A stretch of 64,000 nt of DNA from Candidatus Thiodictyon syntrophicum (GTDB lineage: Bacteria; Pseudomonadota; Gammaproteobacteria; Chromatiales; Chromatiaceae), in contig NZ_CP020370.1 in assembly GCF_002813775.1 (NCBI RefSeq), positions 3,125,501 to 3,189,500 on the forward strand, read 5' to 3'. Positions 1 through 64,000 of the stretch are shown here, piece after piece (position 1 is the stretch's first letter; each line of letters starts with the position of its first letter). Under the pieces are notes generated by a model that was not told the DNA's origin, made no database searches, and saw only the letters and a program-made list of their open reading frames with translations. Both the position numbers and the translations under genes were made by a program.

Positions 1-152
1 CCGGAGATGTCCTCGCCGCGCTTGGCCTGGGCCTTTAAGATGGCGAAGATCAGGTCCTGTTTGCGGGAGCGGCCGACACCTTCGATTTCCATCGACTGCG
101 CCAGTTCGACCAGCTCGGGCACCGGCGTTTTTTTCAGTTCGGTTAGATTCAT
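1..152 (-). CDS. rho: Transcription termination factor Rho, N-terminal part (cut by window edge)
   Basis: The first 50 residues read from the complement of 152 begin MNLTELKKTPVPELVELAQ and continue through GVGRSRKQDLIFAILKAQA. This is the Rho N-terminal helical (SAP-like) domain. Rho is the hexameric RNA-dependent ATPase that ends transcription at unstructured C-rich RNA; the RNA-binding and motor domains lie off the left edge. It sits downstream of trxA on the same strand, the usual gammaproteobacterial order. The start is ATG at 150-152. Confidence 0.95.
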   Translation of the reverse strand, partial: MNLTELKKTPVPELVELAQSMEIEGVGRSRKQDLIFAILKAQAKRGEDIS

Positions 153-404
153 TCGGGTCTTCTGAGGCAGAGGTCAGGGGAGGTGTTGGGCATCCCGCGA
201 GGGATCGGCGTCAAGGGGGGACGGCTCGGGGTGCTGTACACCGCGCAGGGGCGTCCGGACGAACGCCGCGTGGGGGCTTGGTAGCATGTCGTTAGCCGTA
301 TCTGCCGAATCCTCATCAGGGAGGATTAAGAAGGCACGGAGACGAAACCTGCCGGACCCGGGTCGGCGGCCGTGGCCGCGCGCCCCGGGGTCCGTTGGCA
401 GGGG

Positions 405-731
405 TCAGAGATTGCTGTTGATGAAGGCCGTCAACTGCGACTTGGAGACCGCGCCGATCTTGGTCGCCTCCACCTCGCCCTCACGGAACAGCATCAGTGT
501 CGGGATGCCGCGGATGCCGTACAGGGGGGGCGTCTTGGCGTTTTCGTCGATGTTGAGCTTGACCACCTTGAGGCGGCCGGCGTACTCATCGGCGATCTCG
601 TCCAAGATGGGGGCAATCATCTTGCACGGCCCGCACCAATCGGCCCAGTAGTCTACCAGGACGGGTTTGGAGGATTTCAGTACCTCATCCTCGAAAGAGA
701 CATCGGTCACATGGACGATGCAATCGCTCAC
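405..731 (-). CDS. trxA: Thioredoxin 1
   Basis: This is a 108-residue thioredoxin, the family's usual length. The redox motif W-C33-G-P-C36 is intact and the cis-proline follows at about P77 (GIPTLMLF). It reduces disulfides in cytoplasmic proteins using electrons from thioredoxin reductase. The likely start is GTG at 729-731, with a GGAG-type ribosome site about 10 nt upstream (742-746). It is divergent from rhlB and is followed by rho after about 250 bp, reproducing the rhlB / trxA-rho arrangement of E. coli. Confidence 0.96.
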
Positions 732-1010
732 TGAAGTCGGCTCCGTTTTGGTTTTGCATGGTTGTCGGGGGACCGCGCCTCAAGGACCCGCGGGCTCGTT
801 GGCCGGCTGGAGGTTCGGGCGGGACCGGCCGGACGGTTCGGTCTGACTCGGGTAATCCCCGGCGCGCGCGGCGGCAGGGGCAGGCGGGCGGCGGGCAAAT
901 TGGCGCGGATTTGGGCCTAAGGGTTAAGATGCTATTTGATCCAAAGCGCAAAGAATTTGCAAGCCTTGCCTTGGGTGAGGTCCGCACTTAGCGAAAAATA
1001 AAGGATTTCA

Positions 1011-2723
1011 ATGACAGAGAAACACCTGACCGCTACCCGGTTCGACCACTTCGACCTGGATCTCAGTGTTCTTGAGGGGCTGGCCGATGCCGGCTTCACC
1101 CACTGCACCCCGATTCAGGCCGCCACGCTGCCGATCGCCCTGACGGGCCAGGACGTCGCGGGCCAGGCCCAGACCGGCACCGGCAAGACCGCTGCTTTCC
1201 TCCTGGTGATCCTGGAGCGCCTGCTGGCGTCGCAGCCGCCGCCGTCCAGCCACCAGTCCCAGCCGCGCGCCCTGATCGTGGCGCCGACCCGGGAACTGGC
1301 GGTGCAGATCCATAAGGATACCCTGTTGCTCGCCCGTCACACCGGATTTCGCGTGGGGCTGGTGTTCGGCGGTACCGGCTACCAGGAGCAGCGCGACCAC
1401 CTGGCCGCGGGGGTCGACATCCTGATCGGCACCCCCGGGCGCCTGATCGACTACTTCAAGCAGCACGTCTTCAGTCTCGGCCGGGTCGAGGTGGTGGTCT
1501 TGGACGAGGCCGACCGCATGTTCGACCTGGGCTTCATCAAGGACATCCGCTTCCTGCTGCGGCACATGCCGCCCCCGGAGGAGCGCCTGGGGATGCTGTT
1601 CTCCGCGACCCTGTCCTACCGGGTCCTGGAACTCGCCTACGAGCACATGAACAACCCCCAGCTCGTGAAGATCGAGTCGGAGAAGATCACGGCCGACCGG
1701 GTGCGTCAGCGCTGCTACATGACCGCCAATTCTGAGAAAATCCCGCTGCTGATCGGGTTGGTGCGGACCTGGGAGGCCCCGCGGGTGATGGTCTTCGTCA
1801 ACACCAAGCGGGAGGCCGACCGGGTCTGGGGCTACCTCCAGGGCAACGGCATCGCCACCGCCGTGCTGTCCGGCGACGTGCCCCAGAAGAAGCGGTTGAA
1901 GCTGCTCAAGAGCTTCACCGACGGCGACCTGCCGGTGCTGGTGGGCACCGATGTCGCGGCGCGCGGCCTGCACATCCCGGACGTGACTCATGTGGTCAAC
2001 TATGACCTGCCGGAGGACGCGGAGGACTATGTCCACCGCATCGGGCGCACCGCCCGCGCCGGGGCGGCCGGCGATGCCATCAGCTTCGTGTGCGAGACCT
2101 ACGCCTTCTGCCTGCCGGACATCGAGCGCTTCATCGGCGCCAAGGTGCCGGTGGCGCCGGTGGAGTCATCCCTGTTGCCCGAGATCGACTATCGCAGCCG
2201 GTTGCGTCCGGACCGGGAGGATCGGGAATACCGTTCGGACCGCGACGGCCGCGGTCCCCGCCCCGGCGGCGGGGCGCCGGGCCGTGACGGGCCGCGTGGT
2301 GCGGCGCGCGACAGCCGCGGCGCTCCACCCGGTCGCGGCCGCCGGGATGGACCGGGGACCGGGGAGCGCCCACGCCCGGGGTCCGAGGAACGGCCGCCGG
2401 CCGCGGACCGGGAGCCGACCGCGGCGCCCACCGCGGCCCTGCCGGTCGCCGACGCCCCCGTGGTGGCGACGCCGCCCCCGGCCCGGCCGCCGCGCCGGGC
2501 GCGCCGTGCGCCCGAGCAGGCGGCCTTGACCTCGGTCACCCCGCCGAATGCTCCGCCCGGTGTCCCGGGGCCGTCTGAGTCGGCAGCGGTGCCGACGGAC
2601 ACGGCCGCCGACCCCGCCAAGAAGCGGCGGCGTCGGCGCCGCAAGCCGGGCGCCAGGGCGGGGGATGAGCAACCAGCCATCCCGACGCTGGGAGGGCCGG
2701 GCGGCGAGCCCGACGAGTCTTGA
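1011..2723 (+). CDS. rhlB: DEAD-box RNA helicase RhlB with long basic tail
   Basis: The protein has 570 residues. The helicase core spans about 1-395: motif I AQTGTGKT at 53-60, PTRELA, GTPGR, DEAD within VLDEADRMFD, SAT, and HRIGRTARAG near 342. RhlB unwinds RNA and in E. coli partners RNase E in the degradosome. Its position divergent from trxA-rho supports RhlB rather than another DEAD-box paralogue. The tail (about 395-570) is low complexity, rich in Arg, Pro, Gly and Ala, and ends in a KKRRRRRRK block; it is much longer than in E. coli (421 residues in total) and probably binds RNA. ATG at 1011 follows AAAGGA. The extra tail ORFs on either strand are GC-rich shadows. Confidence 0.93.
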   Translation: MTEKHLTATRFDHFDLDLSVLEGLADAGFTHCTPIQAATLPIALTGQDVAGQAQTGTGKTAAFLLVILERLLASQPPPSSHQSQPRALIVAPTRELAVQIHKDTLLLARHTGFRVGLVFGGTGYQEQRDHLAAGVDILIGTPGRLIDYFKQHVFSLGRVEVVVLDEADRMFDLGFIKDIRFLLRHMPPPEERLGMLFSATLSYRVLELAYEHMNNPQLVKIESEKITADRVRQRCYMTANSEKIPLLIGLVRTWEAPRVMVFVNTKREADRVWGYLQGNGIATAVLSGDVPQKKRLKLLKSFTDGDLPVLVGTDVAARGLHIPDVTHVVNYDLPEDAEDYVHRIGRTARAGAAGDAISFVCETYAFCLPDIERFIGAKVPVAPVESSLLPEIDYRSRLRPDREDREYRSDRDGRGPRPGGGAPGRDGPRGAARDSRGAPPGRGRRDGPGTGERPRPGSEERPPAADREPTAAPTAALPVADAPVVATPPPARPPRRARRAPEQAALTSVTPPNAPPGVPGPSESAAVPTDTAADPAKKRRRRRRKPGARAGDEQPAIPTLGGPGGEPDES

Positions 2724-2769
2724 TCCCGACAGAGGGGGAGCGGTTGTTCGCGAATGAACGCGGGCCGCG

Positions 2770-2792
2770 CCGTAGGGTCCGCTGTGCGGACC
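2770..2792. repeat. Single arm of a dispersed hairpin repeat
   Basis: CCGTAGGGTCCGCTGTGCGG and the next bases recur as both arms of the perfect hairpin at 53450-53503. Only one arm is present here, between the ends of the convergent genes rhlB and yrfG. Confidence 0.7.
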
Positions 2793-2800
2793 ATCCCGGC

Positions 2801-3469
2801 TCAGGCGCGCAGCCCCGGGAGCAGTTCCGCGAAATCGCCGATCGCCGGAAACTCGTCCTGCACCCGCCGCGGCGCCCGCGAGTCGGGCTTCAGCACCGCG
2901 AGCAGCGAGCCCATGCCGAAGATACGCGCGGCGCGCAGGACGCGCGGGTTGTCGTCGATGAACAGGGTGCGGGCCGGGTCGAAGGGTCGCACCGCGCGCA
3001 GGCGCGGCCAGAAGGCCGGGTCCTCCTTCGGCAGCCCCAGATCATGGGCGGAGATGATGCGCTCGAAGTGGCCGGCGAGGCGCGTGCGGTCGAGCTTCAG
3101 TGCCAGGGTTTTCTGGTGGGCGTTGGTCACCAGCACCCGGCGCTTGCCGCGCTCGGCCAGGGCGGTGAGAAAGTCCACGACATGCGGGTGGACGGCGATC
3201 AGGTGGTCCACCTCGGCCTTGAGGCGGGTGATGTCCAACCCGAGTTCCCGGCTCCAGTGGTCGACGCAGTACCATTCGAGCGTCCCCTCGATCGCCTGGT
3301 AGCGGGTGCGCAGTTGCGTCTTGGCCGCCTCCAGCGTGAGTCCTTGGGCGTCCGCGTACCGGCGCGGGACGTGTTCAAGCCAGAAATGATTGTCGAAATG
3401 CAGGTCGAGCAGGGTCCCGTCCATGTCGAGAAAACAGTCGTCGATGCGTTCCCAGTCGATCGTGGTCAT
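2801..3469 (-). CDS. yrfG: GMP/IMP nucleotidase (HAD family, YrfG type)
   Basis: This HAD-superfamily phosphatase has 222 residues. The nucleophile motif D15-M-D17-G-T lies near the N-terminus, VTNAHQK is motif II, and the Lys of LPKEDP is motif III before FIDDNPRVL (motif IV acidic pair). YrfG-type enzymes dephosphorylate GMP and IMP. I chose ATG at 3467-3469 (MTTIDWERID) because the longer reading only adds unmatched residues toward nudE. Divergent pairing with nudE is conserved in enterobacteria. Confidence 0.85.
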   Translation of the reverse strand: MTTIDWERIDDCFLDMDGTLLDLHFDNHFWLEHVPRRYADAQGLTLEAAKTQLRTRYQAIEGTLEWYCVDHWSRELGLDITRLKAEVDHLIAVHPHVVDFLTALAERGKRRVLVTNAHQKTLALKLDRTRLAGHFERIISAHDLGLPKEDPAFWPRLRAVRPFDPARTLFIDDNPRVLRAARIFGMGSLLAVLKPDSRAPRRVQDEFPAIGDFAELLPGLRA

Positions 3470-3564
3470 GGTCGCGGTCCCCGTGATTGAAACTCTGTGT
3501 GCCTGCCGGGGCATCCGCCCAGGGCGCGCCGCCGCGCCCGCCCGCTGCTGAGGGGACGTTACGC

Positions 3565-4128
3565 GTGTCCACCAGCCCCAAGATCCTCGCCCGGCGCCTG
3601 GTCGCCCGCAGTCGACTCATTCGCGTCGAGGAGGTGGACCTGGAGTTCGCCAACGGCGCCCGGCGCACCTTCGAGCGCATCCCCGGCGGGGCCGACTCGG
3701 TGCTGATCGTGCCCCTGCTGGACGCCCACACCCTGCTCCTGATCCGCGAATATGGGGCCGGGAGCGAGCGCTATGAACTGGGGTTGCCCAAGGGCATTGT
3801 GGAACCCGGGGAGGACCCCATGGCCGCCGCCAACCGGGAACTGCAGGAGGAGGTCGGCTACGCCGCCCGCGACTTGCAGGTCCTGGGCCGCGTCTCAGTG
3901 GTACCAGGCTACCTCGGACACCGCAGCCTGATCGTCCTCGCCCGCACACTCTACCCCAGTCGCCTGCCCGGCGACGAACCCGAGCCCATCGAGGTCGTCC
4001 CCTGGCGCCTGGATGCACTGGACGCGCTGCTGGCGCGCGACGACTTCGACGAGGCGCGCTCGCTCGCCGCCCTCTATCTCACCGAGCGGCTGCTGGCGCG
4101 TGAACGCGGCGCGGCCCCGTCGGCCTGA
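3565..4128 (+). CDS. nudE: ADP compounds hydrolase NudE (Nudix)
   Basis: This is a 187-residue Nudix hydrolase. The Nudix box runs from GIVEPGEDP to RELQEEVGY and has all catalytic Glu residues. NudE hydrolyses ADP-ribose, Ap3A and NADH. The proposed start is GTG at 3565 (VSTSPKILARRLVARS), with AGGGGA at 3551-3556 eight bases upstream; the upstream in-frame ATG at 3487 would add 26 low-complexity residues. Divergent neighbour yrfG supports the NudE assignment. Confidence 0.88.
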   Translation: MSTSPKILARRLVARSRLIRVEEVDLEFANGARRTFERIPGGADSVLIVPLLDAHTLLLIREYGAGSERYELGLPKGIVEPGEDPMAAANRELQEEVGYAARDLQVLGRVSVVPGYLGHRSLIVLARTLYPSRLPGDEPEPIEVVPWRLDALDALLARDDFDEARSLAALYLTERLLARERGAAPSA

Positions 4129-4358
4129 GCGCCCCGGGTCCCCTCGGCCATCCTGGATTGCGCCCAGGCGAAGACTCGTCTACGCTGGAATTCGCACCGG
4201 TCCTCACGGAAGACCATCCGGGGGGGCGTCGCCCGGCCGCCGATACGGCCCGCGGGGGGCGATCTAAGCGACTGAGTTATTGATAGAAATCGCAGGCTAT
4301 GGATGAACGATTCAACGCAAGGGCAACTGCCGCCCTGTTCGCGGGCAGGGTAGTCGCC

Positions 4359-4955
4359 ATGGACAAGACCATGCGTGATCGGATTGGTGACGAGATCCGC
4401 GAGACCGGGCGGGTATTGGCCGCGATGCTCGCAGATTCGGCCCTAATCGCTACGATCGAGGGCGCGGCGCTGGCCTGTGTTGCCTGTCTGAAGGCCGGGG
4501 GCAAGATCCTGTTGGCGGGAAATGGCGGTAGTGCTGCCGACGCGCAGCACATTGCGGCAGAATTGGTGGGTCGCTTTGCGATCGAGCGTCCTGGTCTGGC
4601 CGCCATCGCCCTGACGACGGATACGTCCGTCCTGACGTCGATCGGCAACGACCATGGTTTTGAACAGATCTTTGCCCGGCAGGTCCAGGCGCACGGGCGC
4701 CGGGGTGATGTCTTTATCGCTTACTCGACGTCCGGCAGTTCGCCCAACATCCTCGCCGCCCTGCACGAAGCGCGCCGCAGAGGGCTGATCTGCATCGGAT
4801 TGACGGGCAATCGCAATGGTCCGATGGGCGCGTGCTGTGACTACTGTCTGGCCGTGCCCGCGGGCGAGACCCCGAAAATCCAAGAGGCGCATCTGGTGCT
4901 GGGGCACCTGCTCTGCGGCCTCGTGGAGACGGCCGTCTGTGGGGCGACGCAGTGA
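4359..4955 (+). CDS. gmhA: Phosphoheptose isomerase (SIS domain)
   Basis: The protein has about 198 residues with one SIS domain. It converts sedoheptulose 7-phosphate to D-glycero-D-manno-heptose 7-phosphate for LPS core heptose. Visible family blocks are AGNGGSAADAQHIAAEL, STSGSSPN (phosphate loop) and IQEAHL near the C-terminus (metal/active-site Glu and His). It is closer to the GmhA/DiaA group with GSAADA than to E. coli GmhA, so DiaA-like is the alternative. I place the start at ATG 4359; an in-frame ATG at 4299 would give 20 more residues. No other heptose gene is adjacent. Confidence 0.8.
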   Translation: MDKTMRDRIGDEIRETGRVLAAMLADSALIATIEGAALACVACLKAGGKILLAGNGGSAADAQHIAAELVGRFAIERPGLAAIALTTDTSVLTSIGNDHGFEQIFARQVQAHGRRGDVFIAYSTSGSSPNILAALHEARRRGLICIGLTGNRNGPMGACCDYCLAVPAGETPKIQEAHLVLGHLLCGLVETAVCGATQ

Positions 4956-5283
4956 CCGGGGCGATCGTTCTGGCCGGCGGTCGGGATCATTGTTTTGCCC
5001 ACGTCGCAGGGTGCTAGCCGTCGCGGCCGGGGGGTCGCCCGCGCGCGCGGCCGGCGTTTTGATCGAGACCGGCGGCGGGTGGTCCCGCTACCGGAACCTG
5101 GTGCGCGCTGTACCCCAACCCATGGCACCGAAAATTCTGTCGTTGCACGGGGCGCCCGGCCTCGCGGCGTGCCCGGGAAGATTCTTGCCCACGTTTTCGT
5201 GATGACGTGCGACAATTGCTGCAATGCAGCATAGGGGCCGTCCAGCCCCGGGCTGCGACCCAATCTTCATTGGAGGAGCAGTA
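4956..5283. other. Intergenic stretch before pta
   Basis: These 328 bp between gmhA and pta are GC-rich, with no gene I can support. They presumably hold the pta promoter and 5' UTR; I could not pick a convincing -35/-10 pair. Confidence 0.5.
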
Positions 5284-7467
5284 ATGCAAAGTGTCTACAT
5301 CGCCGGGGCCAGTGCCGGCAGCGGTAAAGCGGCGGTCATCCTGGGCTTCATGGAGATGCTCTACGCGGTCAATCGCCGGGTGGGGTTTTTTCGCCCGATG
5401 GTGGCCACGGGGCCGCTGGACGACAACCTGACATCCCTGATCCGTGATCGCTACGACCTGCCGTTTCCCCCGGAGATGCTCTATGGCTGCACCGCCTCGG
5501 TCGCGCGCAGACTGATCGGGGGCGGGCAGTACGACGAGTTCCTCAAGCTGATCCTGGACAAGTACAAGCGCCTCGAGGATGAGTGCGACCTGGTGGTGGT
5601 TTCCGGGACCGATTTCCGCGGTCTGGTGCCGTCTCTGGAGTTCGACTTCAACGCCGACCTGGCCAACAACCTGGGTTGTGCCCTAGTGGTGGTGGTCAGG
5701 GGCTTCGGGCGCCAACCCAATGATGCCGTGCAGGCGCTGCAGTTGGCACACGAGTCGATGCGCAATCGGGGCGGGGACGTGCTGGCCTGCATCATCAATG
5801 GCGTGGCGCCCAAGTACCTGGACCAGGTGCGGGAACGCGCGCGCGCCCTGATGTCGGCCCAAGAGAGTGTCTATGTGCTGCCGGAGCAGCCGACGCTGCG
5901 GATGTCGACGGTGGGGGAGATCGGCCAGGCCCTGGGGGCCCAGTGCCTGCACGGGGCGGGCGATGCCCTGAACCAGGTGGTCACCAACTACACGGTGGCG
6001 GATATGGAGGTACCTGAGTTCCTGACCAACCATGTGAAGGACGGCTGCCTGATCATCACGGCGGGGGACCGCTCCGATATCATCCTCGCGAGCCTGGCGG
6101 CGGAGGCGTCATCGTCCTACCCGCGCGTGGCCGGGCTCCTGCTGACCGGCGGCCAGCACCCGGCGCCCAGCGTCCTGCGGCTGCTGGGGGGGCTGGAGCG
6201 TACCAAGTTGTCGCTCTTGAGCGTGAAGGCGGACACCTTCCAGGCCAGCCTCAACGTCAATGGCATCGAGCCGACCATCCTGCCCGGCGACGAGCGCAAG
6301 ATCGCCTCCGCCCTGGGTGTCTTCGAGTCCAACGTGGACGTGGACGAGCTGCGCGGGCGCATCAGTGTCCGGCATTCGGAGCGCATCACGCCGCTGATGT
6401 TCGAGTACCAACTGATCCGCCGCGCCAAGTCCATCCCCCGGCGCATCGTACTGCCGGAGGGGGGCGACGAGCGCGTGCTGCGCGCGGCCGAGATCCTGCA
6501 GTTGCGGCGGGTGGCGGATTTGACCCTGCTGGGCAACCCGGAGCGGCTTGCACGGCGCTGCGCGGAACTCGGCATCACGCTCGACGGGGTCCGGATCATC
6601 GATCCGGCGACCTCCCCTGACCGGGAGCGCTATGCGCGGGTCTATTATGAACTGCGCAAGCACAAGGGCATCTCCGAGCAGATGGCCCATGACGTGCTGG
6701 TCGACGTGAGTTATTTCGGCACCCTGATGGTCTACTGCGGGGACGCCGACGGCATGGTCTCGGGCGCGAATCACACCACCCAGCACACCATCCGACCGGC
6801 CTTTGAGACGATCCGCACCACGCCCGGCACCAAGCAGGTCTCCAGCGTCTTCTTCATGTGTATGCCGGACCGGGTGCTGGTCTACGGGGACTGCGCGATC
6901 AATCCGAACCCGGACGCGGAGCAGCTCGCGGACATCGCCATCTCCTCGGCCGCTACCGCCGCGGCCTTCGGGGTCGTGCCCCTGATTGCCATGCTCTCCT
7001 ACTCGACCGGCAGCTCCGGTAAGGGCGAGGACGTGGACCGGGTGCGCGAGGCGGTGCGGATCGTGCGCGCGCGCCGACCGGATCTGCATATCGATGGTCC
7101 GATGCAGTACGATGCGGCGGTCGATGCGAGCGTGGCCGCCGCCAAGATGCCGGAGAGCACGGTGGCGGGACACGCGACGGTCTTCATCTTTCCGGACCTG
7201 AACACCGGCAACAACATCTATAAGGCGGTCCAGCGCAGTTCCGGGGCCGTGGCCATCGGCCCCATCCTCCAGGGCTTGAAGAAGCCGGTGAATGACTTGA
7301 GCCGCGGCTGTACCGTGACCGACATCGTCAACACCGTCGCCATCACCGCCATCCAGGCCCAGATCGAGGCCCAGCCGGGCGACCAGCCCGCGGCCGGGTC
7401 CCAGGCCCAGGTCGAGTGGATCGGCACCCGGCGCCCGGTGAAGAGCGTGGCGCAGGCCGCCTCCTGA
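5284..7467 (+). CDS. pta: Phosphate acetyltransferase, long form
   Basis: The protein has 727 residues. It interconverts acetyl-CoA plus phosphate with acetyl phosphate plus CoA. The N-terminal third is the P-loop-like BioD/CobQ domain (SVYIAGASAGSGKAAVILG), a DRTGG-type regulatory domain lies around 215-330, and the catalytic PTA_PTB domain fills the C-terminal half (IVLPEGGDERVLRAAEI; DGMVSGANHTT; MLSYSTGSSGKG; GHATVFIFPDLNTGNN). The length matches E. coli Pta (714). ATG at 5284 is preceded by GGAGGA; an upstream in-frame ATG at 5224 is less likely. No ackA is adjacent. Confidence 0.95.
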   Translation: MQSVYIAGASAGSGKAAVILGFMEMLYAVNRRVGFFRPMVATGPLDDNLTSLIRDRYDLPFPPEMLYGCTASVARRLIGGGQYDEFLKLILDKYKRLEDECDLVVVSGTDFRGLVPSLEFDFNADLANNLGCALVVVVRGFGRQPNDAVQALQLAHESMRNRGGDVLACIINGVAPKYLDQVRERARALMSAQESVYVLPEQPTLRMSTVGEIGQALGAQCLHGAGDALNQVVTNYTVADMEVPEFLTNHVKDGCLIITAGDRSDIILASLAAEASSSYPRVAGLLLTGGQHPAPSVLRLLGGLERTKLSLLSVKADTFQASLNVNGIEPTILPGDERKIASALGVFESNVDVDELRGRISVRHSERITPLMFEYQLIRRAKSIPRRIVLPEGGDERVLRAAEILQLRRVADLTLLGNPERLARRCAELGITLDGVRIIDPATSPDRERYARVYYELRKHKGISEQMAHDVLVDVSYFGTLMVYCGDADGMVSGANHTTQHTIRPAFETIRTTPGTKQVSSVFFMCMPDRVLVYGDCAINPNPDAEQLADIAISSAATAAAFGVVPLIAMLSYSTGSSGKGEDVDRVREAVRIVRARRPDLHIDGPMQYDAAVDASVAAAKMPESTVAGHATVFIFPDLNTGNNIYKAVQRSSGAVAIGPILQGLKKPVNDLSRGCTVTDIVNTVAITAIQAQIEAQPGDQPAAGSQAQVEWIGTRRPVKSVAQAAS

Positions 7468-7531
7468 GTCGATCCTGATCCGGATCGCGGCCCCGATCTC
7501 TCCGGCCGGATTCCATTTTCTGGAGACAGCG

Positions 7532-7978
7532 ATGACTGCGACAGTGGTTTACGAAGCCGATTTCCATGCGTGGGCCTTGCAGAATGCCCGGCTGCTGCGG
7601 GCCGGTAAGCTGACTGAACTCGATGTCGAACATATCGCCGAGGAGTTGGAGGGCATGAGTGCGAGTGAGCGTCGGGAACTGTTGAGTCGTTTGCAAGTGT
7701 TGCTCCTGCACCTGCTCAAGTATCAATTTCAACCGGAGCGTCGCGCCAAGAGCTGGTTATTGACGATCAGCCATCAGCGTACCGCGATCGAACGGTTGCT
7801 GGAGCAGTCTCCGAGTTTGCGCACGCCTCTGGATGATGACGGTGTGACCAAGGTCTATCGCAAGGCAGTGCATGATGCGGTGATTGAAACGGATTTGGAG
7901 CGGCACCTCTTTCCGATCGTGTGTCCTTATCGCCTTGAAGAGATCCTTGATGAGGACTGGCTGCCGGCAGCTGATTAG
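7532..7978 (+). CDS. DUF29 family protein
   Basis: This small protein of 148 residues has the DUF29 pattern: an N-terminal YEADFHAWALQNARLLRAGK, then HIAEELEGMSASERRELLSRL, HLLKYQFQPERRAKSW and a C-terminal PYRLEEILDEDWLP. Such genes are very common, often multicopy, in cyanobacteria and purple bacteria; function is unknown. An SD-like GGAG lies before ATG 7532. The TAG stop at 7976-7978 abuts the left end of a dispersed inverted-repeat element. Confidence 0.85.
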   Translation: MTATVVYEADFHAWALQNARLLRAGKLTELDVEHIAEELEGMSASERRELLSRLQVLLLHLLKYQFQPERRAKSWLLTISHQRTAIERLLEQSPSLRTPLDDDGVTKVYRKAVHDAVIETDLERHLFPIVCPYRLEEILDEDWLPAAD

Positions 7979-8176
7979 CGAGTCAACAACAAGCTAAACC
8001 CATATCGTTGTCGTTGTCGTAATCGTAATCGTAATCGGAGAAGCGATGCACTCTAGGGCGCGAGAGAATTCGGGACGCTATGATAACCTCGATTACGAAA
8101 ACGACAACGACAACGAAAACCGCGCTAGCGGCAGTCCCTGACGGACTTGTTTGACCTGTTACTAAGCGATCCCTTA
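7979..8176 (+). repeat. Dispersed GTTGTC inverted-repeat element, copy A
   Basis: This copy of about 198 bp lies between the DUF29 gene and bioA. Order: left terminal repeat (ends AAGCTAAAC at about 7999), (GTTGTC)n then (GTAATC)n arm at 8005-8036, core 8037-8088 (GGAGAAGCGATGCA ... GATAACC), opposite-strand arm 8090-8116 (GATTACGA, then CAACGA units), and a right end GGACTTGTTTGACC ... to about 8176. The two arms pair as a long hairpin. The same left end follows the stop codon at 42486 and the same core occurs at 33544, 42538 and 56118-56170. Confidence 0.85.
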
Positions 8177-8184
8177 ATTCTTCC

Positions 8185-9471
8185 ATGGACATCGATCAAG
8201 TCCTCGCCATCGACCAAGCGCACGCCTGGCACCCCTATACCTCGACCCGCGACCGGGACCCCGTCTACCCGGTGCGCTCGGCCCAGGGCTGTCGGCTGCG
8301 TCTGATGGACGGTCGCGAGTTGATCGACGGCATGTCCTCCTGGTGGTGCGCCATCCATGGCTACAACCATCCGGTGCTGAACCAGGCGGTGCGCGATCAG
8401 CTCGGGTCCATGGCGCATGTGATGTTCGGGGGCCTGACCCATGAGCCGGCCGCGCGCCTGGTCAGGCACCTGGTGGACCTGACCCCGGAGCCGCTCCAGC
8501 ACGTCTTTCTGTGCGACTCGGGGTCGGTCGCGGTCGAGGTGGCGATCAAGATGGCGCTCCAGTTCTGGCAGGCCCAGGGGCACGGAGGACGCCACCGGTT
8601 GATGACCGTGCGCGGCGGTTACCACGGGGATACCTTTCACGCCATGTCGGTGTGCGACCCGGGCTCCGGGATGCACCGCCTGTGGGGTGCGGCGCTGCCG
8701 CAACAGGTCTTTGCCCCGGTCCCGGCTGGCCGCTTCGGTGAGCCCTGGGAGCCCCGTCACATCGCCGTCTTCGCCGACCTGATCGCGCGCCACCGCGATG
8801 AACTGGCGGCGGTGATCCTCGAGCCCATCGTCCAGGGCGCCGGGGGGATGCGCTTCTACTGCGCGGACTACCTGCGCGAGGTTCGCGCCCTGTGCGACCG
8901 CCATGGCGTGCTCTTGATCGCCGACGAGATCGCCACCGGCTTCGGCCGCACCGGGACCCTGTTCGCCTGTGAACAGGCCGGGATCAGTCCAGACATCATG
9001 ACGGTCGGCAAGGCCCTGACCGGCGGCTATCTGACGCTGGCCGCGGCCATTGCGAGCGAGCAGGTGGCCGACGGCATTGCGGCCGGTGATCCGGGGGCCT
9101 TCATGCACGGCCCGACCTTCATGGCCAATCCGCTGGCCTGCGCGGCGGCGAATGCGAGCATCGAACTGCTGTGCGCGGGTGATTGGCGGGGTGCGGTCGC
9201 GCGCATTGAGGCGGCACTGACGGAGGGGCTGGCGCCCTGCCGCGGGGTGCCCGGGGTGGAGGACGTGCGGGTGCTCGGCGCCATCGGGGTGGTGGAGCTG
9301 CAGGCGCCGGCGCCGATGCGGCCGATCCAGGCGCGCTTCGTGGATTTGGGGGTCTGGGTCAGGCCCTTTGGGCGCCTGATTTATCTCATGCCGCCCTATG
9401 TGATCGACCCCGCGGACCTCAACGCGCTCTGTCGGGCGGTGGTGCAGGTGGTTCGCGACCGGGGCTGGTGA
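8185..9471 (+). CDS. bioA: Adenosylmethionine-8-amino-7-oxononanoate aminotransferase
   Basis: BioA (428 residues, typical length) is a class-III PLP aminotransferase that makes 7,8-diaminopelargonic acid from KAPA using S-adenosylmethionine as amino donor, in biotin synthesis. Evidence: HAWHPYTS and the GMSSWWCAIHGYNHP block specific to BioA, DEIATGFGRTG (PLP-ring Asp), and the Schiff-base lysine in TVGKALTGGYL near residue 275. No other bio gene is in the window. The start ATG at 8185 lies just beyond repeat element copy A, so the element is in or near its promoter. Confidence 0.95.
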   Translation: MDIDQVLAIDQAHAWHPYTSTRDRDPVYPVRSAQGCRLRLMDGRELIDGMSSWWCAIHGYNHPVLNQAVRDQLGSMAHVMFGGLTHEPAARLVRHLVDLTPEPLQHVFLCDSGSVAVEVAIKMALQFWQAQGHGGRHRLMTVRGGYHGDTFHAMSVCDPGSGMHRLWGAALPQQVFAPVPAGRFGEPWEPRHIAVFADLIARHRDELAAVILEPIVQGAGGMRFYCADYLREVRALCDRHGVLLIADEIATGFGRTGTLFACEQAGISPDIMTVGKALTGGYLTLAAAIASEQVADGIAAGDPGAFMHGPTFMANPLACAAANASIELLCAGDWRGAVARIEAALTEGLAPCRGVPGVEDVRVLGAIGVVELQAPAPMRPIQARFVDLGVWVRPFGRLIYLMPPYVIDPADLNALCRAVVQVVRDRGW

Positions 9472-9513
9472 GGGTAGGGCTGGGGGGCGACCAGACGTTC
9501 TCACGGACCGGGC

Positions 9514-9574
9514 GTCGTTGTCGTTGTCGTAATCGTGGTCGGATTATTCGACAACGACAACGACAACGACAACG
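9514..9574. repeat. Hairpin-only copy of the GTTGTC element (copy E)
   Basis: The GTCGTTGTCGTTGTCGTAATC arm is followed by a short loop and a GATTATTCGACAACGACAACG return arm. The core and terminal repeats of the larger copies are absent. It lies between the convergent genes bioA and the RRM-protein gene, where the hairpin could end transcription in both directions. Confidence 0.75.
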
Positions 9575-9637
9575 TACCAGGGATCTCGGTCACCACATCA
9601 GTTCTGATCGCACCCCAGGGCCGACCCCCGGGTCGAC

Positions 9638-10126
9638 TCAGGTGAAGGCCCTCAGATCGGGGCCGGTCTCGATGAGGGCGGGGGCGGTCGGGGTCGACCT
9701 GACCAGGTCGATCCTGAGGTGTTCGCGGCGTCGTTCCACCAGGGGGCGCGCGACCACGGTACCGGACCCGCTGGCCTCTTGTTGGCGCTGACGATGCTCG
9801 CCCCAGGGGGAGCGCTGGCGATAGCGGCGGACCTCGATTGGACTGTCATGTAGCGTCCTGCCATTCAGAACCCGGATCGCCAGCATGGCAAGGCGCGCGG
9901 GCCGGACCTCGATCAGTCCATGATACTCGGTCGTACCGGTCGCCAGGTCGGTGATACGCATGATGCTGGCGTTGGCGCAGATGTTGACGAAGGGTAGGGT
10001 ACGCACGCCGACCTCACGCAGTGCGACGCGCACGAAGGCCTGCAAGTCCTTGCGGCTGGTATCAGGAGGGAGGTTGCGTAAGAAGAGTGCGACCGACCCG
10101 GTCTTTCCGCCCATGATGCCGCTCAT
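9638..10126 (-). CDS. RRM-domain RNA-binding protein
   Basis: The protein has 162 residues with one RNA-recognition-motif fold: RNP2-like VALFLRNLP near residue 13, then HGLIEVRPARLAMLAIRVLNG and the final strand SPIEVRRY near 104. A basic, polar tail of about 55 residues follows (PWGEHRQRQQEA). Bacterial RRM proteins are probable RNA chaperones, but no target is known here. It starts at ATG 10126 (or at Met5, 10114). Its promoter region abuts the right end of a decayed IS607-like element. Confidence 0.7.
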   Translation of the reverse strand: MSGIMGGKTGSVALFLRNLPPDTSRKDLQAFVRVALREVGVRTLPFVNICANASIMRITDLATGTTEYHGLIEVRPARLAMLAIRVLNGRTLHDSPIEVRRYRQRSPWGEHRQRQQEASGSGTVVARPLVERRREHLRIDLVRSTPTAPALIETGPDLRAFT

Positions 10127-10133
10127 AAACGTC

Positions 10134-10156
10134 TGAGATAATATTCACTTATCTCA
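10134..10156. repeat. Small stem-loop at the tnpB right end
   Basis: TGAGATAA and TTATCTCA form an 8-bp stem with a 7-nt loop between tnpB and the RRM gene. It may be the transposon's right-end hairpin or part of the RRM leader; the sequence alone does not decide. Confidence 0.5.
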
Positions 10157-10163
10157 AGCGTAT

Positions 10164-10904
10164 TCACGCCGTCAACGCCAGCGCGGCCGAAACCGTCTTA
10201 CCTGACTCTTGCGTGCGTTTAACGTCCGGCTTGAGCGCGTCCAGACGATCCAACCCATAACGATCGAGATTCCTGGCGGCGTCGAGGTCGCGGTCCATGA
10301 CGCTGCCGCAGTCGCATTCCATTGTCCGCTGAGCGAGCAGCATATCATGAACCTGCCCGCAGGCGTGGCACATCTTCGAGGACGGGAAGAATCTGTCCGC
10401 GATGACGACGGTCACGCCGCGCCATGCGGCCTTGTACTCAATCTGCCGCCGCAGTTCGCCGAACCCTGCATCGGAAATGGAACGTGCGAGACTGCGGTTT
10501 CTAACCATCCCTGAGACGTTCAGGTCCTCAATGGTGATGACCTGATAGGTGCGGGTCAGCTGGTCGGACAGTTCGTGCAGAACCGCGCGACGCTTCTTGA
10601 ACTGCGGGTAGCCGGGATTCTTGGCCTTCGCCTTCACCCGCCGGAAGAAGTGCTGGTAGGCGCGATCGAGGTCGTCAATCGCATTGCGCGTCACCCGACT
10701 GGAGACGTCGGAGTACCACGGAAACTCAACGCGCAGGACCGCCATGTAATACTGATAGGCTGCGGCCTTCGACCACTTGACGCCCGGTTGGCTGAAGTGG
10801 GCCAGCAGTTGGTTGTAGCAATGCCGCCGCGCACCGCATGACTGATTGAGGTACGTTGCCTGTTCAGGCGTCGGCCGCAACTCAATCTTGTTGGCTATCA
10901 GCAT
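10164..10904 (-). pseudogene. tnpB: TnpB-type transposon nuclease with internal deletion
   Basis: The reading frame is open but short (246 residues from ATG 10904; TnpB is usually about 370-420). The N-terminal helix-rich domain (MLIANKIELRPTPEQATYLN ... YPQFKKRR) is joined directly to AVLHELSDQL. The stretch that should carry the RuvC-I Asp is missing. Still present are the RuvC-II Glu (ITIEDLNVSGM), a zinc finger (CHACGQ ... CDCGS) and the RuvC-III Asp (DRDLDAARNL). With one catalytic Asp gone, an active RNA-guided nuclease is unlikely. A serine-recombinase fragment lies upstream, indicating an IS607-type element. Confidence 0.85.
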
Positions 10905-11088
10905 GGTAAAGCCCAAGGTCGTCGGCAATTACAGCGGCGGTTGCTTGGCGTTTGGCGAGCATCTGGCGGTCCAAGTCGGCCTTCTGGTCGTGGCTCGACA
11001 CCCGGGCGTAGCAGACGGTCGGCGCGTCGGCGTCACCGATGGCTGTCAGGTCGGCCATCGAGTAGTACCGTGCGCTCGGCTGCCCCGG
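10882..11088 (-). pseudogene. tnpA: IS607-family serine recombinase (TnpA) fragment
   Basis: From ATG 11058 the frame reads MADLTAIGDADAPTVC, then YARVSSHDQKADLDRQ, the conserved catalytic N-terminal block of IS607 TnpA (nucleophile Ser in ARVSS). The frame is open upstream (RYYSMADLTAI resembles the end of the HTH domain) and stops at 10882-10884 after about 58 codons, so most of the catalytic domain is lost. It overlaps the tnpB start, the normal tnpA-tnpB order. Confidence 0.75.
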
Positions 11089-11095
11089 GCCTCCA

Positions 11096-11287
11096 TTATA
11101 GCGCCCGCACCGCCAGGATGAGCAGGATGACCAACAGCACCACGGCGCCCAGCGGCAGAAGTGCGGCCGCCCAATCGCCCGCCCCAGCCTTGGTGCCGCG
11201 TTCCTGCCACTGCTTGTACGCCGGCCACAGACGCACCAGCAATAGCACCAGGACGGCTGCCATCGCGACCTTCAGAAACAGTTCCAT
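11096..11287 (-). CDS. Small two-helix membrane protein
   Basis: This 63-residue protein has hydrophobic segments at about 4-20 and 43-62, separated by a polar linker (YKQWQERGTKAGAGD). ATG 11287 is preceded by GGAG in the complementary strand. It lies in line with, and 87 bp downstream of, the YccA-type gene, so it may be co-transcribed. I do not recognise the family. Confidence 0.55.
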   Translation of the reverse strand: MELFLKVAMAAVLVLLLVRLWPAYKQWQERGTKAGAGDWAAALLPLGAVVLLVILLILAVRAL

Positions 11288-11374
11288 GGGGTTTCACTCC
11301 AGGTGTCGATGACCTGGCTGACGGCCCCCGGCAGTGCGCCGGGGGCCGTCAGCGCCGGTTTCGCTCACGGCCGA

Positions 11375-12043
11375 CTAATCGTCGCCGAGGATCCCCAGCA
11401 ACTGCAACAGGCTGATGAACAGGTTGAAGATGCTCAGATAGATGCTGTAGGTCGCCATGATGTAGTTGGTCTCCTCACCGCGGGCGATGCGGCTGGTGTC
11501 CCACAGGATCATGGCGCTCATCAGCAGGATCATGGCGGCGGAGATGGCGAGCGACAGGGCGGGGATGGCGAAGAAGAGGTTCGCGAGCATCGCAATCAGC
11601 AGCACCATCATGCCGGCGAACACGAAGCCGCCCAGGAAGCTGAAGTCACGCCGGGTGGTCAGGGCATAGCCGGAGAGCCCCAGGAAGATCGCCGCGGTGC
11701 CGCCGAAGGCCATGGCGACGGTCTCGGGTCCGTGGGGCAGCGCCAGGTAGATGCTTAAGATCGCCCCCAGCCCGAACCCCAGGAGGCCGGTGATCAGGAA
11801 GATGACGCCGATGCCGGCGGACGAGTTGGCCGTCTTGGGCAGCACGAAGATGCCGAGCACCATGGAGACGAGCACCGCCCCCATGTAGACCATCGGCGGC
11901 ATGTGCAGGGCCATGGACAGCATGGCGGTCAGGGCGCTGAAGCCCAGGGTGGCCGCGAGCAGCAGGTAGGTGTTCTTGAGAACCTTGTTGGCCGCGACCG
12001 CCTCCGGGGCGCCGCGCAGCAGGGTATAGTCGGGGTTGGCCAT
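11375..12043 (-). CDS. yccA: Bax inhibitor-1 / YccA family membrane protein
   Basis: The protein has 222 residues and seven predicted hydrophobic segments, with the family's charged C-terminal stretch (SAMILWDTSRIARGEETNYIMATYSIYLSIFNLF). E. coli YccA (219 residues) interacts with the FtsH protease; a similar inner-membrane role is inferred. I chose ATG 12041-12043 (MANPDYTLLRG); the longer frame to 12214 has no membrane or family signal. A tRNA-Ser(UGA) gene lies 220 bp upstream, as serT lies near yccA in E. coli. Confidence 0.88.
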   Translation of the reverse strand: MANPDYTLLRGAPEAVAANKVLKNTYLLLAATLGFSALTAMLSMALHMPPMVYMGAVLVSMVLGIFVLPKTANSSAGIGVIFLITGLLGFGLGAILSIYLALPHGPETVAMAFGGTAAIFLGLSGYALTTRRDFSFLGGFVFAGMMVLLIAMLANLFFAIPALSLAISAAMILLMSAMILWDTSRIARGEETNYIMATYSIYLSIFNLFISLLQLLGILGDD

Positions 12044-12264
12044 GATGGTCTTGCTCCTGGTTGAGGTTAGGTGGTGAGGCCGGTCAAGTCGCCGCGGTGG
12101 GCAGCGTGTCAGACCCGGGGACAAAAGCCGAGTTCCGCGAAGGATACCGGACGCCAAGCCGCAGGCAAAGCCTTGGGTGTCAGCGCGGATTCGGTTATCC
12201 TGGTAGCCCCGCACGTTGGGCTGATCGGACGCGGCACAAGGGGCGGGGTTTCCCGGTTGCGTTA

Positions 12265-12352
12265 GGAGAGGTGGCTGAGCGGCTTAAAGCGGCGGTCTTG
12301 AAAACCGTTGAGGAGCAATCCTCCGGGGGTTCGAATCCCTCCCTCTCCGCCA
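12265..12352 (+). tRNA. serT: tRNA-Ser (anticodon UGA)
   Basis: The gene is 88 nt with encoded CCA. Acceptor GGAGAGG (12265-12271) pairs with CCTCTCC (12342-12348), followed by discriminator G and CCA (12350-12352). The anticodon loop CTTGAAA gives UGA. A long variable arm (GTTGAGGAGCAATCCTCC region) and the T loop GGTTCGAATCC fit a class II tRNA for serine. Confidence 0.97.
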
Positions 12353-12683
12353 ATAAGTTATTGATAAACATCGAGTTTTTATACCAGTATTCGGCGCAAT
12401 AGGTCAGCCTGCTGAAGCCTTGACCTACCGGTCCCGGCGCCCCGGCGGCGGCCGACGCGCTCGCGTGACAGTCGCCCGGCGCCGCTTTGACGCGGCCCGG
12501 CAAGGGCAAGGGCCCTGTCTATCCGTGGCTGTGCCTGGCGCGCGTGGCAATTGTCCTGCCGGATTACCAAGATGTCATGCGGAGAGACTGGGGGTCGGGT
12601 TGGGCGCGCGTGGCTCAGCGCTTCAGACAGAAACAGTCCCATAACGTGCGCCGTAACCCGACATCCCACGACGGGGCCTCGGG
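12353..12683. other. Gap after tRNA-Ser
   Basis: These 331 bp hold no gene I can support. Short ORFs on both strands show no family signal. Confidence 0.5.
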
Positions 12684-13424
12684 TTACGCTATGCTGACTC
12701 TTGCCCCTATGTTAGAACGGCGCCGGAGCAGCGGCAGCAGTCCCATCGGCAATAGGCTGACCGTGGCAGGCGCGGGGACCGCGGGCACTTCCAACTCCTC
12801 GCTGAAGGCATATAGCGAAAACTCCTCGGTCTTGGTCCGGTACGAGCCGAACAACCAACCTGCCGACGGGATCTGAGCATGGCCGACACCGGTGGAAGAC
12901 GAAGTCCCGCCCAATGCGCCTGAGCCCAGTGATTCACCGTGGGTGCCAGTTCCTGTCCAAACCATCTCAGCACGCAATGTTTCGTTCTGAGTCATGGTAA
13001 TGGTAGACAGTAAAGGGTGGGTTTCGGTGTCGAAGAGGTCCGAAACGGCGGCTGCCACCATAGTGCCATCGGGTAAGAAGACCGGGGCATCGGTAGTGAC
13101 GAGTGCACTGATGTTGGTCTGCGCTGAGGTCCCGGGTGTGGAAGCGATAGCACGCCATTGAATATCCAGCGACTGAAAAACCCCTGTTGCATCGGCCTGG
13201 ATATCGACGAAGCCGTTGTAGTCCTCTATGGTGACGAAGGTGGCCGGCGTGACACCGACTGTGACGAAGACGTAATGATACCGGTCCCCAGGCTGCAGGC
13301 CGGGTATCGGCTTGACCGGCTGGAGCAGGAGCGCCGCCTCCGGGATGCCCGGCGCAAAGATGGCGCCCGCAAGGATCAGCACTGCTGCGAGCCGTGGTTT
13401 CATCGGGCGATGAGTGTCGAACAT
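12684..13424 (-). CDS. PEP-CTERM anchored secreted protein
   Basis: The protein has about 246 residues. A signal peptide (MKPRLAAVLILAGAIFAPGI) opens it, and a beta-rich, Thr/Ser-rich ectodomain follows. The C-terminal sorting tail is VPAPATVSLLPMGLLPLL plus RRR, a variant of the VPEP-hydrophobic-Arg signal read by exosortase systems. I place the start at ATG 13422-13424 because TCCTC (complement GAGGA, 13434-13438) lies nine bases upstream. The ligand or role is unknown. Other PEP-CTERM tails occur at 58936 and, as a remnant, at 54086. Confidence 0.75.
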   Translation of the reverse strand: MFDTHRPMKPRLAAVLILAGAIFAPGIPEAALLLQPVKPIPGLQPGDRYHYVFVTVGVTPATFVTIEDYNGFVDIQADATGVFQSLDIQWRAIASTPGTSAQTNISALVTTDAPVFLPDGTMVAAAVSDLFDTETHPLLSTITMTQNETLRAEMVWTGTGTHGESLGSGALGGTSSSTGVGHAQIPSAGWLFGSYRTKTEEFSLYAFSEELEVPAVPAPATVSLLPMGLLPLLRRRSNIGARVSIA

Positions 13425-14129
13425 TTGCATGGTTCCTCAAAGCTGCGTGATGATGGTGGGACGGAGAGGAAATTCAACGATTTCGAGACCGGATCTCGCC
13501 TTCATCTTAGCTGCGGGAAAGGTGCCTGGCAAGACGGCTTGGCCCGGGCAGGCGATCTGGGCGAGACAAAAGGGGCCACCATTTAGCTGACCCCGGTCAA
13601 TAGCACGGCACGCTTGCTCGTGCCTGAACACGCCTTTCGTCATGCCGCGAAGCGCTGTCTCGTTACCGTAGGCGCGCCGTCGGTTCTCGTTGGGCGGAGA
13701 CGGATTAACTCCGATCCGCACCAGCCACTTTTCTGGATCAAGGCACTGGGGCTGTTCCCATGGGGAAAAGACGCCCGGCCCCTGGTTCATGTGAACCCCA
13801 GAAAATCGTCAGTGCCCTGCCAAGGTCCAAGTGGGCCGTGGCGGGCGGGGTGGGGGGCGGGCGCGCGGGACCCCCAAACAGGTCCAAGCGCGCCCGCCCC
13901 CCACCCCGCCGGGCCACGGGTTCACAGAGCGCGGGCTCAGCGCCTGGCGGGCGCCGTCCAACCCCTTGGTGGCTCGGTGGCAAGGGCGTCTCGGTCACGA
14001 ACAATCCTCCGTGGCGTTGGGCGGGGATGCGTCGGTGCCCGATCCAGGCTCAGTGGCTCGCCGCCAGCCTCTTGTTCCAGGTCGCCGACGCAGACCCAAA
14101 CCGGTTCGGGCGAAGGCCCGATCGACAGC
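13425..14129. other. Gene-poor stretch with a long GC hairpin
   Basis: There is no supportable gene. The stretch holds the 22-bp perfect inverted repeat listed separately; the long ORFs here are GC-driven shadows. Confidence 0.5.
13844..13910. repeat. Perfect 22-bp inverted repeat, G-rich / C-rich arms
   Basis: The arm at 13844-13865 (GGCGGGGTGGGGGGCGGGCG plus two bases) is the exact complement of 13889-13910, with a 23-nt spacer. It is next to an IS110 fragment. GGTCCAA occurs just outside the left arm and again in the spacer. It could be a strong terminator-like hairpin or a repeat end. Confidence 0.8.
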
Positions 14130-14460
14130 AAAGCGTTGGCGCTCAGGGATTGGCCGCCGCTGCGCGCGAGCTGATTCTGGATCGAAACCAGGTTGGCCGT
14201 GCGCTGCTGGATCAGGCGCAGACGCCGCCGCAGCAAATCGCGCACGGCGCGTTCCTCTTTGGGGTAGATGTAGCCCTCGGCCGGCAACCCCAGACGCAGC
14301 AACTTCGCCAGCCAGCAGGCGTCCGAGTCGTCGTCGCTGTATTTCAGCCCACTGTACAGTGTGATCGCAGTCGTGTTGGCCAGGTGCACCGGGTAGCCAG
14401 CCGCCATCAGGGCGTCGACCGGCCAGTACCAGTTGTAGGTCGACTCCTGCCGCCGGGTCT
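14130..14460 (-). pseudogene. IS110-family transposase fragment
   Basis: The frame reads ESTYNWYWPVDALMAAGY, then VHLANTTAITLYSGLKYSDD, DACWLAKLLRLG and YIYPKEERAVRDLLRRR, the central part of an IS110 DEDD transposase. The N-terminal segment with the first catalytic Asp and the whole C-terminal transposase_20 domain are missing. After QSLSAN the frame no longer resembles the family. Confidence 0.85.
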
Positions 14461-14816
14461 CCGGCGCGGGTTCTTGCCTACCTTAACTGTAGGCCGGCGG
14501 GTGGGGTCGGCTAGATGATCTTCATGCTCGAGTTAATTTTGGCCTTGCCGTCCCGAAATGTATGCGAGCCTGGCCCTTTTGCAAACAAACTCGGGCATGG
14601 TGATCTAATAGCTTGCGAAGGCAGGCTGGGGCCTCGGACGCATGCAGGTCGACGGTGACGGCTGCGCCTGCGCCCCGATTACCCGATCAACCAGCTCAAA
14701 CCGGGGGCTTAAGTGGTGGCCAGGGCCATGCCGCACTGTGGGATGATCCCGCCCCGCCTGCAATCGCCACGCGCTATACTGGTAAGCGCGATCCCTGTCC
14801 CACGGAGTCAGCGACC
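14461..14816. other. Leader of the first Rpn-type gene
   Basis: These 356 bp hold no gene. The last bases before the ATG (CGGAGTCAGCGACC) are also found before the second copy at 20421, so the repeat unit includes a piece of leader. Confidence 0.5.
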
Positions 14817-15737
14817 ATGCCAACACGCAAGCTCATCAGCTTCGACTGGGCCATGAAACGGCTGCTGCGCAGCAAGGCCAACTTCGGCATCCTCGAGGGC
14901 TTTCTGAGCGAGCTGCTGCGCGAGGACGTACAGATCATGGAGGTCCTGGAATCGGAATCGAACCGTGACACGGCCGACGACCGCTCCAACCGCCTGGATC
15001 TCAAGGTGCGCAACCACCGCGGCGAACTGGTCCTGATCGAGGTCCAATATGAACGCCAACACGATTATCTGTCGCGGATGCTCTACGGCAGCGCCCGGAC
15101 CTTAGTCGAGCACCTGGATGCCGGTGAGCCCTATGCGGACCTGGTCAAGGTCATCTCAGTCAACATCCTCTATTTCGACCTGGGCCACGGCGAGGACTAT
15201 ATCTACCGGGGTACCACGCGCTTCCATGGTTTGCACAAGCACGACGAACTGGCCTTGAGCCGCGCCCAGCGCCAACTGTTCCCGGGGCGCGAGGGGACCC
15301 ACGAGCTGTTCCCGGAGTATTATCTCATCAAGGTCGAGCGCTTCGACGACTGCGCCCGCGACACCCTCGACGAATGGGTCTATTTCCTCAAGCACGAGGC
15401 GATCCAGGACGGCTTCTCGGCCAAGGGCCTGCGCGAGGCCAAGGAGAAGCTCGACGTGCTCAAGCTCGCGCCCGCGGAGCGCGCCGCCTACGAACGCTGG
15501 CAGGACGACCTGCACCTGCAGGCGAGCCTGGTGGCGTCGAACTATGGGCTGGGCAAGATCGAGGGGCGTGAGGAGGGGCGCGAAGAGGGGCGCGAGGAAG
15601 GGCGTCAGGAGGGACTTGAGAAGGGTCGCGAAGAGCGCACGCTGGAGATCGCCCGGGCGATGAAGTCCAACGGTGTGGCAGCGAGCCTCATCGCCCAGTC
15701 CACCGGCCTGGACCCAGAGGTCCTTGCCGGCCTTTGA
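14817..15737 (+). CDS. Rpn-family PD-(D/E)XK nuclease / putative transposase, copy 1
   Basis: The protein has 306 residues and belongs to the Rpn/'recombination-promoting nuclease' group. A PD-(D/E)XK-like core is visible: Asp in NRLDLKVRN and the E-x-Q pair in LVLIEVQYERQ. The family block FHGLHKHDEL follows. A C-terminal tail of charged GREEG repeats (about residues 248-275) precedes ERTLEIARAMKSNGV and AQSTGLDPEVLAGL. Start ATG 14817 (MPTRKLISFDWAMKRLL) is shared with copy 2. Rpn proteins act in recombination and, in some cases, as phage-defence toxins; here the role is inferred. Confidence 0.85.
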   Translation: MPTRKLISFDWAMKRLLRSKANFGILEGFLSELLREDVQIMEVLESESNRDTADDRSNRLDLKVRNHRGELVLIEVQYERQHDYLSRMLYGSARTLVEHLDAGEPYADLVKVISVNILYFDLGHGEDYIYRGTTRFHGLHKHDELALSRAQRQLFPGREGTHELFPEYYLIKVERFDDCARDTLDEWVYFLKHEAIQDGFSAKGLREAKEKLDVLKLAPAERAAYERWQDDLHLQASLVASNYGLGKIEGREEGREEGREEGRQEGLEKGREERTLEIARAMKSNGVAASLIAQSTGLDPEVLAGL

Positions 15738-17327
15738 TCAGCCCTCCCGGGCGGACTGAAGCTCGGCGATCTCGTCGCAGACGGCCGGGTCGCGGCTCGC
15801 GGCGAGCACGGCGACGGCGAGTGCACGATGCTCGAAGAGCGCCAGACGGATGTTCCAGAATCGCTGCTCGCGCTCGTTCATTGCGGCGAAGGCCAGCAGC
15901 ATCGACAGCAGCTCGCGGTCCGGCTCCGACTCGATCCAGGCCCAGGCGTCCTCGGTCAGCGTCAGGTCTTGGGCGTCGCAGGCCCGCTCCAACATGCGCT
16001 GGATCTCGACCGTGGTCCAAGACGCACTGTCCGGGACCTGCTCGGGGAGCAGGCTCAGGAGGCGATTCGCCGTGCAGGCGAAGTAACGGAACTGGGTGCG
16101 CTGCGCCTCGCTCAGGGTCGCGGCGGACCGAAACCGCAGGAATGAGCGGCCATCGCCGCTCTCCGGTTCGTCGCGACTGCGGCGCGCCAGGTCATCGACC
16201 GGCCCGCGGACGGTCTCAAGGCCCTGCACGATCTGGGCAACCCGTGCGTCGAGGCCCTCCCGGATGGGCCCGGCGCGCTCCGGGAACAGGTCGGACAAGA
16301 CGGCCAGCGCCTCGTCCCGGGGAATGAAGCGCCGGATGCGCCGCCCCTGAAGCCCAGTCATGTCCAACAGCGCCATGCCGAGTTGGGAATGGACGGTGTC
16401 CGGCGCGCCGGTCGGACGCGCGAAGGGCGCCAGGGCCGAGCGCGCCGCTTCCGGGACTGTCACCCAGGTCGCGGCCAGGGTCGCCGCGAAGGCCACCGGA
16501 TCGAAGCACGGGCCGGCCTCGTCCAGACAGGCGAGCCGGCACAGGGTTGCGAGATCCCGGTCCGCATCGAGCCAGCGCATCGCCAGTCGCGTCACGCCAA
16601 GCTGACCCGGCGAGCTGTAGTGCCGCAGCACATCCATGACCCAAGCTTCGAGGTCGCGGCGCGGGGCGAGGCGAAAGAGCGCCAGTTCATCGCCCTGGAA
16701 CAGCCGATCGAACCGCTCGATCGCGTCCTTGCCCTTGACATAGCGGCCGATCCGCGCAACCAGCCGCTCGGCATCGACGCACAGCGGCAGCGCGACCTCG
16801 ATCCCCAAGGTCTCCTCGATCATGGTCTGTGCGGTCTCGGCCTGTGCCCGGTCGATATCGCCGCCGGTAAAGGCGTACAGGGGGAAGCAGTCTTCGATCA
16901 GCATCGCCACGGCCAGCATCGGCGTGTGGTAGTCGTGCCCCTGGGTCTTGTCGTCGAAGACGTTCCAGTGGCCGCGATCGTCATCGCCGAGCAACTCCTG
17001 GAGGATGTCCTCGGGCGGCTCCTGGGGGCCTGAACCTGCGGTGCCGCGGTAATGGCCGAGGTCGGCGTACAGTTGGAAGGACTCGGCCCACTCCATGCTG
17101 TCGAAATCGCCGACCACGAGCCAATGGCGCTGGCCGGGCTCCGCCGCGCAGTGCTCGAGCCCGCGGGTGAAGACCCGGCGCTCGATGGCCTGCCCGCGGC
17201 TGCGCCGCGCGCCCATCAAGGTCGGCGGGCAGCCTGACAAGAACTCCAGCGTGCGCAGATAGAGCGCGTGCCAGGCTTCGGGCGCGATCCGCCCCGGGAT
17301 GATCCGCGATCGAACATAGACGCCCAT
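15738..17327 (-). CDS. Unrecognised 529-residue protein in the nuclease island
   Basis: I do not recognise a named family. The protein starts MGVYVRSRIIPGRIAPEAWH at ATG 17325-17327; the longer frame adds 41 unlikely residues. The N-terminal third has HWLVVGDFDSMEWAESFQLY and HWNVFDDKTQGHDYH, followed by a hydrophobic helix (MLAVAMLIEDCFPLYA) and GGDID; these blocks look conserved. The rest is mostly helical and Arg/Asp/Leu-rich, with no signal peptide or membrane span. It is convergent with Rpn copy 1 (stops adjacent) and divergent from a broken Rpn copy and an AIPR gene. An immunity or defence role is possible from context only. Confidence 0.6.
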   Translation of the reverse strand: MGVYVRSRIIPGRIAPEAWHALYLRTLEFLSGCPPTLMGARRSRGQAIERRVFTRGLEHCAAEPGQRHWLVVGDFDSMEWAESFQLYADLGHYRGTAGSGPQEPPEDILQELLGDDDRGHWNVFDDKTQGHDYHTPMLAVAMLIEDCFPLYAFTGGDIDRAQAETAQTMIEETLGIEVALPLCVDAERLVARIGRYVKGKDAIERFDRLFQGDELALFRLAPRRDLEAWVMDVLRHYSSPGQLGVTRLAMRWLDADRDLATLCRLACLDEAGPCFDPVAFAATLAATWVTVPEAARSALAPFARPTGAPDTVHSQLGMALLDMTGLQGRRIRRFIPRDEALAVLSDLFPERAGPIREGLDARVAQIVQGLETVRGPVDDLARRSRDEPESGDGRSFLRFRSAATLSEAQRTQFRYFACTANRLLSLLPEQVPDSASWTTVEIQRMLERACDAQDLTLTEDAWAWIESEPDRELLSMLLAFAAMNEREQRFWNIRLALFEHRALAVAVLAASRDPAVCDEIAELQSAREG

Positions 17328-17561
17328 GACAGAGGACCTCTCTTGGAAAGGGTTCGGCGCAGCGTGCGAGCACCAGCCGGCGCCTCTGACTGCCCGAGCA
17401 GCAGGCCGCAGGGTGCAGGCACGCGAGGCCGCAGCATAACCGCAGCCCAACCGACGGCGCTACTCTCCGCCCCCACCGACCGGTACAGGGCGGCTGCACA
17501 ATCCGCTCTCTCGCCCGACCGGCCACTGACCGGATGCCGCCCGCGGCGGACACTTGCTATG

Positions 17562-17845
17562 CTTGGTACCACGCGCTTCCATGGTTTGCACAAGCACGAC
17601 GAACTGGCCTTGAGCCGCGGCCAACGCCAACTGTTCCCGGGCGTGAGGGGACCCACGAGCTGTTCCCGGAGTATTATCTCATCAAGGTCGAGCGCTTCGA
17701 CGACTGCGCCCGCGACACCCTCGACGAGTGGGTCTATTTCCTCAAGCACGAGGCGATCCAGGACGGGTTCTCGGCCAAGGGCCTGCGCGAGGCCAAGGAG
17801 AAGCTTCGGGTCATGCGAGTGCTCATCTGCTATACGAGGTCCTGA
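17562..17845 (+). pseudogene. Broken third copy of the Rpn-type nuclease gene
   Basis: GGTACCACGCGCTTCCATGG through AAGGAGAAGCT (17565-17807) is nearly identical to 15210-15452 of copy 1. The 5' half with the catalytic motifs and the 3' tail are absent, and loss of a base near 17640 shifts the frame (VERFDD is read in a different frame from FHGLHKHDEL). The near-identity points to a recent partial duplication. Confidence 0.9.
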
Positions 17846-17875
17846 CGGACCCCTGCTCAACCCCGGTAACCGCCT

Positions 17876-19600
17876 ATGAATGTCAATGCAGCCATCGTCG
17901 ATCAGCGCCTCGCCGGAATTGCGGACGAGGTCCGCGCCCAGGCGGAGGCGGAGCTTGGGATCAAGGACGCGGAGCGCCGCAAGACGCTCGCCTTCGTCTA
18001 TCTGTGCGTCAAGACCATGCTCGATCTGGAGCCGGAAGAGGCGTTCGACTGTCTCACCGAGGGCGGCGGGGACTTCGGCGTCGATGCCATGCATATGACC
18101 GAAGAAAGCGATGGCGAATTCGGGGTTACGTTATTCCAGGCCAAATACAAGGCCAAGCTCGAGGGGGATGCGAATTTCCCGGAAAGCGGCATCGACGCCC
18201 TGGTGGACGCCATTCGCCATCTCTTCGACCCGGCGTCTGCGCTCGGTGCGATCAACGACCGTCTCAAGGCCAAGGTGGAGTCTGTTCGCGCGATGATTCG
18301 CGATGGATTCATTCCGCGCGTGCGGGCCATCGCCTGCAACAACGGGCTGCACTGGAACGCCAACGCGCAAGCGGCGATCACACGGGCGGACTTCGGGAGC
18401 CAGGTGACCTGGGAGCATGTCAACCACGATGTCCTGATCGGCGTCTTACAACGCCAGCGCCCGATCGACGAGACCCTGCGCCTGGCCGGCAAGGCGATCG
18501 TCGAGGACATGAATTTCAGCCGCGTGTGCATCGGCCGCATTCCGGTCGCCGAGATTGCCGAGCTGATGCACAAACATGGCGAGCGGCTCCTGGAGCGTAA
18601 CGTTCGCCGCTACCTGGGGTTGCACGGTAACCGCGTCAACGAAGGTATCCGCGAGACCCTGCGCTCCGACAACCCGGCGAATTTCTATTTTTTCAACAAC
18701 GGCCTGACGCTGGTGTGCAGCGATTTTTCATACAATGCCCTGCAGAGTGGCGATTATCGGGTCAAGGTGGAAAACCTGCAGATCGTCAATGGCGGACAGA
18801 CCAGCATGACGATCGCGAGGACGCGCGATGAAATGCAGGCCGCAGGGCAAGCCCTGCCGGCGGATGCGAGCGTCCTGGTGCGGGTCTACAAGCTGCCCAA
18901 GGATAACCGGGATATCGTCCTGCAGATTACACATGCCACCAATAGCCAGAACCCGGTGGACCTGAAGGACCTGCGCTCCAACGACGAGAAGCAGAGACGC
19001 CTGGAGACCGGCATCGCGGATTTGGGCTTTTTCTATCGGCGCAAACGGATGGAGAGTGCCGCCAAGCCGACCGAGATCACGTCGGGGGCCGCTGCCGAGG
19101 CCATTCTCGCCGTCTGGCGCCACGCGCCGCATCAGGCAAAGTTCTTGACCCGCGAACATTTCGGCAAACTTTACGACACCATCTTCACCGATACCCTGAA
19201 CGCCGCACAGACCATCGTTGCCGTGTTGCTGTACCGGATTGCCGAGAACCGTCGCCGGCGTCCCGAACCGAGCGATCCGCCCTTTGTACGCTACGCCTCG
19301 TGCTTCGCTGCGATGCAGATGGGGGGGCGATTGCTCGCCGATTTGCAGGCGCCGCTCGACGGCCTGGATCATCGCGGCTTCGCGCGGGCCAGGGCGCTGA
19401 TCGAAGAGCGCGGCGAGTGCTATTTCGCAGACTCCATCGCGGATGTCGAATGGGCGCTCAAGCGTCTTTACGGCGAGCAGCAGGTGTCGATGCAGCAGCT
19501 TTCGGCGACCTTCAGGCGCGGCGACTTGATCGATATGTTGCGCCACAGAAAACTCTGGGAGGAGCGGGATAGCGCCCCGAAACTGGAAGACTACCTTTAG
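17876..19600 (+). CDS. AIPR-family abortive infection / phage resistance protein
   Basis: The protein has 574 residues. The AIPR domain is clear in NPANFYFFNNGLTLVCSDF and VENLQIVNGGQTSMTIA (about 270-320), followed by THATNSQNPVDLKDLRSND. The N-terminal part carries GGGDFGVDAMH and LFQAKYK (about 62-92), a D...QxK arrangement typical of a PD-(D/E)XK nuclease-like fold. AIPR proteins are associated with abortive phage defence, alone or beside restriction systems; none is adjacent here. Start ATG 17876 lies about 30 bp after the broken Rpn copy. Confidence 0.85.
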   Translation: MNVNAAIVDQRLAGIADEVRAQAEAELGIKDAERRKTLAFVYLCVKTMLDLEPEEAFDCLTEGGGDFGVDAMHMTEESDGEFGVTLFQAKYKAKLEGDANFPESGIDALVDAIRHLFDPASALGAINDRLKAKVESVRAMIRDGFIPRVRAIACNNGLHWNANAQAAITRADFGSQVTWEHVNHDVLIGVLQRQRPIDETLRLAGKAIVEDMNFSRVCIGRIPVAEIAELMHKHGERLLERNVRRYLGLHGNRVNEGIRETLRSDNPANFYFFNNGLTLVCSDFSYNALQSGDYRVKVENLQIVNGGQTSMTIARTRDEMQAAGQALPADASVLVRVYKLPKDNRDIVLQITHATNSQNPVDLKDLRSNDEKQRRLETGIADLGFFYRRKRMESAAKPTEITSGAAAEAILAVWRHAPHQAKFLTREHFGKLYDTIFTDTLNAAQTIVAVLLYRIAENRRRRPEPSDPPFVRYASCFAAMQMGGRLLADLQAPLDGLDHRGFARARALIEERGECYFADSIADVEWALKRLYGEQQVSMQQLSATFRRGDLIDMLRHRKLWEERDSAPKLEDYL

Positions 19601-19714
19601 TCAGTGCGGAGAACGGAAGACGACGTCGAGGCGCCGATCGCGGAGCCGCCTCGTGGGCAACAGCGGGCGGACTCTGAGATAAGGCGATTTCCGGAATCGC
19701 TCTTACCTCTCCGT

Positions 19715-19965
19715 CGTTATCGTAATCGGACAGCGAAACGGCGAGAAGCCTGCCGAGCGGGCATACGGCTTGCGAAGCGCTCGCAAGCCGGCGAACAAAA
19801 AGTTGCGCAGCAGAAAGTCGACAAACCAATAGGGGCTGACGGGCGCGGTCACGGCACAGATCGTATTGCCCGAGCGTCAAGTGCGACTTGGGATGGGTCA
19901 CGGGCTTGTGAATCCCTTCCCGCACGTCGTAATCGAAGCGTAGCGGGTGCTCAACGCCTGACAGT
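19715..19965 (-). pseudogene. Frameshifted DUF2290-like remnant
   Basis: On the minus strand one frame reads VEHPLRFDYDVREGIHKPV and HPKSHLTLGQYDLC. The next frame continues AVTAPVSPYWFVDFLLRNFL. Together they look like the HPxSHLxxG ... PVSPYxFxxFxLRNF pattern I recall for DUF2290 proteins, split by one frameshift. Neither end is complete. Confidence 0.5.
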
Positions 19966-19972
19966 CCGCCGG

Positions 19973-20156
19973 CCTCGGCGTCCCGGTACTGCTGGTCGTG
20001 GTCTTCCTGCTGCGCACCCACATCCGCATCCGCCGCTACCCCGGCGGCCGCTGGGAGTTCCAGATCGAGCACAAGCCCGGGGACACCAAGCTCCTGACCG
20101 ATCTGCTCAGGCGCATCCAAGCGCTGCTGCCTGGAACGGGGGCCGGCGGGGATTGA
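19973..20156 (+). pseudogene. 3' remnant of a membrane protein
   Basis: An open frame without a clear start reads VPVLLVVVFLLRTHIRIRR, then WEFQIEHKPGDTKLLTDLL, ending at TGA 20154-20156. One membrane span followed by a soluble tail suggests the C-terminus of a lost gene. I do not recognise the family. Confidence 0.4.
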
Positions 20157-20173
20157 CCGGCTGCCGCCCGGAC

Positions 20174-20204
20174 GGAGTCCAAGGCTGAAGCCCTGGACTC
20201 CAGA
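20174..20204. repeat. Short palindromic repeat (GGAGTCCAAGGCTGAAGCC type)
   Basis: GGAGTCCAAGGCTGAAGCC continues to CTGGACTCCAG and can fold on itself. The same words make both arms of the 25-bp hairpin at 55958-56014. Confidence 0.65.
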
Positions 20205-20420
20205 AGAACAGCGCTGGCCGCAACGATGACCAAGCTTGCTCCCGACCTATCCATGCGAATGCAGTCGCGTCAGCACGCCGGACCGGCTGAAGCCTCGACC
20301 TCCGGTGGTCGGAACGACGATCGAGGCCGCCGCGTCCGCAACGTTTCGGCACCCGGCAGGTTGGCGGACAAGCTCTGCTTGTCCGCCCGAGCCTATCCCC
20401 ACCCCGCGGAGTCAGCGACC

Positions 20421-21317
20421 ATGCCAACACGCAAGCTCATCAGCTTCGACTGGGCCATGAAACGGCTGCTGCGCAGCAAGGCCAACTTCGGCATCCTCGA
20501 GGGCTTTCTGAGCGAGTTGCTGCGCGTGGACGTCCAGATCCTGGAGGTTTTGGAATCGGAGTCGAACCGTGACACCGCCGACGACCGCTCCCACCGCCTG
20601 GATCTCAAGGTGCGCAACCACCGCGGCGAGTTGGTACTGACCGGGGTCCAGTACGAACGCCAACACGATTATCTGTCGCGGATGCTCTACGGCAGCGCCC
20701 GGACCTTAGTCGAGCACCTGGACGCCGGCCAGCCCTATGCGGACCTGGTCAAGGTCATCTCGGTCAACATCCTCTATTTCGACCTGGGTCACGGTGAGGA
20801 CTATATCTACCGCGGCACCACGCGCTTCCACGGCCTGCACAAGCACGACGAGCTGGCCCTGAGCCTCGCCCAGCGCCGGCTGTTTCCGGGCCGCGAAGCG
20901 ACCCACGAGTTGTTTCCCGAGTACTATCTGATCAAGGTCGACCGGTTCGACGACATCGCCCGCGACACCCTCGACGAGTGGGTCTACTTCTTCAAGCACG
21001 AGGCGATTCAGGACGGCTTCTCGGCCAAGGGACTCGGCGAGGCCAAGGAGAAGCTCGACGTGCTCAAGCTCGCCCCGGCGGAGCGCGCCGCCTACGAGCG
21101 CTGGCAGGACGATCTGCACCTGCAGGCGAGCCTGGTGGCGTCGAACTATGGGCTCGGTAAGATCGAGGGGCGCGAGGAGGGGCGCGAGGAGGGGCGAGAT
21201 GAGGGTCGCGAGGAGCGCACGCTGGAGATCGCCCGGGCGATGAAGGCCAACGGCGTCGCGCCGGACGTCATCGCCCAGTCTACCGGGTTGGACCACGAGG
21301 TCATTGCCGGCCTTTGA
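20421..21317 (+). CDS. Rpn-family nuclease copy 2, catalytic Glu replaced
   Basis: The protein has 298 residues and is nearly identical to copy 1 at 14817, with the same start (MPTRKLISFDWAMKRLL) and charged GREEG tail (one unit shorter). In the PD-(D/E)XK core the E-x-Q motif reads LVLTGVQYERQ instead of LVLIEVQYERQ (ATCGAG to ACCGGG near 20640). The metal-binding Glu is therefore Gly, and nuclease activity is doubtful. Other family blocks remain. Confidence 0.85.
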   Translation: MPTRKLISFDWAMKRLLRSKANFGILEGFLSELLRVDVQILEVLESESNRDTADDRSHRLDLKVRNHRGELVLTGVQYERQHDYLSRMLYGSARTLVEHLDAGQPYADLVKVISVNILYFDLGHGEDYIYRGTTRFHGLHKHDELALSLAQRRLFPGREATHELFPEYYLIKVDRFDDIARDTLDEWVYFFKHEAIQDGFSAKGLGEAKEKLDVLKLAPAERAAYERWQDDLHLQASLVASNYGLGKIEGREEGREEGRDEGREERTLEIARAMKANGVAPDVIAQSTGLDHEVIAGL

Positions 21318-21329
21318 CTATCCGGACGC

Positions 21330-21391
21330 TTAGCGTCCGAACACGGACCGCAGCACCGCTACCGGCTTGCCATTGACGGCGAGTTGCTTCG
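21330..21391 (-). pseudogene. C-terminal scrap of a DUF945-type gene
   Basis: The complement reads LAVNGKPVAVLRSVFGR and then TAA at 21330-21332. The intact DUF945 gene at 27153 ends LSVNGKPVPLLRSVFGR and stop. Only about 20 codons are recognisable. Confidence 0.75.
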
Positions 21392-21428
21392 AGCCGGACC
21401 GGGTATGCCCCATCAACCGCAGCGGGAT

Positions 21429-21531
21429 CGGGCATTCGCCCCGTCCCGAACGTTCATTTCGTCGCCGACTACTTGGCACGCGCCCGCAGGTCCATAGAAA
21501 ACGTTGCGGACGGGGCGAATGCCCCGTCCGG
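21429..21531. repeat. Palindromic repeat pair GGGCATTCGCCCCGTCC
   Basis: CGGGCATTCGCCCCGTCC (from 21429) is matched in inverse orientation by GGACGGGGCGAATGCCCC (from about 21514). It is a REP-like hairpin between a gene scrap and the lipoprotein gene. Confidence 0.6.
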
Positions 21532-21539
21532 CGCGAGAT

Positions 21540-22055
21540 TCAATCCGTCGCCGCTGGTCGCCTCTTTTGGCACCAACCGGCGCGACACGTCAGGCCCTTG
21601 GCAAGCTCGGATGCTGGGATGATCGTTGCTCCCATACTCAGTAGTGCCGTGAAAATCTTATCGCTAAACTTCTTAGTATCCTTTCCCTGACGTTTCGCCA
21701 TTTCATACGGAATAATAAGGCACCATGCTTCATTAGTCCCGCGCACGGAAAGTTCAATCCCAAAAGGAATGCCGTTAGCTCCCGCCAAAAAGATGAAAAT
21801 TAAGTTATAAGGGGTTGTGCCGGGCAGTTTTCCTTTCCACCACCTGCTCACCCCGTTCTCCTCGAATCGGCAGGAGTTAGCCGTTTCTGGGACATAAAGG
21901 GACTGCAAGAAGATCAAAGCCTGGTCTTTGGGTAGATTAGCTGCGACCTCCCGGGAAAAACCCATTTCTGCATTATAGACTTTGGTGGCGCAGGACGATA
22001 CGCTCATCGCAACTAGGGTCGATAGGATAAGCAATAGAGTGAATCTTGGAATCAT
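21540..22055 (-). CDS. Lipoprotein, paralogue 2
   Basis: The signal peptide MIPRFTLLLILSTLVAMSV ends in the lipobox VSSC, giving a lipidated Cys. The mature part carries NLPKDQALIFLQSL and a C-terminal DKIFTALLSMGATIIPAS. The same two blocks occur in the next gene upstream (NLPRDQALDFLKSL; GKILTALLSMGVRLP), so the two are tandem paralogues. I use ATG 22055 (Met7 of the longer frame). Base composition looks lower in GC than flanking genes. Function unknown. Confidence 0.7.
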   Translation of the reverse strand: MIPRFTLLLILSTLVAMSVSSCATKVYNAEMGFSREVAANLPKDQALIFLQSLYVPETANSCRFEENGVSRWWKGKLPGTTPYNLIFIFLAGANGIPFGIELSVRGTNEAWCLIIPYEMAKRQGKDTKKFSDKIFTALLSMGATIIPASELAKGLTCRAGWCQKRRPAATD

Positions 22056-22111
22056 ATCTGCCCGAGACCTCATGCCTGTTGTTTTCTTGTCTATTATTTC
22101 CAGGACCTGGC

Positions 22112-22591
22112 TTACTTACGCGAGTGAACTGAAGCCTTAGAATATATTGGCAGCCTTACCCCCATACTGAGTAAAGCGGTCAAAATCTTACCCGTAAACT
22201 TCGCGACGACCTTTCCATGTCGGTCTGCGTTGGATTCAGCAGCAATATCGCACCACTGCTTCCCGCTATTAGGCCCAAAAAGCGAGATGGTCACCATTAC
22301 CCCCGGCCTCAGCGCAATCGCGTAAAATGAGTTATAGGGATATTTTTCGGGCAGTAATCGCCCCGATTTCTGCCATCTAAGCACGCCATCGGTCTCAAAC
22401 ACACAGTATGTCTGAATCACTGGACTTCTGTTGGAACCGAGGGACTTCAAGAAATCCAGAGCCTGGTCTCGTGGCAGATTATCCACGATGTCCTGGGAGA
22501 TGTTCATTTCTCGAACGTCGGGGCCACAGGAGGAAGCACCTACCGTAAGTAGGGCCGAGAGTAAGAGTATGAAGGGTAGACGCTGTATCAT
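22112..22591 (-). CDS. Lipoprotein, paralogue 1
   Basis: The protein has 159 residues: signal peptide MIQRLPFILLLSALLTVG and lipobox ASSC. It shares the NLPRDQALDFLKSL and ILTALLSMG blocks with the next gene downstream. The ATG overlaps the stop of a short upstream frame (ATGA), suggesting transcription with the kinase operon. A role near the FHA/kinase system in the envelope is inferred from position only. Confidence 0.7.
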   Translation of the reverse strand: MIQRLPFILLLSALLTVGASSCGPDVREMNISQDIVDNLPRDQALDFLKSLGSNRSPVIQTYCVFETDGVLRWQKSGRLLPEKYPYNSFYAIALRPGVMVTISLFGPNSGKQWCDIAAESNADRHGKVVAKFTGKILTALLSMGVRLPIYSKASVHSRK

Positions 22592-22707
22592 TTTCCGGCC
22601 AAGACCTCGTTGATGACGCTTTCGGAGATACCGGCAAGCCGCTTTCCTTTAAGGAATATGCCGATTTGAGTGACTGTATCTAGTAACTGCAGTATGTCCG
22701 GCCGCGT
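22588..22707 (-). pseudogene. Possible 39-codon coding remnant before the lipoprotein gene
   Basis: The frame after a stop reads RPDILQLLDTVTQIGIFLKG, then KRLAGISESVINEVLAGK, and its TGA overlaps the lipoprotein ATG (ATGA). There is no ATG or GTG start, so it may be the tail of a lost gene or use a rare start. The composition looks coding. Confidence 0.3.
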
Positions 22708-22733
22708 TTACGCTTATTGGATCTGACCAAATC

Positions 22734-24890
22734 TCACATTTCGTTGAATCGCTTAAGTGCCCGGATCTGTTCTGGAGTGTACCGGGAAGAACCGGATTGT
22801 GAGGGGGCGGGGTGCGGTGGCTCGGGCTTACGCTGTGCGGTATCGACCTGCTTCCTGGGTTGCTGCTTTGGCTTGTCCGGGACCCTCGGCGGGCTGGCTG
22901 GAGCGCTCGGGGCGGGGCGCGTCTGTTGCTCCGCTTGACGGCGCGCCCGCTGTTCCGCCTGAAGCCGTGCCTGTTGTTCCGCCTCGCGCAAGGCTGTGAT
23001 TCGCGCCCGTGCTAAACTGGCGTATTGCCCAGTGGGATAAAGGGAAACGAAGTCGGTGAGCGCTGGGGCGCTGCCGGATGATTGTATCGATTCCCAATAG
23101 ATCCGCTGCGCCTGGGTCGCATCCCCCTCCTGGCCCAAGCGCTCAAGTTGAGCCCGGTCGAGAAAGCCCGAAGCGGGCAGCGCCGCGGAGCGTTGCCAGG
23201 AACGCAGCGCCTCTCTGGTGGCCCAACCGAACTCACCGTCCAGAGGACCCGGATTCAAATTCAAGCCGGTAAGCCAGGCCTGCACCTGACGGCGCTGTGC
23301 GGACGAGAGTTCAAGCGCCTGCTCGGTGAGTTCGTTCGGGGGCGAGGACAAGCCATCCGGGCCAGCCGCCGCCTGGCCTTCGGCCGACTGCGCAGGGGAT
23401 TCTAAATTTGTTGGCGCCGGGGTTCGGACCTGAGGTACCGCAGCCAGTGCATCAGGGACCTCGCGGGCGTCTGTCGCAGGTTTCTCGTTGCTGGTGGGGG
23501 TGGCCGAAATGGTCGACGACACGGGGGGCGGGGGCGCGTTTGTCAGCGCGACCGCTGGGGGCATCCCGGTGCCAGGGGTCGTCGTCGGCCGGGCCGGCGT
23601 CATGCTGATTGGGTCGCCGGTGCTCGCCGTCGTGTTTTCGGCCGACGTCTGAGCTGGGGAACGCCAGTAGAGCCACGCTGCGCCAACCACCAGCAGTGCG
23701 CCAACAACGCCCGTCCCGACCCACCCCCAGGACGGTCGACGCGCCGCCGGTCCAGGCCCGGCCGGTGATTGCTCGGTCCCGGACGGACTGGTCACCGGCC
23801 GCTGCGACCGTCGCATCGACGGCAATTGGACGCTGGCAAGACTTACGTCTCGCGGACTCAATCCCGCCATCAATGCCGCGGGATCGGTCGCAACGACGGT
23901 ACGCGGGCTGGCGCTCCCCGCCTGCACCAGTGCCAGGCAGTGGGAGAACTCGGCCATGGTCTGTTGGCGCTTGTGGAGATTGAGCTCCAATGCCTGGCAA
24001 ATCGCGCTATCAAGAAGCGGCGGTATCTCGGGAAAGAACTTGGACGGGGGTTCCAGGACCGTTCCGGTGATGCGCTCATGGGCCGCAGGGGGGACCCGTC
24101 CGGTGATCGCGCAGTAGAGGATGGCACCGAGCGCATAGACGTCAGAGCGCACATCGGTGCCGGTCCCAAGAACCTGCTCGGGGGGGCTGAAGCCATTGCT
24201 GACGGCTCGCCCGAGGGTGCGCGTCATATTCTGTTCATTGCTCTCCTTGGCGATACCGAAGTCGATCAGCATCACCCGCTCGTTTTCGTCCAGCAGGATG
24301 TTCTCCGGCTTCAGGTCACGGTGGATGACAGGCGGGTCCTGGGAGTGCAGGTAGACCAGGGCGGCACAGACCTGCTCGATCCAGGGCAGCAGGAGAAAGA
24401 CGGGGATGCGGCCTCCCTGTCTATCCATTTCGATTCGCAGGGTTCGGCTGCCGCCGAACTCCAAGACCAGATACACCATTGCGTCCACAGCGAAGCGATC
24501 GATGATGTCCGGAATGGCGGGATGATTCAGGCGGCCCAGCAGGCGGGTTTCGTACTCGTCGAACAGCAGCCCCGGGATCTCTTTGAGTGCGCGCCGTTTG
24601 CCCGCCAGGCGGATATCGTCCACCAGATAGGTGACGCCGAATCCGCCCTTGCCGAGCACGGCGGTGACCTGATAGCGTTCGTTGACCACGGTGCCCAGGC
24701 CCAATACCCAACCGAAGACCCCGCGCACGGCGCCATTGGCGGCCATGTCGATGTGGGCCAACTCCAGCCCGCAACCGACACAGCGGTATTGGCGGCGCTC
24801 CAGTGCGGCCAGTTCGTTGTGCGTCCGGCATTTTGGGCAGACCCGATCCTCCGGGCCGACGGTGCCGAGGGGTTTGGTTTGCGCAGGCAT
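22734..24890 (-). CDS. Membrane Ser/Thr protein kinase with zinc ribbon and peptidoglycan-binding-like domain
   Basis: The protein has 718 residues from ATG 24888-24890. Order: zinc ribbon (C18-P-K-C21 ... C37-V-G-C40); Hanks-type kinase from about 72 to 330 with GKGGFG (80-85), HRDLKPEN and DFG; a Pro/Ser/Thr-rich juxtamembrane stretch; a single membrane span at about 388-405; a Pro/Ala-rich linker; a peptidoglycan_1-like fold at about 525-592 (LNPGPLDGEFGWATREALRSW); a charged coiled stretch and Pro-rich end. The start lies 14 bp after the FHA-ABC gene, so the pair is an operon; the kinase probably phosphorylates Thr residues whose phospho-form the FHA domain reads. Confidence 0.88.
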   Translation of the reverse strand: MPAQTKPLGTVGPEDRVCPKCRTHNELAALERRQYRCVGCGLELAHIDMAANGAVRGVFGWVLGLGTVVNERYQVTAVLGKGGFGVTYLVDDIRLAGKRRALKEIPGLLFDEYETRLLGRLNHPAIPDIIDRFAVDAMVYLVLEFGGSRTLRIEMDRQGGRIPVFLLLPWIEQVCAALVYLHSQDPPVIHRDLKPENILLDENERVMLIDFGIAKESNEQNMTRTLGRAVSNGFSPPEQVLGTGTDVRSDVYALGAILYCAITGRVPPAAHERITGTVLEPPSKFFPEIPPLLDSAICQALELNLHKRQQTMAEFSHCLALVQAGSASPRTVVATDPAALMAGLSPRDVSLASVQLPSMRRSQRPVTSPSGTEQSPAGPGPAARRPSWGWVGTGVVGALLVVGAAWLYWRSPAQTSAENTTASTGDPISMTPARPTTTPGTGMPPAVALTNAPPPPVSSTISATPTSNEKPATDAREVPDALAAVPQVRTPAPTNLESPAQSAEGQAAAGPDGLSSPPNELTEQALELSSAQRRQVQAWLTGLNLNPGPLDGEFGWATREALRSWQRSAALPASGFLDRAQLERLGQEGDATQAQRIYWESIQSSGSAPALTDFVSLYPTGQYASLARARITALREAEQQARLQAEQRARRQAEQQTRPAPSAPASPPRVPDKPKQQPRKQVDTAQRKPEPPHPAPSQSGSSRYTPEQIRALKRFNEM

Positions 24891-24904
24891 GAATTCTCCG
24901 GATT

Positions 24905-27016
24905 TCACACTTTCCGGTCGCGAAGCTTGAGCCCGACGGCCGCGATGATCAGGAAACCGAGCGCCAGACCGCCCAGCGCCAATGAGTCGGTGGCCCAATC
25001 CCCGTTGACCGCGATAAGTAGAGAGCCATCAGGGCCGCGCAGGGCGAGCACCGGCGCCTCAAGTGTGGCGCGCATGGCATCGACGCCCCAGTAGGCGATG
25101 ACCGTCACCTTGGCCAGCGCCTCGGCGATCCCGTCGAGCGGCACTATGGCGTTGGAGAGGATGAATTGCGGGATGAGCAGAAGCGGCAGGGTCGCAATCG
25201 CCTTGTCGTTGCTGGCGACGAAGGCGCTGACCGCCAGTCCCATGCCGGTGGCCGCGAACCCCGCCAGGAAGAGGGTGAGCAGGCGCTCCAGAAAAGGCCC
25301 CGGAAAATCGAGCATCAGGGTAACGATCGCCAGAAAACTCAGGCATTGGATGGCACACAATGCCGCCAAGGGCAGCAGCTTGCTCAGCATGTACGCCGGT
25401 ATGCGCAAGACCACGGCGCGCTCGCGCAGATACACCGGGAGTTCCTTGACGATCTCCCGACAGGAGTTGATCCCGCCAAACCAAATGGCGGAGAGGACCA
25501 GGACGAAGGTGATCTGGCCGTGCGTCTGGGCGCGCTCCAACGGGGTTCCGGAGGTATCGAAAATGGCCCCGACCACCAACGCGATCAGGGGTGCCTGGAG
25601 CAACAGGACCGCCAGATTGAGGCGGTCGGAGTGCAGCAAGTCCAGGTAGCGACGCGTGAGGGTCCAGATCTGGCGCGGATCGAGCCATCCCGAGCGTCCC
25701 GCGACCGCGGCGGATGACTTGGCGCGGGGGGCCGCGTCCATCCGGCGCGGGGCCGCGTCTGCGGACAGCCGCGATTGGACGAAGCGGCGGAAATGATCCG
25801 AGGCGCGGAAGCGCTCGCCCCAGCGTCGGGCATCCTCGCCGTCCAGTCGCTCGTAGACCTCCGACAGCCGGGCGATGCCGAAGTAGTCGGGAACGTCCGC
25901 GGGCGGCCCGTAATACACCAGGACTCCCTGGTGCAGCAGCGCGACCAAGTGACAACTGGCAACGTTCTCAAGCGTATGGGTGACACAGATCACGGTCTTC
26001 CCGTCGGCGGCCAGTTCCGCAAAGAGGCGCATCATCTTCTTGTCGGTGCCGGCATCCAGTCCGCTGGTGGCCTCGTCCAAGAACAGAACATTGGGGTTGG
26101 CGACCAGTTCCACGGCGAGGTTGACCCGCTTGAGTTGGCCGCCGCTCAGCGGCTCGGGGGTGTCGACCGCCAGGTTCCCCTTGTCGAACAGGCCAACCCG
26201 CTGGAGTACCCGATCGATATGTGCGGCGATCTCCGCGGCGCTGGTGTCGCGCGGGAGTCTCAGGCGTGCCGTGTAACGTAGCGCGTTGCGGATCGTGATC
26301 TTGCGGTGAACGATGTCCTGCTGCGGGACATAGCCGATACCGGCACGGAAGGCCGCGAATGAGTCATAGAGATTGACACCGTTGTACAGGACCCGTCCCG
26401 AGGTCGCCGGCCGCCTCCCATTGAGCGAATCGAGCAGGGTGGACTTGCCCGATCCGCTGGTGCCGAAGATGACCACGAATTCGCCCGGCTCGATCACCAG
26501 GTCGATCCCGTCGAGCAGGTGGCGGGGTTGCTTGGTGGTGCGGTCCGTCACCGTCTTGGTCAAGTTCCGCGCCTCGACGCGTACCCGCCCACCGGACTGC
26601 GCCGGGTGCAGGGCCGAGCCGGTGAACAGGTAAACAAAGGTGGCGAACGAAACCTGATCGCCGGGGGCGAGGAGTACCGGTTCAAGGATGCGATCGGCGT
26701 TGACGAAGGTCCCATTGGTGCTGCGCAGGTCTTCCAGATACAGGCCATCGGCCGTCGGCAGCAGACGCGCGTGTTCGCGCGAGATCAGCGGGGAGTCGAT
26801 CGTCAGACCACAATTCGGGAGTCGGCCGACGACGACTGGCGCAGGCCTTGCGCTCCCGCCGAACTGGATATCCGGCTCGCGCTCGTCCGCGGCTTCGCTG
26901 GCCTCCGGGAGAAACACCTGAAAGGCGGACGAACCAAAGACCAGCCAATCGCCGTGGCGTACCGATTGTCTGGCGTCAACCGGTTGTCCGTTGACAAGGA
27001 CGAACGCCTGAGGCAA
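24905..27016 (-). CDS. FHA-domain ABC exporter (ABCG-like, NBD-TM fusion)
   Basis: The protein has about 703 residues. It opens with a fragment resembling the last strands of an FHA domain (NGQPVDARQSVRHGD, FGSSAFQVFL). A complete FHA domain follows (VVGRLPNCGLTID, ISREHARLL, LRSTNGTFVN, about 60-115), then an ABC ATPase (Walker A GTSGSGKST near 185, signature LSGGQLKRV near 290, Walker B VLFLDEATSGLD) and an ABC-2 membrane domain of about six helices (455-703). The order FHA-FHA-NBD-TMD beside a kinase recalls mycobacterial Rv1747-PknF. No ATG is found at the start; TTG at 27014-27016 is used here, after an in-frame TAG about 40 nt upstream. Substrate unknown. Confidence 0.85.
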   Translation of the reverse strand: MPQAFVLVNGQPVDARQSVRHGDWLVFGSSAFQVFLPEASEAADEREPDIQFGGSARPAPVVVGRLPNCGLTIDSPLISREHARLLPTADGLYLEDLRSTNGTFVNADRILEPVLLAPGDQVSFATFVYLFTGSALHPAQSGGRVRVEARNLTKTVTDRTTKQPRHLLDGIDLVIEPGEFVVIFGTSGSGKSTLLDSLNGRRPATSGRVLYNGVNLYDSFAAFRAGIGYVPQQDIVHRKITIRNALRYTARLRLPRDTSAAEIAAHIDRVLQRVGLFDKGNLAVDTPEPLSGGQLKRVNLAVELVANPNVLFLDEATSGLDAGTDKKMMRLFAELAADGKTVICVTHTLENVASCHLVALLHQGVLVYYGPPADVPDYFGIARLSEVYERLDGEDARRWGERFRASDHFRRFVQSRLSADAAPRRMDAAPRAKSSAAVAGRSGWLDPRQIWTLTRRYLDLLHSDRLNLAVLLLQAPLIALVVGAIFDTSGTPLERAQTHGQITFVLVLSAIWFGGINSCREIVKELPVYLRERAVVLRIPAYMLSKLLPLAALCAIQCLSFLAIVTLMLDFPGPFLERLLTLFLAGFAATGMGLAVSAFVASNDKAIATLPLLLIPQFILSNAIVPLDGIAEALAKVTVIAYWGVDAMRATLEAPVLALRGPDGSLLIAVNGDWATDSLALGGLALGFLIIAAVGLKLRDRKV

Positions 27017-27152
27017 CGGCTCGACTGAGCGTATGACACCGCGGACTCCCTAATACGCGGACCTGTGGTTCCAGTCCCGGCGGAGCACAAGCTCGGCGCG
27101 GCGCGGCGAACGGCGCGGCAGCTTGGGGCGGTAGGAGTGGAACGACAACTGC

Positions 27153-28574
27153 CTACCGTCCAAACACCGACCGCAGCAGCGGCACCGGCTTGCCATTGAC
27201 GCTCAGTTGCCCATCGGCAAGCCGCACGGTGCTGGTGACGCGCCCGTCCCGGGCGTTGACCCAGCCGCCGTCGATCCAGGTCTGAAGGCGCTGCGCGGGG
27301 GCGGGGGGGACGGCGGTGTCGGCGCGGGCCAGCCATTCGAGCGCGATGGCTTGGGGCAGGTCGATGGCGCCATCGCCTTTGATGCCTGCCAGCCAGTTGG
27401 CCTTGCCGCGGTTCAGCAGGGCGCCCAGGAGGGCGGCGGCACCATTGGCGCCGCCGCCGGCCTGCGCGGTGGCGCCCAGGGACAGGTGCGCGGCGACGGG
27501 GCCCTCGGGGGTAGTCAGGGTGAAAGGGTCGAGCGTGAGGCTGGGGCCGGCGGTGAGGAAGCGGGGCAGCAGTTGGGTCAGCAGCGTGGCGCCCACCAGT
27601 CCGCGCATGGCCCGCGAGGCACCGTCGTCCGACAGGGTGCGCAGTGCCGTGTTGATCTCGGCGAGTGCCGCGGCGTCCAGCGACCGGGCGGCGAGGCCGA
27701 TGACGGGGGTGCGGTAGTCGACGCTGCCCAGTCGCAGCAGGTCGGCCGCGGCGTCGAGGCGCAGGTCGAGGCGCAGGGTCGGGGTCTGGCCCTGGGGGAC
27801 CTGCTCCAGGTTCAGGCGCAGCCGTTGGACCAAGGCCGCCTTGGCGTTCGCATCCGGTTGCGGCGGTGGGCTGAACTCGGCCGAATCGACCTCCAGGCTG
27901 GTGCGCCCGGTGAAGAGGCCGCCGATCCAGCCGGTGAGATCGGCCTTCAGCCGGGCGTCGGTGAGGCGCGCGACGGGTCCGGCCGTGTCCAGCAGAGCCA
28001 GGCCGGGGATCCTCAGGTCGGCCGCGAGCTGCCGCGGGTTCGGCCGGTAGCGGGCCGTGCCGGTGATGTCCTGGCTTTGCAGCCGCAAGCCGTCCGGTGT
28101 GCCGCTCTGTTCCGTGGCCGGGATCAGCAGCCGCGTGAGGCCTGAGCCGTCGGCGCCGATGGTGGTGGTGAAGAGGAGCGGCGGGACCCGCAGCGGATCG
28201 GCGAGCAATTCGACGCGGGTGTGGACCTGGGTCAGTGCCGGGAAGATCTCGGCGTTGAACCAGGCCCAGGGACCCTGCTCGATGCGGCTGTCCAGACGGA
28301 TGCGACTGACCCCGGCGGTGGTCTGACCGGGCAGGGGTTGCCGGGTCAGTTCGGCGTTGGCCCTGGAACTGAACCAGCCGCGCTCATAGTGCTCCACCAG
28401 GACCCAGCCGGGGGGCAGGGCCGCGACGGTGCCGCGCAGCAGATCTTGGTAGGCCTGCTGGGCCCGGGCGCCGAGGGCCGGCGGGAGGGCGATTGCCGCC
28501 AGGAGCAGGATGCCCCCGAGCGTGATCAGGGCGATGAGTGAACGCCTGGCGGTTGGGCCTGTTGGCAGTCTCAT
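27153..28574 (-). CDS. DUF945 family (YdgA-like) protein
   Basis: The protein has 473 residues with an N-terminal membrane anchor (RRSLIALITLGGILLLAAIA) and then the DUF945 pattern: LVEHYERGWFSSRANAEL near the start, long beta-rich repeats, and a C-terminal GGWVNARDGRVTSTVRLADG and LSVNGKPVPLL. The fold resembles large periplasmic or inner-membrane AsmA-like proteins; role unknown. It lies between dxs and the FHA-ABC gene on the same strand. A scrap of a second DUF945 gene lies at 21330. Confidence 0.8.
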   Translation of the reverse strand: MRLPTGPTARRSLIALITLGGILLLAAIALPPALGARAQQAYQDLLRGTVAALPPGWVLVEHYERGWFSSRANAELTRQPLPGQTTAGVSRIRLDSRIEQGPWAWFNAEIFPALTQVHTRVELLADPLRVPPLLFTTTIGADGSGLTRLLIPATEQSGTPDGLRLQSQDITGTARYRPNPRQLAADLRIPGLALLDTAGPVARLTDARLKADLTGWIGGLFTGRTSLEVDSAEFSPPPQPDANAKAALVQRLRLNLEQVPQGQTPTLRLDLRLDAAADLLRLGSVDYRTPVIGLAARSLDAAALAEINTALRTLSDDGASRAMRGLVGATLLTQLLPRFLTAGPSLTLDPFTLTTPEGPVAAHLSLGATAQAGGGANGAAALLGALLNRGKANWLAGIKGDGAIDLPQAIALEWLARADTAVPPAPAQRLQTWIDGGWVNARDGRVTSTVRLADGQLSVNGKPVPLLRSVFGR

Positions 28575-28598
28575 ACGATCTCCCTATTGCGGGGCTGG

Positions 28599-28623
28599 CG
28601 CCGCACTGGGGTGCGGCGCTCCC
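28599..28623. repeat. Single arm of a dispersed hairpin repeat (GCGCCGCACTGGGGTGCGGC)
   Basis: The sequence lies between dxs and the DUF945 gene and matches one arm of the perfect 27-bp inverted repeat at 53925-54020. Confidence 0.65.
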
Positions 28624-28636
28624 GGTGGTGCCGGGC

Positions 28637-30538
28637 TTAGGCGGCGGCGATGGCGCCCAGGCACGGAATGGGCGCGAGCCCCAGTCGCTCCATCTCGGCG
28701 TGCACCCGGGCGGTGATGCCGGCGGCGTCGAGTCCGCACATGGCGAGCTGGGCGGGTTGTTCGGCGTGCTCCACGTTGCGGTCCGGCAGCCCCAGGTGGA
28801 TGCAGCGCACCAGGACGCCGCGCTCCGACAGCAGTTCGGAGACGGCGCTGCCGGCCCCGCCGGCGATGGCGTTCTCCTCCAAGGTCACCAGCAGGTCGTG
28901 TCCCTGGGCCAGGTCCAGGATCAGGTCCTCGTCCAGCGGCTTGACGAAGCGCATGTCCGCCACCGTGGCATCGAGCCCCTCGGCGGCGGCGAGCGCCGGG
29001 CCGACCAGGCTGCCGAAGGCGAGCATGGCGCAGTGTCGGCCTTCCCGCAGGAGGCGCCCGCGCCCGATGGGCAGCGCCGGGGTGGCGGGGTCGATGGCCA
29101 CGCCGCGGCCGCTGCCGCGGGGATAGCGCACCAGGGCGGGACCGGGATACTCATAGGCGGTGCGCAGCATGGCCCGACACTCGTTCTCGTCGGACGGGGC
29201 CAGGATCAGCAGGTTGGGGATGGGGCGCGCGAAGCTCAGATCGAAGCTGCCGGCGTGGGTGGCGCCGTCCGCCCCGACCAGGCCGCCGCGGTCGACGGCG
29301 AAGGTCACGTCCAGGTCCTGCAGGCAGACATCGTGGATGAGCTGGTCATAGGCACGTTGCAGGAAGCTCGAATAGATGGCCACGACCGGCTTGAGGCCAT
29401 CGCAGGCCATCCCGGCGGCCAGGGTGACGGCGTGCTGTTCGGCGATGCCGACGTCGAAGAAGCGCTCCGGGTAGCGCTTGGCGAAGGCGGTGAGCCCGGA
29501 GCCCTCGCACATGGCGGGGGTGATGCCGACCAGGCGGGGGTCGAGTTCCGCGGTATCGCACAGCCATTGGCCGAAGATCTGGGTGTAGCTCGGGCTGCCG
29601 GGCGCGCCCTTGTGCAGACGCCCGGTATGGCGATCGAAGGGGGTCACGCCGTGATAGGTGACCGGCTCACCCTCGGCCGGCTCATAGCCGTGGCCCTTCT
29701 GGGTCACCACGTGCAGCAGGCGCGGGCCCGGGATGCCGCGCATGTTGCGCAGGGTGCGGATCAGGCTCGGGATATCGTGACCGTCGATAGGGCCGATGTA
29801 ATTGAAGCCCAACTCCTCGAACAGGGTGCCGCCCATCACCATGCCCTTCATGTGCTCTTCCCAGCGGCCCACGAACTCGCGCAGTTGGGGCATGGCCTTG
29901 AGCGCGCTCTTGCCGCCCTCGCGCACCGAGGTGTAGAGCTTGCCGGAGAGCAGCCGGGAGAGGTGGTTGCTGATGGCCCCCACCGGCGGGGAGATGGACA
30001 TCTTGTTGTCGTTCAAGATCACCATCAGGTCGACGTCCAGGGCGCCGGCGTGGTTCAGGGCCTCGAAGGCCATGCCGCCGCTCAGGGCCCCGTCACCGAT
30101 CACCGCGACCACCTGGCGGCGCTCCCCGTGCTGCCGGGCGGCGAGCGCCATGCCGACGGCGGCGCTGATGGAGGTGCTGGAGTGGCCGACGCCGAAGCAG
30201 TCGTAGGGGCTTTCGCTGCGCTTGGGGAAGCCGGAGAGCCCGCCCTCCTGGCGTAGCGAGCACATCTGCGCGCGGCGTCCGGTGAGGATCTTGTGCGGGT
30301 AGGCCTGGTGGCCCACGTCCCACACCAGGCGGTCGCGCGGGGTGTCGAAGCAGTAGTGCAGCGCGATGGTCAGTTCCACCACGCCGAGCCCGGCCGCCAG
30401 GTGGCCGCCGGTCTGTGACACACAGTCGATCAGGAAACTGCGCAGTTCGCCCGCGAGTTGCTGTAACTGGGGCTCGGCGAGGGCGCGCAGGTCCGCGGGG
30501 CTGTCGATGGAATGGAGCAGCGGGTGCCGGTGAGGCAT
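28637..30538 (-). CDS. dxs: 1-deoxy-D-xylulose-5-phosphate synthase
   Basis: Dxs (633 residues, usual length) condenses pyruvate and glyceraldehyde 3-phosphate in the first step of the MEP isoprenoid pathway, which feeds carotenoid, quinone and bacteriochlorophyll side chains. Evidence: [35 protein letters not shown], the ThDP motif [24 protein letters not shown], and [20 protein letters not shown] 30538 starts [12 protein letters not shown]. It is the first gene of the minus-strand run that continues to DUF945. Confidence 0.96.
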
Positions 30539-30735
30539 AGTGGTCGGTGGTCTCGCTAGCGGCGCCGGTCAGTCGTGGCCGACGGTAGCGTCCTAGTGTA
30601 GTCCAACAGCCCCGGCGGGGCACAGTTGAACATAACAGTAAGGGTCGCAGGGTCGACGCCTTCGCGACCTGGGCTTTTCGCGCGGCGGGAAGCTGCGCCG
30701 ACGCAGAAAACTCAGGGTTCGAGCCCGCCGCGACG

Positions 30736-30845
30736 AAATGGACAGGATTGACAGGATTTCGCAGGATTAACAGGATTTCAGAGGGGGATAAGTCATGCAA
30801 TGATCATCCTGTAAATCCTGAAAAATCCTGTTAATCCTGTCTAAT
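30736..30845. repeat. ACAGGATT / AATCCTGT repeat cluster
   Basis: Units ACAGGATTGACAGGATTTCG and AGGATTAACAGGATTT are followed, after about 30 bp, by the inverse CCTGTAAATCCTG ... AATCCTGTTAATCCTGT. This is a REP-like palindromic cluster between dxs and cbbR, near the cbbR stop. Confidence 0.8.
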
Positions 30846-31811
30846 TTCCTGCGGCTTGCTCAATGGCCCAGGCGGTGTCGGGGGCGCCGCTTCCGCGGTC
30901 GGCAAGGGCGCCGGGGCGGCGATCCGCGGCCCCTCCTGGACCACGAAGTCGCGGAAGGCACGGGCGGCGGGCGAGAGCCGCTTGCCGCGCCGGTAGACCA
31001 GGTGCCACTTGCGCGCCAGCGGGAAGCCTTCCACGTCCAGGACCATGAGCCGCCCGGTCTCCAGTTCCAGTTCGATGGTGTGCAGGGAGACGACGCTCAG
31101 CCCCAGCCCGGAGCGGACCGCCTGCTTCACCGCCTCGTTGCGGGTCATCTGCATCCCGTGGCGGATGGTGAGCCCCTGCTCCTTGAAGAAGCGCTCCATC
31201 GCCTGGCGGGTCCCGGAGCCCGGCTCGCGCATCACGAAGACCTCGCCCGTCAGGCGTGCCGTCGGGATCAGCCGCTCACTGACCAGGGGGTGGGTGGGCG
31301 GGGCTATGACCACCAGCGGGTTCTCCATGAAAGATTCGGATTCCACGTCGATGTCAGTGGGCGGCTGCCCCATGACGGCGATGTCGATGCTGTTGCTGTC
31401 GAGCAGGCGCATCAGGGTCTCGCGGTTGGTCACGTCCAGCCGCGGGGTGATACCCGGGTAGCGCTGGTGGAAGACCGCCAGCAGGCGCGGGGCGAAATAG
31501 TTGACGGTGCTGGCCACGGCCACATGCAGACGGCCGCGGTTGACGCCCTTTAAGGACTGCATGACCTCGTCCATCTCCTGGAGCGAGCGGTTGATGCTGC
31601 GGCTGTAGCTGTAGACCTCGCGCCCGGCCTCGGTCAGTCCGACCCCCTTGCCCAGGCGCTCGAAGAGCGGCAGCCCCGCCGCCTCCTCCAACTGGCGCAC
31701 CTGCATGGAGACGGCCGGCTGACTCAGGTGCAATTCCTCGGCGGCGCGGGTGTAGCTCAGGTGCCGCGCGACCGCCTCGAAGACCCGGAGCTGGCGCAGG
31801 GTCAGGTGCAT
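30831..31811 (-). CDS. cbbR: LysR-type regulator CbbR
   Basis: The protein has 326 residues. An N-terminal winged HTH (LRQLRVFEAVARHLSYTRAA, LSQPAVSMQVRQLEE) is followed by the LysR effector domain. The proline-rich C-terminal tail is longer than usual. It is divergent from cbbM, the usual position of CbbR, which activates Calvin-cycle genes in response to metabolites. The start is ATG 31809-31811 (MHLTLRQLRVF). The shared 257-bp promoter region contains an inverted repeat of LysR type at 31906-31920. Confidence 0.93.
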   Translation of the reverse strand: MHLTLRQLRVFEAVARHLSYTRAAEELHLSQPAVSMQVRQLEEAAGLPLFERLGKGVGLTEAGREVYSYSRSINRSLQEMDEVMQSLKGVNRGRLHVAVASTVNYFAPRLLAVFHQRYPGITPRLDVTNRETLMRLLDSNSIDIAVMGQPPTDIDVESESFMENPLVVIAPPTHPLVSERLIPTARLTGEVFVMREPGSGTRQAMERFFKEQGLTIRHGMQMTRNEAVKQAVRSGLGLSVVSLHTIELELETGRLMVLDVEGFPLARKWHLVYRRGKRLSPAARAFRDFVVQEGPRIAAPAPLPTAEAAPPTPPGPLSKPQEIRQD

Positions 31812-31905
31812 GGATGTTCTCCAGTGGTGGGGGAGGGCGGCCCGCCGCCGCGCGCGAGGACTGTCTCCCCCGCGGGCAGGCGCACGCCCAGACATAACCC
31901 CTGGC

Positions 31906-31920
31906 TTATGTGATCCATAA
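31906..31920. promoter_or_regulatory. Candidate CbbR (LysR-type) binding site
   Basis: TTATGTGATCCATAA is an inverted repeat (TTATG-N5-CATAA) with T-N11-A spacing inside the cbbR/cbbM intergenic region. An AT-rich stretch with TTATGCTAAA follows at 31937-31946, where a second half-site and promoter elements may lie. Assignment is by position and motif shape. Confidence 0.6.
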
Positions 31921-32068
31921 AATACTTAGAATGTACTTATGCTAAAAATCCAGGTAATTTACCCGTTCAGTGGATGCGCGGCGCCCTTGCGACCCACGGG
32001 GCCGGACGCCCGGCCCCCCGCACCACTGAAACGATCCCGGCTATCTTAACCCTCCAGGAAAAAAATCC

Positions 32069-33463
32069 ATGTCGCTTGACCAGTCCGCGCGCTACTCCGA
32101 CCTCAGCCTGACCGAAGCCGACCTGATCGCGGGCGGCAAGCATATCCTCGTCGCCTACCGTATGAAGCCCAAGCCCGGTTACGGCTACCTGGAGGCCGCC
32201 GCGCACTTCGCCGCCGAGTCCTCCACCGGCACCAACGTTGAGGTCTCCACCACGGACGACTTCACCAAGGGTGTCGATGCGCTGGTCTACTATATCGACG
32301 AGGCGACCGAGGATATGCGCATCGCCTATCCGATCGAGCTGTTCGACCGGAACATGACCGACGGGCGCATGATGATCGTCTCCTTCCTGACGCTCGTCAT
32401 CGGCAACAACCAGGGCATGGGCGATATCGAGCACGGCAAGATCTACGACTTCTACATGCCCGAGCGTGCCATCCAGTTGTTCGACGGCCCCGCCAAGGAC
32501 ATCACCGACATGTGGCGCATCCTGGGCCGCCCGATGAAGGACGGCGGCTACATCGCCGGCACCATCATCAAGCCCAAGCTCGGGCTGCGCCCCGAACCCT
32601 TCGCCGCCGCTGCCTACCAGTTCTGGCTGGGTGGCGACTTCATCAAGAACGACGAGCCGCAGGGCAACCAGGTCTTCTGCCCCGCCAAGAAGGTCTACCC
32701 GCTGGTCTACGACGCCATGAAACGCGCCCAGGACGAGACCGGTCAGGCCAAGATTTTCTCTGCTAACATCACCGCCGACGACCATTACGAGATGCTCGCC
32801 CGCGCGGACTTCATCCTGGAGACCTTCGGCCCCGATGCGGATAAGGTCGCCTTCCTGGTCGACGGTTTTGTCGGCGGCCCCGGTATGATCACCACCGCCC
32901 GGCGTCAGTACCCCGGCCAGTACCTGCACTACCATCGTGCCGGTCACGGTATGATCACCTCGCCGTCGGCCAAGCGCGGCTACACCGCCTTCGTGCTGGG
33001 CAAGATCGCCCGCCTCCAGGGAGCGTCGGGCATCCATGTCGGTACCATGGGCTACGGCAAGATGGAGGGCGATCAGTCCGACAAGATCATCTGCTACATG
33101 CTGGAGCGCGACGAGTGCCAGGGCCCGGTCTACTACCAGAAGTGGTACGGCATGAAGCCCACCACCTCGATCATCTCCGGCGGCATGAACGCCCTGCGCC
33201 TGCCCGGCTTCTTTGAGAACCTGGGTCACGGCAACGTCATCAATACCTCCGGCGGCGGCTCCTACGGTCATATCGATTCCCCGGCCGCCGGCGCGATATC
33301 GCTGCGCCAATCCTACGAGTGCTGGAAGGCCGGCGCCGACCCGATCGAATTCGCCAAGGACCACAAGGAGTTCGCCCGCGCCTTCGTGTCCTTCCCGGGC
33401 GATGCCGACAAGCTATACCCCGGCTGGCGCGAGAAGCTCGGCGCCGCTGCGCAGCACAAGTAA
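32069..33463 (+). CDS. cbbM: Form II ribulose-bisphosphate carboxylase
   Basis: CbbM (464 residues) fixes CO2 onto RuBP. The form II type is shown by length and by [14 protein letters not shown]: carbamylated Lys at 193 with Asp195 and Glu196 for Mg2+. The catalytic Lys is K168 in [11 protein letters not shown], and [10 protein letters not shown] and [10 protein letters not shown] are phosphate and loop motifs. Start ATG 32069 with AGGA upstream. It is regulated by the divergent cbbR; cbbQ follows 300 bp downstream after a terminator. No small subunit is present, as expected for form II. Confidence 0.98.
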
Positions 33464-33486
33464 TCCCGTTTGATCCGTGGAACCTG

Positions 33487-33515
33487 GGCCCCCGCACCGC
33501 GGGGGCCTTTGTTGT
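33487..33515 (+). terminator. Rho-independent terminator after cbbM
   Basis: GGCCCCCGC (33487-33495), loop ACC, GCGGGGGCC (33499-33507), then TTTGTTGT. It ends 24 bp after the cbbM stop and immediately before repeat element copy B. Confidence 0.85.
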
Positions 33516-33518
33516 CGG

Positions 33519-33715
<197 letters not shown>

Positions 33716-33720
33716 ATAAA

Positions 33721-33734
33721 AGGGGTATACCCCT
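33721..33734. promoter_or_regulatory. Perfect palindrome upstream of cbbQ
   Basis: AGGGGTATACCCCT lies 28 bp before the cbbQ ATG, just after CTAGTATAAA. The 14-bp perfect symmetry suggests an operator or the start-site region of a cbbQ promoter; no regulator is known. Confidence 0.45.
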
Positions 33735-33761
33735 CACCCGCCAGCAAACCCGCGAGTCACC

Positions 33762-34568
33762 ATGAGCATCGACACCGAGCAGTACAAGGTCCAAGCAGAG
33801 CCCTTCTACCAGCCCCAGGGCAACGAGATCGCACTCTACGAGGCCGCCTACCGGCGCCGCCTCCCGGTCATGGTCAAGGGCCCCACGGGCTGCGGCAAGT
33901 CCCGTTTCGTCGAATACATGGCCTGGCGCCTGGGCAAACCGCTGATTACCGTCGCCTGCAACGAGGACATGACCGCCTCGGACCTGGTCGGGCGCTATCT
34001 GCTGGACGCCACCGGTACCCGCTGGCTGGACGGCCCGCTCACGGTCGCCGCGCGCATCGGCGCCATCTGCTATCTGGATGAGATCGTCGAGGCCCGCCAG
34101 GACACCACCGTCGTCATCCACCCCCTGACCGACCACCGGCGCGCCATGCCGCTCGACAAGAAGGGCGAGGTCGTCACCGCCCATGCGGACTTCCAACTCG
34201 TCATCTCCTACAATCCGGGCTACCAATCCCTGATGAAGGACCTCAAACAGTCCACCAAGCAGCGCTTCTCCGCCCTGGTCTTCGACTATCCCCCGGCCGA
34301 CCTGGAAACCCAGATCGTCGCCACCGAGACCGGCACCAGCCTGGAACTGGCCGCCGCCCTGGTCAAGATCGCCGCCGCCGCCCGCAACCTCAAGGGCCAC
34401 GGGCTCGACGAGGGGATCTCCACGCGCCTTTTGGTCTATGCTGCCAATCTGATGGATGAGGGCATCCCACCGCGGGAGGCGAGTCGGATGGCGCTGGTTG
34501 ATCCGATTACCGACGATGAGGATATTCGGTCGACACTGCACCATGCGATCGATGCGGTTTTCCTATAA
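33762..34568 (+). CDS. cbbQ: RuBisCO activase AAA+ protein CbbQ
   Basis: CbbQ (268 residues) is a MoxR-class AAA+ ATPase. Walker A GPTGCGKS is at 40-47, Walker B is CYLDEIVEA near 110, and SYNPGYQS and STKQRFSA carry the sensor and arginine-finger region. With CbbO it forms the activase that removes inhibitory sugar phosphates from RuBisCO. Usually cbbO follows directly; here it lies 2.8 kb away at 37337. Start ATG 33762. Confidence 0.95.
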   Translation: MSIDTEQYKVQAEPFYQPQGNEIALYEAAYRRRLPVMVKGPTGCGKSRFVEYMAWRLGKPLITVACNEDMTASDLVGRYLLDATGTRWLDGPLTVAARIGAICYLDEIVEARQDTTVVIHPLTDHRRAMPLDKKGEVVTAHADFQLVISYNPGYQSLMKDLKQSTKQRFSALVFDYPPADLETQIVATETGTSLELAAALVKIAAAARNLKGHGLDEGISTRLLVYAANLMDEGIPPREASRMALVDPITDDEDIRSTLHHAIDAVFL

Positions 34569-34698
34569 GCATTTTCCCGGTGCGCGCGCCGGGCACTGTG
34601 CCGCGGTTTGTGTCAGTACCGCGTGCACGGTGGATAAATGCTTATTGTGATAGGGTCGCACGTTCGCGTGACGCTGGAGCGCGATATCGTATAATCAT
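34569..34698. other. Post-cbbQ spacer
   Basis: No gene. It contains CCCGGTGCGCGCGCCGGG (34575-34592), which can fold as a short hairpin, and AAGCATTT / AAATGCTT as an outer inverted pair. Confidence 0.4.
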
Positions 34699-34706
34699 TT
34701 TTAGGA

Positions 34707-34861
34707 CTGAAGTTTCCGGGTTCTGAAAGCTCTCCAGGGCCAGGCACTTGGGGGCGGGAGTTTTGGCAGGGTTTGGCTGGATCTGCGCAAACCCCCCGAA
34801 AATCCCCCCAGCGTAACCCCCCTCCCCTCCGGTACCCCCCTGGAAAAGCCGGAAACTTCAG
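34707..34861. mobile_element. 155-bp MITE with 13-bp terminal inverted repeats and 8-bp target duplication
   Basis: The left end CTGAAGTTTCCGG (34707-34719) is the exact complement of the right end CCGGAAACTTCAG (34849-34861). The element is flanked by the direct repeat TTTTAGGA (34699-34706 and 34862-34869). The interior has no ORF. The right target copy supplies most of the AGGAG ribosome site of the next gene. Confidence 0.85.
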
Positions 34862-34875
34862 TTTTAGGAGTCACC

Positions 34876-35127
34876 ATGAGTAATCAATGAAAAAAATGCG
34901 GCAGTAGAAACACCGTGACCGTCAAGGCAAGAGATATGGCGGAGAAAACTGGTGACGGTAGCTTCATGACCGCTTCAAGCGGCATGGTAAGCCCAATCCT
35001 GATTGTGGAAGCCCTCAAGGCAATATTCGAGTTCCTCGGAAAGCTATTTGGATGGCTTGAAGAGGCAGAGAAGAATGATCGAAGTGTCGTTGTATGTAAA
35101 GACTGTGGATACTGGGAAAGGGTATAA
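34876..35127 (+). CDS. Zinc-ribbon protein with in-frame UGA at codon 5
   Basis: ATG 34876 has an ideal AGGAG (34866-34870). The frame reads M-S-N-Q-UGA-K-K-C-G-S-R-N-T and stays open for 84 codons to TAA at 35125-35127. The product has a hydrophobic helix (ILIVEALKAIFEFLGKLFGW) and ends in CKDCGYWERV. Two CxxC knuckles would be expected, and the UGA sits where the first Cys should be. Either it is a nonsense mutation with restart at GTG 34915 (70 residues), UGA read-through, or a sequence error. The GIY-YIG gene starts 6 bp later. Confidence 0.55.
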
Positions 35128-35133
35128 ATCTAC

Positions 35134-35556
35134 ATGCCACATTTCTCAATCAACACATGGGTTTGCGACGATTTAATCCAACCTTTTGGCGACGCGAACG
35201 CGAAGAATAGCTACTTGTGCTTTCAGGGCCTCGTTGGAAGAAATGGCGTGTATATTTTCCAAGATAAAGCAACGGGCGCGGTTCTATATATTGGCGAGGC
35301 ACATTCACAGGATCTTAAACAGCGTATTACTCAAAATTTTGCCCCGAACGATACGGGAGGCACGTTTCGGAAAGATTGGTGTGATAAGGAGAAAAAGGAG
35401 TTCACTCAGTTCAAGGAAGCATTACAACATTGGTTGATAAGAGCGATATTGATTGAAACCGAGTCAAAAGATTTAATTCGTGCCATTGAAGAGACTTTTA
35501 TTTCAGAGTTAAAACCGAAATACAACAAGTTCGTAGGTCGGCCTAGCGTAGGGTGA
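35134..35556 (+). CDS. GIY-YIG nuclease-domain protein
   Basis: The protein has 140 residues. GVYIFQDKATGAVLYIGEA carries the GIY (here GVY) and YIG motifs. R (DLKQRITQNF) and the Glu in IRAIEETFISELKPKYNK complete the catalytic set. It probably cuts DNA; small stand-alone GIY-YIG proteins like this have no assigned role. AAAGGG precedes ATG 35134. Low GC relative to the cbb genes suggests acquisition. Confidence 0.7.
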   Translation: MPHFSINTWVCDDLIQPFGDANAKNSYLCFQGLVGRNGVYIFQDKATGAVLYIGEAHSQDLKQRITQNFAPNDTGGTFRKDWCDKEKKEFTQFKEALQHWLIRAILIETESKDLIRAIEETFISELKPKYNKFVGRPSVG

Positions 35557-35575
35557 CCCGACGCGGCGATGGAGA
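35538..35575. repeat. REP-like GTAGGTCGGCCTAGCGTAGG unit
   Basis: The unit continues GTGACCCGACGCGGCG and overlaps the 3' end of the GIY-YIG gene; a related unit (GTAGGTCGGGTTAGCG) lies at 59779. It is a palindromic dispersed repeat. Confidence 0.45.
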
Positions 35576-35672
35576 TTCGGGCTCCGCTGCGCTAATCCGT
35601 CCTATCCACTTCCCGGCGTTCTGGGAGACATATTGCGCACATCGCGTATTTATCAATGTACAAAAAAGATGC

Positions 35673-35957
35673 ATGAAAATTGATAGTCTTGTCTGGCCTG
35701 AGGACCGCATTGAACATATCGCACGTCATCATGTAACCCCAACCGAAGTCGAGGAAGTCTGTTTCGGTCAGCCCCTAGTACTACGTGCGAAATCAGAGGG
35801 TAACAATCCAGTCTATTATGTGCTTGGGCCGACGGCAGCGGGGCGGTATCTCTTTTGCGTTATCATTCAATTTCCCGACGGCACTGGCTATCCGGTAACC
35901 GCGCGCCCGATGACACAAGCCGAGAAACAACGATTTATGCAGTCGAAAAGACGATGA
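35673..35957 (+). CDS. BrnT-like toxin
   Basis: The protein has 94 residues: IDSLVWPEDRIEHIARHHV, VTPTEVEEVCFGQP, NPVYYVLGPTAAGRYLFCVI and TARPMTQAEKQRF. This is the BrnT/RelE-like fold and pattern, in which the toxin is an mRNA-cleaving RNase. ATG 35673 is chosen since the preceding frame is unrelated. Its stop overlaps the antitoxin start (ATGA at 35954-35957), so the two are translationally coupled. Confidence 0.8.
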   Translation: MKIDSLVWPEDRIEHIARHHVTPTEVEEVCFGQPLVLRAKSEGNNPVYYVLGPTAAGRYLFCVIIQFPDGTGYPVTARPMTQAEKQRFMQSKRR

Positions 35958-36208
35958 AAACACAAGAGCTTCCTCGCACTGACTCGATTGAGGAGTTGGC
36001 CCAATTCTGGGACACTCACGATCTGACTGACTTTGAGGATCAGCTTGAAGCTGTTGCCGCGCCTGTCTTTACCCCTAAGGCGGAAGCGGTGATGAAGATA
36101 CATCTGCGACGCCAAGAGATCGCTGCCGTTACCCGCATCGCCCGGTCCCGCGGATTACCTAGGGAATCATTGGTTCGAGAATGGGTACTTGAAAAGCTCC
36201 GTGAGTAG
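35954..36208 (+). CDS. CopG/BrnA-like antitoxin
   Basis: The protein has 84 residues: MKTQELPRTDSIEELAQFWD, DLTDFEDQLEAVAAPVF, then a ribbon-helix-helix-like end (RRQEIAAVTRIARSRGLPRE, SLVREWVLEKL). It partners the toxin encoded immediately upstream and would bind the toxin and the operon promoter. The toxin-first gene order is typical of brnTA. Confidence 0.78.
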   Translation: MKTQELPRTDSIEELAQFWDTHDLTDFEDQLEAVAAPVFTPKAEAVMKIHLRRQEIAAVTRIARSRGLPRESLVREWVLEKLRE

Positions 36209-36273
36209 TCAGTGGTTGCCAACTTCCAGGGTCGCATGCTGGGCCGGATCATAGCATTTTCCTCATTCCCACG

Positions 36274-36298
36274 CTCCGCGTGGGAATGCAGTTCTGGG
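36274..36298. repeat. Perfect REP hairpin CATTCCCACGC / GCGTGGGAATG
   Basis: Eleven-bp arms with a TCC loop. Related words (CTCCCACGCTGGAGCG; GCTGGAGCGTGGGAGC) recur to 36510, making a 240-bp cluster without a gene. Confidence 0.8.
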
Positions 36299-36570
36299 CG
36301 CTCCAGCGGCCTGTATACGACCGCGACGCTGGAGCGTCGCGACTTGCTCCCACGCTGGAGCGCTCTTCGTTATACACAAGTGTCACCGGCTCAACGTAAA
36401 TCTATGATTTTATGATGTGACGGCACTTTTTGGTACGCGTGACGAAGCTCGTAAAAACAGATACTTACGGACTTCTGTATAAGGTGGAGCGCTGGAGCGT
36501 GGGAGCGAGAAGAAAGGAAGGACCCGCCCCCCCGCGCAGATTGCCCCTCTTAATTGATCGGAGTTTCAAC

Positions 36571-36882
36571 ATGCTGCACGATGTGACGGCGGCAACCCAT
36601 CAGGGTGGTTACCTCATTGAAATCGAGTTCGACGATGGCAGTCGAGGCATTGCCGACTTCTCCACGTATCTAACGCGGGGCGGCGTCTTTGAGCGCCTCA
36701 AGGACCCCGCGTATTTCCGCCAATTCACGGTTGATCAAGAGGCCGGCACCCTGGTCTGGGGCGATGAACTGGACATCGCCCCGGAGAGTCTTTACGCCCA
36801 GGCCACCGGGAAAGGGCTTCCGGCCTGGATGGCGTCGGATGAAGAAGCGGCAGCGAATCTTCGCTATGCCGTTCAACAATAG
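36571..36882 (+). CDS. DUF2442 family protein
   Basis: The protein has 103 residues: [46 protein letters not shown] and [15 protein letters not shown]. This is the DUF2442 pattern, often seen next to toxin-like DUF4160 genes; no such partner is adjacent. ATG 36571 follows a GGAG at 36560-36563. Confidence 0.78.
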
Positions 36883-36890
36883 GGCGCAGC

Positions 36891-37232
36891 ATGAACAGTT
36901 TACCGCAATGTCCGGCCTGCGGCTCGGAACACACCTACGAAGACGGGAACAGGTATGTCTGTCCGGAATGCGCGCATGAGTGGTCGAGGGATGCGCTACT
37001 GCAAGACCCTGACCAAGGGCTGGTGGTGAATGATGCCTTTGGGAACGCGCTGGCCGACGGAGACAGCGTGACGGTGATCAAGGACCTGAAGGTCAAGGGC
37101 ACCTCAGCGGTCGTCAAGGTCGGGACCAAAGTCAGGGGTATCCGCCTCGTCGATGGCGATCACAATATCGACTGCAAGATCGATGGGATCGGTGCCATGC
37201 AGTTGAAATCCGAATTCGTGAAAAAGGCCTGA
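36891..37232 (+). CDS. yjdM: YjdM/PhnA-type zinc-ribbon protein
   Basis: The protein has 113 residues: [29 protein letters not shown] (zinc ribbon, four Cys), [36 protein letters not shown] and the end [11 protein letters not shown]. This matches E. coli YjdM (formerly PhnA); function is not settled. It lies 8 bp after the DUF2442 gene and 104 bp before cbbO. Confidence 0.88.
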
Positions 37233-37336
37233 CCGCCGCTTTCTTTGCGTCTTTGTGTCTCCGTGAGATAAACTCTTTTTCGGCGATCGGGATGAACGCA
37301 GTTCCCGAAGCCCGCAACAGTCCTGCCGGAGGCCCC

Positions 37337-39598
37337 ATGTCCCTACCAGTCCCACTGCCGCCCGAAGTCCTCCTGCCCTACCGCGAGCAATTGCGCTGCA
37401 ACTTCCCGCAACTCGATCAGGTCTTTCCCGACCTGATGGCCGAGGCGCAGACCCTGTTGAGTGCGGCGGGGATCAGGGACTATCTGGACGGGGCCTCGCT
37501 GATCTGCCGCATCGGACGGGGTTTCGAGCCGGTCCTGGTCTATCTGGAGGAACTGCCGCACGTCGCCGCCACGCTCGGCGAGCAGACCCTGGGCCTCGTT
37601 TCCCAGACCGTGTGGAAGATGTCGCGCAGTCCCAACGGCAAGGCGATCCTGCCCTTCCTGCAGAGCATCGCGGAGGCGTCGCGGCGCCTGGGCAGTGCCG
37701 AGTTGCTGGGCCGCTACATCGACCTGATTCTGGATTTCATGGAGCGCACCACCGGCTCGATCCACGGGTTCCACACCACCATCCCCAGTCCCGGCCTGCC
37801 CGATCTGCTGGAGCGCGTCCCGTTTCTCCTGGGCCAACTCACCTGCCAGGGACTGAGCAATTGGATCGAGTATGGCTTGCGTCACTATTCCGACCACCCC
37901 GACCGTCAGCGTGACTATTTCGGCCTGCAATCGACCGATAGCCGGGCCGTGCTCCAGCGGGAGCGTCACGGTACCCTGTTCATCGACAATGAGCGTCGCC
38001 TGGACCTCTACCTGCGGGCACTGTGGCGGGAGCGCCGGCCATTCGTCCCCTATTCGGATGCCTTCGACGAACTGCGCAAGCCGCTGCCCTATTTCGACGC
38101 GCTGGGCGTGCGCATCCCGGACTGTTACGACGACCGTGACGGGGTGGCCGGGATCGACCGCTACCGCGCCCTGCTGGCCCATGTCGCGGCCCATTTGCGT
38201 TGGAGCGGCTCGCTGGTGGCGGACAACCTGAGCCCCTTTCAGCGTCTCGCGGTCGAGACCTTCGAGGATTGCCGGGTCGAGACCCTGGCCCTGCGTGAAT
38301 ACCCGGGGTTGCGTCGGCTCTTGTTGGCCCTGCACCCCCGGCCGGTAGAAGACGCCTGCGACCCCGAGCACGAATCCTGTATCCGCCATCGTCTCGCCAT
38401 GTTCTCGCGCGCCGTCCTCGACCCCGACCACGGCTACCGCAACCCCGATCTACTCGACTTCGTCGCCCGTTTTCATGCCGAATTGGCCGCCGGTCCGGCC
38501 AGCACCCAGGCCATGGCGGGGCTTGCCATTACCTATATCGCCCGCACCCGCCGCGGGCAGGACCTCTCGCCCAAGATCTGGTTCACCGACACGCAGGTGG
38601 ACTATCGCGACGACAACCGCCACCTGTGGCGTTATATCGAGCAGGGCGATGAAGAGGAGGCCTTCGAGGAACCCAAGCAGCGGTCGGCCGACGAGTCCGC
38701 GGCCCTGCCGCCGCGTCACTATCCGGAGTGGGACTACCAGAGCCGGACCTACCGCCCGGACTGGGTCAGTCTCTATGAGGGCCTGCACCCGTCCGGCGAC
38801 CCCGCCCGGATCGACGCGCTGCTGGCCAAGCACCGGATGCTGGCCAAGCGCCTGAAGCAGATCCTCGATCTCCTCAAGCCCCAGCAATACGTGCGCCTGC
38901 GCTACCAGGAGGAGGGCAGCGAACTGGACCTGGATGTCGCCATCCGTTCACTCATCGATCTGCGGGGCGGGGCGACGCCCGACCCGCGCATCAACATGAG
39001 CCACCGCCACGACGGGCGCGACATCGCCGTCATGCTCCTGCTCGACCTGTCCCAGTCGCTCAATCAGGTCCCGGACGGGTGTACCCAGAGCATTCTCGAA
39101 CTCAGCCAGGAGGCCGTGGCCCTGCTCGCCTGGGCCATCGATCACCTGGGGGATGAATTCGCCATCGCCGGCTTCTCGTCCAATACCCGCCACGAGGTCC
39201 GCTACCAGCACATCAAGGGCTATAGCGAGGGCTGGGACGAGCAGGTCAAGGCGCGGCTGGCGGCGATGCAGGCCGGCTATTCCACCCGCATGGGGGCGGC
39301 CATGCGCCACGCCGCCCACTACCTGGAAGCCCGGCAGGCGGAGAAGAAGCTGCTGCTGATCCTGACCGACGGGCAGCCCCACGATATCGACGTGCAGGAC
39401 GAGCGCCTGCTGATCGAGGATACCCACCGGGCGGTACAGGAACTCGACCAGCGGGGCATCTACACCTATTGTATCAACCTCGACGCCCAGGCCGACCAGT
39501 ACGTCCGCGACTGCTTCGGCAATCGCTTCACCGTGATCGACCGGGTGGAGCGGCTGCCGGAGCGACTGCCGCAGCTCTTTATGGCCCTGACCAAATAG
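37337..39598 (+). CDS. cbbO: RuBisCO activation protein CbbO (VWA domain)
   Basis: The protein has 753 residues. The C-terminal von Willebrand A domain carries the MIDAS D-x-S-x-S motif in LLDLSQSLNQ (about 569-573) and LILTDGQPHD. The N-terminal part (LPYREQLRCNFPQLDQVF ...) is the long CbbO-specific region that docks on CbbQ. CbbO links the CbbQ ring to RuBisCO. The start is ATG 37337 with GGAGG at 37328-37332; the upstream ATG at 37253 adds unmatched residues. It is separated from cbbQ by inserted genes. Confidence 0.93.
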   Translation: MSLPVPLPPEVLLPYREQLRCNFPQLDQVFPDLMAEAQTLLSAAGIRDYLDGASLICRIGRGFEPVLVYLEELPHVAATLGEQTLGLVSQTVWKMSRSPNGKAILPFLQSIAEASRRLGSAELLGRYIDLILDFMERTTGSIHGFHTTIPSPGLPDLLERVPFLLGQLTCQGLSNWIEYGLRHYSDHPDRQRDYFGLQSTDSRAVLQRERHGTLFIDNERRLDLYLRALWRERRPFVPYSDAFDELRKPLPYFDALGVRIPDCYDDRDGVAGIDRYRALLAHVAAHLRWSGSLVADNLSPFQRLAVETFEDCRVETLALREYPGLRRLLLALHPRPVEDACDPEHESCIRHRLAMFSRAVLDPDHGYRNPDLLDFVARFHAELAAGPASTQAMAGLAITYIARTRRGQDLSPKIWFTDTQVDYRDDNRHLWRYIEQGDEEEAFEEPKQRSADESAALPPRHYPEWDYQSRTYRPDWVSLYEGLHPSGDPARIDALLAKHRMLAKRLKQILDLLKPQQYVRLRYQEEGSELDLDVAIRSLIDLRGGATPDPRINMSHRHDGRDIAVMLLLDLSQSLNQVPDGCTQSILELSQEAVALLAWAIDHLGDEFAIAGFSSNTRHEVRYQHIKGYSEGWDEQVKARLAAMQAGYSTRMGAAMRHAAHYLEARQAEKKLLLILTDGQPHDIDVQDERLLIEDTHRAVQELDQRGIYTYCINLDAQADQYVRDCFGNRFTVIDRVERLPERLPQLFMALTK

Positions 39599-40101
39599 GT
39601 TGCGGGATGAGAGGTCCGGGCCTGATCATGGTCGCGCGGTCGCCGACCTGGGCGGCGAGTGGCACGATGCGCAACCCGGGACCCTCGGGGAGTCGGGCTA
39701 ACGCGCCGGCAACGGCTGGTCGCCCTCACGCAACGGCTTGACTGGACACGCGGGCAGGCGCAGCCGCGAGCGGACGGGCGTGGCGTGCGGGTATTCGGCG
39801 AGTCAGGGACGACGCCCCATGCCGGCGGCCGGACGCGGCGGGACGGCCCTTGAAGCGATGCCGCCCCGCGCCGCGACCCGGGCGGCCCCAGTGATGAGGG
39901 TCAGCGGGCGTTCGATTCTTTTGCGAGTCCCGACTATGATGTGGGCAGGAACGGCGGGCGGGCGCATCACCACGACCTCGGCGTGGTTGAGCGTGCGGGC
40001 GCGGTGGGGTTGCGGCGGTGTGTCAAACCCTGACCCACCGGTGTGGGTCGCGCCCCGGTCGCGCGTACTGTTGCAATCTTTAAGTTAGAAGGGGATATCC
40101 C
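39599..40101. other. Gap between cbbO and the prepilin gene
   Basis: These 503 bp of GC-rich DNA show no gene or repeat I can support. AGAAGGGG (40087-40094) is the ribosome site of the following gene. Confidence 0.5.
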
Positions 40102-40632
40102 ATGCTGTCGTCGCAGGTGATCGGTTTGTCGGCGCCGCGGGTAAAGTCAGGGGCGCTTGGCCGCACGCGGCCAGGTCGCGGCTTTACCTTGATCGAACTG
40201 CTGGTCGCGGTCGCCATCGTGGCCATCCTGGCCGCCATCGCCTATCCCTCGTACCGCAGCCAGATCAGTAAGACCCGGCGGGCCGATGCCGAGTCGGTGC
40301 TCATGCAGGCCGCCCAGTTCATGGAGCGGACCTATACCGAGAGTGGTAGTTACAACCCAACCGGATTCTCGTTCCCCTTCACCAAGTCGCCGATCGACGG
40401 CACCGTGACCTACTACACGATCACAAGGCGCCCGGACCGATGGGCCATAACTATTACTGGTGAACCGGCGTCGACCATGACTGCGGCAACCGGATTCGTG
40501 ATTCGGGCTGACCCCGCCGGCGGCCCCGAGGCCGGTGCCGGTTTAATCGAAATCGATTCGTCCGGACGGCGGTGGTGGGACAAAGACAATGACACGACGG
40601 TGGATAGCGGTGAGGATAGTTGGTCACAGTGA
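40102..40632 (+). CDS. Type IV prepilin (PilE-like)
   Basis: The protein has 176 residues. A basic leader ending in RPGRG is followed by FTLIELLVAVAIVAILAAIA, the N-methylated helix with Glu5, cleaved by prepilin peptidase after Gly. The body (YRSQISKTRRADAESVLMQA, AQFMERTYTESGSYNP) resembles PilE-type minor pilins. No other pil gene is adjacent. An asymmetric start gives a longer leader than usual; Met at 40102 is the only good ATG. Confidence 0.85.
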   Translation: MLSSQVIGLSAPRVKSGALGRTRPGRGFTLIELLVAVAIVAILAAIAYPSYRSQISKTRRADAESVLMQAAQFMERTYTESGSYNPTGFSFPFTKSPIDGTVTYYTITRRPDRWAITITGEPASTMTAATGFVIRADPAGGPEAGAGLIEIDSSGRRWWDKDNDTTVDSGEDSWSQ

Positions 40633-40762
40633 CCGCGCCCGCCCTTTTGCGACGCTTGCGGACGCGCAATTCACCGGATGACGTGAATGAGTTCTCCTGG
40701 GGGAGTAACACCCGCGACCGCCCTGTCGCGCCGACCTGACGATCGAGGAGACGCAACAGCAA

Positions 40763-41470
40763 ATGGTGAAGACTGTGACATTGCGGGATGCCTGGTCCGG
40801 CGAGGCCGACTGTCGCAACTGCTCCCTGCGGACCTCGGTGCTGTTTGCCGGTCTGCAGGAGCGCGACTTCGAGCGCATCCATGATCCCATCGATCAGTTT
40901 ACGCTGAAGCCGGGCCATGCCCTGTACCACGCCGGGGACACCGGTGAATTCATGTTCACCGTGCGCAGCGGTGCCTGCAAACTGATCCAGTATCTGCCCG
41001 ACGGCAGTCAGCGCATCGTGCGCCTTGTGCGTACCAGCGATGTGCTGGGGCTGGAGGCCATTCTCGGGGACTGCTATCAGCACGAGGCGGTGGCCCTGCA
41101 GGTCACCGAGGTGTGCCGCTTTCCGGCCCGTATGGTGCGCGACCTGGGTACCGAAAATCCGACCCTGCATCGGGAGTTGATGGCGCGCTGGCAGCGTGCG
41201 CTGAGCGAGGCGGACGCCTGGCTGACCCAACTCTCGACCGGCTCGGCCCGGCAGCGCGTCGCGCGGCTCCTGCTGCGCCTGGTGCGCGAGGGGGCGCCCG
41301 ACGAGTGTCATTTGTTCGGCCGGGAGGACCTGGGCGCCATGCTGGGGGTCACCACCGAAACCACCAGCCGGACCATCGCCGAGTTCAAGCGGCGGCGTCT
41401 GCTGGTGGAGACGAAGCCCAATCTGTTCGTGCTGGACCTGCCCAACCTGCGGCGGATCGCCGAGGAATAG
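40763..41470 (+). CDS. Crp/FNR-family regulator with incomplete cluster ligands
   Basis: The protein has 235 residues: a cyclic-nucleotide-binding-type beta roll, dimer helix and C-terminal HTH. The recognition helix GVTTETTSRTIAEF keeps the E..SR triad of FNR, predicting a TTGAT-N4-ATCAA site. FNR has four cluster Cys. Here C17, C20 and C118 (LQVTEVCRF) are present but the third position of the N-terminal set is V26. Redox sensing by an iron-sulfur cluster is therefore uncertain. The next genes on the strand are the NifX-like and aspartic protease genes. Confidence 0.85.
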   Translation: MVKTVTLRDAWSGEADCRNCSLRTSVLFAGLQERDFERIHDPIDQFTLKPGHALYHAGDTGEFMFTVRSGACKLIQYLPDGSQRIVRLVRTSDVLGLEAILGDCYQHEAVALQVTEVCRFPARMVRDLGTENPTLHRELMARWQRALSEADAWLTQLSTGSARQRVARLLLRLVREGAPDECHLFGREDLGAMLGVTTETTSRTIAEFKRRRLLVETKPNLFVLDLPNLRRIAEE

Positions 41471-41548
41471 TGGCGCCGCGGCTGCGTCCGGTTGTGTTTC
41501 GCTTTTTTCGACTCGTTACTTCGTCTCGTCCCCGACAGGAACAGCCCC

Positions 41549-41944
41549 ATGCGTATCGCCGTGACCAGCCAGAACTTCAAGACCATCACCGGCCATGCCG
41601 GCAAGGCGCGCCGTTTCCTCGTGTATGAAACGGACGCCAGCGGCACCCCGCCCCAGGAAATCGACCGGCTCGACCTGCCCCGGGAGCTGTCGATCCACGC
41701 CTATCACGGCGAGGACCATCCGCTCTTCGGGCTCGGACTCCAGGCCCTGGTGACCCAGGGGGCCGGGCAGGGCTTCATCGAGCGCCTGGCGCGCCACGGC
41801 ATCCTGGTCCATGCGACCAGTGAGGCCGATCCACTGGTCGCCGTGGTGCAGGTGGCCACCGGCCAACCGCTCGCCGCGGCCCTGCCGCACGACCACGACC
41901 ATCAGGCGGAACACCAGGTTTTGGTTCAGATCCGGGAGTCATGA
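41549..41944 (+). CDS. NifX/NifB-like dinitrogenase cofactor-family protein
   Basis: The protein has 131 residues with the fold of the NifX/NafY family: MRIAVTSQNFKTITGHAGKA, HPLFGLGLQALVTQGAGQG, FIERLARHGILVHATSE and a His-rich end (PHDHDHQAEHQ). The family binds iron-molybdenum or other metal cofactors; stand-alone members of unknown role are common. Its TGA overlaps the next ATG (41941-41944), so the pair is coupled. Confidence 0.78.
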   Translation: MRIAVTSQNFKTITGHAGKARRFLVYETDASGTPPQEIDRLDLPRELSIHAYHGEDHPLFGLGLQALVTQGAGQGFIERLARHGILVHATSEADPLVAVVQVATGQPLAAALPHDHDHQAEHQVLVQIRES

Positions 41945-42485
41945 ACGACCCCATCCCCAGTCTCGACGATACCCCCTCGCGCCTCGGCCGCGTCATGCTG
42001 TTCGCGGCCTGGGTCGTGGGGTTCGCCCTGTTGGTGCTGTTCTTCAAGGGCTTTATCGACCGCCAGGCCAACCCCAACCCGGAGCCGGTCGCCGGCGTCG
42101 GTCAGACCGGGGCGCCCCAGGTGGTGTTGCGCCGCAACCGTGCCGGTCATTATGTGGCCGGCGGGCGGATCAACGGGCAGCCGGTGGTCTTCATGTTGGA
42201 TACCGGGGCCACGGATGTGGCTCTACCCCTGCCCCTGGCCCGGCGCCTGGGTCTGGCGTTGCGCCCGGGCGGTTTGAGTCAGACCGCCAACGGGACGGTC
42301 CAGACCTGGGCCACGCGCCTGGACAGCGTGGACCTGGGGGGGCTGGTGGCCCGCAACCTGCGCGCCAGTGTCCTGCCCAACATGGCGGGGGACGAGGTCC
42401 TGCTGGGGATGAGTTATCTGAAGCAACTGGAGTTGGTCCAGCGTGGCGATACCCTGACCCTGCGTGCGCACCGGGGGTCTCAATA

Positions 42486-42486
<1 letters not shown>
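41941..42486 (+). CDS. Membrane-anchored retropepsin-like aspartic protease (TIGR02281 type)
   Basis: The protein has 181 residues. An N-terminal anchor (VMLFAAWVVGFALLVLFF) is followed by the protease fold: GQPVVFMLDTGATDVALP with catalytic Asp-Thr-Gly, and LLGMSYLKQLELVQRGDTL at the end. The family is usually periplasmic. The TAA stop (42484-42486) is at the boundary of repeat element copy C, and the last residues (AHRGSQ) extend beyond the usual family end. Confidence 0.85.
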
Positions 42487-42716
<230 letters not shown>

Positions 42717-42719
42717 CCA

Positions 42720-43865
42720 ATGACACCAATGCCTGCGCAGACCACTGCGGGTCCGGACCAGGCCCCGGGGTCGGTGCCTGACCTGCACGGCATCGTTGCG
42801 GGCTTCGCCGCCGGGGCCCTCGTCGGTCCCGTGGTTCCGCTGGGCAAGGGCCTGATCAACGACACCTTTGCCGTCACCACGACCGCCGGGCGCTATGTCC
42901 TGCAGCGTGTCAATCAGCGGGTCTTTCCGCAGCCCGAGCGGATCATGGCCAATCTCGCCGTGCTTGCCGCCCACACCGCGGGCCGCGACGGGCTGCGGGT
43001 GCCGGCCCTGGTGGCGGCGCGCGACGGCCGCCCCTTCCTGCGGACCGCGGCGGGGGACCTCTGGCGCCTGATGGAGTTGATCCCGGACGCCGTCAACCTG
43101 GAACGGCTCACGACCGCCGCCCAGGCGCACCAGGTCGGCCGCGCGCTGGGTCGCTTCCACCGTCTGACCCGGGACCTGGACCCGCGGCGCCTGGGGCTCA
43201 CGCTCCCCGGCTTCCACCGCACACCGGACTATCTCGCCCGCCATCTGGCCCTGCGCGCGGCGGCGGGGCCGGGCGCGGGCGACGCGGCCGAGTGCGCCTG
43301 CATGGCCTTCATCGATGACCGCGGCGCGCTCGCCCCGGTGCTGGAGGACGCGCTCGCCGCGGGCCGCATCGGGCTGCGGGTCATCCATGGCGACCCGAAG
43401 CTCGACAACATCCTGTTTCATGCCGTGAATGGCCAGGCCCTGGCCCTGATCGACCTGGATACGGTCCAACCCGGTCTGATCCAGCACGACTTGGGCGACT
43501 GCCTGCGCTCCTGCTGCAACCGCCAGGGCGAGTCGGCGCAGGGTGTTACGGTGCGTTTCGACCTTGCGCTATGCGAGCAGATCCTGAGCGCCTATGCGGC
43601 GCAGACCCGCGACTTCCTGACCGGTGGGGAGGTCGCGGTGCTCTACGACAGCATCCGTCTCATGCCCTTTGAACTGGGTCTGCGCTTCCTCAACGACCAC
43701 CTGGAGGGCGACCGCTATTTCCGCGTCGCCTACCGCGGCCAGAATCTCCATAAGGCCCGTGTCCAATTCGCCCTGGTGGCCGACATCGAGGCCCAGGGGT
43801 CCGCCATCCGCGCACTCATCGCCCGCGCCTACGGCGGCGCAGATCCCGATACTACTCGTCAATGA
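42720..43865 (+). CDS. Phosphotransferase of the aminoglycoside/choline kinase fold
   Basis: The protein has about 381 residues. The kinase-like fold shows RYVLQRVNQRVF (ATP Lys region), RLMELIPDAVNLERL, VIHGDPKLDNILF with catalytic Asp, and LIDLDTVQPGL (Mg-binding Asp). It resembles the N-acetylhexosamine 1-kinase-like group, so a sugar is a likely substrate. An in-frame ATG at 42672 lies inside repeat copy C and would add MDWLKLSVNRSQV from the element; I take ATG 42720 (or 42729). No clear ribosome site precedes either. Confidence 0.75.
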   Translation: MTPMPAQTTAGPDQAPGSVPDLHGIVAGFAAGALVGPVVPLGKGLINDTFAVTTTAGRYVLQRVNQRVFPQPERIMANLAVLAAHTAGRDGLRVPALVAARDGRPFLRTAAGDLWRLMELIPDAVNLERLTTAAQAHQVGRALGRFHRLTRDLDPRRLGLTLPGFHRTPDYLARHLALRAAAGPGAGDAAECACMAFIDDRGALAPVLEDALAAGRIGLRVIHGDPKLDNILFHAVNGQALALIDLDTVQPGLIQHDLGDCLRSCCNRQGESAQGVTVRFDLALCEQILSAYAAQTRDFLTGGEVAVLYDSIRLMPFELGLRFLNDHLEGDRYFRVAYRGQNLHKARVQFALVADIEAQGSAIRALIARAYGGADPDTTRQ

Positions 43866-43954
43866 GCCCGGGATTGAGAAATCCGCCGGCTCTTGTGCGA
43901 TTGCCCGACTGGTGTCGGGAGTTCCCCCGGGCGGTACTGCGACCCGGCGGTGAC

Positions 43955-44365
43955 TCAGGTCGCTCCGGGCCTGGCGCCACCGGCGTCCGCGACCGTGCGG
44001 GCGATCACCTCCACCAGGACCGCGAGCTCTTCCGCGGTGATGACGGTGAGGATCCGGTCGACCAGTTCCGGGGGTAGCTGGATAGAGACGCTGCGCTCGT
44101 CCGGGAGCTTGATGGTCAGGCCGCTGCTGTAGTGCGGGTGCAGCGGCGGCGCGGCGTGCTCGACCCGCAGGGCCTCTTCCACGGCGAAGAGTTCGTCATA
44201 CATCGACTCCACGCGCTCTGCCAGTTCGTCATCCAGACCGGCCTCATCGACGACCACCAGGGTCTCAAGGACGCCGGGCTCCAGGGTCCAGGCCAGGCCC
44301 TGTTCGGTCAAAAATTCCTGGAAGTGCTTGCGCGGGGCCTCCTGAAAAAAGACATACTCCAACAT
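43955..44365 (-). CDS. Conserved hypothetical acidic protein
   Basis: The protein has 136 residues: LEYVFFQEAPRKHFQEFL, GLAWTLEPGVLETLVVVDEA, ELAERVESMYDELFAVEEAL, then GLTIKLPDERSVSIQLPPEL. It is soluble, acidic and well formed, with ATG at 44365. I do not recognise a named family. It is isolated between the phosphotransferase and comF, facing away from both. Confidence 0.65.
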   Translation of the reverse strand: MLEYVFFQEAPRKHFQEFLTEQGLAWTLEPGVLETLVVVDEAGLDDELAERVESMYDELFAVEEALRVEHAAPPLHPHYSSGLTIKLPDERSVSIQLPPELVDRILTVITAEELAVLVEVIARTVADAGGARPGAT

Positions 44366-44516
44366 GGCTGCGTGACCTCCAGCGACAGTGGCGTGGTGAC
44401 CCTCAGGTGGTCACCGGGATTCTCGGGGCGCTCGGCGTCCCCCGGCGCGCCCATTTTACCTTAACGGCCATGGCCGCAAGACCAAACACCCCGGATGCTG
44501 ACAGGCGTGCGTGGGG

Positions 44517-44576
44517 GCGGCTTGCGCCGCGAGCAGGCGACGGCGGCCGGCGCGGTCGCGCCGCGGCGCAAGCCGC
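44517..44576. repeat. REP hairpin GCGGCTTGCGCCGCG / CGCGGCGCAAGCCGC
   Basis: Perfect 15-bp arms at 44517-44531 and 44562-44576 with a 30-nt spacer, in the 274-bp gap before comF. Confidence 0.8.
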
Positions 44577-44639
44577 TCCCGCCGGGCCGGGCCTGGCGTC
44601 GCTGTCGATGGCTGATCGCTGATTGCTCTTTTCAGGTTT

Positions 44640-45383
44640 ATGAGCCGACTTCTCATCATGAAGCTCCGAGCGGCATCCGCGCGCCTCGCCCCCGGCCGGC
44701 TGCTGACTGACCTGTTTCCGCCGACCTGCCTGCTGTGCGGTGCGCCGGGTGCGCACGGGCGTGATCTGTGTGAGGGTTGTGCGGCGGACCTGCCCTACAA
44801 CCGCGACGCCTGTCCCCGGTGCGCCTTGCCCTTCGCGGCGCCGCGGCCGCCGGGCAGCCTCTGCGGCGCCTGTCAGCGGCGCCCGCCGCCCAGCGCGTGC
44901 ACGCTCGCAGCGCTGCGTTATGAGACGCCGCTGCCGACCCTGGTCGGGGCGATGAAATTCCGCGGCCGGCTCAACCACGCGCGCCTGCTCGGCGCCTTGC
45001 TGGCGGATGCGGTGCAGCGCCGGGGCGCGCCGCTGCCGCAGGCGCTGGTCCCGGTGCCCCTGCACCCCGGGCGGCTGGCCGCGCGCGGCTATAACCAGGC
45101 GGTGGAGATCGCCCGCGTGGTCGGGCGCGTGCTGGACCTGCCGCTCGATGTTGCGTGTTGCCGCCGGGTCCTGGCTACCCCACCCCAGGCCGGTCTGGAC
45201 GAGCCGACCCGTCGGCGCAACATCCGCGGCGCCTTCACGGCGCTGACGCCCTGTGCGTGGGGGCAGGTCGCCATCCTGGACGACGTCCTGACCACCGGGA
45301 GTACCGTCAATGAGTTGACGCGGGTGCTGCGCCTGGCCGGGGCACGGTCGGTGGAGGTGTGGGCGGTCGCGCGTACACCCTGA
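44640..45383 (+). CDS. comF: ComF-family phosphoribosyltransferase-like protein
   Basis: The protein has 247 residues. An N-terminal double zinc ribbon (CLLCGAPG, LCEGCAADL, CPRCALPF, LCGACQRR) is followed by a PRTase domain with VPLHPGRLAARGYNQAVEIA, LDEPTRRRNIRGAF and the PRPP loop VAILDDVLTTGSTVNEL. ComF/GntX proteins act in DNA uptake or DNA utilisation. The start is ATG 44640 with CAGG upstream. Confidence 0.93.
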   Translation: MSRLLIMKLRAASARLAPGRLLTDLFPPTCLLCGAPGAHGRDLCEGCAADLPYNRDACPRCALPFAAPRPPGSLCGACQRRPPPSACTLAALRYETPLPTLVGAMKFRGRLNHARLLGALLADAVQRRGAPLPQALVPVPLHPGRLAARGYNQAVEIARVVGRVLDLPLDVACCRRVLATPPQAGLDEPTRRRNIRGAFTALTPCAWGQVAILDDVLTTGSTVNELTRVLRLAGARSVEVWAVARTP

Positions 45384-45389
45384 CGATCC

Positions 45390-45527
45390 TCAGAAAAACG
45401 ACTTGATGACCAGCGAGGCGACGCCGGCCAACATCAGGCCGAGCATCCACTGCAGCAGCACGAACTTGCCGGTGAGGTCGCTACGCAACAGCTCGATCTT
45501 CGCCTCCCGGCGTTCGCGGCGGCTCAG
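45390..45527 (-). pseudogene. C-terminal fragment of a DUF1640-like coiled-coil membrane protein
   Basis: The complement reads RRERREAKIELLRSDLTGKF, then VLLQWMLGLMLAGVASLVIK and SFF-stop. The charged helix followed by a C-terminal membrane anchor is like the end of DUF1640/CCDC90 proteins. No start codon or coiled-coil body remains; the upstream codons belong to the gene that ends at 45524. Confidence 0.45.
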
Positions 45528-46774
45528 CGGGTTGCCGACTGCATGAAGGGCAGGGCGTCGATGCGCCGCTCGATGTGATCGGTAAGGCGCCGGTAGGCCG
45601 GGCCCTTGGTGTCCTGGAAGGCGGCCGCGAAGGCCGCCGCGCTGAAACCCTCCGGCAGTCCGTCGATGGACGGCATTATGTCGGCCTCCGTCAGCCCGCT
45701 CGCCGCGGCCTGCTGGACCAGCCGGGCGGACTTGCGCTCGCCGGTCGCGACCTCGCCGAAGCGGGTGCCCGCCCGGTCCGCGGCCAGGTCCGCGAAGCTG
45801 AATCCGCTGCCGCCTTGGGAGTCGGACAGCTCCTTGTAGAGTCCCACCAGGTCCGCGAGGGTATTGCCGCCCCCGGCCGTGATGGCCGCCGAGGTCATGA
45901 AGTGCGCAGCCAGATCGGCGCGTCCGCGCAGTTCCACGGTGCGGAAGACCGCACGGGGGGGCGCGGCGTCGGGCTGGTCCGGATCGCGGATGCCCTGGCG
46001 ATTCACATACGCGGCCAGGGCGAGGATGGCCGCCCGGTTCTCCGTCGGCGCCACGGCGTCGTCCTGCCGACCGGCCGCGGACAGGACCAGGGTGAGCAGG
46101 ACTGGCAGGGGGATCGCTGCGCGCTTGGGACGGCCGGCGCCGTAGCGCATCAGTTCCCCCTGATAGCGCAGCATTCGTGTCCGCTCGTCGGCCGACACCA
46201 GTCCACTGCCGACCTCGGCCAGGGCCTCGCGGTGCCATTCGTAGGTCAGGAGCGCCAGGTCCGGTTTGATTGCCACGCGCTGTATCAGGCGTGACTGGTC
46301 CAGGGCCGCGGTCAGGCGCTCCGCCAGGGTCTCCACCAACGCCTGGGGCAGGGGCAGGCCGGCGACGCGCGCCCGTTCGATGCGCGGCAGTCGCTCACCC
46401 GCCACCAGGCTCAGATCCAGATTGATGAAACGCCCCCGCGGGTCCCAGGGCAGGCCCAGGGAGGCGACCAGGCGCGCCCGGTCGCGCTCCAGACGCACCG
46501 CGACCCGCCCAGGGCCGACGCGGTCGATGAGATAGGCGCCAAGGGTGTTGGCCTGGTCCTCGGACAGGGTCAGCGTGACGCGCTCCCCGTCGCGCCGGTC
46601 GCGCGGTGTGGCCGCGGCCAGCCACTGGCTGGCCCAGAGCCGCTCGGCGCCGGTCAGGGTGCGGTCCTGGGGAACCAGGGGCCGGCTGTCGCGGACCACC
46701 TGGACGGCGAGCCCGGCGAACAGCAGCAGCGTGAGCGTCGACAGCCACGCGAGGACCTTGGTCAGTGTGCGCAT
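45524..46774 (-). CDS. Membrane-anchored protein of unknown family
   Basis: The protein has 416 residues. ATG 46772-46774 begins MRTLTKVLAWLSTLTLLLFA, one N-terminal membrane anchor, followed by a large periplasmic part. Visible blocks are LTLSEDQANTLGAYLIDRVG, INLDLSLVAGERLP, HFMTSAAITAGGG and SFADLAADRAGTRFGE. The pattern near HFMTSAAI suggests a lytic or structural fold, but I do not recognise it. Confidence 0.6.
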   Translation of the reverse strand: MRTLTKVLAWLSTLTLLLFAGLAVQVVRDSRPLVPQDRTLTGAERLWASQWLAAATPRDRRDGERVTLTLSEDQANTLGAYLIDRVGPGRVAVRLERDRARLVASLGLPWDPRGRFINLDLSLVAGERLPRIERARVAGLPLPQALVETLAERLTAALDQSRLIQRVAIKPDLALLTYEWHREALAEVGSGLVSADERTRMLRYQGELMRYGAGRPKRAAIPLPVLLTLVLSAAGRQDDAVAPTENRAAILALAAYVNRQGIRDPDQPDAAPPRAVFRTVELRGRADLAAHFMTSAAITAGGGNTLADLVGLYKELSDSQGGSGFSFADLAADRAGTRFGEVATGERKSARLVQQAAASGLTEADIMPSIDGLPEGFSAAAFAAAFQDTKGPAYRRLTDHIERRIDALPFMQSATR

Positions 46775-46787
46775 GAGGACCGTCCCC

Positions 46788-47162
46788 TTACGGCGTCGCG
46801 AAGCCACATACCGCCTTCCCCTGTATCCTCTGTCGCCGGGCGCCCTTCTCGAGCTTGATTGTTACATCGGAAAAATCATCGAATAGTATACAGCGACCAG
46901 CGTCGATCTTGCCATTCGCCAACACTGGGTTTACCGTACAGCTGCAACCGGAAACCATTGCCGCGTCGCTCACGGCGCCGATGCGTATCGCTTCGCCCGC
47001 GTCCTGGATATCGGCTTGCTTGCCGACCGGCAGTGATCGCTGGTCAGCCGCCTGGCTGCTGCCTGGTGCGGCCGGGGCGCCTTCGCGCGCCAGTTCAGCG
47101 ACGCGTTGCGAGTAGACCTTGTTCAGGCAAGCAGCGTCCCGGCAGGTATTGCGCTTTTTCAT
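46788..47162 (-). CDS. Truncated LprI-like protein
   Basis: The protein has 124 residues. The start KKRNTCRDAACLNKVYSQRV resembles the end of the LprI (lysozyme inhibitor-like) domain, W-x3-RN-x-C-x2-xxC. The signal peptide and the first half of the domain are missing. The rest (SGCSCTVNPVLANGKID, FDDFSDVTIKLEKG) is Cys-containing and could still fold. In-frame residues continue upstream (GVYDW) without a start, so the ATG at 47162 may be internal to a broken gene. Confidence 0.45.
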   Translation of the reverse strand: MKKRNTCRDAACLNKVYSQRVAELAREGAPAAPGSSQAADQRSLPVGKQADIQDAGEAIRIGAVSDAAMVSGCSCTVNPVLANGKIDAGRCILFDDFSDVTIKLEKGARRQRIQGKAVCGFATP

Positions 47163-47264
47163 CCAATCGTAAACGCCCTGGTGCGCTGGAGCAGGAGTAC
47201 CTGAGAAATCATGGTGAAGGTACCTTCAGTTCAGTCTTTGTGAGAGCAATTGCCGGATTTAGGG

Positions 47265-49697
47265 TCAGCGCGCCCGCGCCAGATGGGCCTGTACCATCTT
47301 GATCTCGCCATAGGAACAGTCATCGCCGAGCCTCTGCTTGACCAGCCCGCGTTCTTCCGGCCCCGTCTGCGCAAGCACGGCGCTGATCCGCGCGATCTTC
47401 TCCTCATCGATGAAGTCCGTGACGGCGAGCTCGCCGGAGCGGATATAGTGGGCCAGATGGCCCGCGATGGTGTTGGGTTGTAGCGAGCGGCGGCCGGCGA
47501 TCCCCTCGATGCTCAAGCCCTCCTGATACAGGCGATAGCTGATGAGTTTTGTATCGTCTTGCGCCGCATCGTCCGCGGTCGCGGCCTCGATCCCCTGGCC
47601 GCGGCACCAGTCGGCGACGAGGCCCAGGATCTCCGGGCCATAGCGCGCGACGGAGGGCTTGCCCAGGCCTTTGACGGCGGCCAGCGTCTTCGGGTCCTGG
47701 GGCAGGGTGGCGGCGATCTGTCTGAGCACGGCGCGGGTCAGGACGCGATAGCGCTCGAGGCCCGCGCGCTCTTCCTCTGCCGCCTTCTGGTCGCGCCAGC
47801 GCCGCAGCGCCCCCAGCAGTCCGGAATCCTCGGCAGCGCCGGGCCGCGGCGCAAACCCTTGCCCGGTCGGCGGCCCTTTGGGCTCGGCGTCGATCCGCGC
47901 CTTCGCGAGCGCGCCCAGATGAGCGGCCGTCGCGAACCCCTCCCGGCAACTCGCAACGCCGGCGGTCTTGAGTGCCAACTCCTGGCGCAGGTCGTCGACG
48001 GCCTGGCCGAGCGACTTGCGCAGCGCCTTGTTATCGGTCCCGAACGAGAAGGCGGCGAGCCAGGGGCACAACCCCTGCTGGAGGTGCTCGGAGAACCAGG
48101 CGGACGCCTTGCGCAGGCGCTCCTGCACCCGCTCGTCGTCCTCCGGGGTGCGGTCCTCCCGGAACAGCGAGCGCAGTTGGCCCCGGAACTTGGCGGCGAC
48201 GGCGACGACCGCCTCATGGGTCTGGCGCTCCAGCGCGTCGATGACCTCCATGCCGTTCGCGTCGATCACCTGGCGGTGGTCGCGCAGCAGCCCGAGCAGC
48301 CGCCGCAAGCGGGCGCCGAGCTCGTCGAAGTCCCAGCATTCCAGCAGGAGGCGCTGCTGGTAGGCGCTGCGCGCCTGATCGATCCGGTCCTGGGTCGGCG
48401 GGTAGCGGGTGGCCTCGGTGACATAGTCCGCCACCACCCGGTCGGTCATGACCGCCCGGCGCGGGATCGGGGTGCCGAGCACCAGCCCCTCGAAGGTCTT
48501 GCAGCGGCTTAAGGCCACATAGACCTGCCCGTGGGAGAAGGCGGCCCCGGCCTCGACGATGGCCCGCTCGAAGGTCAGGCCCTGGCTCTTGTGGATGGTG
48601 ATGGCCCAGGCCAGGCGCAACGGGTATTGGGTGAAGCGGCCGATGACCTCCTCGGTGATCGCCTTGGTCTCGTCATCGAGGCGGTATTGGATATTGTCCC
48701 AGGTGACCGGCTCGACCTCGATCGCGTCCTCCTCATCGGGGCAGCGAACCACCACGCGCTCGCGCCCAAGGTGCGTGACGGTGCCGATCTTGCCGTTGAA
48801 ATAGCGCTTCTCGGGTGCGCCGTCGTTGCGCACGAACATGACCTGGGCGCCCTGCTTCAGGGTCAACTTCTCGGCCGTCGGGAAGCTGTGCGCCGGGTAG
48901 TCGCCCTGGATGTTCGCGGCGAAGGTGAATGACTTGGCGGCGAGCGCGTCGAGGTGCGTCTCGTTGATGCGATCGGCGCCCTGGTTGTGCGTCGTCAGCG
49001 TGATATAGCCCGCCGCCTCCCCGGGCTGGAACCCGGGCAGATAGCGTGAATTCAACCGCTCCAGGGTCGCATCGTCCAGCCGATTGTCGCGCACGCAATT
49101 GAGCAGCGCGATGAAGTCCGCGTCGGACTGGCGGTAGATGTGCTCCAGTTCAATGGGCACCACCTCGGTCGCCTGCAGCGCCCGGCTGCCGAAGAAATAC
49201 GCGGACTCATAGAATTCCCGCAGAATGGCCCAGTCCTGCCCCGGCACCACGGGCGCGAGCTGATGCAGATCGCCGATCATCAGGAGCTGGACGCCGCCGA
49301 AGGGCCGCTCGCTGCGGCGCTCCCGGCGCAGCACGAAATCGACCGCATCGAGCAGGTCGCAGCGGACCATGCTGATCTCATCGATGATGAGGAGATCCAG
49401 GCCCTGGACCAGCTCGCGCTTCTGCCGGCTCAAGCGCCGCTCCGCCGCCTGGCGCTGGACCTCCCCGCCGGGCACGAAGGGTCCGAACGGGAGTTGGAAG
49501 AAGGAGTGCAGGGTCACGCCGCCGGCATTGATCGCGGCCACCCCGGTCGGGGCGGTGACGACCGTGCGCTTGGGCAGGTCCGCTTTCAGCCGGTGCAGGA
49601 AGGTGGTCTTGCCGGTACCGGCCTTGCCGGTCAGGAAGACACTCAGATCCGTGCCGCGGATGAGGTCTTGCGCCAACTGCAATTGGGGATTGGGCAT
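47265..49697 (-). CDS. Pif1/RecD-like helicase with HRDC and C-terminal HTH
   Basis: The protein has 810 residues. The helicase core has Walker A LTGKAGTGKTTFLHRL (22-37), APTGVAAINAGGVTLHS, LIIDEISMVR, GDLHQLAPV, and the C-terminal motif AITIHKSQGLTFERAIV ... YVALSRCKTFEGLVL. HRDC lies at about 635-705 (LTRAVLRQIAATLPQDPKTL, AAVKGLGKPSVARYG). The C-terminus is an HTH-like helicase-associated fold (YRLYQEGLSIEGIAGRRSLQ). It likely acts in DNA repair or G4 unwinding. ATG 49695-49697. Confidence 0.85.
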   Translation of the reverse strand: MPNPQLQLAQDLIRGTDLSVFLTGKAGTGKTTFLHRLKADLPKRTVVTAPTGVAAINAGGVTLHSFFQLPFGPFVPGGEVQRQAAERRLSRQKRELVQGLDLLIIDEISMVRCDLLDAVDFVLRRERRSERPFGGVQLLMIGDLHQLAPVVPGQDWAILREFYESAYFFGSRALQATEVVPIELEHIYRQSDADFIALLNCVRDNRLDDATLERLNSRYLPGFQPGEAAGYITLTTHNQGADRINETHLDALAAKSFTFAANIQGDYPAHSFPTAEKLTLKQGAQVMFVRNDGAPEKRYFNGKIGTVTHLGRERVVVRCPDEEDAIEVEPVTWDNIQYRLDDETKAITEEVIGRFTQYPLRLAWAITIHKSQGLTFERAIVEAGAAFSHGQVYVALSRCKTFEGLVLGTPIPRRAVMTDRVVADYVTEATRYPPTQDRIDQARSAYQQRLLLECWDFDELGARLRRLLGLLRDHRQVIDANGMEVIDALERQTHEAVVAVAAKFRGQLRSLFREDRTPEDDERVQERLRKASAWFSEHLQQGLCPWLAAFSFGTDNKALRKSLGQAVDDLRQELALKTAGVASCREGFATAAHLGALAKARIDAEPKGPPTGQGFAPRPGAAEDSGLLGALRRWRDQKAAEEERAGLERYRVLTRAVLRQIAATLPQDPKTLAAVKGLGKPSVARYGPEILGLVADWCRGQGIEAATADDAAQDDTKLISYRLYQEGLSIEGIAGRRSLQPNTIAGHLAHYIRSGELAVTDFIDEEKIARISAVLAQTGPEERGLVKQRLGDDCSYGEIKMVQAHLARAR

Positions 49698-49901
49698 TTT
49701 CGTCTCGACGGCTGAGCGGGGCGACGGTCATTGTCCGGCTTTTCGGTCCCGGCGACCATAGGCTGTCGGGGCGTCGCACGACTCGCCGAAGCGCTCGGCA
49801 GCGTTGGGGAAAGGTCGCGGCGGTGGCGCTTGCCCGGCAGCTTGCGGTCCCGTCGGCGCCCGAGTACCATCGCCCGCATCTAGATCGCTGAAATGCTGGC
49901 C

Positions 49902-50129
49902 ATGTCTCTCCTCGACCGCATCACCATCGACACCGAGATCTGTCACGGCAAACCCTGCGTTCGGCACATGCGCTGGCCGGTCGAGGCGGTGCTTGATCTG
50001 CTCTCGGCCGGTATGACCGCGGCCGAGATCCGGGCGGACCATCCCGAGCTTGAGTCCGAGGACCTGGCCGCCTGTCTGCAATACGCCCGGCTCGTCGTCT
50101 CGGGCGAGACCCTCGCCCACGTCGCCTGA
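49902..50129 (+). CDS. DUF433 antitoxin-like protein without partner
   Basis: The protein has 75 residues: LLDRITIDTEICHGKPCVRH, then VEAVLDLLSAGMTAAEIRAD, LESEDLAACLQYA. This is the DUF433 pattern, normally the antitoxin half of pairs with a DUF5615 PIN-like toxin. No such gene follows; the next gene is HicB-like. ATG 49902 is preferred over 49893. Confidence 0.8.
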   Translation: MSLLDRITIDTEICHGKPCVRHMRWPVEAVLDLLSAGMTAAEIRADHPELESEDLAACLQYARLVVSGETLAHVA

Positions 50130-50171
50130 TGCGCGTCCAATCCAATCCCGTCCCGACCAGAGCCAACCGCC

Positions 50172-50411
50172 ATGCTGCAAACCTACACAGCACGATACAC
50201 CTGCCTTCACGGCGGCTACATGGGTCAGTTGATCGACTGGCCTGAGGTCGTCACTGAAGGCGCCAATCTGGAAGAGTGCCGGGCAATGCTCCGCGATGCG
50301 TTGCGCGAGATGGTTCTGGCATACCAAGACCTCGGTCGAGAGATTCCGGTCGGCAACGCCTTGCTTGAACAACTTCCAGTGGAGTTGGAGCTTGTCCGTA
50401 AAACGGCGTGA
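50172..50411 (+). CDS. HicB-family antitoxin-like protein without visible HicA
   Basis: The protein has 79 residues: YTARYTCLHGGYMGQLIDWP, EVVTEGANLEECRAMLRDAL, the RNase H-like HicB N-domain. There is no separate HTH or ribbon-helix-helix domain. A HicA toxin ORF is not found on either side. Confidence 0.72.
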   Translation: MLQTYTARYTCLHGGYMGQLIDWPEVVTEGANLEECRAMLRDALREMVLAYQDLGREIPVGNALLEQLPVELELVRKTA

Positions 50412-50667
50412 TCTGGTGAGCTAGCAGGCGGGGCTGGCTCCGAAGTATTGAGATTCAGTTGGGGCAAGCCCGCGCTGAATGCGCAGCGGTTGCGCCACCC
50501 CCGCGGCTGGCGCTATGGCGGATCGCCTGGCGGGCATCGGCGCGTGCTGCGACCTTTCCATGCCCTCACCGTGTCCGCCGTGGCGCAACTGCGTGCGCCT
50601 TCCGCTGGTCTGCCCCACCGCCAGCAGACCAGCGCACCTTGCGGTCCGGCGAGACCGGCGCTCGCCC

Positions 50668-53256
50668 CTACTCGGCCGGGGGGATGGCGTCGAATTCGGC
50701 CTGGGTGCCGTGGCCATCCTGGAGCCAGGCAGTGCGGAGCGCCTGGAGCGCCGGGGCGATTCGGTTGCGGTAGTCGTAGGGGAAATCCGCTTCGGTGACG
50801 ACGCTCTCGGTCGCCCGCACCGAGGCGATGGCCAGTCTCAGGTCCGGCCAGCCCCCGCCCATGCCTTCCCGGGCCCAATACGCCACTCCAAGGTTGAAGC
50901 GGGTCATGGCCCACTTCGTCGGCTGGGCCTCGCGGGTTCGGACCTCCAGGGCCAGCTTGTAGGCCGCGATGGCCTTGCCGAGGTTCTCGGCCCGGTCGCC
51001 GGTGGGCATGTCCCGCCAAGCGTTGCCGAGGTTGTTCTGGGTCAAGGCCCAGTCCGCCGGGTGGGCCTCACGGGTCGAGACCTCCAGGGCCAGGGTGTAG
51101 GCCGCGATGGCCTTGCCGAGGTTCTGCGCCCGGTCGCCGGTGGGCATGAACTGCCAGGCGATGCCGAGGTTGTTCTGGGTTGAGGCCCAGTCCACCGGGT
51201 GGGCCTCGCGGGTATGGACCTCCAGGGCCAGTGCGTAGGCCGCGATGGCCTTGCCGAGGTTCTCCGCCCGGTCGCCGGTGGGCATCTGCGCCCACGCGTT
51301 GCCGAGGTTATTCTGGGTCATGGCCCAGTCAGCCGGGTGGGCCTCGCGGGTAAAGACCTCCAGGGCCAACCCGTGGGCCGCGATAGCCTTGCCGAGGTTC
51401 TCTGCCCGGTCCCCGGTGGGCATGTCCGCCCGGGCGAGGCCCAAGTTGTTCTGGGTGGTGGCCCAGCCCGCCGGGTGGGCCTCGCGGGTGCGGACCTCTA
51501 GGGCTAGCCCATAGGCCGCGATAGCCTTACCGAGGTTCTTCGCCCGGTCGCCGGTAGGCATGAACAGCCAGGCGTTGCCGAGGTTGTTTTGAGTCATGGC
51601 CCACTCCTCAGGGTTGGCCTCGCGGGTTTGGATCTCCAGGGCCAGCCCGTAGGCCGCAATGGCCTTGCCGAAGTTCTCCGCCCGGTCGCCGATGGGCATA
51701 TCCGCCCAGGCGAGGCCGAGGTTGTTCTGGGTCCCGGCCCACTCCGCCGGGTGGGCCTCGCGGGTCCAGGTGCCTTGGGCCTGGGTCAGGAGCGAGATGG
51801 CCTCGCGCTGATGGGCGGCAATGTCCCCCAGGCGGGCCTGCACATGGGCGATGGCTGCGTTGTTCATCGCGGCGGGCTCCTCGGGCCGCAGCGCCAGCGC
51901 CTGCTCAAAGGGCCCGATGGCCCGGTCGAACTCACCTGCGTTGTACCAATTGCCGCCCTCCAGGGTCAGGAGCCGGAAGGTCTCGGCGAGTGGGTCACGC
52001 TTCAGGTCCTGGATCAGCCGGTCGGCCTCGGCGTGCTGCTTGAGCGCAATGGCGGCCACCGCCTGCTGCTCTGTGTTGCCGCGCTCGGCAAGCTCTCGGG
52101 CCTTGGCGATCAACTCGGGGGGGAGCTGGCGTTGGGTGGGGTCCTCCCCGGCCTGTTTGGGGGTTAGGGCCTCGCGCAATTGGGCCTCGATGGCGGCGAG
52201 CCGGGCGTCGGACCTCTGCTGGCCGGCCTCCAGGGTGCCCTGGGTGCGCTGGTGCAGGTGCCAGCCGGAGAGCCCGACCGCGACCACCAGCAGAGCCACC
52301 AGGGCCAAACGCCCATGGGTGATCCCGTGCAGTCGGCGGGAGGCGCGGCCCTCGGCGCGCACGGCGCGGTAGACGCCGTCCAGACGCTCGGCCTGCGCCG
52401 CCATGCGCGCGCGGATCTCGGCCGCGTCGGCGCCGGCGACGGGCAGACCGAGGCTCAAGGTGACCCGCACGGACTCCAGCGCCCGGGCGTTGTCGTCGGT
52501 GCTGGGCAGGCCCGCGGCGCCCTGGGCCAGGAGTTCTCCGGCAATGTCGAGCCACATGCCATAGGCGGCCTCGCCGCGGTGGGCGAAGTCGCGCTTGAGC
52601 GCCTGGCGCAGGGCCTCGCCGAAGCGCCGCGCGATGGCTTGGCGCACCCTGGGGCCGGTCGCGGGGTCGGCGAACTCGGGGGCCTCGTCCAGGTCGTCGG
52701 GGTGCAGCAGGGCCAGCAGGTCCGCCACCTGGTCGTCGCTCAGGGCCGGGCGCTGGGGGTCGCGCACGAAGGCCAGCAGCCGGTCGTCCCGGATCTCCGG
52801 CAGCCGCTCCCGGGCGTGCTCCTGGGCGGCGATCTCCGGCCAGTCGCGCTCGGCGCGCTCGGCCAGGCGGTGGACGGTGCGGGCGTCGGCGTCCGGTAGC
52901 TCGGGCTCGCACGCGCGCAGCGTCATGCCGATGCTCTGGCCCACCAGTCGGGTCAGGGCATGGTTGCGAAAGAACTCCCCGGCGCTCGGCAGGCGCGCGT
53001 CCTCCCAGGTGCGGTAGGCGTCGTAGGCGCGGTTGCCGAGCACCGCGGCGACGAGGTTGAGCGCGGCGAAGCAGGTGAGCGAGAGCCAGCGCCAGTCCTG
53101 GCCGAAGGGCCGGAATTCCGCCTCCCCCGTGGCCAGGAGGGCGAAGACGGCGAGCGCAAGCCCGGTGCCCAGGGCGGCGGCGAGCGCCTGGAGGCACAGG
53201 CGGCTCCAGCGGGGCAGTCGGCTGTAGCGGCGGGCAAGCTCGAATGGCACGGACAT
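50668..53256 (-). CDS. Membrane protein with TPR-like 46-residue tandem repeats
   Basis: The protein has 862 residues from ATG 53254-53256 (MSVPFELARRYSRLP). Two hydrophobic segments near the N-terminus (LCLQALAAALGTGLALAVFA; WLSLTCFAALNLVAAVLG) precede a soluble helical region, then a further span (RLALVALLVVAVGLSGWHL, near 318-336), a TPR-like stretch and six full plus one partial repeats of WAxTQNNLGNAWxxMPTGDRAENLGKA type. The 138-bp DNA period is exact (GCCGAG at 51025, 51163, 51301). The repeats probably scaffold protein binding; no catalytic domain is seen. Confidence 0.75.
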   Translation of the reverse strand: MSVPFELARRYSRLPRWSRLCLQALAAALGTGLALAVFALLATGEAEFRPFGQDWRWLSLTCFAALNLVAAVLGNRAYDAYRTWEDARLPSAGEFFRNHALTRLVGQSIGMTLRACEPELPDADARTVHRLAERAERDWPEIAAQEHARERLPEIRDDRLLAFVRDPQRPALSDDQVADLLALLHPDDLDEAPEFADPATGPRVRQAIARRFGEALRQALKRDFAHRGEAAYGMWLDIAGELLAQGAAGLPSTDDNARALESVRVTLSLGLPVAGADAAEIRARMAAQAERLDGVYRAVRAEGRASRRLHGITHGRLALVALLVVAVGLSGWHLHQRTQGTLEAGQQRSDARLAAIEAQLREALTPKQAGEDPTQRQLPPELIAKARELAERGNTEQQAVAAIALKQHAEADRLIQDLKRDPLAETFRLLTLEGGNWYNAGEFDRAIGPFEQALALRPEEPAAMNNAAIAHVQARLGDIAAHQREAISLLTQAQGTWTREAHPAEWAGTQNNLGLAWADMPIGDRAENFGKAIAAYGLALEIQTREANPEEWAMTQNNLGNAWLFMPTGDRAKNLGKAIAAYGLALEVRTREAHPAGWATTQNNLGLARADMPTGDRAENLGKAIAAHGLALEVFTREAHPADWAMTQNNLGNAWAQMPTGDRAENLGKAIAAYALALEVHTREAHPVDWASTQNNLGIAWQFMPTGDRAQNLGKAIAAYTLALEVSTREAHPADWALTQNNLGNAWRDMPTGDRAENLGKAIAAYKLALEVRTREAQPTKWAMTRFNLGVAYWAREGMGGGWPDLRLAIASVRATESVVTEADFPYDYRNRIAPALQALRTAWLQDGHGTQAEFDAIPPAE
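50930..51780. repeat. 138-bp coding tandem repeats
   Basis: Six units encode the 46-residue TPR-like repeats. The consensus TTGCCGAGGTTGTTCTGGGT is repeated every 138 bp with few differences, so copy number is likely to vary by recombination. Confidence 0.88.
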
Positions 53257-53449
53257 CCCCGGGCGGCGCGGGGCCGCGGCTTCGGTGGGCGGGCAGGGTC
53301 TCGTCATTATGCCGAGTTGGGGCTGGGGTTGCAGCCCGCGTTGGGCCGAACGCATAGCGGTTCCGGCTCGCGGCGGCGCGGGTCCAGGCGGATCGCCCGC
53401 TGGAGGCCTTGATGATCACCCCGGCCACCCTGCCGGACTTGAGGTCGCT

Positions 53450-53503
53450 GGTCCGCACAGCGGACCCTACGGCTCTGCGCCCGTAGGGTCCGCTGTGCGG
53501 ACC
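53450..53503. repeat. Perfect 23-bp inverted repeat
   Basis: 53450-53472 (GGTCCGCACAGCGGACCCTA plus CGG) is the exact complement of 53481-53503, with an 8-nt loop. One arm alone occurs at 2770. Confidence 0.9.
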
Positions 53504-53924
53504 ATAGACCTCGCAGTCGGCCCATTGGCCTGATCATGACTGGTGGGCATCCGCCCTCCGGCTATCGACTACGGCGATCGACCGGCTCACCCCCAACGGT
53601 TGACCCGCATCGCACCAGGGACTAGAGCCTGGTCAGGCTGACTAGACCACAGGAGAAGCCATGAACAGCACTGGCGCAGAGGAGCCCTCCCGTCGTGGGA
53701 ATACAAGCTATTGGCAGCTTCAGGATGCCAAGCCCGCGTAGGGCGAAACGCGCATCGGTGCCGCCACCCGGCGGCTCTCGTAATGGCGGATCGCCCTGTC
53801 GGCCTCCGCCCTACGGGCTTGACGGCGATCACGGTATCTACAATCGACGATCACGCCAACCCACATCAGTTTCGATATCCCCGGGATCGGCCTTCACTGC
53901 GATTAAGTTAAGCCGCTCGGCTAC

Positions 53925-54020
53925 TGGGAGCGCCGCACCCCAGTGCGGCGCGGCCTCTGGCGAACCCACACCGGCGGGGTTTCCTGCGAGATCGCGCCGC
54001 ACTGGGGTGCGGCGCTCCCA
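53925..54020. repeat. Perfect 27-bp inverted repeat
   Basis: 53925-53951 (TGGGAGCGCCGCACCCCAGT plus seven bases) is the exact complement of 53994-54020, with a 42-nt spacer. One arm alone is at 28599. Confidence 0.9.
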
Positions 54021-54085
54021 GGCCTGGCCGGACTGGAAATGAGGCTTAACTGAATGGCAGTTCCGGATCGGCCCTGGGGCCCCGA

Positions 54086-54290
54086 TCAGCGGCGCGCCTT
54101 CGCGTCGAGGCGCCGGACGATCAGCACGACGAGGCCGAGCCCTAAGATCCCGTGCGGCTCGGGGACCACGAGGCTGCGCTGATTGATGCCGAAGCCCTGG
54201 TCAGGCAGCGCGCCGTATTCATAGCGATAAACGATCCGCTCGGTGTTGCGGGTGTCGGAGCGCACGTCGAGAGGCGAGCAGGACACTGCG
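54086..54290 (-). pseudogene. C-terminal remnant of a PEP-CTERM protein
   Basis: The complement reads RIVYRYEYGALPDQGFGINQ and then LVVPEPHGILGLGLVVLIVR with basic residues to the stop: a VPEP sorting signal, hydrophobic helix and basic end. The ectodomain and signal peptide are not present. Confidence 0.65.
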
Positions 54291-54408
54291 AAACGGATGG
54301 ACGCGCATTGGGCTCCTGGCCTGGCGGCTTGGTCTGTACGAGGTGGTCGGCGACAAAGGGTTGTCAACCCGGATCGGCGCCGGGCCACGCCGGGGACAAC
54401 CTCGATTG

Positions 54409-55734
54409 TCACCCGTAGGCCGCCGTCAATCCATTCAAATCCACCCGTGCCCGCAGGCGGCGACACAGCATGAAGGTGCCGACGAACTTGCGGTGCAGGA
54501 AGAAGGTCGCCGGGTCGGGGGCGTGGCCGAAGGCGTCCTGGAAGAAGAGGTCCCGGCCGCCGACATAGATCCGCTCGAAGAGATCGGAGGTCCCGAAATC
54601 ATAGGGTCCCGAGTGGCGCAGCGGCTCGCCGGTGAGTGCGATCAACCCGGCGATGCTCGCGACCTGTTCCGGGGAGGCGCCAGGGTCCAGATAGCCCAGG
54701 GCCAGGGCGCATTGGCGCACCGTTTCCGTGTCGCCGACGACGGACGCCTGCAGCATCTGGCGGTAGTACCCGACCAGCGCGGGGGCAACCCGCTGGGTGG
54801 CACCGAAATCGAGCAGGACCAGCTTGCGGGTCTCGGCCTGGTAGAGAAAATTGCTGTAGTTGGGATCGGTCTGCACCAGCGCGAAGTCGAACAGCTCGCG
54901 CAGCAGCAGGTGGACCAGGAGGGTGGCGGCACGGTCACGCTCCACCTGGCGAAACGCCTGGCCGGTGAGTTGATCGACCGGGATGCCGTCGGCGAAGTCC
55001 ATGGCCAGCACCCGGGTGCTGGAGAGGTCCCGGTGCACCTTGGGTACCGAAAAGTCGGGGTCGTCGCCGACGAGTGCCCCGTAGGCCTCCAGCGCATCGG
55101 CCTCGGCCACGTAATCGGCCTCCTGGTGGAGTTGGTGGCGGGCCGCGGTCAGGACCGGCTCCAGGTTCAGGCCCTTGGGCGCGAGCCCCAGGGTGCGCCC
55201 CAGGAAGGCGAAATTGTCCAGATCGCTGTCGATGCTCTCGCGCACCCCGGGAAACTGGATCTTGATGGCCAGGTGCCGGCCGTCACGGGTCTCGGCGCGA
55301 TGCACCTGCCCGATGGAGGCGGCGGCCATGGGGGTGAAGTTGAAGCGGCGAAAACGCTTGTCCCAGTCGGCCCCCAGTTCGCCCGAGAGGACCTCGTTGA
55401 CCTGCCCCAGCGGCATCGGCTGGGCGCGGTCGCGCAGGCTCGCCATGATCTCGGCGGCCTCCGGGGTAAGCAGGTCGGAGCCGTCCAGGGACATGAGTTG
55501 ACCCATCTTCATCGCCGCCCCGCGCATCCGCGCCAGGCGATCGGTGAAGCGTTGCGTGTGCGCGGCGGAGAGTTGGACCCGGCTCATCCCGCCGTCGCGG
55601 TTCAGCGCCAGTTCGATCAAGCCGCGCACGCCCACCCCGGCCGCCAGGTCGCCGGTAGCGCGGCCCAGGTGCCAGAGTCGGGCCAGGCGTTTGCTGGGGA
55701 CGGCCAGGCCGCCGGGGAGTTGGGGGTTGGCCAT
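54409..55734 (-). CDS. ABC1/ADCK (UbiB-like) atypical kinase
   Basis: The protein has 441 residues. ABC1 hallmarks are the K-x-G-Q loop in AAMKMGQLMSLDG (about 74-86), LAIKIQFPGVRESIDSDLDN, QTDPNYSNFLY and LVLLDFGATQRV. Relatives (UbiB, ADCK) support ubiquinone synthesis or lipid handling. The alternative is a general stress ABC1 protein. ATG 55734 begins MANPQLPGGLAVPSK. The gene is alone and its C-terminus overlaps the scrap at 54086 only in other frames. Confidence 0.88.
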   Translation of the reverse strand: MANPQLPGGLAVPSKRLARLWHLGRATGDLAAGVGVRGLIELALNRDGGMSRVQLSAAHTQRFTDRLARMRGAAMKMGQLMSLDGSDLLTPEAAEIMASLRDRAQPMPLGQVNEVLSGELGADWDKRFRRFNFTPMAAASIGQVHRAETRDGRHLAIKIQFPGVRESIDSDLDNFAFLGRTLGLAPKGLNLEPVLTAARHQLHQEADYVAEADALEAYGALVGDDPDFSVPKVHRDLSSTRVLAMDFADGIPVDQLTGQAFRQVERDRAATLLVHLLLRELFDFALVQTDPNYSNFLYQAETRKLVLLDFGATQRVAPALVGYYRQMLQASVVGDTETVRQCALALGYLDPGASPEQVASIAGLIALTGEPLRHSGPYDFGTSDLFERIYVGGRDLFFQDAFGHAPDPATFFLHRKFVGTFMLCRRLRARVDLNGLTAAYG

Positions 55735-55957
55735 GGTGCGAGGCCCTCGAGAGGTGGTTGCAGGCCAGGTGGCCCATCAGTGGGCGCTAATATGCGGCCA
55801 CTGATGCCGATGCGCAATCCAGGCGCCGTCAAGGTCGACTCCTGGGGCTGGTGGACGTCGGCGGCGTCTGACACCGGCCGCTGCGGCAGGTCCGCGGGCA
55901 AGGCGGCGCTGCCTCGCGGGCCTCGCACTGCCGCCAGGTCAGGCGCCGCACCACCTC

Positions 55958-56014
55958 CTGGAGTCCAAGGCTTCAGCCTTGGAGGGGCGCCAAGGCTGAA
56001 GCCTTGGACTCCAG
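55958..56014. repeat. Perfect 25-bp inverted repeat
   Basis: 55958-55982 (CTGGAGTCCAAGGCTTCAGC plus five bases) is the exact complement of 55990-56014, with a 7-nt loop. A shorter relative is at 20174. It is directly upstream of repeat element copy D. Confidence 0.92.
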
Positions 56015-56030
56015 AAACAGAAGTTCAGCA

Positions 56031-56170
56031 GCGGTTCACGTATAAGTTAAACAATTTCTATAGAGACCGCGCATAGCGCCATTTTCGTTGTCGTTGTCGT
56101 TGTCGTTGTCGTAATCGAGGTTAGCGTAGCGCCCCGGATTCTCCTGTACCCCACAGAGCATCGCTTCTCC
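56031..56170 (-). repeat. Dispersed GTTGTC inverted-repeat element, copy D, truncated
   Basis: The element lies in reverse. Its outer end GCGGTTCACGTATAAGTTAA is at 56031-56050, the GTTGTC arm is at 56086-56112, and the core 56114-56170 ends at CATCGCTTCTCC. The second arm and terminal repeat are missing: the sequence jumps to the ATG of the cooC-like frame at 56171. Confidence 0.85.
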
Positions 56171-56875
56171 ATGCCCTATGTGCTGGGCCTGCCCGAGGCC
56201 CAGGCCCGCGCCCTGGTGCCGATCAGCCGCAACCAGGCCTATGTCGAGGAGAAGACCGGGGCCGGTCCCGGGTCCGGCTGGGGCCTTCTCTTCCGGCTGA
56301 ACCCGGATGCCGGCGACGCGGTGGAGCGTTTCGCGGTCGCCGCCCCGGACGGCGTGCAGCTCATGGTCATGGGCACCACGGTGCAGCCCGCCACCGGGTG
56401 TCTGTGCCCGGAGAACGCGCTGCTCGCCGGAGTCGCCGAGGCCGTCGCGCTGCGCCGCGGCGAGCTGATCCTGATGGACACCCAGGCCGGCGTCGAGCAC
56501 TTCGGCCGGGCGCTCGCCCGCGGCTTCCAGCACGCCCTGGTCGTCGCCGACCCGACCTTCAACGGCATCCAGGTCGCGGCCCACTCGGCCCGCCTGGCCC
56601 AGGGGCTCGGCATCCCGGCGGTGCATCTGGCCGTCAACCGGGTGCGCGATGCCGGGGAGCGCGCGCGGGCCGAATCGCGCCTCGCTGCCGAGGGCGCATT
56701 CCCCTTCGCCTCCGTCCATCTCCTGCCCTACGACGAGTCGCTGCGCGCCGCCGAGCCCGGGGTCGAGCCGCTGCTCGCCCCCGCCGCCGCCGACTCGGCC
56801 TTCATGCAGGCGCTCGAAGGACTGATCGCCGCACTGCTCAGCCCCACCGGGACGGTGCCGCCATGCGCCTCCTGA
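56171..56875 (+). pseudogene. cooC: CooC-like ATPase lacking its P-loop
   Basis: The 234 residues match CooC-type MinD/ParA ATPases from about residue 45: LGLPEAQARALVPISRNQAY, EEKTGAGPGSGWG, LMVMGTT, CLCPENALLAG, ILMDTQAGVEHFGRALARGF and AVNRVRDAGE. CooC matures the nickel site of CO dehydrogenase. The deviant Walker A (GKGGVGK) and switch I residues that should lie ahead are absent because repeat copy D abuts the frame. The protein, if made, should not bind ATP normally. Its stop overlaps the next gene. Confidence 0.8.
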
Positions 56876-57687
56876 TCCTGGGCGCGGGTCCGGCGGGGCT
56901 CGCGGTCGCCGAGCGGTTGCGCGAGTTGGAGCGACTCGCCGGGGCCGGTGCGTCCGCATGTGACATCGAGATGGTCTCCGACGAGGACCACCCGCCCTAT
57001 TCGCCCCCGGCGCTGGCGGACCACTTCCTCACCGGACGCGAATCCACCCTGTTCTGGAAGGGCCGCGACGCACTCGAGCGGCTCGGCGTCACGCACCGGC
57101 GCGGCCAGGCGGTGCGCGCGGTGCACCCCGGCGAGCGGCGCGTGACCCTTGCCGATGGGACCAGCCTCGCCTACGACAGCCTGGTGATCGCCACCGGCAG
57201 TCGGCTCTACGCGCCGCTGCCCGGTGCGGACCTTCCCGGCCTCTGCAACTTCAAGTCCCTGACCGCCGCCCGCGCCCTGGTCGAGCGGGTGCGCCGCGGC
57301 GAGGCGCGGCGCGCCCTGGTGGTCGGTGCCGGCTTCATCGGCGTCGAGGTCGCGCTGGTCCTGCGCGCGCTGGGGCTCGCGGTGACGCTGGTGGAGCGCG
57401 ACTGGGTCATGTCCAGCACCCTGGAGCCCGAGACCGCCGACCTGGTGCGCGCCGCGCTCTGCGCCCGCGGCATCAGGGTACTGGACGGCCAGGCCGCCGC
57501 CGCCTTCGAGGGCGCGGGTCATGTCGAGGCGGTGCGCCTCGCCACGGGCGAGCCGCTGACCGCCGACCTCTATGGCGCACTGATGCTCAAGGGTGCGGAC
57601 GTGCGCGCCTATGGTATGCGGCTGCTCGACCCCGGATTCGGTGCCGGGTCGATGGCGTTCGAGGCGCTCCGGGGGCGGGGCGCTTGA
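56863..57687 (+). pseudogene. FAD-dependent pyridine nucleotide oxidoreductase with internal deletion
   Basis: The frame has 274 residues. The FAD-binding GAGPAGLAVAERL, the NAD-binding VVGAGFIGVEVALVLRALGL and ATG in VIATGSRLY are intact. After LATGEPLTADL the frame jumps to YGALMLKGADVRAYGMRL, which looks like the far C-terminus of this family. About 130-160 residues, including the second FAD-contact GD motif, seem lost in frame. It is coupled to the cooC-like gene. Confidence 0.65.
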
Positions 57688-57775
57688 AGAAGGCGAGGCC
57701 GGTAGGCCGGTAGGGCGGAACGCGCAGCGGTTCCGCCAGCGCTTGTCTGGGATGGCTACCGGAGGCCATAGAGGC

Positions 57776-58237
57776 TTATTCCGATAGTGGCTCCGAGCGT
57801 GGCCGTGCTCCTGACGACAGCTCGGTAGGTCGTGCCGCGCCGCTTCGGTCCAGTGCAGTGACTTTCTGGACTTTGTCGTCGACGTCATAGGTCGTTTCAA
57901 TAACGATCTTATCACCGTTGAACACGGCTTCCGCGGGCGTTCCAATCACCTCCCAAATTCCGAGTGTGAAGACGTCGGCAACACCATGAACGAAGGCGCG
58001 TCCCACCTTGGCACCTTTGCTGTAGCCCTGAGTGAAGGAAAAGACATCGACCCGCTGATCGCCGTTTTTCTTGGTCGAAATCGGATAACCAAGCTCAGCG
58101 ATGACCAGGCTGCGAGACGTCCCGGGCGAGAGGACCGCCAGATTCTTCTGCGGTGGCTGGTTGGCGGCCATGTAGACCGCACAGCCGGAGGCCGTCTGCA
58201 GGAACACGAGTAAGGAACCGACGCGAACGATGCGCAT
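57776..58237 (-). CDS. Outer-envelope lipoprotein
   Basis: The protein has 153 residues. MRIVRVGSLLVFLQTASGC gives a signal peptide and lipobox. The middle reads LSPGTSRSLVIAELGYPIST, like BamE/SmpA-type G-x-S-R-x2-V-x3-L-G-x-P domains, then FSFTQGYSKGAKVGRAFVHG and GDKIVIETTYDVDDKVQKV. Function is unknown; a BamE-like fold is likely. Start ATG 58235-58237. Confidence 0.7.
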   Translation of the reverse strand: MRIVRVGSLLVFLQTASGCAVYMAANQPPQKNLAVLSPGTSRSLVIAELGYPISTKKNGDQRVDVFSFTQGYSKGAKVGRAFVHGVADVFTLGIWEVIGTPAEAVFNGDKIVIETTYDVDDKVQKVTALDRSGAARPTELSSGARPRSEPLSE

Positions 58238-58935
58238 CAGAGTCAGAATACCGCGTTGATTTCCAAATGATTGAGTTTTCATCGGTGCTCCCGTGCTGCT
58301 GTAGGAAAAAACCTAGTGTTGATCCGTGGAAATGTTCTGTGGGGTCGCCAGGGGGCAGTTCCTGGTGTCGCTTGACACGGCGCCGCCGGGCACTCGCGGT
58401 GTTCCCGCATTCGGTTCGTCGGTGGTAAAGGTCCGGCGCGCCGCTACAGCACTCCCGCGGTCTACGCGGCGCTGTACGTAACGCCTATTGCCAGGGGGGT
58501 GGCCGGCGCGAAGCCAATCGGGCGCGGACGCGCGGGCGGCGGGGATGCCTTGGGGCTGGCACGCTTGAGTCGGCGGGCGATCTTCAACGCCAAATCCTTG
58601 CTACACGGATCCTAACCAGGTGGCAGGCCGCGGCACCGTGGCCGGCAGGCCGCCGCGACCGGCGGCCAGCGCTAGGGCATCCCCCTGCAGTTTCGTGCGG
58701 TGATCAGGACAGTCCCCGGTCTTGGGGCGGTTGGTCCTTGGTGCCGACCCGGCACGGACATCGGTGGACCTTGGCTGTGCCCCGGTGCCGTCGGCGGTTT
58801 TTGCCTGAATTTTCTGCCTGGCAAGTATCTTAGCAACATCCGGTCTTGGGTGGTTGAATTTCCGATTCGTATCCTCAGAAATGCGGTGTCGGGCTGCAAC
58901 CAAGGCGCCGGCGATTTATCGATGAGGACTCGACC
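58238..58935. other. Gap between lipoprotein and PEP-CTERM genes
   Basis: These 698 bp show no gene I can support. The last 100 bp are more AT-rich (TTTTTGCCTGAATTTTCTGC) and probably hold the promoter of the next gene. Confidence 0.45.
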
Positions 58936-59757
58936 ATGCTACGCCTACCTATGCTCGCCGCGGTGTTGCTGCTCTCGGCATCCGCCGCCCAGGGAAGTTT
59001 TGTCGTCTTCGAGGCGGCGGGCGCCGGTGCCGCCGCGATCACCTCGGCCCGTGACGGGTTCCGGACCGCCGTCGGCGGCGGCACCAGTGCCGGGGCCAAT
59101 GGTTCTTTCGGCGGGCAGCGCCGGGAGATCAACTGGGACGGGGTCCCCGATACCTTCGCCGACTCCGCCCTGATGCCCGGCAACTTCTTCAACAACAGCT
59201 CGCCGCGCGGCGTCGAGTTCAGCACCCCCGGCACCGGCTTCCTGGTGAGCGCGAACTCGGGTCAAAGCTCCCCCGTCCTGTTCGGCTTCCCAACCGAGTT
59301 CCAGACCTTCAGCGCCCAGCGGCTGTTCACCGCAGTCGGCAGCAATATCACGGATGTCTCGTTCTTCCTGCCCGGCACCAGCGTCGCCGCCACCACCAGC
59401 GCCTTTGGCCTGATCTTCGTGGATGTCGAGACCATTTCCGCCAAGGTCGAATTCTTTGATCAGGACGGAGCGGCCATCTTTACCCACGACGCCCTGCAAG
59501 CGGGGAACCAGGGTTTGTCGTTTCTGGGCGCCGTGGCCAATGCCGGCGAGCGCATCGGCCGTGTCCGCATCACCGCGGGCCTCAACACCATCACATCCAA
59601 TGGTACCCTCGGCAATCCCAATGACGACGTCGTGGTGATGGACGACTTCCTCTATGCCGAGCCCCTGCAAGTGCCGGAGCCTCCCGTTTTGCTGCTGCTC
59701 GGCCTCGGGTTGCTGGCCGGATGGGTCCGCCGCGGGCCGCGCCGGGGCCTGACCTGA
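58936..59757 (+). CDS. PEP-CTERM anchored secreted protein
   Basis: The protein has 273 residues: signal peptide MLRLPMLAAVLLLSASAAQG, a Gly/Ala/Thr-rich beta ectodomain (LMPGNFFNNSSPRGVEFSTP; FLYAEPLQ), and a C-terminal VPEPPVLLLLGLGLLAGWVR with RRG...RR. It would be sorted by exosortase/archaeosortase-type systems and linked to extracellular polysaccharide. No exosortase is in the window. ATG 58936; a second Met (58951) also fits. Confidence 0.85.
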   Translation: MLRLPMLAAVLLLSASAAQGSFVVFEAAGAGAAAITSARDGFRTAVGGGTSAGANGSFGGQRREINWDGVPDTFADSALMPGNFFNNSSPRGVEFSTPGTGFLVSANSGQSSPVLFGFPTEFQTFSAQRLFTAVGSNITDVSFFLPGTSVAATTSAFGLIFVDVETISAKVEFFDQDGAAIFTHDALQAGNQGLSFLGAVANAGERIGRVRITAGLNTITSNGTLGNPNDDVVVMDDFLYAEPLQVPEPPVLLLLGLGLLAGWVRRGPRRGLT

Positions 59758-59778
59758 CGCTGATCCGGCGTAGTTGGG

Positions 59779-59810
59779 TAGGTCGGGTTAGCGAAGCCGA
59801 ACCCGACGGC
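59779..59810. repeat. REP-like palindrome GTAGGTCGGGTTAGCG
   Basis: GTCGGGTT (59782-59789) pairs with AACCCGAC (59800-59807). It belongs to the same kind of unit as 35538. Confidence 0.65.
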
Positions 59811-60032
59811 CACGGCGCCTGTGGGAGCGGCTTTAGCCGCGACGGGGCGCGCGTACAACGCCGCGCCGTATCGCGCCCAGCCCCCGCTCACGCAAGGAAG
59901 TCCATTCTGAGCACCTCACCGATCGGCGCGGTCCGGCCGGACCGGGCCTCACGCAGCCGGTCGGTATCGATCCGCGTGACGAGCGTCTCGGGCGTCTATA
60001 ATCCGCCCCATCCCCGACCGCGGAGTTGCCCC

Positions 60033-60614
60033 ATGTCCCTGCAACCCAAGCTGCAACTGACCTTCGAGGAATGGCTGGAAGACGAGCGGGCGTCCCTGGA
60101 GGGGCGCAGCGAATACCTGGACGGCGAGGTATTCGCCATGACCGGGGCGAGCGTCGAGCACAACGCCATCGTGGTCAACATCGCCAGGGAACTGAGCATC
60201 CAGATGAAGGGCCGGCCCTGCCAGGTCTACGCCAACGACCTGAAGGTGCGTATCCGCTCCGCCGACGCCGGCAAGTACCCGGACCTGATCGCCCTGTGTG
60301 GCGAGCACCAGTTTCAGGATGGCCGCCGCGACGTGCTGCTCAATCCCAGCCTGATCGTGGAGGTGCTCTCGGATTCGACGGAGGCCTACGACCGCGGCAA
60401 GAAATTCGCCATCTACCGCCAGCTCCCGAGTCTGCGGGAATACCTCCTGGTCTCCCAGCACCAGGCCCAGGTGGAACTGTTCAGCCGGGGCGACGACGGC
60501 CGCTGGAGCCTGTCGGACTTTTCCGCCCTGACCGCCAGCGTGCCCCTGCCCAGCGTCGGTTGCACCCTGTTGCTGGCGGAGGTCTACGACAAGGTGGAGT
60601 TCCAGCCGGCCTGA
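60033..60614 (+). CDS. Uma2-family (DUF820) PD-(D/E)XK nuclease
   Basis: The protein has 193 residues: LTFEEWLEDERASLEGRSEY, LDGEVFAMTGASVEHNAIVV, the catalytic Asp in KYPDLIALCG, and E in LIVEVLSDSTEAYDRGKKF (ExK-like). The family is very abundant in cyanobacteria and purple bacteria; the role is uncertain. Start ATG 60033 follows GGAG (60022-60025). Confidence 0.9.
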   Translation: MSLQPKLQLTFEEWLEDERASLEGRSEYLDGEVFAMTGASVEHNAIVVNIARELSIQMKGRPCQVYANDLKVRIRSADAGKYPDLIALCGEHQFQDGRRDVLLNPSLIVEVLSDSTEAYDRGKKFAIYRQLPSLREYLLVSQHQAQVELFSRGDDGRWSLSDFSALTASVPLPSVGCTLLLAEVYDKVEFQPA

Positions 60615-60813
60615 ATGCGCGCCGGGGGCCGCCTGGCATACGCTCGGATCCTTGCCGCCGGTGACCTGCCGGCCCATCCAGGCCGCCTGACTCCTGGCGG
60701 TGTCGGGCGTCGGCGCTCCCCAACACCCGCCGTCGCAGCCGCGCTTGCTCGAATTCGTGCCGAAAGAGTGCGCCACGGAAGCCGCACTTTCGCAGCCTCC
60801 GCCAGTTGGCCTG

Positions 60814-63800
60814 TTACCGACTGAGTTTAGCAATCTCCCGTTCAAGTCGGGCGATCATGTCGTCCGTGGAAACGTCATCCTTCTTGATTCGCAGGCTGTC
60901 GGCAACACGTGCCGCCGCGTCGAGTGCGCATCCGAGGAGGATTTGGGGCACATCCACATAACCGTCGTCACCGATCTGGGGCAAGGTCACCTCAAACAGG
61001 CTCGCCGGAAATTGGCGCGCGACTCTCACCGGGATGGGCTTGACCCGGATCAGGTCGCGGTCTGCATAAGCCTTCTCCATGCTGGCCAACTCGTGCCAGA
61101 AGCGGTCGGCTCCGCTGAGCTTACGCCGCGCCGCCATCAGACGGCTGGCGACCAGGTAGGCCAGGGCCAGTTGACCGCGCCCGCTCCGTTCGTTTTGCGC
61201 CTCGATCTTGCCCACTGCCTTGAACCGGTCGCCACGTGGTTTGGCCAGGGAGGCAAGTTGGCCGAGCGCCTCAACAGCCCAGGTCTCGTCAACGACCCGG
61301 GCCTCGTCCGGGACCAATCCGGTAAGGTCGCGCCAACGTCGAACGAGCCGAACCGGCCCCTGACTGCCGAAACCGCTGTCCGCGACCGCATAGCCAACCA
61401 GCCGTGCGTTGCTTCCCGGAATCTCCAGGTCCAGTCGGCGCATGCAGCAGGGCAGCTCGAAGGTCGCGAGATGCGTCATCAGGGTCTCGAAGGTCGGGTC
61501 GCCATAGGTCGCAAAGCCGGGGGCTCCCTCAAGGCCAGGGATGCCCTCGTCATATCCCTTGCGCGAGACGGTCAACGCCTTGCCATCTGGAATGCCCGGC
61601 ACATTATTCAGCACCATGCAGCGCATGGCGAGGTCAGGAAGCACGGTGCAACCCAGGTCCCGCAGGTAAACGGACGTGGACAGGGCGTCCCAGATCGCCT
61701 TCAGATCGATGGGCGGCGCCTCATCGGCGCTACCCTGGGACAGCCTGAGATAGGTCTCGTAAAGGTCCTCCGGCGGGATCTCCATGCTCGCCGTGCGCCG
61801 CTGGGCCAGCCGTGCCCGCTCCTCGGCACGTTGGGCCAGTTCGTCCTCCGATAGGGTGCCCGCCGCCAGGTCTTGAAATTCCTCTGCCGTCACCGGCAAC
61901 ATCGAGATTTGCTGGGTCCCTACCACGCCGCTGGCCTTGCTCAAGCGTTTGAGGAGTCGTCCATAGACGATCTCCTCGGCCGAACCCAGATAGCAGAGGT
62001 TGCTGACCAGAATAGTGTCGTGGGTCTGGCCGATGCGGTCGATGCGCCCGATGCGCTGCTCAACTTTCATCGGGTTCCAGGGCAGGTCGAAGTTGACCAA
62101 CAGGTCGGCGGTTTGCAGGTTCAACCCCTCCGCCGCCGCGTCAGTGCACACCAGCACGTCGATTTCGCCCTTCAGGAACCGCTGTTTGATGGCCTCTCGG
62201 TCGATCCCAGTGAGTCGACGGGTCCGCGCGTTCACATAGGAGCCACCCTGGCCCGAGTAGGTCCCGATCAGCATGTGCGGATCGGCCTGTCGCAACCTCC
62301 GGACGATGTCCGTTAGGGTGTCGTAGAAGCGGGTGAAGACCACTGTTTGGGCGATGCGCCCGCCGGCACCGCGACGCTTGTTCAAGTGCTCCAAGAGGCG
62401 CTGCATCTTCGACGAGGTCCCGCTGAGGTCCCGCAGCCCGGCGAGCATCTCCAAAAGCCTGTCCCGCTCCCAGATCAAGTCCGCGGAGGCGCGCCCCGCC
62501 AGGACCAGACCCACCGCCTCCTCGTCGCCTTCGCCCCCGTCGAGCAGGTCGGTGAGGGACAACTCGTCCAGGTCGATTTCCTCGGCCGGCGCCACATGCT
62601 TCAACGTCGCTTCGACCTTCTCCCGGCGCCGTCGCAGGGACTCGCGGATCGCGAACAGGCTGGACGCGAACCGCAAGCGCAGGAAGCTCAGGATCATGCC
62701 CAGGGCGAAGCTGGCCTTCTTGCCCTGGCTACCCTTGCCAAGCTGCGCCGCCAGGCCCAGGCAATAGCCCTCCAGCCGGTCGTAAGCCGCTTGCTCCTGG
62801 GCGGTGAACGCAATGGGCATCAGTGGCAGCACCACGCGCCGTGCCAGATTGGCAGTGAGCTTGCCGCGACGACGATACAGTTCCAAGAGCGGGCGCGTGT
62901 GGCGCAGCATGACCCGCGACAGGGGCGCAGCCGCGAAGGCCAGCCGCCGCACCCCCTCCTCGCCGCCCCCCTGTGAAACTGGGGGCGGCTCGCCGGACTC
63001 AAGCCAGGCATCCACATCGAAGCGCGAGAACTCGTCGATCACGGCCTCCTGCACGTACTGCCACAGCAAGGGGTCCTGTCCGGCCACCGCCGTCACTGCG
63101 CGATGCAGGAAGGCCCATTCCGTGGCGTCCAACGTTTCCCCGCCCACCAGCTTGGCGAGCAGCGCGTAATAGGCATTCGTCAGGCTGGGGTCGAGCTGGA
63201 AATGGCCGACCCGGTTGGTCAGGCGGATCAGATCGGCCACCTCCACGGGGTCCAATTGCATCGGCGTGGCCGTTGCCAGCAGCAGGCAACGCGCTTGGGT
63301 GCGTAGCACGTCCCCTAAGATTCGGTAGAGATTACCGTACCGGGGTTCGGCCCGCGTCCCCTGGGTCGCATTCTTGCGCCGGGCGTAGTGGGCCTCGTCC
63401 ACCAGGGCGATGTCGAAGGGTGCCGCGGCCCGCAACTCGCCGCGCCGTCCAGCCCGCGCCAGCAGACCGCTGGAGACGATGACCAAGTCCGGCTCATACA
63501 GAGACTTGGCGGGCCGCTCCTCGGGTCCCGGGAGCAGGTACTCATGCCGCGCGGACGCCCCGGTCAGGGCGCGGCCGAAGGGCAGCAGGAACTTGCTCGC
63601 CATCTCCCGGTGCCACTGGGGCGTCAGGCTGGCCGGCGGTGCAATCAACACCCGGCGCACCAGGCCGGCCAGATAGAGCGCCCGGATCGCCAGCCCCGCC
63701 TCAATGGTCTTGCCCAGCCCCACCTCGTCGCACAGGAGCCAGCTATAGGGCCAGGTGTCGATCAGTCGCTTGGCCACCACCGCCTGGTGGGGCCAGGGCT

Positions 63801-64000
63801 CCACCGGCGCCGTCACCATGCCCACGTACTCCCCATTCGGCAACCGCGGGCCGTCCCGCAACAGGGCGAAGCGCAGCCGCTCGAAGGCCGAGGGTGCAGG
63901 TACCGCCAAGGGGATTGCGCTGGAACCGTCGACCTCCAGGGGCCGATCGGACGCCCCGGCCAACTGGATCAAACGTTGACGCACCGCCTCCGGCAGGGTC
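60814..64000 (-). CDS. Large SNF2/DEAD-like helicase, 5' end beyond window
   Basis: At least 1,060 residues. The helicase core has LLCDEVGLGKTIEAGLAIR (Walker A), LIAPPASLTPQWHREM, VDEAHYAR (Walker B), LLATATPMQL, then VNFDLPWNPMKVEQRIGRID of domain 2. A long insert (NGGEGDEEAVG region) and an all-alpha C-terminus follow. Size and layout resemble DrmD of DISARM, or RapA-like helicases. The frame is open to 64000 and the GTG at 63982-63984 is probably internal. No drmMI, drmA or drmB lies downstream: the next gene is a Uma2 nuclease on the other strand. Confidence 0.75.
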   Translation of the reverse strand, partial: TLPEAVRQRLIQLAGASDRPLEVDGSSAIPLAVPAPSAFERLRFALLRDGPRLPNGEYVGMVTAPVEPWPHQAVVAKRLIDTWPYSWLLCDEVGLGKTIEAGLAIRALYLAGLVRRVLIAPPASLTPQWHREMASKFLLPFGRALTGASARHEYLLPGPEERPAKSLYEPDLVIVSSGLLARAGRRGELRAAAPFDIALVDEAHYARRKNATQGTRAEPRYGNLYRILGDVLRTQARCLLLATATPMQLDPVEVADLIRLTNRVGHFQLDPSLTNAYYALLAKLVGGETLDATEWAFLHRAVTAVAGQDPLLWQYVQEAVIDEFSRFDVDAWLESGEPPPVSQGGGEEGVRRLAFAAAPLSRVMLRHTRPLLELYRRRGKLTANLARRVVLPLMPIAFTAQEQAAYDRLEGYCLGLAAQLGKGSQGKKASFALGMILSFLRLRFASSLFAIRESLRRRREKVEATLKHVAPAEEIDLDELSLTDLLDGGEGDEEAVGLVLAGRASADLIWERDRLLEMLAGLRDLSGTSSKMQRLLEHLNKRRGAGGRIAQTVVFTRFYDTLTDIVRRLRQADPHMLIGTYSGQGGSYVNARTRRLTGIDREAIKQRFLKGEIDVLVCTDAAAEGLNLQTADLLVNFDLPWNPMKVEQRIGRIDRIGQTHDTILVSNLCYLGSAEEIVYGRLLKRLSKASGVVGTQQISMLPVTAEEFQDLAAGTLSEDELAQRAEERARLAQRRTASMEIPPEDLYETYLRLSQGSADEAPPIDLKAIWDALSTSVYLRDLGCTVLPDLAMRCMVLNNVPGIPDGKALTVSRKGYDEGIPGLEGAPGFATYGDPTFETLMTHLATFELPCCMRRLDLEIPGSNARLVGYAVADSGFGSQGPVRLVRRWRDLTGLVPDEARVVDETWAVEALGQLASLAKPRGDRFKAVGKIEAQNERSGRGQLALAYLVASRLMAARRKLSGADRFWHELASMEKAYADRDLIRVKPIPVRVARQFPASLFEVTLPQIGDDGYVDVPQILLGCALDAAARVADSLRIKKDDVSTDDMIARLEREIAKLSR

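What the first reader, a model, noticed from the sequence alone, without database searches (positions are those of the whole stretch)
7979..56170. Dispersed transposon-like element with (GTTGTC)n / (GACAAC)n hairpin arms: four larger copies and one mini-copy in 64 kb
Four copies (7979-8176, 33519-33715, 42486-42716, 56031-56170 reversed) share a core of about 55 bp flanked by hexamer arms that are reverse complements of each other and vary in number between copies. Outer ends of copies B, C and D resemble an imperfect terminal inverted repeat of about 23 bp that ends in TAAAC or CAAAC. A hairpin-only derivative is at 9514-9574. The combination of terminal repeats, conserved core and variable microsatellite arms is not one I can match to a known MITE, REP or BIME. 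The RNA would fold as a long stem with a structured top.
Basis: seen in the sequence. Interest (0 to 1): 0.75.

Follow-up and report, generated by a model that had tools for sequence, protein, structure and literature searches.

The report
Hairpin-armed mini-transposon in purple sulfur bacteria
The window holds four copies of an old, gene-less mini-transposon, present in roughly 150 copies or more in this purple sulfur bacterium; its ends resemble those of a known transposon family (ISAzo13), while its middle is an unusual hairpin made of short repeats that change in number.

Summary
The element is a non-autonomous transposon (MITE), mostly 158-244 bp when both ends survive: 25-bp imperfect terminal inverted repeats, (GTTGTC)n / (GACAAC)n arms and a 56-bp core. 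The fetched stretches hold 169 core hits; the end pattern has 156 hits against 0 in the control. The ends resemble those of ISAzo13-family insertion sequences in related Chromatiaceae. Flanks follow C-TNA-G, which fits the 3-bp duplication reported for ISAzo13 (PMC10045372, passage), although only 7 of 38 copies keep an exact duplication. This genome has no ISAzo13 transposase over the Pfam cut-off; core copies are 82% alike on average, so the family looks orphaned and old. A relative shares copies with other arm repeat numbers. Four relatives lack copy C. In G168 and G172 similar ends and arms surround other apices. Copies lie between predicted genes, often at stop codons, largely as the target preference predicts. 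I found no compensatory change in arms or core, so a conserved RNA role is unsupported. New variant of a known kind.

The parts
7975..8173 (+). Copy A: left end 7975-7999, left arm 8007-8036, core 8037-8092, right arm to about 8120, decayed right end about 8149-8173
   Evidence: the upstream ORF 7532-7978 ends in TAG overlapping the left end
33520..33711 (+). Copy B: no left end; left arm, core from 33545, ten-unit right arm, right end 33687-33711
42483..42704 (+). Copy C: copy with both ends (left 42483-42507, right end finishing at 42704), core 42538-42593
   Evidence: the gene junction lacks the element in G168, G169, G171, G172
56028..56170 (-). Copy D: truncated at the first base of the core (no left end, no left arm); core, right arm and right end present
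9514..9573 (+). Mini-copy: left and right hexamer arms round a very short apex, no terminal repeats
   Evidence: short-apex relative L353

Best explanation
The element is a miniature inverted-repeat transposable element (MITE) with ISAzo13-type ends. It carries no gene. An ISAzo13-family transposase acting in trans would have cut at the two 25-bp ends (GTAACGAGTCAAGAACAAGTTAAAC and GGAACGGTTCACTAATAAGTTAAAC) and inserted it at C-TNA-G sites, duplicating 3 bp; insertions survived between genes, often at a stop codon (TAA and TGA fit TNA). Shown: the ends, their likeness to ISAzo13 elements of relatives, the target logo, the copy number, shared old insertions, and a gene junction without the element in relatives. 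Inferred: that the transposase worked in trans, that it has since been lost from this genome, and the 3-bp duplication in this genome, which is mostly eroded. The hexamer arms behave as microsatellites while the core drifts neutrally (change of arm length between orthologous copies is shown; slippage is inferred). In some copies the middle lies inverted relative to an end, plausibly by recombination between the arms (inferred).
For: End pattern 156 hits versus 0 control. The same pattern found elements in three relatives (G035, G059, G070). Both ends are seen round a PF07592 gene in G059 (L148) and in G172 (L300, about 1.49 kb, TAA on both sides), weaker in G170 (L301, 20 and 17 of 25); single ends beside PF07592 genes in G168, G171 and another G059 copy. 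Pfam E 1.6e-78 and 1e-85 for two G059 proteins. In G059, 6 MITEs with such ends that I read (of 9 pattern hits) all have identical 3-bp flanks (my reading). PMC10045372 states that ISAzo13 makes 3-bp duplications (passage). Flank logo C-TNA-G over 104 left and 65 right ends. Copy C absent at the orthologous junction in 4 relatives. Insertions shared with G170 in 7 of 8 aligned pairs, with arm numbers differing. Core identity to consensus 0.89-0.90 in all four end classes of 132 cores. 1 of 169 core hits inside a predicted gene (home-made gene finder).
Against: In this genome only 7 of 38 copies with both ends have identical 3-bp flanks; among the 12 with TNA on both sides 7 agree against 4.5 expected (p 0.08). 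I read this as decay, since T and A of the target have drifted too. No autonomous element with the MITE's own ends was seen in the loci listed from 96 family genomes (up to 1 mismatch); IS ends match at about 19-22 of 25 by my count. Of 9 relatives, G169 and G079 have no PF07592 match, though G079 has 5 core hits. I saw no likeness between MITE and IS interiors, but ran no alignment of them. 37 of 169 core hits have neither end.
Confidence: 0.87

Rival explanations
1. The arm-core-arm hairpin is an independent mobile unit (like REP/BIME moved by a single-strand transposase) that happens to sit inside ISAzo13-type MITEs in many copies.
For: 37 of 169 core hits have neither end, and many begin right at the arm. 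The middle is inverted relative to at least one end in 13 of 169. The arms recur in G168 and G172 with other apices.
Against: Core identity to consensus is the same with and without ends (neither 0.897, left 0.897, both 0.892, right 0.901), so no younger hairpin-only class shows. Right-side remnants stop at graded points, as in decay. A copy without left end and an inverted copy are shared with G170, so those states are old.
Confidence: 0.08
2. The hairpin is a selected RNA element at gene 3' ends (mRNA stability or termination) that spread as a MITE.
For: 59 element sides lie within 10 bp of a predicted stop versus 12 of a predicted start. The target overlaps a stop in 30 of 132 sites (23%), far above the 6% for TNA sites outside CTNAG (226 of 3805 non-coding). 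Orientation between tandem genes is 72:42, p=0.006, one of several tests made. The consensus folds into one long stem.
Against: Among non-coding CTNAG sites 51 of 244 (21%) overlap a stop, close to the 23% seen. No covariation in 132 cores (paired 0.851 versus 0.852 shuffled). Arm lengths uncorrelated (rho -0.15, p 0.10, 122 copies). Copy C as DNA folds with z only -1.05.
Confidence: 0.08
3. Plain microsatellites or assembly artefacts.
For: The arms are simple hexamer repeats.
Against: Shared non-repeat core and ends with zero control hits; the same insertions in an independent MAG.
Confidence: 0.01

Closest known systems
ISAzo13 family insertion sequences (PF07592 transposase)
   Same: Terminal repeats of the same design (GTAACGA.../GGAACGGTTCA...) and TNA flanks; 3-bp duplications as reported in PMC10045372
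   Different: The element has no transposase; it carries hexamer arms and a 56-bp core
Bacterial MITEs such as Correia elements of Neisseria (recalled, not tested)
   Same: Short, gene-less, many copies, terminal inverted repeats, between genes
   Different: Interior built of variable hexamer arms; ISAzo13-type ends
REP/BIME sequences (recalled, not tested)
   Same: Intergenic hairpins in many copies
   Different: About 200 bp with terminal inverted repeats and a TNA target; no search for a RAYT transposase was made

Membership tests
MITE | Short element without a transposase gene | tested here: met
   39 core hits have two ends of either orientation: 36 span 158-244 bp; three rows are longer (377 twice for one copy with a nested insertion, 364). 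Consensus interior is arms and core only
MITE | Terminal inverted repeats | tested here: met
   25-bp imperfect repeats, pattern 156 hits versus 0 control
MITE | Target site duplication | tested here: inconclusive
   7 of 38 exact here; 6 of 6 read by eye in G059 MITEs with such ends
MITE | High copy number and polymorphic presence | tested here: met
   169 core hits in fetched stretches; copy C absent in four relatives
MITE | Ends match an autonomous element | tested here: met
   PF07592 insertion sequences in relatives; about 19-22 of 25 bases by my count, so related and not identical ends; no parent in the own genome
ISAzo13 insertion sequence | Encodes a PF07592 transposase | tested here: not met
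   The element has none; the own genome has no match over the cut-off, three weak ones at 20.7 bits
ISAzo13 insertion sequence | 3-bp target duplication | tested here: inconclusive
   TNA at both flanks but mostly not identical; reported for the family in PMC10045372
REP/BIME with RAYT | Short palindrome mobilised by a RAYT transposase | not tested
   Size and terminal repeats argue against; no RAYT search made
Rfam RNA family | Covariance-model match at gathering score | tested here: not met
   Only a tRNA in the window

The most novel reading that the evidence does not exclude
A modular mini-transposon in which ends and hexamer arms are kept across at least three genomes of the genus (own, G168, G172) while the hairpin apex is exchanged: 18 armed stretches of G168 and G172 have apices of 25-463 bp and only 3 of the 18 match the 56-bp core at 48 or better. 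Repeat turnover would renew the arms, making a self-renewing microsatellite hairpin whose apex is a landing site for other repeats.
Probability: 0.25. Interest if true: 0.6.

Novelty: new variant of a known kind. Interest (0 to 1): 0.42.

Why it matters
It ties a large repeat family in Thiodictyon to a definite transposase family and a target rule. The one paper that holds both ISAzo13 and MITE showed no such element in its passages. It also offers many hairpin-forming hexamer arrays with orthologues in a sister genome, useful for measuring repeat turnover in bacteria and possibly as strain-typing markers.

Tried and rejected
Four-helix-bundle (PF05635, 23S intervening sequence) origin: three genes in the genome, none with the core in the 800 bases that I printed for each; they lie beside or among heptamer-like arrays of another kind. 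A peptide reading of core and arm: no Pfam match. Insertion sequences with the MITE's own ends in the own genome: 26 of 30 fetched end hits had a core in the same stretch of up to 3 kb; in the other four (L070, L073, L074, L088) I saw no transposase in the parts that I printed. Plasmid collection: no match for copy C. Viral contigs: 0 exact core matches. Stop-codon targeting beyond target preference: not needed, but not fully excluded, since the comparison depends on taking CTNAG (21%) and not all TNA sites (6%) as the target; of the stop overlaps at defined ends, 14 were of the kind where the element's first G may complete TAG. Core covariation: none. Failed steps: a fuzzy-matching script timed out and was replaced by ungapped scoring; the alignment-fold script stopped with an error after an empty structure and was replaced by the consensus fold; the left-end and right-end models drifted into each other and were not used, only the core model was. 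Limits: the 169 core hits come from 134 stretches chosen from the listings, which were cut (40 scored places, about 100 listed in each other), so copies are missed; one copy with a nested insertion is counted as two core hits (931166 and 931309). 132 of 169 core hits (score above 55) entered the alignment statistics. The 20 stretches were picked from hexamer matches, often paired ones, so they are not a fair sample; end scores there have no shuffled control. Literature searches, listings only, with nothing relevant that I recognised.

Full report
Setting. The window is G000:C1:3125501-3189500 of a genome of 7,738,984 bases in three contigs of 6,837,296, 416,864 and 484,824 bases. That fits Thiodictyon syntrophicum Cad16T (7.74 Mb in the start of an abstract; a plasmid pTs485 in a passage). 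In that paper a word search counted 0 for 'transpos', 'insertion sequence', 'MITE' and 'IS element'.

Observation. The four copies and the mini-copy are in the sequence. The 27 double-hexamer matches in the window all lie in those five places, against 0.12 expected. Rfam finds only a tRNA in the window.

Anatomy. From many copies the element reads: left end GTAACGAGTCAAGAACAAGTTAAAC, then ACACAATC, (GTTGTC)n, GTAATC, the 56-base core, GATTAC, (GACAAC)n, about 35 bases of right subterminal sequence, and right end GTTTAACTTATTAGTGAACCGTTCC. The right end read inwards is GGAACGGTTCACTAATAAGTTAAAC, an imperfect repeat of the left end. Genome counts: core pattern 152 versus 9 control, second core pattern 129 versus 0, end pattern 156 versus 0.

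Census. From 340 listed hits I formed 174 places and fetched 134 stretches, which hold 169 core hits (one copy counted twice). Ends scored at 17 of 25 or better: both ends in normal orientation 35, left only 63, right only 21, neither 37, and 13 with at least one end inverted relative to the core. Mean core identity to consensus is 0.89-0.90 in all four end classes of 132 well-aligned cores; mean pairwise identity is 0.82. The 132 cores fall into 131 distinct sequences, 130 of them single. This looks like an old burst now decaying.

Ends and target. The bases outside both ends follow C-TNA-G. Exact 3-bp duplication survives in 7 of 38 copies; among the 12 with TNA on both sides 7 agree, against 4.5 expected when shuffled (p 0.08). 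So the duplication is only weakly visible here. In G059, elements of about 330 bp or more with such ends but another interior show identical 3-bp flanks in 6 of 6 that I read, of 9 pattern hits.

Parent family. A search of 96 family genomes for the end pattern found it in 5, the own genome included. In G035 and G070 the end is followed by the 3' part of a gene whose product lies in full-length frames in G059; two of those proteins are PF07592, ISAzo13-type transposases. Both ends are seen round such a gene in G059 (L148) and in G172 (L300, TAA on both sides); in L148 the flanks are TAA and TTA, not identical. G170 has weaker ends (L301), and G168, G171 and another G059 copy show one end. Of 9 relatives, 7 have PF07592; G169 and G079 have none. 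PMC10045372 says ISAzo13 makes 3-bp duplications (passage). The own genome has no PF07592 match over the cut-off, only three weak ones at 20.7 bits.

History. A core search of 210 genomes of the order found it in 6, all in the own genus: 117 in G000, 213 in G170, 5 in G079, 3 in G168, 1 each in G171 and G172; none in G169 or G035. A scan of genome contigs for an exact core pattern found 27 stretches, titled Thiodictyon or Lamprocystis. I aligned 8 of 13 locus pairs with relatives' loci of that scan, a Thiodictyon MAG whose contigs correspond to G170; 7 of the 8 share the insertion, and the eighth (L115/L275) aligns poorly. Arm numbers differ between orthologues, for example right arm 3 versus 10 units in L119/L160, while core and flanks largely agree. 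Copy C is present in G170 without its left end. In G168, G169, G172 and G171 the aligned blocks of the two neighbouring genes lie 57-90 bp apart, against 306-327 in the window, and the printed gap holds no arms; at 76-83% identity the exact empty site cannot be read. G035 has other sequence there. For copy A's locus the loci were fetched but not examined further.

Relatives with other apices. Of 20 stretches from G168, G171 and G172 chosen from hexamer matches, 18 (all from G168 and G172) have both arms, with 25-463 bp between them; 4 of 20 match the core at 48 of 56 or better (3 of those 18); left ends score 16 of 25 or better in 14 of 20 and right ends in 9 of 20. So ends and arms are wider spread than the core.

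Function. 1 of 169 core hits is in a predicted gene (home-made gene finder). 59 element sides lie within 10 bp of a stop against 12 of a start. The target overlaps a stop in 30 of 132 sites (23%), like non-coding CTNAG sites (51 of 244, 21%) and well above other TNA sites (226 of 3805, 6%); so target preference largely explains it, if CTNAG is the real target. Orientation between tandem genes is 72:42 (p 0.006), unexplained. Arm lengths are uncorrelated (rho -0.15), and the innermost pairs GTAATC/GACAAC (24) beside GTAATC/GATTAC (55) show no compensation. Core pairing is 0.851 against 0.852 shuffled. Copy C folds as DNA with z -1.05; 28 of 200 shuffles fold at least as well. The consensus as RNA folds into one long stem.

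Verdict. A MITE with ISAzo13-type ends and an unusual microsatellite hairpin interior: real, old, probably without function to the host, and not described in what the searches made here showed (listings and passages only).

Noticed in passing
L031, L032, L033 (own genome C1:5905385, 4301708, 5902804): Three PF05635 four-helix-bundle genes lie beside or among heptamer-like arrays (CCCTGAA-like or CCCTCAC-like).
   Followed up: no
L077, about 1610-1750: Another element with ends like GGCCTTGATCAT...ATGATCAAGG is inserted inside the core of a copy; similar sequence stands in L070 and beside L084.
   Followed up: no
window 55957-56012: A long palindrome around GGAGTCCAAGGCTTCAGCCTTGG lies next to copy D, REP-like.
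   Followed up: no
G059 loci L124, L128, L132, L136, L140, L143: MITEs of about 330 bp with ISAzo13-type ends but no hexamer arms, very alike, one with a further insertion; possibly recently active there.
   Followed up: partly
copies between tandem genes, own genome: Copies between two genes of the same direction lie in that direction 72 times and against it 42 times (p 0.006); no explanation.
   Followed up: partly
window 42470-42490: The ORF before copy C (41941-42486) ends on a TAA inside the element, while G170 shows a TGA a little earlier (frame in G170 not checked).
   Followed up: partly
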